Below, piece after piece: positions 1-41,786 of a stretch of DNA of 41,786 nt (positions are counted from its first letter, which is position 1; each line of letters opens with the position of its first letter). A program made the position numbers and the translations under genes. Origin of the DNA: an uncultured Magnetospirillum sp. (GTDB lineage Bacteria; Pseudomonadota; Alphaproteobacteria; Rhodospirillales; Magnetospirillaceae). A model generated the notes under the pieces. It saw nothing but the letters and a program-made list of their open reading frames with translations, did not search any database and had not been told where the DNA came from. The stretch is from positions 1 through 41,786 of the forward strand of contig NZ_CAINTR010000112.1 in NCBI RefSeq assembly GCF_903853455.1, in the 5' to 3' direction.

Positions 1-135
1 CCTCTGCGGATCACATCATGGCCAGCGGTCAAGTGCCGCGCAAACAGGCCGGACACATGACTGCACCCGACCGGGGCAAAATCACGTCAGAATCCCCTTG
101 CAACGCAGGGGCCGTCCACACATGACTCGTCTATC
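1..135. other. Left edge, no gene recognised
   Basis: I see no convincing coding region, RNA gene or promoter here. Short open frames exist on both strands but have no recognisable protein character. The stretch lies 3' of the glutathione S-transferase gene and runs into a family-2 repeat. Confidence 0.5.
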
Positions 136-248
136 GTCCCTTCAGTCGCCGGGCGCTCGCGCTTGGCTTTCGCGCCATGTGGCGCGGCGGGCTTCGCCCT
201 TGCCGTCTCGCCCTCGAACTGAAAGCTCAGTTCGAGGGCGAGACGGTA
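136..248 (+). repeat. Family-2 structured repeat, copy a
   Basis: It starts GTCCCTTCAGTCGCCGGGCG and ends directly at the stop codon of the minus-strand gst gene (249). It contains a small stem (GCGCC 172-176 with GGCGC 181-185, loop ATGT) and a perfect 20-bp hairpin (203-222 paired with 227-246, loop AAGC). The linkers CGCCGGGCG and CTTGGCTTTC are shared with the copies near 8.1, 11.6 and 15.9 kb, while the stem sequences differ. The long hairpin next to the stop codon could act as a terminator or mRNA 3' stabiliser for gst; that is inference. Confidence 0.75.
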
Positions 249-854
249 TCAAACCAGCTTCTCGGCCGCCAGCGTCGCCTGCACCGCCGGGCGTTCCCGG
301 ATATGGGCGGAGTGGGCCGCCAGATTGGGCCAGGTGGCGAGGTCGAACCCGATGCGGGGCAGCCACGAGGCCACGGTGAACAGGTAGAAGTCGGCGACGC
401 TGACGCTGTCGCCCAGCAGGTACGGGCCTTTGCCCAGCGCCTGGTCGACATAGTCGAGGCGCCGGGTCAGCAGCCCCTTGATCATGGTCTTGCCCTCGGC
501 GGGCATGGCCGGGTTGAACAGGCCGCCGCAGCTCTTGTGCATCTCGGTGGCGATGAAGACCAGCCATTCCACCAGCTTGAAATAACCCGGCGTGCCGGCC
601 GGCGGAGCCAGTTCCTTGTCCGGCGCCAGGGCGGCGATGCGCAACACGATGGCGGCGCCCTCGGTCAGCACGGTGCCGTCATCCAGCACCAGGGCCGGAA
701 CATAGCCCTTGGGATTGATGGCGAGGAAATCGCCGCCGCTCTCGGTCGTCTTGGTGGGCAGGTCCACCGCTTCCAGGTCGAAGGCCAGGCCGGCCTCCCG
801 CAGGGCGATGTGCGGCGACAGGGAACAGGCGCCGGCCTTGTAATAGAGCTTCAT
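249..854 (-). CDS. gst: Beta-class glutathione S-transferase
   Basis: A 201-residue cytosolic glutathione transferase that conjugates glutathione to electrophiles. The N-terminal thioredoxin-like domain begins MKLYYKAGACSLSPHI. Cys10 in the GACS motif is the hallmark residue of bacterial beta-class GSTs, and NPKGYVPAL near residue 47 carries the cis-proline of the glutathione site. The all-helical C-terminal domain contains SVADFYLF. Length is normal for the family. It lies 16 bp after a 72-residue Cys-pair gene and follows a gamma-glutamyltransferase-family gene on the same strand, so the three probably form one operon with a glutathione theme. The substrate cannot be told from sequence. Confidence 0.9.
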   Translation of the reverse strand: MKLYYKAGACSLSPHIALREAGLAFDLEAVDLPTKTTESGGDFLAINPKGYVPALVLDDGTVLTEGAAIVLRIAALAPDKELAPPAGTPGYFKLVEWLVFIATEMHKSCGGLFNPAMPAEGKTMIKGLLTRRLDYVDQALGKGPYLLGDSVSVADFYLFTVASWLPRIGFDLATWPNLAAHSAHIRERPAVQATLAAEKLV

Positions 855-870
855 GGGGTATCCTCTTCGG

Positions 871-1089
871 TCAGGCGTCGTGCGGAACCTCGTTGAGGGC
901 GCCGCAGCTGCATTGATAGAGCAGGTTCACCAGCATGGTCTTGACGGGGACGTCGTGCATCATTTCACGGCCGCAACTGCCGCAGAACGCGTTGTCGCCG
1001 CCCAGCCCGATCATGGCCACGCCGGTGTCCATGATCTCGCGACCATTGACATAGGCTTCCGCCACCACTTTTAGAACGATATCGGCCAT
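871..1089 (-). CDS. Small Cys-pair (zinc-ribbon-like) protein
   Basis: A 72-residue protein of unknown function. It carries a CGSC pair at Cys36/Cys39 and a CSC pair at Cys60/Cys62, spaced as in a small zinc ribbon or metal-binding knuckle. No signal peptide or membrane segment is visible. It sits 26 bp after the gamma-glutamyltransferase-family gene and 16 bp before gst on the same strand, which supports translation as part of a three-gene operon. The tight spacing and cysteine pattern make it likely to be real. Metal binding is inference and I do not recognise the family. Confidence 0.65.
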   Translation of the reverse strand: MADIVLKVVAEAYVNGREIMDTGVAMIGLGGDNAFCGSCGREMMHDVPVKTMLVNLLYQCSCGALNEVPHDA

Positions 1090-1115
1090 GATTACGGTCC
1101 TTTTTTCTTAAACAT

Positions 1116-2696
1116 TCAATATCCCGCCACACTTCCGTCGGAGCGGGGGTCGGCGGCTCCCTCGATCAGGCCGTCGCCGCGCCGGCACAGCGCTCCGGCA
1201 TGTCCCAGCCCCGAGTCCCAGGCGCCGGCCATTTCGATCCGGTGGCCCGCCTGACGCAGGCGGTCCACCACCGCCGGGTCGAGGCGGGATTCCACCAAGA
1301 TGCCGCCGTCCTGGGACCGGCTCAAGGCCCAACGCGGCGCCGAGACCGCGGTCTGGAGGCCCTGGCCGAACAGGGCGGCGCGGGTGAACACCTCCGCCTG
1401 GATCAGCGGCTGGGCGTCGCCGCCCATGGTGCCGTAGACCATGGTGCGGCCATCCCGCAGACGCGCCAGACCGGGCGACAGGGTATGGAACGGCCGCCGG
1501 CGGGGTTCCAGGACGTTGCGGTGATGGGGATCCAGGCTGAACGAGCTGCCCCGGCACTGCCAGACGATACCGGTCTCGGCCAGGGTCACCCCCGAGCCGA
1601 AGGCGTGGAACAGGCTCTGGATGAAGCTGACGGCGCGTCCCTGGCCGTCGATCACCCCCAGCCAGACGGTGTCGCCGGGATTTCCGGCGCCGGGCAGGGG
1701 AGAGGCGCGATGGCGGTCGATGCCCGCCGCCATGTGGTCGAGGATGCCGTCGGTCAGATAGGTGGTGGCGTGGATGGACATGCGGGCCGGGTCGGTGACA
1801 TGGGCGTCGCGGACGCCATAGGCCAGCTTGGCCGCTTCGATCAGGCCGTGGACATGGTCGAAGCCGTCGGCTTCGGTCACTCCCAGCCTCTGGAACAGCC
1901 CCAGCAGGATCAGCGAGGCCAGCCCCTGGGTCGGCGGCGCGGTGTTGAACAGGGTGCCGCTGGGCAGGCCCAGCGACAGCGGCCGGCGGCGCATGCCGCG
2001 ATGCCGCGCCAGATCCTCGGCCCGCAGCGGGCTGCCGAACGCGGCCAGACCGGCGGCGACCGAGCGTGCCACCTCGCCGCGATAGAAGTCGTCGAGGCCG
2101 GCGCCGGCGAGGCGTTCCAAGGTCGCGGCCAGGGCGGGCAGGCGCATGATCGAGCCGGCGGCGGGAACCTTGCGCTTGGCCAGGAACTGATCGGCGAAGC
2201 CGGGCTGGCCCTTCAGCGCCGCCAGATTGCGCAAGGTGGCATCGGCTTGGTGCCGGCTGACGGCGAAGCCGTCGCGGGCGGTGAAGACGGCATCCTCGAA
2301 CAGCCGCGCCAGCGGCAGCCGGCCACCCCAATGGGCCGAGATGTCGAGGGCGAGCTGCCAACTGGAGACGGCGCCGGCCACCGTATTGGCCGCCAGGGGG
2401 CCGCGCGTCGGCACGGCGGCCAGCCCCAGGCGGCGGTAGAGCTCGGCATCGACCTTGGCCCCCGAGGCGCCCGATCCGTCGATGGAAATGGGCGGCTTGC
2501 CCGGTTCGGCGATCAGCCAGAAGGCATCGCCACCCAGCCCGGTCATATGGGGATAGACCACGCCCAGGGTGGCGGCGCAGGCGATGGCGGCCTCGATGGC
2601 GGTGCCGCCGTCCCGCAGCACCGCCAGCCCCGCTTGCGAGGCCAGATGGTGGGGGGAGGTGACCATACCCCGATGGGCCATGGGGGAATTCAGCAT
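1116..2696 (-). CDS. Gamma-glutamyltransferase-family Ntn hydrolase
   Basis: An N-terminal-nucleophile hydrolase of the gamma-glutamyltranspeptidase family, 526 residues from the ATG at 2696. The N-terminal signature GMVTSPHHLASQAGLAVLRD and GGTAIEAAIA is typical. The autoprocessing nucleophile is Thr343 (codon at 1668-1670) in GDTVWLGVID. The small-subunit region with RGSSFSLDP, RPFHTLSPGL and YGTMGGDAQP resembles the oxamate-amidohydrolase (HpxW-like) branch more than classical Ggt, whose nucleophile motif is TTHYSVVD. No signal peptide is visible from this start, so it is probably cytoplasmic. The frame stays open upstream to a TTG at 2798, so the start is uncertain. It heads a likely operon with the Cys-pair gene and gst. 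Confidence 0.85.
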   Translation of the reverse strand: MLNSPMAHRGMVTSPHHLASQAGLAVLRDGGTAIEAAIACAATLGVVYPHMTGLGGDAFWLIAEPGKPPISIDGSGASGAKVDAELYRRLGLAAVPTRGPLAANTVAGAVSSWQLALDISAHWGGRLPLARLFEDAVFTARDGFAVSRHQADATLRNLAALKGQPGFADQFLAKRKVPAAGSIMRLPALAATLERLAGAGLDDFYRGEVARSVAAGLAAFGSPLRAEDLARHRGMRRRPLSLGLPSGTLFNTAPPTQGLASLILLGLFQRLGVTEADGFDHVHGLIEAAKLAYGVRDAHVTDPARMSIHATTYLTDGILDHMAAGIDRHRASPLPGAGNPGDTVWLGVIDGQGRAVSFIQSLFHAFGSGVTLAETGIVWQCRGSSFSLDPHHRNVLEPRRRPFHTLSPGLARLRDGRTMVYGTMGGDAQPLIQAEVFTRAALFGQGLQTAVSAPRWALSRSQDGGILVESRLDPAVVDRLRQAGHRIEMAGAWDSGLGHAGALCRRGDGLIEGAADPRSDGSVAGY

Positions 2697-2812
2697 GCGG
2701 CGACCATCTCTTCGTGCCAGGGGGCTTTCCGTGACCGGGGGGATTGTTGCGAAAATGCCGGTCGCCGTCCACAGTGGTGACGTTATTGTGCCCCTCAATC
2801 GAAAGCCCCGGC

Positions 2813-3268
2813 ATGGATCTGGACCCGTCCTTCACCACCACCCTGGCCCTGACCTGGGACGACATTCATCGCGACGCCCGCGCCCTGGCGCGGCTGCTCC
2901 AGGACAAAGGCCCATTCCTGGGCATCGTCGCGGTGGCGCGCGGCGGGTTGGTGCCGGCCGCCGTGCTGGCCCGCGAGTTGGAGCTGCGCCATGTGGACAC
3001 CGTCTGCGTCGCCAGCTACGGCGACGGCACCCGCCAGCAGATGGCGGTGCTGAAGCGTATGGAAGGCAGCGGCGTCGGCTGGCTGGTGGTCGACGACCTG
3101 GTGGACACCGGAACCACCGCCAGGATGGTTCGGAGCATGCTGCCCAGCGCCCATTACGCCACTCTGTACGCCAAGCCGGCGGGCCGGCCGCTGGTGGACA
3201 GTTTCGTATCCGAAATGGCGCAAGATATCTGGCTGATCTTCCCGTGGGACGCTCCGGAGCGGATTTGA
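2813..3268 (+). CDS. gpt: Xanthine(-guanine) phosphoribosyltransferase
   Basis: A 151-residue type I phosphoribosyltransferase that converts xanthine or guanine plus PRPP to XMP or GMP in purine salvage. The PRPP-binding loop is VVDDLVDTGTT (92-102). The segments VARGGLVPAAVLARELELRH (41-60), KPAGRPLVDS (121-130) and the C-terminal PWD follow the E. coli Gpt pattern closely, and the length matches (152 in E. coli). I chose the ATG at 2813 because the match to Gpt begins soon after it; an earlier in-frame start would add 23 unrelated residues. It is divergent from the gamma-glutamyltransferase-family gene, with 116 bp between the two starts. Confidence 0.88.
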   Translation: MDLDPSFTTTLALTWDDIHRDARALARLLQDKGPFLGIVAVARGGLVPAAVLARELELRHVDTVCVASYGDGTRQQMAVLKRMEGSGVGWLVVDDLVDTGTTARMVRSMLPSAHYATLYAKPAGRPLVDSFVSEMAQDIWLIFPWDAPERI

Positions 3269-3355
3269 GCCGTCTTGGCGAGAAACTACATCCGTTCCAA
3301 TCTTTATATTATGTGACTTTAAGGCCTTCCTTTCTCGAATGACTCTATGATAGCG

Positions 3356-3369
3356 TTGAGATAGATCAA
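3356..3369 (+). promoter_or_regulatory. Candidate Fnr-type site upstream of irr
   Basis: The sequence TTGAGATAGATCAA is a TTGA-N6-TCAA dyad and matches 9 of 10 defined bases of the Fnr/FixK consensus TTGAT-N4-ATCAA. It ends 28 bp before the irr start codon. Binding, and whether it would activate or repress, is inference. Confidence 0.5.
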
Positions 3370-3397
3370 TTTCCCCTACCCGAAAGGGCAGCTTTCG

Positions 3398-3817
3398 ATG
3401 ACGATGATTACGGTTCGTCCCTATAGTCAGGCTCTCGACCGGCTTCGCGCGGTTGGCCTCCGGCCCACCCGCCAGCGTCTGGCCCTGGCCCGTCTGCTGT
3501 TCGACGGCTGCGACCGCCATATCTCGGCGGAGCAACTGCACACCGAGGCGCTGTCCACCAATATCCGGGTCTCGCTGGCGACGGTGTACAACACGTTGCA
3601 CCAGTTCACCGACGCCGGCTTGCTGCGCGAGATCGTGGTCGATGCCGGCCGGTCCTATTTCGACACCAACACCACCGACCACCACCACTTCTTCTACGAG
3701 AGAAGCGGCAAGCTGTGCGACATCCCGGCCGAGCTGATCGCCGTCTCCAAGGTGCCGAACGCACCGGAGGGACTCAATATCAGCCGGGTCGAGGTCATCG
3801 TCCGGGTGGACGGCTAA
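3398..3817 (+). CDS. irr: Iron response regulator Irr (Fur family)
   Basis: A 139-residue Fur-superfamily transcription regulator of the alphaproteobacterial Irr type, which controls iron and heme genes in response to heme status. The winged-helix domain has LRPTRQRLALARLLF (21-35) and the recognition helix SLATVYNTLHQF (59-70). The dimerisation domain has YFDTNTTDHHHFF, with the histidine run 95-97 that binds heme or metal in Irr. The DNA-binding helix and YFDTNT are diagnostic of Irr rather than Fur or Zur. Only two cysteines (38 and 107) are present and neither is followed by proline, so the N-terminal Cys-Pro heme regulatory motif is missing. A terminator follows at 3856, so the gene is probably monocistronic. 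Confidence 0.9.
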   Translation: MTMITVRPYSQALDRLRAVGLRPTRQRLALARLLFDGCDRHISAEQLHTEALSTNIRVSLATVYNTLHQFTDAGLLREIVVDAGRSYFDTNTTDHHHFFYERSGKLCDIPAELIAVSKVPNAPEGLNISRVEVIVRVDG

Positions 3818-3855
3818 GGCTTTACTGGTTCCCTCTCCAGGGAACGAACCGGACT

Positions 3856-3883
3856 GGGGCGTCCTCTCGGGGGCGCCCCTTTT
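3856..3883 (+). terminator. Terminator after irr
   Basis: GGGGCG (3856-3861) pairs with CGCCCC (3874-3879), the stem extends inward through a T-G pair and C-G pairs, and TTTT follows. It lies 39 bp after the irr stop codon. Confidence 0.75.
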
Positions 3884-3892
3884 CGTTGTTTA

Positions 3893-3950
3893 TGTCCCTC
3901 AGTCGCCGGCCTTTGGCCGCAACTCCGAGCTTGCCGGCTCGTCGGGCAGA
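3893..3950 (+). repeat. Family-2 structured repeat, copy b (short form)
   Basis: A shortened copy: GTCCCTCAGTCGCCGG, a small GGCC stem, then the conserved linker CGCAACTCCGAGC and a final GAGC/GCTC hairpin followed by GTCGG. The central stems of the other copies are missing. It lies 3' of the minus-strand acyl-CoA synthetase/GNAT gene. Confidence 0.6.
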
Positions 3951-4011
3951 GCCCCTCGCCCGCTTGCGGGAGAGGGAGGGGCCCGCCGCGAAGCGGTGGG
4001 AGGGTGAGGGC
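3951..4011. repeat. GC-rich palindromic repeat (CCCGCTTGCGGGAGAGGG type)
   Basis: CCCGCTTGCGGGAGAGGG followed by GGGTGAGGG, abutting the stop codon of the synthetase/GNAT gene at 4012. The same motifs recur at 21816-21968 as an inverted pair. Confidence 0.6.
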
Positions 4012-6663
4012 CTACAACTCCAGAACGGTCTCGATGATGTCGGGATCGTCGGAATGCTGGCGGACGAAGCCGTTCTTGAGGGCGAGGCGCAGCATGGCGC
4101 TGTTCTCGGTCATGATCTGGGCGTAGATCGTCTTGGTGCCGCGCGTGCGCTGATAGCGGATGATTTTTTCCATCATCATGGTGCCCAGCCCGGTGCCCTT
4201 CATGTCGGAGCGGACCAGCGCCGCCAGCTCGGCCCGCTGGTTGTCGGGATCGGTGACGGTGCGGATCACCCCCAGGGTCTCGGGCTGGCCGTCCTTGCCC
4301 AGGCGGCTGGCGATGAAGGCCATCTCGCGGTCGTAATCGATCTGGGTCAGGCGTGCCATCTGGTGATGGTGGATCTGCCGGACTTGGCCGAAGAAGCGCA
4401 TCCGCAGGTCCTGGGGCGTCATGCGTGCCATCAGGTCGGCATGGGCGGGCTGATCCTCGGGGCGGATGGGGCGCAGGATGACGGGCGAGCCGTCATGCAG
4501 CTTGGCCGGCTCTTCCAACTCGGCGGGGTAGGGCAGGATGGAGAAGTGGCGCAGATCGGTGTCTTCCCACGGCGCCACCCGCATGCGCACATCCAGCGCC
4601 AGCACCCCGGTTTCGTCGGCGAACAGCGGGTTGATGTCGCAGGCGACGATTTCCGGGTTGTCGGCCAGCATGCGCGACAGCCGCACCAGCACCTCGGCGA
4701 TGGCGTCGCGGTCGGCGGCCGGGCGGGGGCCGCTGGCCTCCAGCAGGCGCGACACCCGGGTCCGCGCGATCATGCCGCGCGCCAGCGGCAGGTTCAGCGG
4801 CGGCAGGCCGACGGTGTGGTCGCGGATCACTTCCACGGCGCGGCCGCCCTCGCCGAACACCAGCATGGGACCGAACAGCGGGTCGCAGGCGATGCCGGCC
4901 ACCAACTGGCGGGCATGGGGGCGGAACACCATGGCCTGGACGGTGAAGCCGGCGACCTTGGCTCCGGGGCGGTTCTGCTTGACCCGGCGCAGGATGCCCT
5001 CGGCCGAGCTGCGCACCGAATCGGGGTTCTCCAGATTGAGGGCGACGCCGCCGATGTCCCATTTGCGGGCGATGTCGTCGGCGGCCAGGGTCAGCGCCAC
5101 CGGATAGCCCAGGCTCTCGGCCGCCTTGACCGCTTCATCGACGGTGCGCGCCAGGATGGAGGGCTGCACCGGAATGCCGTAGGCGCTGAGCATGGCCTTG
5201 GAATCGGGTTCGCTCAATTGGCCGCCGGGGGTGGCGAGACCACGCCCGACGATCAGCCGGGCGGTGCCCTTGGCGGCGGTGAAGCCGCCCAGCTGCGACG
5301 GCGGCGTCTCCATCAGCATGTCCTGGTTGCGCTGATAGTTGACCTGATGGCGGAAGGCCCGCACTGCCCGGCCGGGCGTGTCGTAGGTGGGCAGGCTGGC
5401 TTCGGCGAACAGCTTGCGGGCGGCGGCCACCACTTCCTCGCCGACCCAGGAGGTCAGCACCGCGCCGCCGTGACGGCGTTGGGTGTCGATCACCGCCTGG
5501 GCGGCTTCCACCGGATCGGACATGGCGTTGGGGGCGTGGATCACCAGGATGGCGTCCACCTCCTCGGCCTCGGTCAGCACCCGCAGGGTCTCGGCATAGG
5601 TCTTGCCGCCGGCGTCGAGACCGAGATCCACCGGATTGTCGGCGACCCAGCCGCGCGGCATCAGCGCGGTCAGCTTGCGCAGCGTCTCGGTCGACAGCAG
5701 GGCGACCTGACTGCCGCCGGGATCCCCCATCTCGGCCTGGGCCATCATGGCGGTGCCGCCGCCGTTGGAGACGATGGCCAGCCGGTTGCCCTTCATGGCC
5801 TTGGCCCGGGCCAGGGTCTCCACCGCGCCGAACAGCTCGTTGATGTCGTTCACCCGGAGCGCGCCGGCCCGGCGCACGGCGGCGTTGAAGCTGTCCTCCG
5901 GCCGCGCCAGGGCTTCGGACAGGAAGGGGCCGAGCGGGCGGTCCTCGGTGCCCAGCGCTCCGACCCGCACCAGCAGCACCGGCTTGTTGCGGGCGGCGGC
6001 GCGGGCGGCGGCCATGAAGTTGCGCCGGGCGCCGATGGATTCGATATAGAGCAGGATGGCGCGGGTCTGGTCGTCATTGGCCAGATAGTCCATCACATCG
6101 GCGAAGTCGACGTCGTCGCCCTCGCCCAGGCTGACGAAATGGGAAAAGCCGATGCCGCGCGGCCGCGCCCAATCGAGCACGGCGCTGCATAGGGCGCCGG
6201 ATTGGGACACCAGCGCCACTTTGCCCGGCAAGGCCGAGATGTGGGAGAAGGTGGCGTCGAGCCCGATGCGCGGCACCATCACCCCCAGGCTGCCGCTTCC
6301 CAGCACCCGCAGATGATGGCGCGTCGCCACTGCCCGCACGGCCTCCTTGTCCACGTCGGCGGCGATGATGATCGCCGCGCGGGTGCCCTTGGCGCCCAGC
6401 GCGTCCAGGATCTTGGGCGCCGCCGCGCCCGGGGTGCACAGCACCGCCAGGTCGGGAGCCAGCGGCAGGGCGTCCACATCCGGGTAGGCCAGGACGCCTG
6501 CCACCGCCCGGTGCTTGGGATGCACCGGCATGATCGGTCCCTTGAAGCCGCCGGCCAGCAGGTTGCGCATCACCACCGCGCCGGCCGAACGGGGCCGGTC
6601 CGAGGCGCCGATCACCGCGACCGAGGAGGGTTCGAACAGGAAGGGGAGGTTGCGTATGCTCAT
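4012..6663 (-). CDS. ADP-forming acyl-CoA synthetase / GNAT acetyltransferase fusion
   Basis: An 883-residue multidomain protein. The N-terminus is a Rossmann CoA-binding domain (PSSVAVIGASDRPRSAG near residue 11), then succinyl-CoA-ligase-like domains (VALVSQSGALCSAVLDWA), then an ATP-grasp region at about 480-690, and a C-terminal GNAT domain at about 715-883 with the acetyl-CoA loop VRSDMKGTGLGTMMM. This architecture matches PatZ/Pka-type protein lysine acetyltransferases, which acetylate and inactivate metabolic enzymes such as acetyl-CoA synthetase. The ATG at 6663 has GGAAGGG just upstream; an upstream extension to 6795 looks unrelated. Cytoplasmic, monocistronic. Whether it has synthetase activity, protein acetylation activity or both cannot be read from sequence. 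Confidence 0.85.
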   Translation of the reverse strand: MSIRNLPFLFEPSSVAVIGASDRPRSAGAVVMRNLLAGGFKGPIMPVHPKHRAVAGVLAYPDVDALPLAPDLAVLCTPGAAAPKILDALGAKGTRAAIIIAADVDKEAVRAVATRHHLRVLGSGSLGVMVPRIGLDATFSHISALPGKVALVSQSGALCSAVLDWARPRGIGFSHFVSLGEGDDVDFADVMDYLANDDQTRAILLYIESIGARRNFMAAARAAARNKPVLLVRVGALGTEDRPLGPFLSEALARPEDSFNAAVRRAGALRVNDINELFGAVETLARAKAMKGNRLAIVSNGGGTAMMAQAEMGDPGGSQVALLSTETLRKLTALMPRGWVADNPVDLGLDAGGKTYAETLRVLTEAEEVDAILVIHAPNAMSDPVEAAQAVIDTQRRHGGAVLTSWVGEEVVAAARKLFAEASLPTYDTPGRAVRAFRHQVNYQRNQDMLMETPPSQLGGFTAAKGTARLIVGRGLATPGGQLSEPDSKAMLSAYGIPVQPSILARTVDEAVKAAESLGYPVALTLAADDIARKWDIGGVALNLENPDSVRSSAEGILRRVKQNRPGAKVAGFTVQAMVFRPHARQLVAGIACDPLFGPMLVFGEGGRAVEVIRDHTVGLPPLNLPLARGMIARTRVSRLLEASGPRPAADRDAIAEVLVRLSRMLADNPEIVACDINPLFADETGVLALDVRMRVAPWEDTDLRHFSILPYPAELEEPAKLHDGSPVILRPIRPEDQPAHADLMARMTPQDLRMRFFGQVRQIHHHQMARLTQIDYDREMAFIASRLGKDGQPETLGVIRTVTDPDNQRAELAALVRSDMKGTGLGTMMMEKIIRYQRTRGTKTIYAQIMTENSAMLRLALKNGFVRQHSDDPDIIETVLEL

Positions 6664-6794
6664 GACCCTTCCGGTCTGGCCCGCGATGGGAAAAATTGCA
6701 AGCGTGAAGTGCGGGTGCTGGGGCTTTAAGTCGGCTGGCCCATGGTCTATGGTTCGCCGGGAGTCCTCCCGTCCAAGCTCGAAGGTGGTTTTCA

Positions 6795-7628
6795 ATGCGC
6801 AGACTGTCCGTTGTCATCCTGGCGTCGATTGTGAGCTGGGCGGTTCCGGCCCTGGCGGCGGACGAAGGACAGGCGCAGGGTCAGGTGCTGTCGCAGCCGC
6901 TGCCGCTGACCGGCACGGTGCCGCCCCCCGCCGAGGAGACCCCCGGTTTCCAGGCGGTGCGGCCGGTGCCCGAGCCGCTTCCCGCCGCCGTGGTGCCGCC
7001 CCCTCCGCTGCCGCCCGTGGCGGCCGAGCCCCCGGTCGTCCAGGCCGCGCCTCCTCCTCCTCCTCCCGCCGTGGTCGTGCCGCCGGCCGCCGCCAGTGTC
7101 GGCGACGGTTTCGCCGTGCCGGCCGGATGGGTGTCGGCGTTGATGCTGCTGCTGGGCGCCGTCATCGCCGGCGGTTGCGGCATCGTCACCGTCAACGCCA
7201 GCCAGAGCCGCGACCTCGCCCGGCGGCGTCAGGCCGCCACCGCCACCCTGTCCCTGGAGCTGGACGCTCGACGGGTGGCGTTCGAGGCGGTGCCGGTTCC
7301 GCCCAATGCCGAGGCCGGCGTGTCGTTCGTCTCGGCGGTGATCGCCTTGGCCCAACTGGATTACGGCTGGCGGGCGGTACAGGGCTCACTGCATCTGCTG
7401 CCGGAAAAGCTGGCCGGGCATCTGTCGGTCCACTACGCCGCCGTCCACCATGTGGCCAATTTCGTCAAGGGCCAGTCCTTCGCCGCGGCGCTGCGCATGC
7501 TGCAAGCCAACCGCATCGGCGGCCATCCCTGCCCCGATCCGGCCGCCATGCGCGAGGCCCATGTGGAACTGGCCGCCGCCTTCCGGGGCGTGGACAAGAT
7601 CATCCAGGGGCTGAAGTCGGCCGATTAG
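6795..7628 (+). CDS. Pro-rich single-span membrane protein, unknown
   Basis: A 277-residue protein not assigned to a family. It has an N-terminal signal sequence (MRRLSVVILASIVSWAVPAL, then ALAADE as a likely cleavage site), a proline/valine/alanine-rich linker at about 40-105 with runs of five to six prolines, and one hydrophobic span near 112-134 (SALMLLLGAVIAGG). A soluble C-terminal part of about 140 residues is alpha-helical in character, with four or more histidines. A periplasmic Pro-rich linker joined through the span to a cytoplasmic domain is plausible. The ATG at 6795 has GAAGGTGG upstream. Its last 4 bp overlap the end of the convergent thioesterase gene. Confidence 0.7.
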   Translation: MRRLSVVILASIVSWAVPALAADEGQAQGQVLSQPLPLTGTVPPPAEETPGFQAVRPVPEPLPAAVVPPPPLPPVAAEPPVVQAAPPPPPPAVVVPPAAASVGDGFAVPAGWVSALMLLLGAVIAGGCGIVTVNASQSRDLARRRQAATATLSLELDARRVAFEAVPVPPNAEAGVSFVSAVIALAQLDYGWRAVQGSLHLLPEKLAGHLSVHYAAVHHVANFVKGQSFAAALRMLQANRIGGHPCPDPAAMREAHVELAAAFRGVDKIIQGLKSAD

Positions 7629-8035
7629 GGAATGGCGTAAGTGGCGGTGGCGTGGGCCACCAACTCGTCGGTGCCGGCGGCGATCAACTCCACCGCGCCC
7701 ATGGCCAGCCGGCGGCCTTGCTTCAACAGGCTGGCCTCGGCGACGATGTCGCAGCGTTCCGCCTTGCGCAGGAAGCTGATGTTGAGGTTGCTGGTCACCG
7801 CCATCTCCTGCCGGCCGATGGTCGACAGCACCACGGCGTAAAGCGCCACGTCGGCCAGGGTCATCAGCGCGGGGCCGCACACCACGTCCACCGGCCGGGT
7901 GAGGAGGGGGGCGAACGGCATGATCAGCCGGGCGGTGCCCTTGCCGATGGATTCGAGCCGGATGCCCAGCGCCAACGCCAGGGGCAGCTTTTCGGTCAGC
8001 AGGGCGTTGAATTCTTCGGCGGATATGGCGGGCAT
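7625..8035 (-). CDS. PaaI-type hotdog thioesterase
   Basis: A 136-residue hotdog-fold acyl-CoA thioesterase. The central-helix motif GPALMTLADVALYAVVL (54-70) carries an Asp at the usual catalytic position, followed by the strand TSNLNISFLRKA (81-92) that is typical of PaaI/YbgC-like thioesterases. It would hydrolyse an acyl-CoA in the cytoplasm; the chain type is unknown. The ATG at 8035 is chosen because GGAGG lies 4 bp upstream; the longer frame reads into a family-2 repeat. It is divergent from the crotonase gene, with that repeat between them, and overlaps the preceding convergent gene by 4 bp. Confidence 0.85.
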   Translation of the reverse strand: MPAISAEEFNALLTEKLPLALALGIRLESIGKGTARLIMPFAPLLTRPVDVVCGPALMTLADVALYAVVLSTIGRQEMAVTSNLNISFLRKAERCDIVAEASLLKQGRRLAMGAVELIAAGTDELVAHATATYAIP

Positions 8036-8055
8036 GGGGCCTCCGAGGTATAAGT

Positions 8056-8200
8056 GCCGACGAGCCAATCTGCATTGGCGAGGAGTTGCGGGCCCGCCGG
8101 CTTCGCCGGCAAACCCATATTTGTTCCGCGCCTGCGCGCAGGGCCCGGCGCGCCGCATGGCGCGAGAGCCAAGCGCAAGCGCCCGGCGATTGAGGGGCAA
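8056..8200 (-). repeat. Family-2 structured repeat, copy c
   Basis: A copy in minus orientation with the shared linkers GCCCCTCAATCGCCGGGCG and CTTGGCT. The stem GCGCC/GGCGC (8150-8154 with 8159-8163) and a terminal hairpin GCCAAT/ATTGGC (8074-8079 with 8084-8089) are present. About 45 bp of extra hairpin sequence is inserted in its middle. It fills most of the divergent spacer between the thioesterase and crotonase genes. Confidence 0.7.
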
Positions 8201-8300
8201 GAGGCGAGGCAAACTTTTGCCTCGCCGCCACGACTGGTCGGACCAGTGTCGCCGTGCCAGTGTCGCCGTGATCGTGAGAGACATCAAGAGAGGTGTAGTC

Positions 8301-9086
8301 GTGTCCGAGGTCGAATCCATCCTGCTGCGTCATGCCGAGGGCGGCGTCGCTACCCTGACCCTCAATCGGCCGCAGGCGCGCAACGCCCTGTCCGTCGCCC
8401 TGATGACCGAGCTGGAGCGGGCGCTGGCCGACATCTCGACCGACCGGTCGGTCAAGGTTGTGGTGCTGGCCGCCAATGGCCCCGCCTTCTGCGCCGGTCA
8501 CGATCTCAAGGAGATGCGGGCGCTGGAGGGGCGCGATGCGGTGGCGGCGGTGTTCGCCCTGTGCTCGCGGGTGATGACAGCCCTGGTGCGGCTGCCCCAG
8601 CCGGTGATCGCCCGGGTTCACGGCATGGCCACCGCCGCCGGTTGCCAACTGGTGGCCAGCTGCGATCTGGCCTATGCCGCCACGAATGCCCAGTTCGCCA
8701 CGCCGGGGGTCAATATCGGCCTGTTCTGCTCGACGCCCATGGTGGCGCTGTCGCGGGCGGTGGGGCGCAAGCAGGCCATGGAGATGCTGTTGTCAGGCCG
8801 GCCCGTCGATGCCGCCACCGCTCAAAGCTGGGGTCTGGTCAACCACGCGGTGGCGCCCGAGCGGCTGGAGGCCGAGGTGGCGGAGATGGCCGGGCTGATC
8901 GCGGCGAAATCCTCCTATACCGTCAAGGTCGGCAAGGAAGCATTCTATCGCCAGTTGGAGATGGGGCTGGACGACGCCTATGCCCATGCCGCCGAGGTGA
9001 TGACCGCCAACATGCTGGCCCGTGACGCCGCCGAAGGCATCGACGCCTTCCTGACCAAGCGCCCGCCCCGCTGGGAGGGGTGCTAA
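8301..9086 (+). CDS. Enoyl-CoA hydratase/isomerase family protein (ECHDC3-like)
   Basis: A 261-residue crotonase-fold protein. It has LTLNRPQARNALS near residue 19, the first oxyanion-hole segment FCAGHDLKEM (63-72) and the second GMATAAGCQL (108-117). Of the two catalytic glutamates of enoyl-CoA hydratase, the second is kept (Glu161 in AMEM) and the first is replaced (Gly136 in FATPGVNIG). Together with GLFCSTPMVALSRAVGRKQ this matches the ECHDC3-like branch, whose reaction is poorly defined. The GTG at 8301 is preferred because AGAGAGG lies 8-14 bp upstream; the frame is open further upstream through the repeat. Confidence 0.85.
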   Translation: MSEVESILLRHAEGGVATLTLNRPQARNALSVALMTELERALADISTDRSVKVVVLAANGPAFCAGHDLKEMRALEGRDAVAAVFALCSRVMTALVRLPQPVIARVHGMATAAGCQLVASCDLAYAATNAQFATPGVNIGLFCSTPMVALSRAVGRKQAMEMLLSGRPVDAATAQSWGLVNHAVAPERLEAEVAEMAGLIAAKSSYTVKVGKEAFYRQLEMGLDDAYAHAAEVMTANMLARDAAEGIDAFLTKRPPRWEGC

Positions 9087-9124
9087 GGGTGTTCCCATTA
9101 TGACGGACACAGGCCATTTTCCGC

Positions 9125-9533
9125 GTCCTGCCCGGACTTGTTCCGGGCATCCACGCCGTTCCGCACCGTAACCGTTTGAGCTTGTCGCACCGCGTGGATA
9201 CGCGGGACAAGCCCACGGCTGTCCGGTTTAATTTTCTTGAACTGGCCCCGATCCATTGGACAGTGCGGCTTTCCGGCCATGTCATCCCGGATGGACACGG
9301 ATTTTTCACCACCAAGACACCAAGGACACCAAGAGGCCTTCTGGGTGGCGTCGTGTCGCCTTCCGTCCGCGCAGCGGGCCATAAATTGATCAAAGCGTCG
9401 ATGAAACGTGAAGCGACGCGGCGGCTCCGCTCTCTTGGTGTCCTTGGTGTCTTGGTGGTGAATAATGATGGAAGCCCCAAACAAAGCGGCCTGAATTTAA
9501 ACCGGACAGCCGTGGGACAAGCCCGCGCATGAC
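9125..9533. repeat. Family-1 nested inverted repeat, copy A
   Basis: A noncoding element of about 400 bp that fills the convergent spacer between the crotonase and metallophosphoesterase genes. The outer arms GCCCACGGCTGTCCGGTTTA (9211-9230) and its reverse complement (9498-9516) are a 19-bp perfect inverted repeat. Inside it, a 31-bp perfect inverted repeat (9305-9335 with 9432-9462), built from CACCAAG-type units, encloses a 96-bp core. The spacer between left outer and inner arms (9231-9304) is the reverse complement of the right spacer of the copy at 27.8 kb. No open frame here looks like a protein. Confidence 0.85.
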
Positions 9534-9572
9534 AAAGGGGAACGATTCGCTTCCGTCTGAGTTGGGGACGCC

Positions 9573-10328
9573 CTAAACCTCAATCATCAGCGGCGCGAAG
9601 TCCGTATTCTCCGGGGCGCCGCGCTGGTGGCTGACGATGCGGCAGCGGCCGATGCGGTAGTCGCAATCGGCGTGGCTGTGGCCGTGAATCCACACATCCG
9701 GGCCGGCGCTCTCCACCAGCGATTCCAGCGGTGAGACCGAAGCCGCCTGCGGCACATGGCCGGGCCGGCGGTGGGGCAGGCTGAGCTCCGACGGCAGGTG
9801 ATGGGTCACCACGACGGTGGGGCCGTCATGGCGCCGCGCCAGCTCGGCGGCGAGGAAGGCGGCGGAGGCGCGGTTGGCGGCGACCACGTCGGCCGGGGTC
9901 AGGATTTCGCCCAGGTCCGAGCGGCCGTTGCGGTAATCGGGCATGCTGCCGCCGGCCTGGGCCATGGTGGCCTCGGCGTCGCCGTCCAGGGAGAAGTCGG
10001 TCCACAGGGTGGCGCCCAGCACCCGCAGCCGGGCTCCGCCGATCTGGCGCACCACCGTCTCGTTGTGCAGGAAGGTCAGGCCCGGCACCCGGGCGGATTC
10101 GCGGCGCAGCTCGGCCAGGGGATCGGCGCCCTCGGGGTGGTGCCAGTATTCGCGGTTGCCGGCCACGTAGATCATGGGCCGCCCGGTCAGATTGCGCTCG
10201 ATCCAGCGCACGCCCTCCAGCCCCCAGCCCACGTCGCCGGCCAGGATGACCAGATCGCAGTCGAGGGTGGGCGGCCGGTAGTCGCCCTTCTCCACATGCA
10301 GATCGCTTAACACCGCCAGCCTGATCAT
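9573..10328 (-). CDS. Calcineurin-like metallophosphoesterase
   Basis: A 251-residue cytoplasmic metallophosphoesterase with all the dimetal-site motifs in order: SDLHVE (8-13), GDVG (31-34), GNREYW (57-62), THH (about 175) and GHSHAD near residue 215. The replacement of GNHE by GNRE is common in small bacterial members. The substrate (phosphodiester, phosphomonoester or nucleotide) cannot be predicted. The ATG at 10328 fits the family start MIRLAVLSDLH. It is convergent with the crotonase gene across a family-1 repeat. Confidence 0.88.
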   Translation of the reverse strand: MIRLAVLSDLHVEKGDYRPPTLDCDLVILAGDVGWGLEGVRWIERNLTGRPMIYVAGNREYWHHPEGADPLAELRRESARVPGLTFLHNETVVRQIGGARLRVLGATLWTDFSLDGDAEATMAQAGGSMPDYRNGRSDLGEILTPADVVAANRASAAFLAAELARRHDGPTVVVTHHLPSELSLPHRRPGHVPQAASVSPLESLVESAGPDVWIHGHSHADCDYRIGRCRIVSHQRGAPENTDFAPLMIEV

Positions 10329-10379
10329 GGTCCCGCCGCTCCGTGAGACATCGCCGGAACCATAGCCATGGGGTAAGAA

Positions 10380-10511
10380 TTAGACAATACTTATGTAGGA
10401 CTGGGCAGCATCGTTGGCCAGCCGCTTGCGGTCCATCAACTGGCGCACCAGCACGACGCCGATGCGGTTCTTGGCCAGCACGTCGGCCGCGTCGGCCACG
10501 GTCTGGTGACG
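10380..10511 (-). pseudogene. CBS-domain gene remnant (C-terminal end)
   Basis: An open stretch of 43 codons bounded by a TAG (10512-10514) and a TAA (10380-10382), with no start codon at its head. It begins TVADAADVLAKNRIGVVLV after three residues, a pattern typical of a CBS domain, and continues for about 20 charged residues to the stop. I read it as the 3' end of a decayed CBS-domain gene. The rest of the spacer 10329-10627 shows no other gene. Confidence 0.5.
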
Positions 10512-10575
10512 CTAATGGAAGGCTGTTTCGATTGTGCTGTGCCGTTATTACGGGAATATTTAATGGATACTTTCT

Positions 10576-10603
10576 AAAACCTCGCCCCCTGGGCTGGGGG
10601 CGC
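10576..10603 (-). terminator. Terminator after hdrB
   Basis: On the minus strand CGCCCCC, loop AGCCCA and GGGGGCG (10583-10602) are followed by AGGTTTT. It lies 25 bp after the hdrB stop and probably ends the sat-qmo-hdr transcript. Confidence 0.7.
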
Positions 10604-10627
10604 CTACCCGAACGAAGCAGCCCGGTC

Positions 10628-11527
10628 TTACTTCGCCCGCGACAGCACGGCGTCCGGCGGGATCAGGTGCTGGTGCAGGCCGGCGTCGGCCTTGGCGTCC
10701 ATTCCCATGGCCACCGCCAGCAACTGGCTGTAGAACACCACCGGGATGTTGAAGTCGGTGCCGAACTGCTGGTTGATCGCCGGCTGGTACATTTCCAGGT
10801 TGGTCTGGCACAGCGGGCAGGGGGTGGAGACCACGTCGGCGCCCGACGCCTTGACCTCGTCCAGGATGTCCTTCATCAGGTGCAGGGTCTTGTCGGGGCT
10901 GATCACCGCCACCGAACCGCCGCAGCACTTGGTCTTGCCCTTGAACGGCACCGCCTCGGCGCCGCAGGCCTTGGTGAAGTCGTCGAGGAAGCTGGGGTCG
11001 TCATAGGTCTCCCATTTGCCGCCGCGCTCGGTGGCGGCGAAGGGGCGCACCGTCTGGCAGCCGACCCAGCCGGCCACCTTGAGCCCGGTCAGGGGATTGG
11101 TCACCGCCGATTTCAGCGTGTCCATGCGGACGTCGTTGACCAGCACTTCGCAGATGTGGCGCACATGCAGCGAGCCGTCGTAGGACTTTCCGGCTTCGGC
11201 CAGGGCCTCGTTGACCTCGGCCTTGACCTCTGGCTTGTCCCGGATTTCCTCGTTGGTGTGGTGAGTGTTGAGGTAGCAGGCGGCGCAGGGTGTCACCACG
11301 TCCTCGGGACCGGCGGCCCGGGCGGCGGCCAGGTTGCGGCCCGACAGCGCCAGGGTCGGCACATGGCCGGAGCAGATATGGCCGACCGACGCGCCGCAGC
11401 AGTTCCAGTCGTCGATCTCGCGGAAGGTGATGCCCACCTTGCTCATCACCGCCTTCAGCGAGGTGTCGAGGTGAACGCCGGTGGCCTGGCTGCTACAGCC
11501 GGGGTAGTACGACAGGGTCTTGGTCAT
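10628..11527 (-). CDS. hdrB: HdrB-like heterodisulfide reductase subunit B
   Basis: A 299-residue soluble CCG-domain protein with two full cysteine-rich motifs: Cys11, Cys43-Cys44, Cys81 and Cys84; then Cys157, Cys201-Cys202, Cys237 and Cys240. In methanogen HdrB such motifs bind noncubane [4Fe-4S] clusters. No membrane segment is present. It is the last gene of the sat-qmoA-qmoB-hdrC-hdrB row, a position where many sulfur organisms have the membrane subunit qmoC. The likely role is electron transfer between QmoAB/AprBA and an acceptor not identified here. The ATG at 11527 is chosen because GAGGTGA lies just upstream; a GTG at 11536 would overlap that ribosome-binding site. The gap to hdrC holds a family-2 repeat. 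Confidence 0.88.
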   Translation of the reverse strand: MTKTLSYYPGCSSQATGVHLDTSLKAVMSKVGITFREIDDWNCCGASVGHICSGHVPTLALSGRNLAAARAAGPEDVVTPCAACYLNTHHTNEEIRDKPEVKAEVNEALAEAGKSYDGSLHVRHICEVLVNDVRMDTLKSAVTNPLTGLKVAGWVGCQTVRPFAATERGGKWETYDDPSFLDDFTKACGAEAVPFKGKTKCCGGSVAVISPDKTLHLMKDILDEVKASGADVVSTPCPLCQTNLEMYQPAINQQFGTDFNIPVVFYSQLLAVAMGMDAKADAGLHQHLIPPDAVLSRAK

Positions 11528-11573
11528 AACAGTCACCTCAATCCCGGCGAGTCCCTGACGTGACTCGCCTTAT

Positions 11574-11678
11574 TGTCCCTCAAGCGCCGGGCGCTCGCGC
11601 TTGGCTTTCGCGGCATAAGCCGCGCCGGGCCTTGCCCGCAACTCCGAGCCAATGAACACGTTCATTGGCTCGTCGGTA
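11574..11678 (+). repeat. Family-2 structured repeat, copy d
   Basis: It lies between hdrC (stop at 11679) and hdrB. It has TTGTCCCTCAAGCGCCGGGCG, stem GCGGC/GCCGC (11610-11614 with 11619-11623, loop ATAA), the linker GCCGGGCCTTGCCCGCAACT and a perfect 12-bp hairpin GAGCCAATGAAC (11646-11657) pairing with 11660-11671. Read on the mRNA strand, the hairpin starts 7 bases after the hdrC stop codon. It may stabilise or attenuate the intercistronic mRNA. Confidence 0.75.
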
Positions 11679-12287
11679 TTACGTCGCGTGCCGGGCTTCG
11701 ATCTCGGCCGCCTTGGCCAGGATCTTCCGAAGCTCGCCGGCGTTCTTGCATGTGTGCGGCAGGCCGAGATGCATGCGCTTGGCCTTCACCATCCCCTTGG
11801 CGATGGCCAGATTGGCCATGGACTTCTTGAAGCCGGCGGATAGGCCGTAGCTGAAGTAGAACCTGGCGGTGACCAGACGCTCGTCGGTGCGGCCGAACTT
11901 GGCGGCCGACCACCAGAACGCCCGCGCGAACCGGGCGTTGTCGCTGTCGACCGATTGGGCGTAGCCCTCGCGCACCGCCACCGTGAACAGGGATTGCAGG
12001 ATGTACTTGACCGGCACCTTGCGGGGGCAGCGCACCACGCAGTTATAGCAGGACACGCAGGCCGCCATGGAATTGGAGGACAGCACCTCCTCCTTCATGC
12101 CGGCGCGGATCATCATGAACAGCTTGCGCGGACCAAAATCCATCTGGGCGCCGATGGGGCACGAGCCGGAGCAGGTGCCGCACTGCATGCACAGCGCCAG
12201 GCGGTCGCCGCCGTCCACGTTGCGGTAGACCCAGCGGGCGAAGGACAGGTCGTATTTCTTGGTGGGCGTGGGAGACAGGGCATTCAT
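11679..12287 (-). CDS. hdrC: HdrC-like iron-sulfur subunit
   Basis: A 202-residue soluble protein with two ferredoxin-type cysteine sets, CMQCGTCSGSCP (Cys33, 36, 39, 43) and CVSCYNCVVRCP (Cys77, 80, 83, 87). This spacing and the helical tail match HdrC and the N-terminal half of QmoC. The heme-b-type membrane domain of QmoC is missing: no hydrophobic spans follow residue 100. The ATG at 12287 lies 2 bp after the qmoB stop, so translation is probably coupled. It likely passes electrons between QmoB and HdrB in the cytoplasm. Confidence 0.88.
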   Translation of the reverse strand: MNALSPTPTKKYDLSFARWVYRNVDGGDRLALCMQCGTCSGSCPIGAQMDFGPRKLFMMIRAGMKEEVLSSNSMAACVSCYNCVVRCPRKVPVKYILQSLFTVAVREGYAQSVDSDNARFARAFWWSAAKFGRTDERLVTARFYFSYGLSAGFKKSMANLAIAKGMVKAKRMHLGLPHTCKNAGELRKILAKAAEIEARHAT

Positions 12288-12289
12288 GC

Positions 12290-14548
12290 TCAGAACCCCT
12301 TGAACGGGTTGAAGCCGATGGCGGTGATCTGCTCGACGAAGGCATCGATCACCTTGGGCAGGCGGTCGGCATCGGCGATGGAGGCCTCGGCCTGGGTGAC
12401 CCGCTCGGGCTCCAGCATCATGCTTTTCAGCGTCTCGCCCACCTTGGACAGGCGTTCGGCCGCCATGGCCGAGCCCTTGACGAAGTGGCACTGGTAGTCG
12501 TCGCCGGGCTTGCAGCCCATCATCATGACGCCGTCATAGCCGGCCGACAGGGCGTCGGAGATGCACAGCAGGCTGACCGAGCCCAGGCAGCGCACCGGCA
12601 GGATGCGCACATGCGCCGACCACTGGTTGCGCTTGATGCCGGCCATATCCAGCGCCGGGACGGCGTCGTTCTCGCAGGCCATGATCAGGATGCGCGGCTT
12701 GCCCGAGAACTCGTCGGGGATCTTCACCGCCTTGATCATGGAGGACAGCATGTCCACCGAGTAGTTGTCGAAGCTGATGGCCCGCACCGGGCAGGCGCCC
12801 ATGCAGGTGCCGCAGCGGCGGCAGCGGGTGCTGTTGACGATGGGGTAGGTCTGCTCGTCCTCGTCGATGGCGCCGAACGGGCATTCCACCGTGCAGCGCT
12901 TGCACTTGGTGCACTGGTTCAGGCTGACCTTGGGGTAGGACAGGTCGCCGACGCGGGGATGCAGCGCCGCTCCGGCCGATGCCGAGCGCACCGCCTGCAC
13001 CGCCTTCAGCACCGCGCCGGAGGCGTCTTCGGCGGCTTCGGCCCAGTCCATCGGGCGTCGCACCGGACCGGCGGTATAAATGCCGGTGCGGCGGGTCTCG
13101 TAGGGGAAGCAGATGTAGTGCGAATCGGCGAAGCCGTCGTGCAGCACCGGTAGGTGCGGCCCCTGGCGATATTGCAGGTTCAGCAGCGAGCCGCCATCGG
13201 GAATAGCCTGTTCGCGCTTGGCATGGACGGCGGGGGCGGTGCCGCCGCAATAGCCGGCCACTGGGAACGGCACTTCCGGGTCCACATCGCCGGCCAACTG
13301 GTCGGCGCCTTCGGCCGGGGCGGGGGCGTTGGGGGTGGTGGAGTTGGGCACCATGCCGGTGGCCAGCACCACCAGATCGAGGCCGGCCAGCGGGATCTCC
13401 TCGCCGATCAGCTCGTCGGCGACGGTAATGGTGAGATCTGCTCCCACTCCCTTGACCTTGCCCTTCATGAAGATGACGCCGGCCGCCTGGGCGGAGCGGT
13501 ACAGCTCCTCCATCACGCCGGGGGTGCGCATCTCCTCGTAGACCACATAAGCGTTGGTGTCGGGATCGGCCTCGATCAGCTCCAGCGCCTGCTTCAGCGA
13601 GGTGGCGCAGCAGATGGACGAGCAATAGGGCAGGTGGTCGGGATCGCGCGAGCCGGCGCACTGGACGAAGGCCACCGACTTGACCGGGGCGCCGTTGGAC
13701 TTGCGCTTGACCGCGCCGGCTTTCAGCATGCCTTCCAGCTCGATTCCGGTCACCACGTCGGGCGAGGCGCCGTAGCCGAGATGGCCCAGCTTGGTGGCGT
13801 CATAGGGCCGCCAGCCGGTGGCGACGACGATGGCGCCCACTGTCTCGACGCTGCCGTCGGACAGGTTGACCACGAAGCGGCCGGGCATGCCGGAGGTCTG
13901 GGTGACGGTGCAGCCCAAGCGCACCGCGATCTTGGCGTTGCCGGTCACCGCGGCGACCAGGGCTTCGATGTCGTTGGCCTCGGGCTTGGCGTAGGGCGGG
14001 GTATGCGGCAGCCGCTTGGAGGCGTCCAGCGCCCGGCCGCCCAGGCGGTCGCTTTGTTCCAGCAGCAGCACGTCGTGGCCCAGCGCGGCGGATTGCGCCG
14101 CCGCCGCCAGACCGGTGACGCCGCCGCCCATGACCAGGATACGGCTGGACCACTCGCCCTCCACAGAGGGCTCGGGGGCCTTCACCTTGGGGGCCTGGGT
14201 CAGCACCATGCGCACGGCATCCTCGGCCAGCGCCTGGGTGTCCTCGTGATTGGCGGGATGGCTCCAGATCACCTTTTCGCGCAGGTCGGCGCGCAGCACC
14301 TGGACCGGCTCGAAGCCGAAGCGGTCGCTCATCACCCGCGCCGAACAGGCGGCGATGGCCACCTGATTGACCCCCGCCTCCAGGTCGGCCTTGATCATGG
14401 CGACGCCCTCGTCGCCGCACAGGCAGGCATGGGACTTGGAGTCCAGCTTGAACTCCTTCTTGGCGACGCCTTCCAGGGCGGGGACGTCCACGGCGTCGCC
14501 GATGCCGCAGCCGCTGCACAGATAGATCCCGGTCTTCCTCTCGGTCAT
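12290..14548 (-). CDS. qmoB: QmoB, HdrA-like flavin/iron-sulfur subunit
   Basis: A 752-residue cytoplasmic flavoprotein. N-terminal cysteines CSGC (11-14) and CLC (42-44) precede an FAD-binding Rossmann fold (RILVMGGGVTGLAAAAQSAA from residue 136). The HdrA signature QCAGSRD with YCSSICC follows, then two ferredoxin sets CTKCKRCTVECP and CRRCGTCMGACP at about 558-605. The C-terminal MvhD-like domain has ILIMACENDA, RCLGSVS and GCKPGDDYQC. This order (HdrA plus MvhD) is that of QmoB, which exchanges electrons between AprBA and the quinone pool. It starts 12 bp after qmoA with GGAGTAGAGG upstream. Confidence 0.93.
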   Translation of the reverse strand: MTERKTGIYLCSGCGIGDAVDVPALEGVAKKEFKLDSKSHACLCGDEGVAMIKADLEAGVNQVAIAACSARVMSDRFGFEPVQVLRADLREKVIWSHPANHEDTQALAEDAVRMVLTQAPKVKAPEPSVEGEWSSRILVMGGGVTGLAAAAQSAALGHDVLLLEQSDRLGGRALDASKRLPHTPPYAKPEANDIEALVAAVTGNAKIAVRLGCTVTQTSGMPGRFVVNLSDGSVETVGAIVVATGWRPYDATKLGHLGYGASPDVVTGIELEGMLKAGAVKRKSNGAPVKSVAFVQCAGSRDPDHLPYCSSICCATSLKQALELIEADPDTNAYVVYEEMRTPGVMEELYRSAQAAGVIFMKGKVKGVGADLTITVADELIGEEIPLAGLDLVVLATGMVPNSTTPNAPAPAEGADQLAGDVDPEVPFPVAGYCGGTAPAVHAKREQAIPDGGSLLNLQYRQGPHLPVLHDGFADSHYICFPYETRRTGIYTAGPVRRPMDWAEAAEDASGAVLKAVQAVRSASAGAALHPRVGDLSYPKVSLNQCTKCKRCTVECPFGAIDEDEQTYPIVNSTRCRRCGTCMGACPVRAISFDNYSVDMLSSMIKAVKIPDEFSGKPRILIMACENDAVPALDMAGIKRNQWSAHVRILPVRCLGSVSLLCISDALSAGYDGVMMMGCKPGDDYQCHFVKGSAMAAERLSKVGETLKSMMLEPERVTQAEASIADADRLPKVIDAFVEQITAIGFNPFKGF

Positions 14549-14560
14549 GTCCCTCTACTC

Positions 14561-15820
14561 CTAACCGCGCACGCCCGAGACGACCTGGATGGCCTTGCAG
14601 GCCGCGGCGGTCGCCGATTGAACCGACATGGAGACGTCCAGCGGCCCGGAGGCGACGCCGGCGCCGATGGTCTCGCCCTCGGTGAAGACGAAGCCGTAAT
14701 CGTCGTAGGATCCGGCCAGCCTGCCGTCGCCCTCCACCGAGGCCTGCATGCCGGTGGCCAGCACCACCAGATCGTAGGGCTGGGCATAGACGTCGCGGGT
14801 CAGGGTGTTCTCGCCGCACACCACGGGATTGTCCTCCGCGCCGGCCTCGATGCGGGCCGGCTTGGACTTGACGAAGCGCACCTGCGGATCGGCCTTGAGG
14901 CGGCGCATGAACGATTCCAGCTTATCGTGGGCGCGCAGGTCGATGTAGTAGACGTCCACCTCGGCCTCGGCCACCTGCTCGCGCACATAGGCGGCGTGCT
15001 TCATGGAGGCGAGGCAGCAGATGCGCGAGCAATAGCCCAGATGGTTGAGGTCGCGCGAGCCGGCGCACTGGATCAGCGCCACCCGCTTGGGCACCGCCCC
15101 GTCGGACGGACGCACGATCCTGCCGCCGGTGGGGCCGTCGGGCGAGGCGAGGCGCTCCATCTCCACATTGGTGATGACGTTGGGCAGCTCGGCCCAGCGA
15201 TAGGCGGTCAGGTTGGCGGCGGGATAGGGCTTCCAGCCGGTGGCCCAGACGATGGCGCCCACCTCCAGGTCGAAGCTGGCGCCCTGGTCGTCGAGATCGA
15301 CCGCGCCGATCTTGCAGGCCGCCTTGATCCGCTCGCCTTCCGGCGTCCTCACCACCTCGGGGGCCACCACATAGCGCATGGGGAAGGCCATGGTATGGGG
15401 CAGCCATGCTGCCTTGACCGTCTTCATGCCGTAATTGAAGGGATCGGCGATCGCGGTCTCGGCGACCTGGGCGCAATCGCCGCAGGCGGTGCAGTTGGGC
15501 TTGACGAAGCGGGGCTCGGTCTTGACCGTCACCGTGTAGGCGCCGGCCGAGCCCTTGACCGCCGCCACGGTGGACAGGGTGAACAGGTTGATGCGCTTGG
15601 ACGTCTTGATGCGCTGGTAGTTGATTTCCAGGCCGCAGGTGGGGTGGCACAGCTTGGGGAAATACCGGTTCATCTGGGCGACGCGGCCGCCGAGCGTCGG
15701 CGACTTCTCCACCATGACCACGTCGTAGCCGGCCTCGGCCGCCTCGACCGCGGCGGTGATGCCGGCGATGCCGCCGCCGACCACCATGATGGTTCGGCTT
15801 TGCGGTTGTTTATCGGTCAT
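14561..15820 (-). CDS. qmoA: QmoA, HdrA-like flavoprotein subunit
   Basis: A 419-residue HdrA-like flavoprotein. FAD binding is shown by TIMVVGGGIAGITAAVEAAE (10-29). It also has CHPTCGLEINYQ near residue 58, CTACGDC near residue 110 and the HdrA signature QCAGSRDLNHLGYCSRICC. It lacks the C-terminal ferredoxin and MvhD domains of QmoB, as expected for QmoA. With QmoB and AprBA it would oxidise or reduce the APS reductase flavin in the cytoplasm. GGGAGAGGGAC directly precedes the ATG. A family-2 repeat fills most of the 153 bp to sat; the row is otherwise tight. Confidence 0.93.
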   Translation of the reverse strand: MTDKQPQSRTIMVVGGGIAGITAAVEAAEAGYDVVMVEKSPTLGGRVAQMNRYFPKLCHPTCGLEINYQRIKTSKRINLFTLSTVAAVKGSAGAYTVTVKTEPRFVKPNCTACGDCAQVAETAIADPFNYGMKTVKAAWLPHTMAFPMRYVVAPEVVRTPEGERIKAACKIGAVDLDDQGASFDLEVGAIVWATGWKPYPAANLTAYRWAELPNVITNVEMERLASPDGPTGGRIVRPSDGAVPKRVALIQCAGSRDLNHLGYCSRICCLASMKHAAYVREQVAEAEVDVYYIDLRAHDKLESFMRRLKADPQVRFVKSKPARIEAGAEDNPVVCGENTLTRDVYAQPYDLVVLATGMQASVEGDGRLAGSYDDYGFVFTEGETIGAGVASGPLDVSMSVQSATAAACKAIQVVSGVRG

Positions 15821-15840
15821 GTCCCTCTCCCCGCTTGTTT

Positions 15841-15950
15841 TTGTCCCTCAATCGCCGGGCGGGATGCGTTTCGCATCCCTTGGCTTTCGCCGCACAAGCG
15901 GCGCCGGGCCTTGCCCGCAACTCCGCGCCTTCTGGCGCGTCGATCCTGGT
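15841..15950 (+). repeat. Family-2 structured repeat, copy e
   Basis: It lies between sat (stop at 15974) and qmoA. It has TTGTCCCTCAATCGCCGGGC, a GGGATGCG/CGCATCCC hairpin (15870-15888 region), stem GCCGC/GCGGC (15889-15893 with 15898-15902, loop ACAA), the constant linker GCCGGGCCTTGCCCGCAACT and a CGCGCC/GGCGCG hairpin (15924-15939). The stems differ from the other copies but stay paired. Confidence 0.75.
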
Positions 15951-15973
15951 ATCTCAATCGCGGGGCTCGCCCT

Positions 15974-17143
15974 TCACAAACTGGCGTAGTATTCGCGCAG
16001 GATGGCCACCACCTCGGGACGGCTGAATTCCGGCGGGATGGGCTCGCCCTTGGACAGCATCTCGCGCTGCTTGGTGCCGGAGATGTTGACCTGATCCTCC
16101 TTGCCGTGGGGGCAGGTCTTGGCGGTGGCCATGCCGTAGCACTTCTTGCAAAAGAAGGTGATGTCGATCTTCAGCGGCTGGGTCTCCAGCGCTCCCGGCG
16201 CCAGGGTGTCGAAGATGTGCTGGGCGTCGAACGGGCCGTAATAGTCGCCGACCCCGGCATGGTCGCGGCCGACGATCAGGTGCGAGCAGCCGAAATTCTG
16301 GCGGATCAGGGCGTGGATCAGGGCTTCCCGTGGGCCGGCGTAGCGCATCTCGATGGGATAGCCGGCCTGGATCACCGTTCCGGGCACGAAATAGCCCTCG
16401 ATCATGGCCTGGATGGCCTTGGTGCGGATTTCGGCGGGAATGTCGCCGGGCTTCAGCTTGCCCAGCACCTGATGGATGAACACCCCGTCGCAGACCTCGA
16501 CCGCGATCTTGGCCAGATGCTCGTGCGAGCGGTGCATGGGGTTGCGGGTCTGGAAGGCGGCGACCCGCGACCAGCCCTTTTCGGCGAAGATGGCGCGCGA
16601 TTCGGCCGGGCGCAGATAAAGGCCCTTGTACTTGGCGGGGTACTCGCCCTCGGACAGGCAGCTCACCCGTCCGGCCAGGTTGACCGGGCCTTGCTCGTTG
16701 ACCTTCTCGACGCCGGGATGCTTGGGGTCGGTGGTGCGGTAGATGTGCTGGCACTCGAAGGCGCGGTCGATCTCGTATTTTTCCGAGACCACCATGGTCG
16801 CCATGATCTCGCCGGTGTCGCCGTCCACCAGCGCCACCTCCTCGTCGTCCTTGATGGCCTTGGCCAGTTCGCGGCTGCACGACAGGGTGATGGGGATCGG
16901 CCAGAACAGGCCGGACTCGGTGCGCATCTCGGCGCAGACGCCCCTCCAGTCCTTGGACCCCATGAAGCCGTCCAGCGGGGTGTAGGCCCCCATGGCCAGC
17001 ATGATGACGTCGGAGGTCTCGCGACTGGTCATGGGAACCGGGCGCAAGCTGCCCGCGCGCTTCAGCTCTTCCTTGCGTTCGATTTCGGGCAACAGCAACG
17101 GCTTGAGCGCGCCGCCGCCATGAGGCTGCACCAGCTTGGACAT
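15974..17143 (-). CDS. sat: Sulfate adenylyltransferase (ATP sulfurylase)
   Basis: A 389-residue homo-oligomeric ATP sulfurylase of the dissimilatory Sat type, not the CysDN type. The nucleotide-binding motif [11 protein letters not shown] (198-208) carries the two catalytic histidines, and [11 protein letters not shown] (292-302) is the second signature. Cys332, Cys335, Cys344 and His346 form a zinc-site pattern seen in bacterial Sat. In sulfur oxidation it runs in reverse: APS plus pyrophosphate gives sulfate plus ATP. The ATG at 17143 is preferred because GGAG lies 4-7 bp upstream and [10 protein letters not shown] is the usual start. It heads the qmoAB-hdrCB row and is divergent from aprBA. 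Confidence 0.95.
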
Positions 17144-17249
17144 GTCTCCAGCACTCCCATCTCTCATTTTTGCGGACGCCTCTGACGGGCCTCTCGTCTC
17201 ACATTATGAAAATCTAAATTACAGATCTTTTCCACAAGAATCTGCTTAT
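17144..17249 (-). promoter_or_regulatory. AT-rich leader upstream of sat
   Basis: The spacer between the MazG-like gene and sat turns AT-rich at about 17200-17270, in contrast to the surrounding GC-rich DNA. It includes CATAAT and TAATTT hexamers on the minus strand. This fits a separate promoter for sat-qmoAB-hdrCB, but I cannot fix a -35/-10 pair. Confidence 0.4.
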
Positions 17250-17630
17250 TTAGTAAAGCTCGTTATATTTCCGCGTGTTGCCCCGGGATTTGGCCACCGG
17301 GTACTTCGACTCGTTGACCGCGATCTTGGCCGCTCCCGCCCGCGCCAGGTCGATGCCGAGGCGTTCGGCCAGCAGCAGCAGGTAGAGGAAGACGTCGGCG
17401 CATTCCTCCTCCAACCGGGCCTTGATGGTCGGTTCGGCCATGGCGAGCTCGACCTCGGCATCGGTTTTCCATTGGGTGACCTCCATCAGCTCGGCGGCTT
17501 CCAGCGCCAGCGAGACGATCAGATTTTTCACCGTGTGGAACTGTTTCCAGTCGCGGGCGTCGCGGAAGGCGATCAGCCGCTCGGTCAGTTCGGCCAGCGA
17601 AGGAGGGGAGGGTAATTCCGATTCTTTCAT
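17250..17630 (-). CDS. MazG-like nucleotide pyrophosphohydrolase
   Basis: A 126-residue all-alpha NTP pyrophosphohydrolase of the MazG/RS21-C6 (dCTPase-like) group, which cleaves NTP or dNTP to NMP plus pyrophosphate. The metal-binding signature E-x2-E-x28-E-x2-D is present as Glu44, Glu47, Glu76 and Asp79. The length fits the short single-domain form. The start may be the ATG at 17630 or a GTG at 17642; neither has a strong ribosome-binding site. It lies upstream of sat on the same strand, 106 bp away, and divergent from aprB. A link to pyrophosphate supply for reverse Sat is speculative. Confidence 0.8.
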   Translation of the reverse strand: MKESELPSPPSLAELTERLIAFRDARDWKQFHTVKNLIVSLALEAAELMEVTQWKTDAEVELAMAEPTIKARLEEECADVFLYLLLLAERLGIDLARAGAAKIAVNESKYPVAKSRGNTRKYNELY

Positions 17631-17666
17631 GATTTCCGCCACATCCGGTGTTTCGTTACGGGAATT

Positions 17667-17735
17667 CCAGAGTTAACGAAATTGTCTAACTCCGGCCTTA
17701 TCTCACGTATTGCAAATATGTAATATGCGTAATAT
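17667..17735. promoter_or_regulatory. Dyad and direct repeats in the aprB upstream region
   Basis: CCAGAGTTA (17667-17675) and TAACTCCGG (17687-17695) form an imperfect inverted repeat (8 of 9 bp) with an 11-bp spacer. Downstream, GTAATAT occurs twice 9 bp apart (17720-17726 and 17729-17735) in an AT-rich patch suited to a promoter. Both lie between the divergent MazG-like and aprB genes, so they are candidates for the control region of aprBA. No regulator is identified. Confidence 0.45.
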
Positions 17736-17851
17736 AAAGAGGAAATAGCTGATCGACCTCGGAGGCGTGGTGGCAGCGTGCCGCCGCTCCTGCGGGCAAC
17801 GATCTGGCGACGAGAGGGAGACCCGCCGAAAAGGCAATAGGGGAGGTTTTA

Positions 17852-18274
17852 ATGCCCACGTTTGTCCATACTGAAAAGTGCGACGGCTGCAAGGGCGGCA
17901 CGGTCACCGCCTGCATGTATATTTGCCCCAATAATCTCATGAAGCTCGATACCGCCCGGATGAAGGCCTTCAATCAAGAGCCGGATCAGTGCTGGGAATG
18001 CCAGTGCTGCGTCAAGGCTTGCCCGCAGCAGGCGATCGAGGTTCGCGCCTACCAGGACTTCGTTCCGATGGGCGGTGCCGTCATTCCCATGCGGACCGAC
18101 AGCGCCATCATGTGGACCATCAAGTTCCGCGACGGCGAAGTGAAGCGCTTCAAGTTCCCGGTTCGCACCACGCCGGTTGGCTCCATCGACCCCTATGCCG
18201 GCAAGTCGGCTCCGGGCAGCCTGGACGACAACCTGCTGTTCACCGAGACCGGCAAGACCCTGCCCAGCATCTGA
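17852..18274 (+). CDS. aprB: APS reductase beta subunit
   Basis: A 140-residue ferredoxin-like subunit of adenylylsulfate reductase. Two [4Fe-4S] cysteine sets are visible: Cys10, 13, 21 and 25 (CDGC followed by CMYIC) and Cys47, 50, 53 and 57 (CWECQCCVKACP). A C-terminal beta-rich tail wraps the alpha subunit in known structures. It carries electrons between the AprA flavin and the QmoA/QmoB system. The ATG at 17852 has a strong GGGGAGG six bases upstream. It is first in an operon with aprA, 57 bp downstream, and the order aprB-aprA is the usual one. Confidence 0.95.
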   Translation: MPTFVHTEKCDGCKGGTVTACMYICPNNLMKLDTARMKAFNQEPDQCWECQCCVKACPQQAIEVRAYQDFVPMGGAVIPMRTDSAIMWTIKFRDGEVKRFKFPVRTTPVGSIDPYAGKSAPGSLDDNLLFTETGKTLPSI

Positions 18275-18331
18275 CGCCGCGACGGCACCAGAACAGCAAC
18301 AGGACTGCGCTTCCAAGGGAAGGAAACGACG

Positions 18332-20254
18332 ATGACCGAATATAGCTTCGGCAATCCCGAGATTATTGAAATCGATACCGACATTCTGATCATCGGCGGC
18401 GGCATGGCCGCTTGCGGCGCCGCCTTCGAGGCCCGCCGCTGGGCGCCCGACGCCAAGATCACCCTGGTGGATAAGGCCGCCATGGACCGCTCCGGCGCCG
18501 TCGCCATGGGTCTGTCCGCCATCAACACCTATCTCGGCCCCGACCGCGATCCGGCCGATTACTGCCGCATGGTGTCGGCCGACCTGATGGGCATCACCCG
18601 CGACGACCTGGTCTACGACGTGGGTCGCCATGTGGACGATTCGGTGCATATGTTCGAGGAATGGGGCCTGCCCATCTGGAAGGACAAGAGCACCGAGGGC
18701 GTGGCGCTGAAGGACGGCGGCAAGCCGGTCCGCTCCGGCAAGTGGCAGATCATGATCAACGGCGAGGGCTACAAGACCATCGTCGCCGAAGCCGCCAAGA
18801 AGGCCCTGGGCATCGACAACATCATCGAGCGCTGCTTCATCGTGAAGATGCTGCTCGACAAGAACGAGCCCAACCGCATCGCCGGCGCCGTCGGCTTCTC
18901 GGTGCGCGAGCACAAGCTGTACGTCTTCCGCGCCAACACCATCCTGGACGTGGCCGGCGGCGCGGTGAACTGCTTCCGCCCGCGCTCCACCGGCGAGGGC
19001 AACGGCCGCACCTGGTATCCGGTGTGGAATTCCGGCTCCACCTACGCCATGGCGGCGGAAGTGGGCGCCGAGCTGACCATGATGGAAAACCGCTTCGTTC
19101 CCGCCCGCTTCAAGGACGGCTACGGCCCGGTGGGCGCGTGGTTCCTGCTGTTCAAGTCCAAGGCCACCAACGGCTTCGGCGAGGACTACGTGGTCAAGAA
19201 CGCCGAGATGCTGGCCGAGTTCGCCCCCTACGACAAGGCGACGGTGGTGCCGACCTGCCTGCGCAACCACGCCATGCTGAAGGAAATGAAGGAAGGCCGT
19301 GGCCCGATCCTGATGCAGACCCCGGACGCCATGGCCAAGCTGGCCGAGACCATGACCCCCCAGGAGATCAAGCACCTGGAGGCTGAGGCCTGGGAAGACT
19401 TCCTCGACATGTGCATCGGTCAGGCCGGTGTCTGGGCGGGCAACAACATCCGCCCCGAAAAGACCCCGTCCGAGCTGATGCCGACCGAGCCCTACCTGCT
19501 GGGCAGCCATTCCGGCTGTTGCGGCATCTGGGTGTCGGGTCCCGAGGACCTCAATTCGCCGGCCGAGTGGAAGTGGGGCTACAACCGCATGACCACCGTC
19601 AAGGGCCTGTTCACCGCCGGCGACGGCGTCGGCGCGTCGGGCCACAAGTTCTCGTCGGGCTCCCATGCCGAAGGCCGCATCGCCGCCAAGAACATGGTCA
19701 AGTTCGTGCGCGACCACAAGGACTTCAAGCCCGAGCTCAAGGGCGACATCAAGGCCATCACCGAAGAGATCTATCAGCCGGTTCGCACCTATCTCGAGCA
19801 CAAGGACAAGACCACCGCCGAGGACGTGAACCCCAACTACATCCTGCCGCGCATGCTCCAGATGCGCTTGCAGAAGCTGATGGACGAGTATGTGGCCGGC
19901 GTGTCCACCTACTACAACACCAACGGCAAGCTGCTTGAGATGGGTCTCAACTACCTGACCATGCTCAAGGAAGACAGCAAGAAGATGCGCGCCAAGGATC
20001 TGCACGAACTGATGCGGGCCTGGGAGAACTACCACCGCATCGTCACCGCCGAGGCGCATCTGCGGCACATCATGTTCCGCCAGGAGACCCGCTATCCGGG
20101 CTTCTACTACCGCGCCGACTATCCCAAGCTGAACGAGGCCGAGTGGAAGTGCTTCGTCAACAGCCGCATCGATCCCGACACCGGCGACTGGCAGTGCTTC
20201 AAGCGCCCCCATGTGGACATGGTCGAGAAGCGTTACCAGGGGCAGGGCCACTGA
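18332..20254 (+). CDS. aprA: APS reductase alpha subunit
   Basis: A 640-residue FAD-containing catalytic subunit of adenylylsulfate reductase. In an oxidiser it forms APS from sulfite and AMP, releasing two electrons. FAD binding is shown by DILIIGGGMAACGAAFEAR (17-35), and the fold is that of the fumarate-reductase/succinate-dehydrogenase flavoprotein family. The conserved block ENRFVPARFKDGYGPVGAW and HSGCCGIWVSGPED belong to the AprA active-site region. Length is normal. The start has AAGGGAAGGAAACG upstream. It is cytoplasmic and pairs with AprB. A strong hairpin follows the stop at 20283. Confidence 0.96.
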   Translation: MTEYSFGNPEIIEIDTDILIIGGGMAACGAAFEARRWAPDAKITLVDKAAMDRSGAVAMGLSAINTYLGPDRDPADYCRMVSADLMGITRDDLVYDVGRHVDDSVHMFEEWGLPIWKDKSTEGVALKDGGKPVRSGKWQIMINGEGYKTIVAEAAKKALGIDNIIERCFIVKMLLDKNEPNRIAGAVGFSVREHKLYVFRANTILDVAGGAVNCFRPRSTGEGNGRTWYPVWNSGSTYAMAAEVGAELTMMENRFVPARFKDGYGPVGAWFLLFKSKATNGFGEDYVVKNAEMLAEFAPYDKATVVPTCLRNHAMLKEMKEGRGPILMQTPDAMAKLAETMTPQEIKHLEAEAWEDFLDMCIGQAGVWAGNNIRPEKTPSELMPTEPYLLGSHSGCCGIWVSGPEDLNSPAEWKWGYNRMTTVKGLFTAGDGVGASGHKFSSGSHAEGRIAAKNMVKFVRDHKDFKPELKGDIKAITEEIYQPVRTYLEHKDKTTAEDVNPNYILPRMLQMRLQKLMDEYVAGVSTYYNTNGKLLEMGLNYLTMLKEDSKKMRAKDLHELMRAWENYHRIVTAEAHLRHIMFRQETRYPGFYYRADYPKLNEAEWKCFVNSRIDPDTGDWQCFKRPHVDMVEKRYQGQGH

Positions 20255-20282
20255 GCCCTTCCCTGCGACGTCGATGACCTGA

Positions 20283-20308
20283 CGGGGCGCCGGCTTGCCG
20301 GCGCCCCG
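20283..20308 (+). terminator. Strong hairpin between aprA and the ykgJ-like gene
   Basis: CGGGGCGCCGGC (20283-20294) and GCCGGCGCCCCG (20297-20308) form a perfect 12-bp stem with a TT loop. There is no clear T-run (ACTTGTCT follows). It may be a weak terminator or a 3' processing stop that lowers expression of the next gene relative to aprBA. Confidence 0.65.
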
Positions 20309-20352
20309 ACTTGTCTCCAGGACAGCCATTCCCCGATCAGAGAGTGCCCCCC

Positions 20353-21309
20353 ATGACCAACGTGCCCCGCACCCCCGACGACGACGAGGACTACTACATC
20401 GACGAGGAGGAACTGGCCGCCAGCACCTATGTGCCGGCCGAGCCCGATCTGCAACTGGAGGTCTTCGACGCGGTGCGCGGCGAGGGCGGCACCCCGGTCA
20501 ACCCGGTGCGGCTGAATGCCGAGGACACTTTCTGCTTCCGCTGCCACAAGGGCGTGTCGTGCTGGAACGAATGCTGCCACGGCGCCGACATCACCCTGAC
20601 CCCGCTGGACATTCTGCGGCTGTCCAAGCATTTCGGGGTGCGGCCGGCCCAGTTCCTGGCCGAGTACACCGTGCCCGCCACCTTCGACAAGTCCAACCTG
20701 CCGGTGGCCAAGCTGAAGATGGCCGGCGCCGCCGGCAAGGGCGCCTGCGCCTTCGTCACCGACGCGGGTTGCTCGGTCTACGCCGCGCGGCCCGCCACCT
20801 GCCGCTATTACCCCCTGGGCGTGGTCTCCATGAAGATGAAGGAGGCCGAGGCCAAGGAGGACTTCAACTTCATCGTCTCCGAACCCCACTGCAAGGGCCA
20901 TTCCGAGGACCACGTCCAGAACGTCGCCGCCTACAAGGCCGAGCAGCAGGTGGCCGAGAACGAGCGGGTCGACCGCGGCTGGATCGACATCCTGATGAAG
21001 ATGACGTCGTGGAGCAGCATGGGCGGTCCCATGGGCAAGGCACCCTCGATCCAGACCCGCAAGATGTTCTTCATGGCCACCGCCGACGTGGACGCCTTCC
21101 GCAGCTTCGTGTTCAACACCCGCTTCCTCGAATCCTACGAAATCGCCCCCGAGGCGGTGGAGATCGTCAAGACCGACGACGAGGCGCTGCTGCTGCTGGG
21201 TTACGACTGGCTGAAATCGGTGCTGTTCAACGAACCCACCCTGGCGCTGAAGGAACATGTCCTCCAAGGCGCCATCGCCAAGGTCCGCACCGACATGGGC
21301 GTGGGGTAA
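20353..21309 (+). CDS. YkgJ-family cysteine-cluster protein next to aprBA
   Basis: A 318-residue cytoplasmic protein. It has a very acidic start (DDDEDYYIDEEE, 9-20), then Cys61, Cys64, Cys70, Cys74 and Cys75 in CFRCHKGVSCWNECCHG, then the family signature CAFVTDAGCSVYAARPATCRYYPLG with Cys132, Cys140 and Cys150. This is the CxxC-CC/RPxxCRxYP pattern of the YkgJ zinc- or iron-chelating family. The C-terminal 150 residues have no recognised motif. No membrane span is seen, so it is not an AprM-type anchor. It starts 98 bp after aprA in the same direction. A role in Fe-S supply or electron transfer for APS reductase is inference. Confidence 0.8.
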   Translation: MTNVPRTPDDDEDYYIDEEELAASTYVPAEPDLQLEVFDAVRGEGGTPVNPVRLNAEDTFCFRCHKGVSCWNECCHGADITLTPLDILRLSKHFGVRPAQFLAEYTVPATFDKSNLPVAKLKMAGAAGKGACAFVTDAGCSVYAARPATCRYYPLGVVSMKMKEAEAKEDFNFIVSEPHCKGHSEDHVQNVAAYKAEQQVAENERVDRGWIDILMKMTSWSSMGGPMGKAPSIQTRKMFFMATADVDAFRSFVFNTRFLESYEIAPEAVEIVKTDDEALLLLGYDWLKSVLFNEPTLALKEHVLQGAIAKVRTDMGVG

Positions 21310-21402
21310 GGGCCTTTTTCCCCCTCCCTCGAGGGAGAGGGCAGGGTGAGGGGGAATTGCCCGCCACGAATCCGGCGTTTGGAGGGGGCGATTCCCCGCT
21401 CC

Positions 21403-21520
21403 CCAGTCTCGTCACCCCCGTGCTTGACACGGGGGTCCACGTGGTGCCGTCGCATGGCAGCCTGAGGTGCGGATGGGCGTGGATCACCGGGACAAGCCCG
21501 GTGACGACGGCTGTTGGTGG
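21403..21520. repeat. Solitary outer module related to family-1 repeats
   Basis: Its reverse complement shows the same order as the left end of the copy at 24.96 kb: a GGCTTGTCCCGGTGATCCAC palindrome, then CCCATCCGCACC, then GCACCACGTGGA, ending in a CCCCCGTG/CACGGGGG hairpin (21415-21435). The CACCAAG core is absent. It lies in the 745-bp gene-free gap 21310-22054. Confidence 0.6.
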
Positions 21521-21558
21521 TCGGGCTCCGGGGGCGATGCCTGCTCGGCCGGCAGAAT

Positions 21559-21718
21559 CAAGGACACGAATGAACACGAATGAACACGAATAAGAATATG
21601 CCGATCAATCTTCATGCCAGAGTGGGCGGCGTGTGGTCTTGCGATGTTTGGCCAAGCCTATGATGGCGTAATCTCGATTAAAAACATTCGTGTTCATTCG
21701 TGTTCATTCGTGTCTCCC
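21559..21718. repeat. Long inverted repeat of ACACGAATGA units
   Basis: The left arm (21559-21591) has three 10-bp units ACACGAATGA; the right arm (21686-21718) is their reverse complement (TTCATTCGTG units). The arms match over about 28 bp and enclose about 95 bp of AT-richer DNA with no gene seen. Confidence 0.75.
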
Positions 21719-21740
21719 TTGCTGTTGTGTGAACGATGGA

Positions 21741-21812
21741 TCACTTCATCTTGAGCAGGTTGCGAAGCGCAAGGCCGACCAGGAAGATGAACACCGGCAA
21801 GGCTTCGGGGTG
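21741..21812 (-). pseudogene. Possible tail of a membrane protein gene
   Basis: On the minus strand a short frame of about 23 codons reads HPEALPVFIFLVGLALRNLL and ends KMK plus TGA. It looks like the last transmembrane helix and basic tail of a membrane protein. Upstream, the frame runs straight into a palindromic repeat (21816), so it may be the stub of a gene cut by that repeat. It is too short to assign. Confidence 0.3.
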
Positions 21813-21815
21813 TCT

Positions 21816-21968
21816 CCCTCTCCCGCTTGCGGGAGAGGGTCGGGTGAGGGCGGCCCGTGCGGCAGCGCGGGCCTCGCGTCAGCGAATGAGTCGGATGGGA
21901 CGGAGAGAGGCCCTCACCCTCCCACCGCTGCGCGGCGGGTCCCTCCCTCTCCCGCAAGCGGGCGAGGG
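21816..21968. repeat. Inverted pair of CCCTCTCCCGC palindromes
   Basis: Two 24-bp palindromic blocks (21816-21839 and 21945-21968) each form an 11-bp hairpin of the CCCTCTCCCGC/GCGGGAGAGGG type. Between them GGGTGAGGGC and GCCCTCACCC are also inverted, so the whole unit is one large inverted repeat. A half copy is at 3951-4011. Confidence 0.75.
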
Positions 21969-22054
21969 AACAAAGCTTTCCCGGTTGCCTTATTAGAACG
22001 TTCTAAAGTAATCTGCGCCAACGGCAGCTATGGCGAATGAGGAGGGGAATTGGC

Positions 22055-24955
22055 ATGAGGGATCCCGCGTCCATACCGGATTCCGAACTCGGGCGGTCCG
22101 AGGTCAAGACCACCACCTGCTATATGTGCGCCTGCCGCTGCGGCATCCGGGTGCATTTGCGTGACGGCGAGATCCGCTATATCGAGGGCAATCCCGACCA
22201 CCCGCTCAACAAGGGGGTGATGTGCGCCAAGGGCGCGTCCGGCATCATGAAGCAGTACTCGCCGGCGCGGCTGACCGTTCCCTTGAAGCGCAAGGACGGC
22301 GCCGAGCGCGGCACCAGCCAGTTCGAGCCCATCAGCTGGGAGGAGGCGTTCGCCACCCTGGCCGAGCGGTTGGGCCATTTGCGCGCCACCGATCCCAAGA
22401 AGTTCGCCCTGTTCACCGGCCGCGACCAGATGCAGGCGCTGACCGGCCTGTTCGCCAAGCAGTTCGGCACCCCCAACTACGCCGCCCATGGCGGTTTCTG
22501 CTCGGTCAACATGGCGGCCGGCATGATCTACACCATCGGCGGCAGCTTCTGGGAGTTCGGCGGCCCCGACCTGGAGCGGGCCAAGCTGTTCATCATGATC
22601 GGCACCGCCGAGGACCACCACTCCAACCCCATGAAGATGGAGCTGGGCAAGTTCAAGCGCTCGGGCGGCCGCTTCATCGCGGTCAATCCGGTGCGCACCG
22701 GCTATGCCGCCATCGCCGACGAATGGGTTCCCATCCGTCCCGGCACCGACGGGGCGCTGCTGCTGGCCCTGATCCACGAGATCATCGAGCTGGGCCTGTT
22801 CGACCGCGAATTCCTCATCCGCTACACCAACGCCGCCGAGCTGGTGAACCAGGACTCCGCCAGCGACGACCACGGGTTGTTCGTGCGCGATCCCGACGTG
22901 CCGGTGCGGCCCGACACCTTCGAGACGCCCGACAAGCTGTGGTGGGACCGCCACAGCGACCGGCCGGTGATCTCGCGCAGCGCTGGCACCGACGGCCGCC
23001 TGATGGGCGTCTACACCCTGGACGATGGCACCCCGGTCAAGCCGTCCTTCCAACTGCTCAAGGAGCGGGTCAAGGACTACCCCCCCGACTGGGCCGAGGG
23101 CATCACCGGCATTCCCGCCGACACTATCCGCCGTCTCGCCCACGAGATGGGGGTGACGGCGCGCGACCAGACCATCGAACTCCCCATCGCCTGGACCGAT
23201 TCCTGGGGCGTCGAGCACGACAAGGTCACCGGCAATCCGGTGGCCTTCCACGCCATGCGCGGACTGGCCGCCCATTCCAACGGCTTCCACGCCATCCGGG
23301 CGCTAGCCATCCTGATGACCCTGCTGGGCACCATCGACCGCCCCGGCGGCTTCCGCCACAAGGCGCCGTTTCCCCGGCCGATCCCGCCCTGTCCCAAGCC
23401 ACCCAAGGGGCCGCAGGCCATCAAGGCCGGCGAGCCGCTGACCGGAACGCCCCTGGGCTGGCCGGCCGATCCCGACGACCTGTCGGTGGACGCCCAGGGC
23501 GAGGCCATCCGGCTGGACAAGGGCTTTTCCTGGGAGTTCCCGCTGTCGGTCCACGGGTTGATGCACAACGCCATCACCAACGCCTGGAAGGGCGATCCCT
23601 ATCCCATCGACACCATGTTGCTGTTCATGGCCAACATGGCGTGGAACTCCAGCATGAACACGTCCGAGGTGCGCAAGATGCTCACCGACAAGGACGAGAG
23701 CGGCGCCTACAAGATCCCGTTCCTGGTGGTGTGCGACGCCTTCCAGTCCGAGACGGTGGCCTTCGCCGACCTGGTGCTGCCCGACACCAGCTATCTCGAA
23801 CGTCACGACGTCATGAGCATCCTCGACCGGCCCATTTCCGAGTTCGACGGGCCGGTGGATTCGGTCCGGGTGCCGATCCTGCCGCCGCTGGGTGACACCA
23901 AGCCGTTCCAGGAGGTGGTCATCGAACTGGCCACCCGCCTCAAGCTGCCCGGCTTCACCAACAAGGACGGCTCGCGCAAGTTCCGCGACTATCCCGACTT
24001 CATCGTCAATTTCGAGACCGAACCGGGGTCCGGCATCGGCTTCCTGTCGGGCTGGCGCGGCAAGGCGGGCGAGAAGTTCCTGGTGGGCGAACCCAACCCC
24101 AACCAGTGGGACATGTACGCCCGCAACAACAACCACTATCACCACGAATTGCCACGCAGCTACCAGTACATGCGCAACTGGAACAAGGGCTATCTGGACT
24201 GGGCCTATCGCCACCGTCTGGTGCGCTACACCGATCCCATCATCCCGCACATCTACTCCGAGGTGTTGCAGAAGTTCCGGCTGGCGGGCGAGGGCAAGTG
24301 GCGCGGCAAGCAGCCGCCCGACCGGCTGCGCGAACGGGTCAAGACCTTCTTCGATCCGCTGCCGTTCTATTACGCCCCGCTGGAATGGGGAAAATCCGAC
24401 AGCAGCGCCTTCCCGCTGGCGGCGCTGACCCAGCGGCCCATGGCCATGTACCATTCCTGGGATTCGCAGAACGCCTGGCTGCGCCAGATCCACACCAGCA
24501 ACGTGCTGTTCGTCCACCCCAAGGTGGGGACGGTGGGCAATTTCGGCGACGGCGCCTGGGTGTGGGTGGAAAGCCCGTGGGGCAAGGTCCGCTGCCAGGC
24601 CCGCTTCAGCGAGGCGCTGGAACCCGGCACGGTGTGGACCTGGAACGCCGTCGGCAAGGCCTCCGGCGCCTGGGGCCTCGACCCCGACGCCAACGAGGCC
24701 AGGAAGGGCTTCCTGCTCAATCACCTGATCACCGAGGAACTGCCCAACATGGCGGGGTCCATCGCCATCTCCAACTCCGACCCGGTCACCGGTCAGGCGG
24801 CATGGTACGACCTCAAGGTGCGGGTGACGGCCTGCCAGCCGGGCGAGGCCGAGGAAAGCTGGCCCCAATTCGATCCCATGCCCCCGGTTCCCGGCCAGAC
24901 CATCGGCTTCAAGAGCAAGGTCCGCGCCTTCATGGCGGGGAGGAAGGGCAAATGA
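22055..24955 (+). CDS. soeA: Sulfite dehydrogenase molybdoprotein SoeA
   Basis: A 966-residue catalytic subunit of the DMSO-reductase molybdopterin family. The N-terminal [4Fe-4S] site is Cys22, Cys25, Cys29 and Cys57 (TTCYMCACRCG and VMCAKG). There is no twin-arginine signal peptide, so the enzyme is cytoplasmic, as in SoeABC and unlike periplasmic thiosulfate/polysulfide reductases. HGGFCSVNMAAG may hold the Mo ligand Cys. Typical substrate and pterin segments follow (LPDTSYLERHDVMSILDRP). It oxidises sulfite to sulfate with SoeB and SoeC. The ATG at 22055 is chosen because GAGGAGGGG lies just upstream; an ATG at 22037 overlaps that site. The operon is broken before soeB by a family-1 repeat. 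Confidence 0.87.
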   Translation: MRDPASIPDSELGRSEVKTTTCYMCACRCGIRVHLRDGEIRYIEGNPDHPLNKGVMCAKGASGIMKQYSPARLTVPLKRKDGAERGTSQFEPISWEEAFATLAERLGHLRATDPKKFALFTGRDQMQALTGLFAKQFGTPNYAAHGGFCSVNMAAGMIYTIGGSFWEFGGPDLERAKLFIMIGTAEDHHSNPMKMELGKFKRSGGRFIAVNPVRTGYAAIADEWVPIRPGTDGALLLALIHEIIELGLFDREFLIRYTNAAELVNQDSASDDHGLFVRDPDVPVRPDTFETPDKLWWDRHSDRPVISRSAGTDGRLMGVYTLDDGTPVKPSFQLLKERVKDYPPDWAEGITGIPADTIRRLAHEMGVTARDQTIELPIAWTDSWGVEHDKVTGNPVAFHAMRGLAAHSNGFHAIRALAILMTLLGTIDRPGGFRHKAPFPRPIPPCPKPPKGPQAIKAGEPLTGTPLGWPADPDDLSVDAQGEAIRLDKGFSWEFPLSVHGLMHNAITNAWKGDPYPIDTMLLFMANMAWNSSMNTSEVRKMLTDKDESGAYKIPFLVVCDAFQSETVAFADLVLPDTSYLERHDVMSILDRPISEFDGPVDSVRVPILPPLGDTKPFQEVVIELATRLKLPGFTNKDGSRKFRDYPDFIVNFETEPGSGIGFLSGWRGKAGEKFLVGEPNPNQWDMYARNNNHYHHELPRSYQYMRNWNKGYLDWAYRHRLVRYTDPIIPHIYSEVLQKFRLAGEGKWRGKQPPDRLRERVKTFFDPLPFYYAPLEWGKSDSSAFPLAALTQRPMAMYHSWDSQNAWLRQIHTSNVLFVHPKVGTVGNFGDGAWVWVESPWGKVRCQARFSEALEPGTVWTWNAVGKASGAWGLDPDANEARKGFLLNHLITEELPNMAGSIAISNSDPVTGQAAWYDLKVRVTACQPGEAEESWPQFDPMPPVPGQTIGFKSKVRAFMAGRKGK

Positions 24956-24963
24956 GCCGCCAC

Positions 24964-25323
24964 TGCCGTCATCACCCGGCTTGTCCCGGTGATCCACGCC
25001 CATCCGCACCACCGGCTGCAATGCCGCAGCACCACGTGGATGCCCGGTTCAAGTCCACGGCCGTCCGGTTTAAATCGAGCGGCTGGTTTGGGGCTGGCGT
25101 TGTCATTCACCACCAAGGCACCAAGGACACTAAGAGGTCTCCTGGGGGGCGCCGCTTCGGCTTCCGTCCGCGCAGCGGACCGTTATTTTATCAGGGCGGG
25201 GATGAAACCCGAATCGATGCGGCCACTCCGCTCTCTTGGTGTCCTTGGTGCCTTGGTGGTAAAGAATCCGCGTCCGTCTGGGATGACGTGGCCGGACAGT
25301 CGCGGATCAAGTCCGGGCATGAC
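24964..25323. repeat. Family-1 nested inverted repeat, copy B (between soeA and soeB)
   Basis: It fills the 397 bp between soeA and soeB. The inner inverted repeat is 25106-25136 with 25233-25260 (CACCAAGGCACCAAGG type). Where the copies at 9.3 and 27.9 kb have CAAGACACC with GGTGTCTTG, this one has CAAGGCACC with GGTGCCTTG, so both arms changed together. The flank arrangement is the same as at 27.8 kb. No coding sequence is seen here. Confidence 0.85.
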
Positions 25324-25352
25324 GAGGTCGTGGTCATTGAGGGGCAACCATC

Positions 25353-26090
25353 ATGAGCAAGGTTCAGCTCGCCCTGGTCATCGACCTCAATGTCTGCGTC
25401 GGCTGCCACGCCTGCGTCACCTCGTGCAAGGAGTGGAACACCTCGGGCTGGGCGGGGCCGCTGACCGACCAGAATCCCTATGGCGCCGATCCCACGGGGG
25501 TGTTCTTCAACCGCGTCCAGACCTATGAATGCGGCACCTATCCCAACACCGAGACCATCCACTTCCCCAAGAGCTGCCTGCATTGCGAGGAACCGCCCTG
25601 CGTGCCGGTCTGCCCCACCGGCGCCAGCTATAAGCGGGAAGAGGACGGCATCGTCCTAGTGGATTACGACAAGTGCATCGGCTGCAAATACTGCTCGTGG
25701 TCATGCCCCTACGGCGCCCGCGAGTTCGACCCGGTCCAAGGCGTGATGAAGAAGTGCACGCTCTGCGTCGACCGCATCACTGACACCACCCTGGCCGAGG
25801 ACCGGCGCAAGCCGGCCTGCGTCCTGGCCTGCCCGCCGGCGGCGCGCATCTTCGGTGACATCAACGACCCCGAGTCCGAGGCGGCCAAGGCCATCCGCGA
25901 TTACGGCGGCTTCCAGCTGATGCCGGAATGGGGGACCAATCCGGCCAACCACTACCTGCCCCGGCGCAAGATCAGCATGACGCTCCACAAGGACGAGCTG
26001 GTCCGCGCCGATAACCCGCTGAAGATCGAGGGCGAACTGCCGCGTCCTAGCTTCAACGCGCCCTCCATCGACGACCTGTCGGGCTGGTGA
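25353..26090 (+). CDS. soeB: Sulfite dehydrogenase iron-sulfur subunit SoeB
   Basis: A 245-residue DmsB-type four-cluster ferredoxin. The first set is Cys15, 18, 21 and 25 (CVGCHACVTSC). It is followed by CLHCEEPPCVPVCPTGA near 75, CIGCKYCSWSCPYGAREF near 108, and CTLCVDRI with CVLACPPAA. It passes electrons from SoeA to the membrane subunit on the cytoplasmic side. The ATG at 25353 has TTGAGGGGCAA shortly upstream. It lies 397 bp after soeA (a family-1 repeat intervenes) and 4 bp before soeC, so soeBC are tightly coupled. Confidence 0.9.
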   Translation: MSKVQLALVIDLNVCVGCHACVTSCKEWNTSGWAGPLTDQNPYGADPTGVFFNRVQTYECGTYPNTETIHFPKSCLHCEEPPCVPVCPTGASYKREEDGIVLVDYDKCIGCKYCSWSCPYGAREFDPVQGVMKKCTLCVDRITDTTLAEDRRKPACVLACPPAARIFGDINDPESEAAKAIRDYGGFQLMPEWGTNPANHYLPRRKISMTLHKDELVRADNPLKIEGELPRPSFNAPSIDDLSGW

Positions 26091-26094
26091 TCCC

Positions 26095-27075
26095 ATGAGA
26101 CCCGCATTCTCCGTCCTCTTCCTCACCACCTTGATCGGCACCGGCCAGGGCCTGCTGATCGCCCTGGTGACGGCGCAGTTCTTCTTCGTGATCGGCTCCG
26201 GCCCCAGCGGTGAAAGTGGCGCCTTCTATGCCCTGGGCAGCGCCCTGGCCCTGGCCCTGCTGGGCCTCGGGCTGGTGGCCTCGTTCTTCCACCTCGCCAA
26301 TCCCCAGCGGGCTTGGCGGTCGGCGGCGAAGTGGCGGACCTCGTGGCTGTCGCGCGAAGTGATCCTGATCCCGGCGGTGTGCGGCCTGACCCTCCTCTAC
26401 GCGCTGGACCATTGGCTGGGCTGGACGCCGGTGCTGATGGTGTTCGCCAACGGCAAGGCGCTGGACCTGCCCATGGCGCTGGGCTTCGCCGCCGCCGCTG
26501 CCGCGCTGGTGCTGTTCGTCTGCACCGGCATGATCTATGCCTGCGTCAAGTTCATCCGCCAGTGGTCGTCCAGCTGGACGGTGATCAACTTCCTGCTGAT
26601 GGGCTTAAGCTCGGGCTTCACCCTGGCCGCCGCCTATGCCGGTCTGATGGACAGCGTGCTGCGCGACTTCCTGGTGGCCGACGCCTTGGCGGCTACCCTG
26701 CTGGCCATGGCGACCCGGCTGTATCAGGTTCGCCGCAACGGCCATGTGCGGTTCCGTTCGTCGCTGAAGACCGCCATCGGCACCCACCATCCCCAGATCC
26801 GCCAGATCACTCAAGGCTTCATGGGGCAAAGCTTCAACACCATCGAATTCACCGCGCCCGGCGGGGCCGGGACGGTGCGGGGCCTGACCGTGTTCTTCAT
26901 CCTGGCCGGCTTCGCCGTGCCGGCGGCGCTGCTGGCGGCCAGCCTGGGCGGCACGGGCGGGGCCTTGCTGGCGGTGGCGGTGGCGAGTCAGTTCGCCGGC
27001 CTGCTGGCGGAACGCTGGGTGTTCTTTGCCGCCGGTGTCCACGTCCAGAATCTCTACTACCAGGCCAAGGCTTAG
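26095..27075 (+). CDS. soeC: Sulfite dehydrogenase membrane subunit SoeC
   Basis: A 326-residue integral membrane protein of the DmsC family, with about eight hydrophobic spans. The family signature FFHLANPQRAWRSAAKWRTSWLSREV (two halves around residue 68 and 80) is clear, and the tail QSFNTIEF with GLLAERWVFF is also typical. It anchors SoeAB to the inner membrane and passes electrons to the quinone pool. It is 4 bp after soeB. The rluA-family gene starts 13 bp downstream and may be co-transcribed. Confidence 0.88.
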   Translation: MRPAFSVLFLTTLIGTGQGLLIALVTAQFFFVIGSGPSGESGAFYALGSALALALLGLGLVASFFHLANPQRAWRSAAKWRTSWLSREVILIPAVCGLTLLYALDHWLGWTPVLMVFANGKALDLPMALGFAAAAAALVLFVCTGMIYACVKFIRQWSSSWTVINFLLMGLSSGFTLAAAYAGLMDSVLRDFLVADALAATLLAMATRLYQVRRNGHVRFRSSLKTAIGTHHPQIRQITQGFMGQSFNTIEFTAPGGAGTVRGLTVFFILAGFAVPAALLAASLGGTGGALLAVAVASQFAGLLAERWVFFAAGVHVQNLYYQAKA

Positions 27076-27088
27076 TATATATCGGGGC

Positions 27089-27781
27089 ATGACCCCAGAA
27101 GAGCTGCAAGCCCGCGTCCTGTATCGCGACGCCTCCATCGTGATCATCGACAAGCCCGCCGGGCTGGCGGTGCATGCCGGCCCCAAGGGGGGCGACCATC
27201 TGCAACTGTATCTCGACGCGCTGCGTTTCGGCCTGCCGCGAGCGCCGGAGCTGGCGCACCGGCTCGACCGCGAGACTTCGGGCTGTCTGGTGCTGGGCCG
27301 CCACCGCAAGGCGCTGGCGGCGCTGGGCGCGTTGTTCGCCGCCGGCAAGGTGGACAAGACCTATTGGGCGGTGGTGGTGGGCAAGCCGCGCCAGGAGGAG
27401 GGGCTGATCGACCTGCCGCTGAAGAAGCGGGAAGCCAAGTTCGGCTGGCGCATGGAGACCGACCGCAACGGTCTGGCTTCGGTCACCCAGTGGCGGCTGC
27501 TGGGCAGCGACGGGCGGCTGTCCTGGCTGGAATGCCAGCCGCTCACCGGGCGCACCCATCAGATCCGCGCCCATTGCGCCGCCATCGGCCATCCCCTGGT
27601 GGGCGACGCCATCTATGGACGCGGGACGGGAACCCTGGCCGGCGACCGGCTGCACCTCCATTCCCGCGCCGTCGCGGTTCCCTATGACCCCGACAAACCG
27701 GCGATCACGGCGGAGGCGCCGGTGCCCGAGCATATGCGAGCGGCGCTGACCGGCTGCGGCTGGGTGACTGAGGGGGGCTGA
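27089..27781 (+). CDS. RluA-family pseudouridine synthase
   Basis: A 230-residue pseudouridine synthase that isomerises uridine in rRNA or tRNA. The catalytic Asp60 is in HRLDRETSG (58-65 region), preceded by IIDKPAGLAVHAGP (19-32) and followed by CQPLTGRTHQIRAHCAAIGHPLVGDAIYG in parts typical of the RluA/RluC/RluD group. No S4 domain is present, so it is of the short RluA type. The exact target base cannot be told. The ATG at 27089 is 13 bp after soeC; functional relation to sulfur genes is unlikely. Confidence 0.87.
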   Translation: MTPEELQARVLYRDASIVIIDKPAGLAVHAGPKGGDHLQLYLDALRFGLPRAPELAHRLDRETSGCLVLGRHRKALAALGALFAAGKVDKTYWAVVVGKPRQEEGLIDLPLKKREAKFGWRMETDRNGLASVTQWRLLGSDGRLSWLECQPLTGRTHQIRAHCAAIGHPLVGDAIYGRGTGTLAGDRLHLHSRAVAVPYDPDKPAITAEAPVPEHMRAALTGCGWVTEGG

Positions 27782-27799
27782 GTAAAATCCCTTTTCAGC

Positions 27800-28209
27800 C
27801 GTCTTGGCCGGGCCTGTCCCGGCCATCCACGCCGTTCCGTCCCGTAACCGTCCGAGCATGTCGCACCGCGTGGATACGCGGGACAAGCCCACGGCTGTCA
27901 GGTTCAAATTCAGACAGCCTTGCTTGGGGCTGGCGTCGTTATTCACCACCAAGACACCAAGGACACCAAGAGGCCTTCTGGGTGGCGTCGTGTCGCCTTC
28001 CGTTCGCGAAGCGGGCCATAAATTGATCAAAGCGTCGATGAAACCCGAAGCGACGCGGCCGCTCCGCTCTCTTGGTGTCCTTGGTGTCTTGGTGGTAAAG
28101 AATCCGTGTCCATCCAAGATGGCCTGGCCGGGAAGCCGCGCTGTCCAATGGATCGGGGCCGGTTCAAGAAAATTAAGCCGGACAGCCGTGGGACGAGCCC
28201 GCGCATGAC
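27800..28209. repeat. Family-1 nested inverted repeat, copy C
   Basis: It lies between the rluA-family and universal stress genes. The outer arms match copy A (CCACGGCTGTCAGGTT at left, CCGGACAGCCGTGGG at right). The inner inverted repeat is 27942-27972 with 28069-28096. The core is in the same orientation as in copy A, but the spacers are exchanged and inverted: the right spacer (28097-28176) is the reverse complement of the left spacer of copy A. No coding sequence is seen. Confidence 0.85.
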
Positions 28210-28247
28210 GGCGAAGAGGAGGTTGCGTTTGAAGCGCCTTGCCGCCC

Positions 28248-28312
28248 AATTCGGCAATCCAATACCGAATTACGGAATTTTGCTTGACGCCAAGCCGTTC
28301 CGGCGTTGAACT
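28248..28312 (+). promoter_or_regulatory. Candidate operator and promoter of the universal stress gene
   Basis: AATTCGG (28248-28254) and CCGAATT (28265-28271) form a 7-bp inverted repeat with a 10-bp spacer. Downstream, TTGACG (28284-28289) and TGAACT (28307-28312) are 17 bp apart and could be -35 and -10 boxes. They lie 38 bp before the start codon. The -10 match is weak. Confidence 0.4.
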
Positions 28313-28349
28313 ACCATGAACCGGCGAAATGTTCCGGGCAGGGGGGATT

Positions 28350-29159
28350 ATGAGCATCAAGGACATTCTCGTTCATGTGGACGGCGACACGAGCACGAGC
28401 CCCGGTCTGGCGCTGGCGGTGGCGCAGGCGCGCCGGTTCGGCGCCCGGCTGACCGGGCTGTTCGCCCGCAACGAGCTTTATACCCCCGCCCTGCTGGCCC
28501 ATCGTCCCAGCGAGGCGCTGCTGGCGACTGCCGAGGCGGCCAAGGCGGCCTTCGCGGCCGCCACCGAGGGGCTGGAGACCCGCTGGTGGCAGATCGATCA
28601 CGGCGGCGCCGAGGACATGACCGCCGAGGCGGTGTTCTGTTGCCACTACGTGGATCTGGTGGTGCTGTCCCAGCCGGCGTCCCAGGGGACGCACGTGCCG
28701 CCCACCATGGTGCAGAAGATCATCCTGGATTCGGGGCGTCCGGTGCTGGTGGCGCCCGCCGACGGCAAGGGCGCTCCCATCGGGCAGAAGGTGGTGATCG
28801 GCTGGCGGTCGGGCAAGCAGGCCTCGCGCGCCCTGCATGATTCGCTGCCGTTGATCGAAGGCGTCAAGGAACTGCTGGTGGTCTACCGGCGCGACCTCGT
28901 CACCAAGGACGCCACCACCCCAGCGGTGAACATCATCGACCATCTGCTGGCCCATGGCCTGCCGGCGCGGGGCGAGCGGGTGATGACCGAGGATCTGGGG
29001 GTCATGGACACGCTGCTGTCGCGGGCCTACGACGTGGACGCCGACCTGCTGGTGATCGGCGGGCATGTGGGCAAGGTCCTGTCGTTCACCGGCAAGGCCG
29101 GCGCCGGTACCCGCCACGTCCTCGCCCATATGGCCTTGCCGGTGTTGTTCTCCTGCTGA
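28350..29159 (+). CDS. Tandem universal stress protein (UspA family)
   Basis: A 269-residue protein with two Usp folds. The first starts SIKDILVHVDGDTSTSPGLALAVAQA and the second begins near residue 145 (KVVIGWRSGKQASRAL) and ends with DLLVIGGHVGK, then RHVLAHMALPVLFS. The final segment resembles the ATP-binding G-2x-G-9x-G(S/T) loop only loosely. It is cytoplasmic and probably involved in stress or energy-starvation responses. The ATG at 28350 has GGGGGG four bases upstream. It is convergent with rpoC across a bidirectional terminator. Confidence 0.85.
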   Translation: MSIKDILVHVDGDTSTSPGLALAVAQARRFGARLTGLFARNELYTPALLAHRPSEALLATAEAAKAAFAAATEGLETRWWQIDHGGAEDMTAEAVFCCHYVDLVVLSQPASQGTHVPPTMVQKIILDSGRPVLVAPADGKGAPIGQKVVIGWRSGKQASRALHDSLPLIEGVKELLVVYRRDLVTKDATTPAVNIIDHLLAHGLPARGERVMTEDLGVMDTLLSRAYDVDADLLVIGGHVGKVLSFTGKAGAGTRHVLAHMALPVLFSC

Positions 29160-29194
29160 CTCCCTCTTCCCGAAGGGAGAGGGAGGGAACCAAA

Positions 29195-29231
29195 ACAAAA
29201 CCCCCGCCTCGTCACCGAGGCGGGGGTTTTT
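29195..29231. terminator. Bidirectional terminator between usp and rpoC
   Basis: CCCCCGCCTC (29201-29210) pairs with GAGGCGGGGG (29217-29226). AAAA lies on the left and TTTTT on the right, so the hairpin can stop transcripts from both the plus-strand usp gene and the minus-strand rpoBC operon. Confidence 0.9.
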
Positions 29232-29246
29232 CGTTTCAACCGAAGC

Positions 29247-37982
<8,736 letters not shown>

Positions 37983-38120
37983 TGCCGCTCCTCGTCCTCT
38001 TCGTGGGCATCAGCCCAACTCAACTTCCGTCCCCGGTTTTGCCGGGATGCCCCAGACAGGGCGCCACCCGTTCAGGTGGTTAGTTCCCACCCCAAGGGCA
38101 GGATCGATAAAGCGCCAGAA

Positions 38121-38151
38121 GGCCGGGATGCGCCAAACACGCATCCCGGCC
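38121..38151 (-). promoter_or_regulatory. rplL-rpoB intercistronic attenuator hairpin
   Basis: GGCCGGGATGCG (38121-38132) and CGCATCCCGGCC (38140-38151) form a perfect 12-bp stem with a 7-base loop, 26 bp after the rplL stop. The T content after it is modest (TTCTGGCGCTTTATC on the minus strand). The position matches the partial terminator that lowers rpoBC relative to ribosomal protein expression in other bacteria. Confidence 0.65.
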
Positions 38152-38177
38152 CCTGGTCAACACACCAGAAGGCGTTT

Positions 38178-38552
<375 letters not shown>

Positions 38553-38607
38553 TTAAACAACTCCTAGATAGTCAAAGCTTTGAAGCTTGGGTTTGTCGGG
38601 GAAAATC

Positions 38608-39123
38608 TCACGCAGCGTCCTTGTCCGCCTTCGCGCGCAGGACCCGGGCCAGCTGGCCAGCGGGAGCCTGAAGCACACCGGCGATGCGGGTGGCCGGGGT
38701 CGAGATCATGCCGAGCAGCTTGGCCCTCAGCTCGTCCAGGGACGGCAGGGTGGCCAGAGCCTTGATGCCGTCGACGTCAAGACGCATAGAGCCCAGCGAT
38801 CCACCGAGGATCTTGAGCTTTTCATTGGTCTTGGCGAACTCGACGGCGACCTTGGCGGCGGCGACCGGATCGCTGGAAGCAGCGATGGCGGTCGGCCCGA
38901 CGAACAGGTCGGCGAGGTTCTCGAACTCGGTACCAGCAAGGGCAAGCTTGGTGAGACGGTTCTTGGTCACCTTGAAGCTGGCTCCGGCCGCCCGCATCTT
39001 GGCCCGAAGAGCGGTCATCTCGGCGACGGTCAACCCCTTGTAGTGGGTGACGACGACGAGACCAACGTCTCCGAACTTGCCATGCAGCGACCCGACCCAA
39101 TCTGCTTTCTGTGTCCGGTCCAC
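38608..39123 (-). CDS. rplJ: Ribosomal protein L10
   Basis: The 171-residue L10 protein that anchors L7/L12 dimers to the ribosome and binds its own leader mRNA. It begins [11 protein letters not shown] (GTG start), has [20 protein letters not shown] and [12 protein letters not shown], and ends with the Ala-rich helix that carries the L12 sites. I chose the GTG at 39123 because GGAG lies 6-9 bp upstream and the DRTQK start is normal for alphaproteobacterial L10. A longer frame upstream is leader sequence. Confidence 0.95.
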
Positions 39124-39189
39124 TTTCGTCTCCAAACATAGAGCCGAAGCCCCGCGTCCGGGAAAATCCCTTGGCGTAGTCTTCGGTCC

Positions 39190-39420
39190 ATTGCCCATGG
39201 CCCCATCGGACGGTTGAGCCGCCCGTCGGAACCGGTGGCCTGTCCCAGAAGCTTCGAAGCCGTAGACCGCCTCCTTCCAGGGAAGGGGACGGAAAAACGT
39301 CTTTTTACCTCTGTCTCGGTAGGCGGGAGCTCCCATCAAGCCTTGGGGCGGCAAGCCGTCCCTCGGCACCTACTGTCTCGGACAGGTTCGGGACCCTCCC
39401 GAGGGAGGATCCCACCTCTT
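39190..39420 (-). promoter_or_regulatory. Ribosomal L10 leader RNA
   Basis: The 337-bp gene-free spacer between rplA and rplJ holds the L10 autoregulatory leader. On the minus strand GTCCGAGACAGTAGGTGCC (39365-39383) is the characteristic conserved segment, and a second GAGACAG occurs near 39310. GC-rich hairpins lie between them and rplJ. L10 or the L10-L12 complex is expected to bind here and repress rplJL. Confidence 0.8.
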
Positions 39421-39460
39421 CCTCCCCCGAGGGGAAGGAAACTTCAAACCATGCGGGGCG

Positions 39461-40153
39461 TCAGGCCCCGATGGTGGCGACGTCGAGCTTCAGGCCGGGG
39501 CCCATGGTGGACGACAGCGACACCTTCTTGAGGTAGGTGCCCTTGGCGCCCTGGGGCTTGGCCTTGGTGATGGCGTCGACGAACGCCTTGACGTTCTCTT
39601 GCAGCTTCTCTTCCGAGAAGCTGGCCTTGCCGATGCCGGCATGAATGATACCGGCCTTCTCGACGCGGAACTGAACCTGACCGGCCTTGGCGGCGCGGAT
39701 GGCTTCCGTGACGTTGACGGTGACGGTGCCCAGCTTCGGGTTCGGCATCAGGCCGCGCGGGCCGAGCACCTTACCGAGGCGGCCGACCAGACCCATCATG
39801 TCCGGGGTGGCGATGCAGCGGTCGAAGTCCATGGTGCCGCCGTTGACGGCCTCGAACAGGTCGTCGGCGCCGACGATGTCGGCTCCGGCCTTGCGGGCTT
39901 CCTCGGCCTTGTCGCCCTTGGCGAACACGGCGACGCGGACGGTCTTGCCGGTGCCGTGGGGCAGTTCGACCACGCCGCGGACCATCTGGTCGGCGTGACG
40001 GGGATCGACACCCAGGTTGAGGGCGATTTCGATGGTCTCGTCGAACTTGGCGACGGCACCCGACTTGATCGCCTTCACCGCGTCGGTGAGGCTGTAGAAC
40101 TTGTCGCGGTCAATGCCGCTATAGGCCGCCTTTAGGCGCTTTCCGATAGCCAT
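39461..40153 (-). CDS. rplA: Ribosomal protein L1
   Basis: The 230-residue L1 protein of the ribosomal L1 stalk. It begins [20 protein letters not shown] and has [40 protein letters not shown] and the signature [16 protein letters not shown]. It starts 4 bp after rplK, in the usual L11-L1 operon in which L1 represses its own translation. Confidence 0.97.
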
Positions 40154-40157
40154 GGGA

Positions 40158-40586
40158 TTACTCCACCACCTTGAGGCCCATCGAGCGGGCGGAACCGACG
40201 ATCATGCTGCTGGCGGCTTCAACGTCATTGGCGTTGAGGTCGACCATCTTCTTCTCGGCGATCTCTCGGATCTGCGCCATGGTCACCTGACCGACCGTGC
40301 CCTTGCCGGGCGTGGTCGTGCCCTTGGTGATGCCGGCGGCCTTCTTCAGGAAGAAGGTGACCGGGGGGGTCTTGGTCACGAAGGTGAAGGTACGATCCGA
40401 ATAGGCGGTGATCACCACGGGAATCGGCATGCCCGGCTCGAGACCCTGGGTCTGAGCGTTGAAGGCCTTGCAGAATTCCATGATGTTCAGGCCGCGCTGA
40501 CCCAGCGCGGGACCGATCGGCGGCGAGGGATTGGCCTTGCCGGCCGGGACTTGGAGCTTGACGTAGCCCACGATCTTCTTTGCCAT
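40158..40586 (-). CDS. rplK: Ribosomal protein L11
   Basis: The 142-residue L11 protein of the GTPase-associated centre. It begins [20 protein letters not shown], continues [20 protein letters not shown], and ends with the RNA-binding domain that has the usual [15 protein letters not shown] precedes the ATG. A terminator separates it from nusG, so it has its own promoter in the 151-bp spacer. Confidence 0.97.
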
Positions 40587-40690
40587 CTCACTATCCTCTG
40601 TTTGACGTCCAGAGTTGGCGGTACGGCCGTGGCAGGCCTTCCGCCGACTTCACCGGTCCCAGACATCCGGAACCGGAAAACGAAAACACC

Positions 40691-40727
40691 CGTAAGCCGC
40701 TCCGCCGATCCGGCGGGGCGGCTTACG
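40691..40727 (-). terminator. Terminator after nusG
   Basis: GTAAGCCGCTCCGCCG and its partner CGGCGGGGCGGCTTAC (40692-40726) form a 16-bp stem with one T-G pair. On the minus strand it is followed by GGTGTTTTCGTTTT. It starts 10 bp after the nusG stop and ends the secE-nusG transcript. Confidence 0.88.
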
Positions 40728-40737
40728 GACGCAAACC

Positions 40738-41271
40738 TCAGACCTTCTCGACCTGGGTGTATTCCAACTCGACCGGAGTGGAACGCCCGAAGATCGAAAC
40801 CGCCACCTTGAGGCGGGCCTTTTCCTCGTCGACTTCCTCGACAAGGCCGTTGAACGAGGTGAAGGGGCCGTCGGACACGCGCACCTGCTCGCCCACCTCG
40901 AAGGTGATGGAGGGCTTGGGACGCTCGACGCCTTCCTGCACCTGCTTGATGATGCGTTCGGCTTCGGATTCGGTGATCGGAACCGGACGGCCCTTGCCAC
41001 CCAGGAAGCCGGTCACCTTGGGCGTGTTCTTCACCAGATGCCAGGTGTCGTCGGTGAGCACCATCTTCACCAGCGCGTAGCCGGGGAAGAACTTGCGCTC
41101 GGCGTTGACCTTGGCGCCCCGGCGCAGCTCGACCACTTCCTCGGTCGGCACCAGAACCTGCTCGAACAGATCGGCCATGCCCTTCTGCTCGGCCTGCTCG
41201 CGGATGGACTGCGCGACCTTCTTCTCGAAACCGGAATAGACGTGAATTACGTACCAGCGGGCGGTGGCCAT
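40738..41271 (-). CDS. nusG: Transcription elongation/antitermination factor NusG
   Basis: The 177-residue NusG. The N-terminal NGN domain begins [20 protein letters not shown], with FPGYALVKM in its second half. The C-terminal KOW domain has [20 protein letters not shown] and ends [10 protein letters not shown]. It binds RNA polymerase and couples to Rho or ribosomal protein S10. It starts 7 bp after secE. Confidence 0.97.
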
Positions 41272-41278
41272 TTGCTTT

Positions 41279-41476
41279 TCAGCCTCCCAGACCGAATAAC
41301 TGCTTGACGCTCAGGGCGAAAATCTGGTCGACGACCAGGAAGAACACAGCCGAAAGCATCACCATCACGAACACCATAATGGTCGAGATGGAGGTTTCGC
41401 GCCGTGAGGGCCAAGTCACCTTGGCGACCTCCTGGCGGACCTGCTTGAAAAATAGGGCCGGAGTCGTCTTTGCCAT
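41279..41476 (-). CDS. secE: Preprotein translocase subunit SecE
   Basis: The 65-residue single-span SecE of the SecYEG channel. It has the amphipathic helix [20 protein letters not shown] and one membrane span ([20 protein letters not shown]). This is the short SecE form of most bacteria, compared with the three-span E. coli form. It lies between tRNA-Trp and nusG, as in most proteobacteria. Confidence 0.95.
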
Positions 41477-41495
41477 ATTCTCTACTGTCGTAATT

Positions 41496-41571
41496 TGGCA
41501 GGAGTGGAGGGGCTCGAACCCCCAACCCCCGGTTTTGGAGACCGGTGCTCTACCAGTTGAGCTACACTCCT
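41496..41571 (-). tRNA. trnW: tRNA-Trp (CCA anticodon)
   Basis: On the minus strand the sequence starts AGGAGTGTAGCTCAACTGGT. The anticodon loop is CTCCAAA with anticodon CCA, the T arm is GGGGGTTCGAGCCCC, and the acceptor arm AGGAGTG pairs with CACTCCT. The 3' CCA is encoded (41496-41498). It is in the usual place between tuf and secE. Confidence 0.96.
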
Positions 41572-41581
41572 GCAGCCATCA

Positions 41582-41637
41582 CCGGTCCCCGTGCCACGGG
41601 GACCGGCATGAAGGCCCGGCGTGACCGAAGCCACGCC
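41582..41637 (-). terminator. Two hairpins between tuf and tRNA-Trp
   Basis: CCGGTCCCCGTG (41582-41593) pairs with CACGGGGACCGG (41595-41606), and GGCGTG (41618-41623) pairs with CACGCC (41632-41637). Neither has a T-run on the minus strand. They may serve as processing sites or a leaky terminator after tuf. Confidence 0.45.
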
Positions 41638-41645
41638 TTATACGC

Positions 41646-41786
41646 CTACTCGACGATCTTGGCAACCACGCCGGCGCCGACGGTACGACCGCCTTCACGG
41701 ATGGCGAAGCGCAGACCTTCATCCATGGCGATCGGGCAGATCAGATGGACTTCCATGGAGACGTTGTCGCCCGGCATCACCATCTC
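41646..41786 (-). CDS. tuf: Elongation factor Tu, 3' end (partial)
   Basis: Only the last 46 codons and the TAG stop are in the window; the gene runs off the right edge. The peptide [20 protein letters not shown], then [20 protein letters not shown] and the end AKIVE are the C-terminal domain 3 of EF-Tu. EF-Tu delivers aminoacyl-tRNA to the ribosome. Its position next to trnW and secE is normal. Confidence 0.96.

Follow-up and report, generated by a model that had tools for sequence, protein, structure and literature searches.

Neighbouring genes for two cytoplasmic sulfite-oxidation routes in a Magnetospirillum-related alphaproteobacterium

Known dual systems and the genes of the locus

Two cytoplasmic routes of sulfite oxidation in one cell have already been published for Allochromatium vinosum, which has both SoeABC and AprBA-Sat and in which the APS route is not essential (Dahl et al. 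2013, as cited in PMC4213376 and PMC6382920). A passage of PMC6382920 calls it an open question why several such routes are maintained in sulfur oxidisers, and functional overlaps of this kind are noted in general in part of PMC6397845. Here we analysed a stretch of 41,786 nucleotides from an uncultured Magnetospirillum sp. (the window), in which genes of both routes lie together. In A. vinosum, sat and aprBA are presumably accompanied by the membrane anchor AprM. The window host resembles A. vinosum in combining both routes in what is probably a dsr-type sulfur oxidiser, but it is an alphaproteobacterium, has QmoAB-HdrCB in the place of AprM, and carries soeABC adjoining the APS block.

Three other groups of loci come close. 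Thioalkalivibrio ALJ17, ALJ3 and ALE31 (L114, L128, L132) hold sat, aprBA and soeABC within 10 kb, but their AprA is of the other type, their gene orders differ, and QmoAB-HdrCB is absent from the stretch. A Thiohalomonas denitrificans MAG and related beta/gamma loci (L137, L129, L138) share the window-type AprA, a ykgJ-like gene after aprA, adjoining soeABC and, in two of the three, qmoB-hdrC-hdrB. However, their aprBA diverge from soeABC whereas those of the window run towards it, they show no MazG-like gene at the cut-off used, and their SoeA is remote from that of the window in the tree. Finally, the divergent block hdrB-hdrC-qmoB-qmoA-sat-MazG / aprB-aprA-ykgJ recurs in Magnetospirillum moscoviense (L193), strain UT-4 (L192) and other relatives, but in these genomes the cassette does not adjoin soeABC.

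A preliminary description had placed eleven genes of both routes on two strands within about 16.5 kb. All eleven are open frames at the given places and strands (10628-27075, 16.4 kb), with hdrB, hdrC, qmoB, qmoA and sat on the minus strand and aprB, aprA, a ykgJ-like gene (CxxCxxCC) and soeABC on the plus strand (Table 1), and this gene content bears out its view that one locus encodes both cytoplasmic sulfite routes. Among the matches listed, no NCBIfam model for Qmo, Hdr, SoeA or SoeB reached its cut-off (SoeC was outside that search), so the Qmo, Hdr and Soe names rest on domains, gene order and relatives. The true start of hdrC is probably near 12287, as the longer frame overlaps qmoB, and soeA probably begins at 22055 (MRDPASIP..., the start common to close relatives) rather than at 22037.

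Table 1 Features of the locus and its borders, with window coordinates
Feature	Position	Strand	Remarks
Segment absent at matching G001 site	9085..21975		metallophosphoesterase gene, APS cassette, repeats
Spacer with dispersed repeat, left border	9086..9584		9 bp there in G011
hdrB	10628..11536	-	CCG domains
hdrC	11679..12287	-	4Fe-4S protein; start MNALSP; longest frame extends to 12491
qmoB	12290..14548	-	HdrA-like, FlpD/MvhD domain at C-terminus
qmoA	14561..15820	-	HdrA-like flavoprotein
sat, ATP sulfurylase	15974..17167	-	TIGR00339 402 bits, cut-off 323
MazG-like gene	17250..17642	-	PF12643, 60 bits
Conserved element ATTGCAAATATGTNANNNNNGTAATAT upstream of aprB	17709..17735	+	
aprB	17852..18274	+	recognised by eye and by conservation in relatives
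aprA, APS reductase alpha subunit	18332..20254	+	TIGR02061 974 bits, cut-off 642
ykgJ-like CxxCxxCC protein	20311..21309	+	PF03692
Repeat-rich spacer, ykgJ to soeA leader	21305..21975 (~670 bp)		66 bp in G011
Palindrome TTAGAACGTTCTAA upstream of soeA	21993..22006	+	
soeA, molybdopterin catalytic subunit	22055..24955	+	Molybdop_Fe4S4, Molybdopterin, Molydop_binding domains; longest frame from 22037
Spacer with dispersed repeat, soeA to soeB	24958..25336		79 bp in G011
soeB	25353..26090	+	4Fe-4S subunit
soeC	26095..27075	+	DmsC-type membrane anchor (DmsC match)
Spacer with dispersed repeat, downstream of cluster	27767..28247		4 bp in G011

Judging from sequence, we favour, with a probability of roughly 0.77, the reading that this Magnetospirillum-related alphaproteobacterium is a sulfur oxidiser of the dsr type with a dual sulfite-oxidation locus, into which the APS cassette moved and in which the two routes are controlled separately. 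Dual equipment as such is known from sulfur bacteria; here the pairing seems to be a recent relocation, each system having its own putative switch. Reverse DsrAB, as its genes suggest, would release sulfite in the cytoplasm. SoeABC would oxidise this sulfite directly and pass the electrons to the quinone pool via SoeC, while AprBA in parallel would convert sulfite and AMP to APS with electrons going to QmoAB-HdrCB, and Sat would then form sulfate and ATP from APS and pyrophosphate.

Enzyme types and the direction of the pathway

The order of a molybdopterin subunit with an Fe4S4 domain, a 4Fe-4S subunit and a DmsC/NrfD-type anchor is the SoeABC layout. On a FastTree phylogeny of 124 rows, with 4 outgroup rows on long branches, the window SoeA falls within a starred group of 109 rows that holds the SoeA of known sulfur oxidisers, apart from other molybdoenzymes; its clade includes Chromatiaceae homologues, and Thiocapsa, Lamprobacter, Thioalkalivibrio and Thiodiazotropha share one starred group with it. 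The preliminary description had named thiosulfate, polysulfide and arsenic enzymes as the groups to watch for, and no grouping with these is seen among the tree references, a set that lacks A. vinosum SoeA and the bSreA sulfur-reductase branch. In the 972-aa reading of SoeA, Cys155 is aligned to Cys173 of chain 2vpw_A, a residue that we take to be the molybdenum ligand, and a table in PMC10100899 gives Cys for SoeA. By eye, the SoeA N-terminus does not look Tat-like. A scan of viral contigs for SoeA gave no confirmed match.

We consider it very unlikely that the molybdoenzyme is a cytoplasmic sulfur or polysulfide reductase-like protein of the bSreA side. Its best solved relative is indeed 2vpw_A, a chain named thiosulfate reductase (161 bits, parts only), and bSreA and SoeA clustered in one lineage in the part of PMC10100899 that treats them. 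However, the window SoeA is 68-75% identical to the SoeA of beta/gamma loci, some of them from sulfur oxidisers, and is nested inside that group, and no NCBIfam reductase model came near its cut-off on it (PhsA 218 of 694 bits).

AprA belongs to the dissimilatory family (TIGR02061; scores in Table 1) and is of the form nearer a sulfate reducer, matching 3gyx (presumably Desulfovibrio gigas) with 893 bits and Archaeoglobus with 754. In a tree of 34 rows it stands with 3gyx, apart from 10 beta/gamma rows of the other type, and joins the beta/gamma form found with Qmo/Hdr; the AprA of this genome, G011 and G007 make up one starred clade among alphaproteobacterial rows. Thiohalomonas denitrificans, a sulfur oxidiser, has one of the nearest beta/gamma AprA to that of the window. 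Published Apr lineage II of sulfur oxidisers is likewise of the sulfate-reducer-like kind, and the window AprA fits this lineage and stands apart from lineage I. The lineage names are taken from a passage of PMC5099947, and no reference row of this tree is labelled by lineage. A search of plasmids for aprA gave two matching records.

The genome was searched for dsrAB, dsrC and sox genes, as the preliminary description had proposed, and dsrAB, dsrC and soxB were all found. In the dsr set, dsrA, dsrB, dsrE, dsrF, dsrH, dsrC and dsrK are over their cut-offs, and a protein on contig C170, whose NCBIfam name is NAD(P)-binding protein, is taken for DsrL. The tenth ORF tried as dsrM in the dsr region matched nothing, and dsrP reached 67 bits against a cut-off of 350. 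The soxB match scores 811 bits, and none of 14 control genomes has soxB over the cut-off. Since dsrEFH is a marker that separates sulfur oxidation from sulfate reduction, the presence of dsrAB together with dsrEFH, dsrC, dsrK and soxB favours the oxidative direction. The class of dissimilatory sulfate reduction, defined by dsrAB without dsrEFH and without sulfur-oxidation genes, does not fit this genome with its dsrEFH and soxB. The genome also encodes a RuBisCO-family large subunit, by a test that 5 of 14 controls pass as well, including Bacillus subtilis, and whose matches include RuBisCO-like proteins.

An APS arm running reductively, in sulfate respiration or sulfite disposal, with Soe alone oxidising sulfite, is therefore highly improbable in our view. 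The position of AprA on the 3gyx side, away from the ten beta/gamma AprA of the other type, would fit such an arm, as would the occurrence of QmoAB with HdrBC in some sulfate reducers, as reported in part of PMC6137086. Against it stand dsrEFH and soxB, the lack of a qmoC match over the cut-off, and Thiohalomonas denitrificans among the nearest beta/gamma AprA. An AprA grouping with sulfate reducers in a non-oxidative context had been named as evidence against the dual-route view: the first half did occur, but the context is not reductive.

The search for qmoC gave no match over the cut-off in the genome and two weak ones, which are hdrC itself (54 bits, cut-off 300) and a place on C19; in the APS block, HdrC and HdrB take the place of QmoC. 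With no recognised QmoC in the genome, QmoAB-HdrCB is without a known membrane partner. SoeBC could in principle be the outlet of soluble QmoAB-HdrCB to the quinone pool, which would make the two routes arms of a single machine that leave through one shared exit at the membrane, in which case the placement would reflect more than shared regulation and the routes would not be two alternatives. We regard this as extremely unlikely. In its favour, the 25 linked named loci (from the best 80 of at least 588 confirmed stretches) include 8 in which no APS-route gene is closer to soeA than qmoA. Seven of these eight are without apr genes in the stretch, two of the seven holding <3 kb upstream. If such genomes had no AprBA, their qmo-hdr genes next to soeABC would link Qmo-Hdr to Soe, but this idea was rejected because 6 of 7 carry AprA elsewhere (genomes of L121, L122, L125, L135, L136, L167 and L182, only that of L136, whose completeness is unrated, being without AprA). 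The same finding speaks against the shared exit.

Linkage and history of the neighbourhood

APS-route genes lie nearby in 25 of the 80 named SoeA loci (the best 80 of at least 588 confirmed stretches), against 0 of 80 for rpoC, our yardstick of chance. The 25 are a minimum, many contigs being short (46/80 hold 9.9 kb upstream). For two of them (L148, L154) linkage is called from a short aprB match where the contig ends, and the qmoA call of L146, a locus with apr as well, is fragmentary. On the SoeA tree the linked state must have changed at least 8 times, in a count over 27 linked and 56 unlinked rows with 41 uncounted; this count omits short unlinked contigs but includes short linked ones, and five genomes are represented twice among the unlinked rows. 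If selection maintains this repeated clustering in the beta, gamma and alpha lineages, the routes would be used together or alternately and would not be idle duplicates.

Of 17 genomes in the genus, 13 have SoeABC, the wider route, and 3 have the APS route, which is accessory. Of 61 SoeA places in relatives we mapped 39 (28 of the near group, 11 of the 52-56% group), on stretches mostly unequal on the two sides of soeABC and including some short contigs. The APS block recurs as a unit in the same family, and lies beside soeABC in only one of these 39 loci, that of G011. In G007 the cassette is ~98 kb from soeABC on one contig. Because the mapped relatives with both systems have them apart, except G011, adjacency is not required. 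The genus thus offers a natural experiment, with close species that have SoeABC alone, both systems far apart, or both side by side.

In G001, of the same genus, 12 bp separate the hydratase block from the soeA-leader block, compared with ~12.9 kb in the window, and the apr-soe neighbourhood therefore looks recent. This clean empty site was seen in one same-genus genome, and from that site alone a deletion in G001 in place of an insertion here is possible. A genome of another genus, G017 (rated 7% contaminated), has hydratase, soeABC, rluA and usp in the window order with no cassette there; ~2 kb of other DNA separates hydratase from soeA, and the APS cassette is on other contigs. From G017, and from G001 for the hydratase-soeA joint, we read this order as ancestral. 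In G014, soe, rluA and usp are near hydratase and rpoC, but inverted, and the remaining mapped same-genus stretches, G011 excepted, gave no window flank gene. We suggest that a ready-made APS cassette moved between the enoyl-CoA hydratase gene and soeA in an ancestor of this genome and G011. Several spacers of the window are far shorter in G011 (Table 1); in that between ykgJ and soeA, only a ~97 bp piece matches the dispersed repeat.

Upstream elements and control of the two routes

With up to 3 mismatches allowed, the element ATTGCAAATATGTNANNNNNGTAATAT upstream of aprB matches the genome at a single place (reversed control, 0). Its core ATTGCAAATATG occurs in 11 of 19 aprB upstream regions, namely 11 of 16 alphaproteobacterial ones (window included; absent from the other 5) and 0 of 3 from beta/gamma. 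Upstream of soeA lies the palindrome TTAGAACGTTCTAA. Among 29 alphaproteobacterial near-group soeA upstream regions, 18 carry the pattern TTAGN6CTAA exactly, including 12 of the 12 same-genus ones examined, and 11 lack the exact form; 9 more of the 29 match with one mismatch, which we left uncounted because such matches are weak in 260-base windows. The longer form of the palindrome has one exact genome match, and the pattern at 2 mismatches has one further match against 5 for its reversed control. It is not general, occurring in 5 of 75 other SoeA loci, 3 of them alphaproteobacterial. A shared operator for both routes was tried and rejected, as none of 19 aprB upstream regions has the soeA palindrome and none of 29 soeA upstream regions has the aprB core.

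Different conserved elements at soeA and aprB make one shared switch unlikely and would allow separate control of the two routes. Since soeA has retained an upstream element different from the one at aprB, separate control is most likely, although read-through from aprBA-ykgJ into soe may occur. A switch between an energy-conserving and a fast route, as proposed in the preliminary description, is so far hypothetical. It is rather unlikely that aprB, aprA, ykgJ and soeABC are instead co-transcribed from the aprB promoter as one unit, with both routes always made and no switch. These genes do share a strand, the spacer from ykgJ to the soeA leader is short in G011, and sat, qmoA or aprB is often close to soeA in beta/gamma loci. 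However, the soeA palindrome is kept in genomes where apr is far off or was not found, the corresponding window spacer is long and repeat-rich, and the 25 linked named loci (again from the best 80 of at least 588) include 15 whose closest APS-route gene lies upstream and on the other strand, so that soeA shares no transcript with it there. With two compact upstream elements, the separate control that we favour is directly testable.

No sigma-70 consensus was called at the soeA and aprB elements. A promoter scan gave 1 promoter-like site against 1.5 in shuffles, and a terminator scan 8 terminator-like sites against 5.9 (sd 2.7). Between sat and aprB lies a MazG-like gene that the preliminary description had overlooked. 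It is divergent and directly upstream of aprB in 12 of 14 relatives' stretches that cover that side, and the ykgJ-like gene adjoins aprA in 13 of 14 stretches that cover the 3' side.

Gene order and genome setting of the two sulfite routes

The presence of two sulfite routes in one cell is of an already known kind; added here are a clear case in this genus, with both systems recently brought together and control probably separate, and a tally in which comparable neighbourhoods turn up repeatedly elsewhere. The preliminary description held that the APS route (aprBA and sat with QmoAB-HdrCB) and soeABC, for direct sulfite oxidation, are encoded side by side, and the gene order between 10628 and 27075 bears this out. 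The genes it listed were correct, although a MazG-like gene was left out and start-codon details were off.

Features of the locus
Feature	Position	Strand	Remark
hdrB, hdrC, qmoB, qmoA, sat, MazG-like gene	in this order from 10628	minus
MazG-like gene	17250-17642	minus	divergent, upstream of aprB
aprB, aprA, CxxCxxCC gene, soeA, soeB, soeC	in this order, to 27075	plus
ykgJ-like CxxCxxCC gene	20311-21309	plus	after aprA
Pseudouridine synthase gene	after soeC
rpoC, rpoB	after soeC region		named from size and recognition
Dispersed-repeat spacers	9086-9584, 24958-25336, 27767-28247		same places short in G011

Of the 14 relatives' stretches covering the place upstream of aprB, 12 have the MazG-like gene there in divergent orientation, with sat just beyond in 9 of these. 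Sat consumes pyrophosphate in the oxidative direction, and the position of a nucleotide pyrophosphohydrolase-like protein beside it may be meaningful. A ykgJ-like gene comes after aprA in 13 of 14 stretches from relatives, and likewise in three beta/gammaproteobacterial loci with the window's AprA type (36-39% identity); its product may assist AprBA in cluster assembly or with metals.

AprA scores above the TIGR02061 cut-off. In a 34-row tree it forms with AprA of two same-genus genomes, G011 and G007, a starred group within the alphaproteobacterial rows (support 94), on a side shared with the three beta/gamma AprA having ykgJ-like neighbours and with 3gyx (Desulfovibrio gigas); the other AprA type, with ten beta/gamma rows, is separate. 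This position is consistent with 'lineage II' as described in PMC5099947. Elsewhere, a single TAA breaks the AprA frame at L236, a locus in the same genome as L167. An aprA match (66% DNA identity over 95%) was also seen at 19888-21710 of NZ_CP061967.1, an unannotated 21.8-kb record labelled as a Klebsiella pneumoniae plasmid from bile, possibly contaminating sequence from another bacterium.

SoeA shares 73-94% identity with the near group in relatives and 68-91% with the SoeA of the named loci (best 80 of 588). In a FastTree of 124 rows, built without A. vinosum SoeA and bacterial SreA, it falls inside an alphaproteobacterial clade nested in a starred 109-row group that includes Thiocapsa, Lamprobacter, Sedimenticola, Thiodiazotropha and Thioalkalivibrio. 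The closest solved structure is 2vpw. A second group in relatives (52-56% identity) is a separate starred clade; this type occurs in G020, G028 and G108 (L051, L048, L053, L055, L056), with G020 having both types and G028 and G108 each two of the second.

A search of the genome of this Magnetospirillum-type alphaproteobacterium (5.18 Mb, 223 contigs; the window is contig C112) for dsrAB, dsrC and sox, as proposed earlier, found dsrA (541 bits) and dsrB (502 bits) on C170 with dsrE, dsrF, dsrH, dsrC and dsrK, all above their cut-offs, and soxB on C49. We take one C170 protein for DsrL; dsrP there was a weak match (67 bits against a cut-off of 350), and one further ORF tried gave no match. C109 encodes a large subunit of the RuBisCO family, which also takes in RuBisCO-like proteins. 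The search for qmoC found none above cut-off in the genome, and thus, as far as QmoC is concerned, QmoAB-HdrCB is without a recognised membrane subunit here. The combination of dsr and soeABC agrees with PMC6397845, where soeABC is present in all dsr-positive sulfur oxidisers compared.

Origin of the neighbourhood

Of 17 same-genus genomes, 13 have SoeA (E up to 1e-150); three of these 13, namely this genome, G007 and G011, are the ones that also have AprA (E up to 1e-100). The APS block is repeated across the family (L191-L196, L202, L203 and L205, some clipped where the contig stops). The G026 copy (L197) is rearranged and has no ykgJ-like gene. Next to aprBA in three same-order stretches (L198-L200), neither sat nor qmo nor hdr was found. 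The block adjoins soeABC in one of the 39 mapped relatives' SoeA stretches, that of G011. In G007 the two (L191 and L061) lie ~98 kb apart on one contig, and in G017, from another genus, hydratase, soeABC, rluA and usp follow the window order, hydratase and soeA being separated by ~2 kb of other DNA and the APS block sitting on other contigs. Same-genus G014 has soe, rluA and usp close to hydratase and rpoC, but inverted.

The simplest reading is that the APS block was inserted or relocated beside soeABC. Where G001, of the same genus, has 12 bp between the hydratase block and the soeA-leader block, the window has 9085-21975; taken alone, this site is also compatible with a deletion in G001. 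The joints in G011 are short, 9 bp on the left and 66 bp on the right; in the window both contain spacers that carry repeats. Genome-wide, the repeat family gives 24 matches, counting the query itself; four of them fall within the window and mark three places, one of the four being inverted and overlapping. The soeA-soeB spacer (24958-25336), among those filled by this repeat family, also holds a hairpin with a T-rich tail, a kind of site not clearly above shuffles.

Candidate upstream elements

Upstream of soeA, 18 of the 29 near-group regions from alphaproteobacteria carry an exact palindrome, TTAGN6CTAA, among them all 12 same-genus regions examined; 13 same-genus genomes have SoeA, and the locus of G013 is divided between contigs. 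The longer form matches exactly at one place in the genome and, at two mismatches, at one other, against five for the reversed control, so that the exact form alone is telling. Upstream of aprB, a core, ATTGCAAATATG, occurs in 11 of 16 alphaproteobacterial regions, its long form once in the genome. In the regions compared, the palindrome is absent upstream of aprB and the core upstream of soeA, which supports separate control of the two genes through these candidate elements.

Linkage outside the family

Among the named SoeA loci (best 80 of 588), at least 25 have apr, sat or qmo near soeA (match of ≥40% identity within the stretch covered); rpoC is near in 0 of the same 80. For 22 of the 25 linked loci the closest APS-route gene lies 5' of soeA, and in 15 of these it is on the opposite strand. 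On the SoeA tree the linkage label requires 9 changes (at least 8 by starred branches) against a shuffled mean of 22.7; linkage is therefore clustered by kinship, yet was gained or lost several times. Co-occurrence of the routes is discussed in PMC6382920, PMC6397845, PMC5099947, PMC6137086, PMC5024460, PMC8232776, PMC10100899, PMC4213376 and PMC11596669, the last giving APS and soe genes different locus numbers. In the available parts of these nine papers, a set outside which the founding Dahl 2013 falls, we met no statement of apr/soe clustering, which may nonetheless already be reported. Both AprA types occur among the linked loci.
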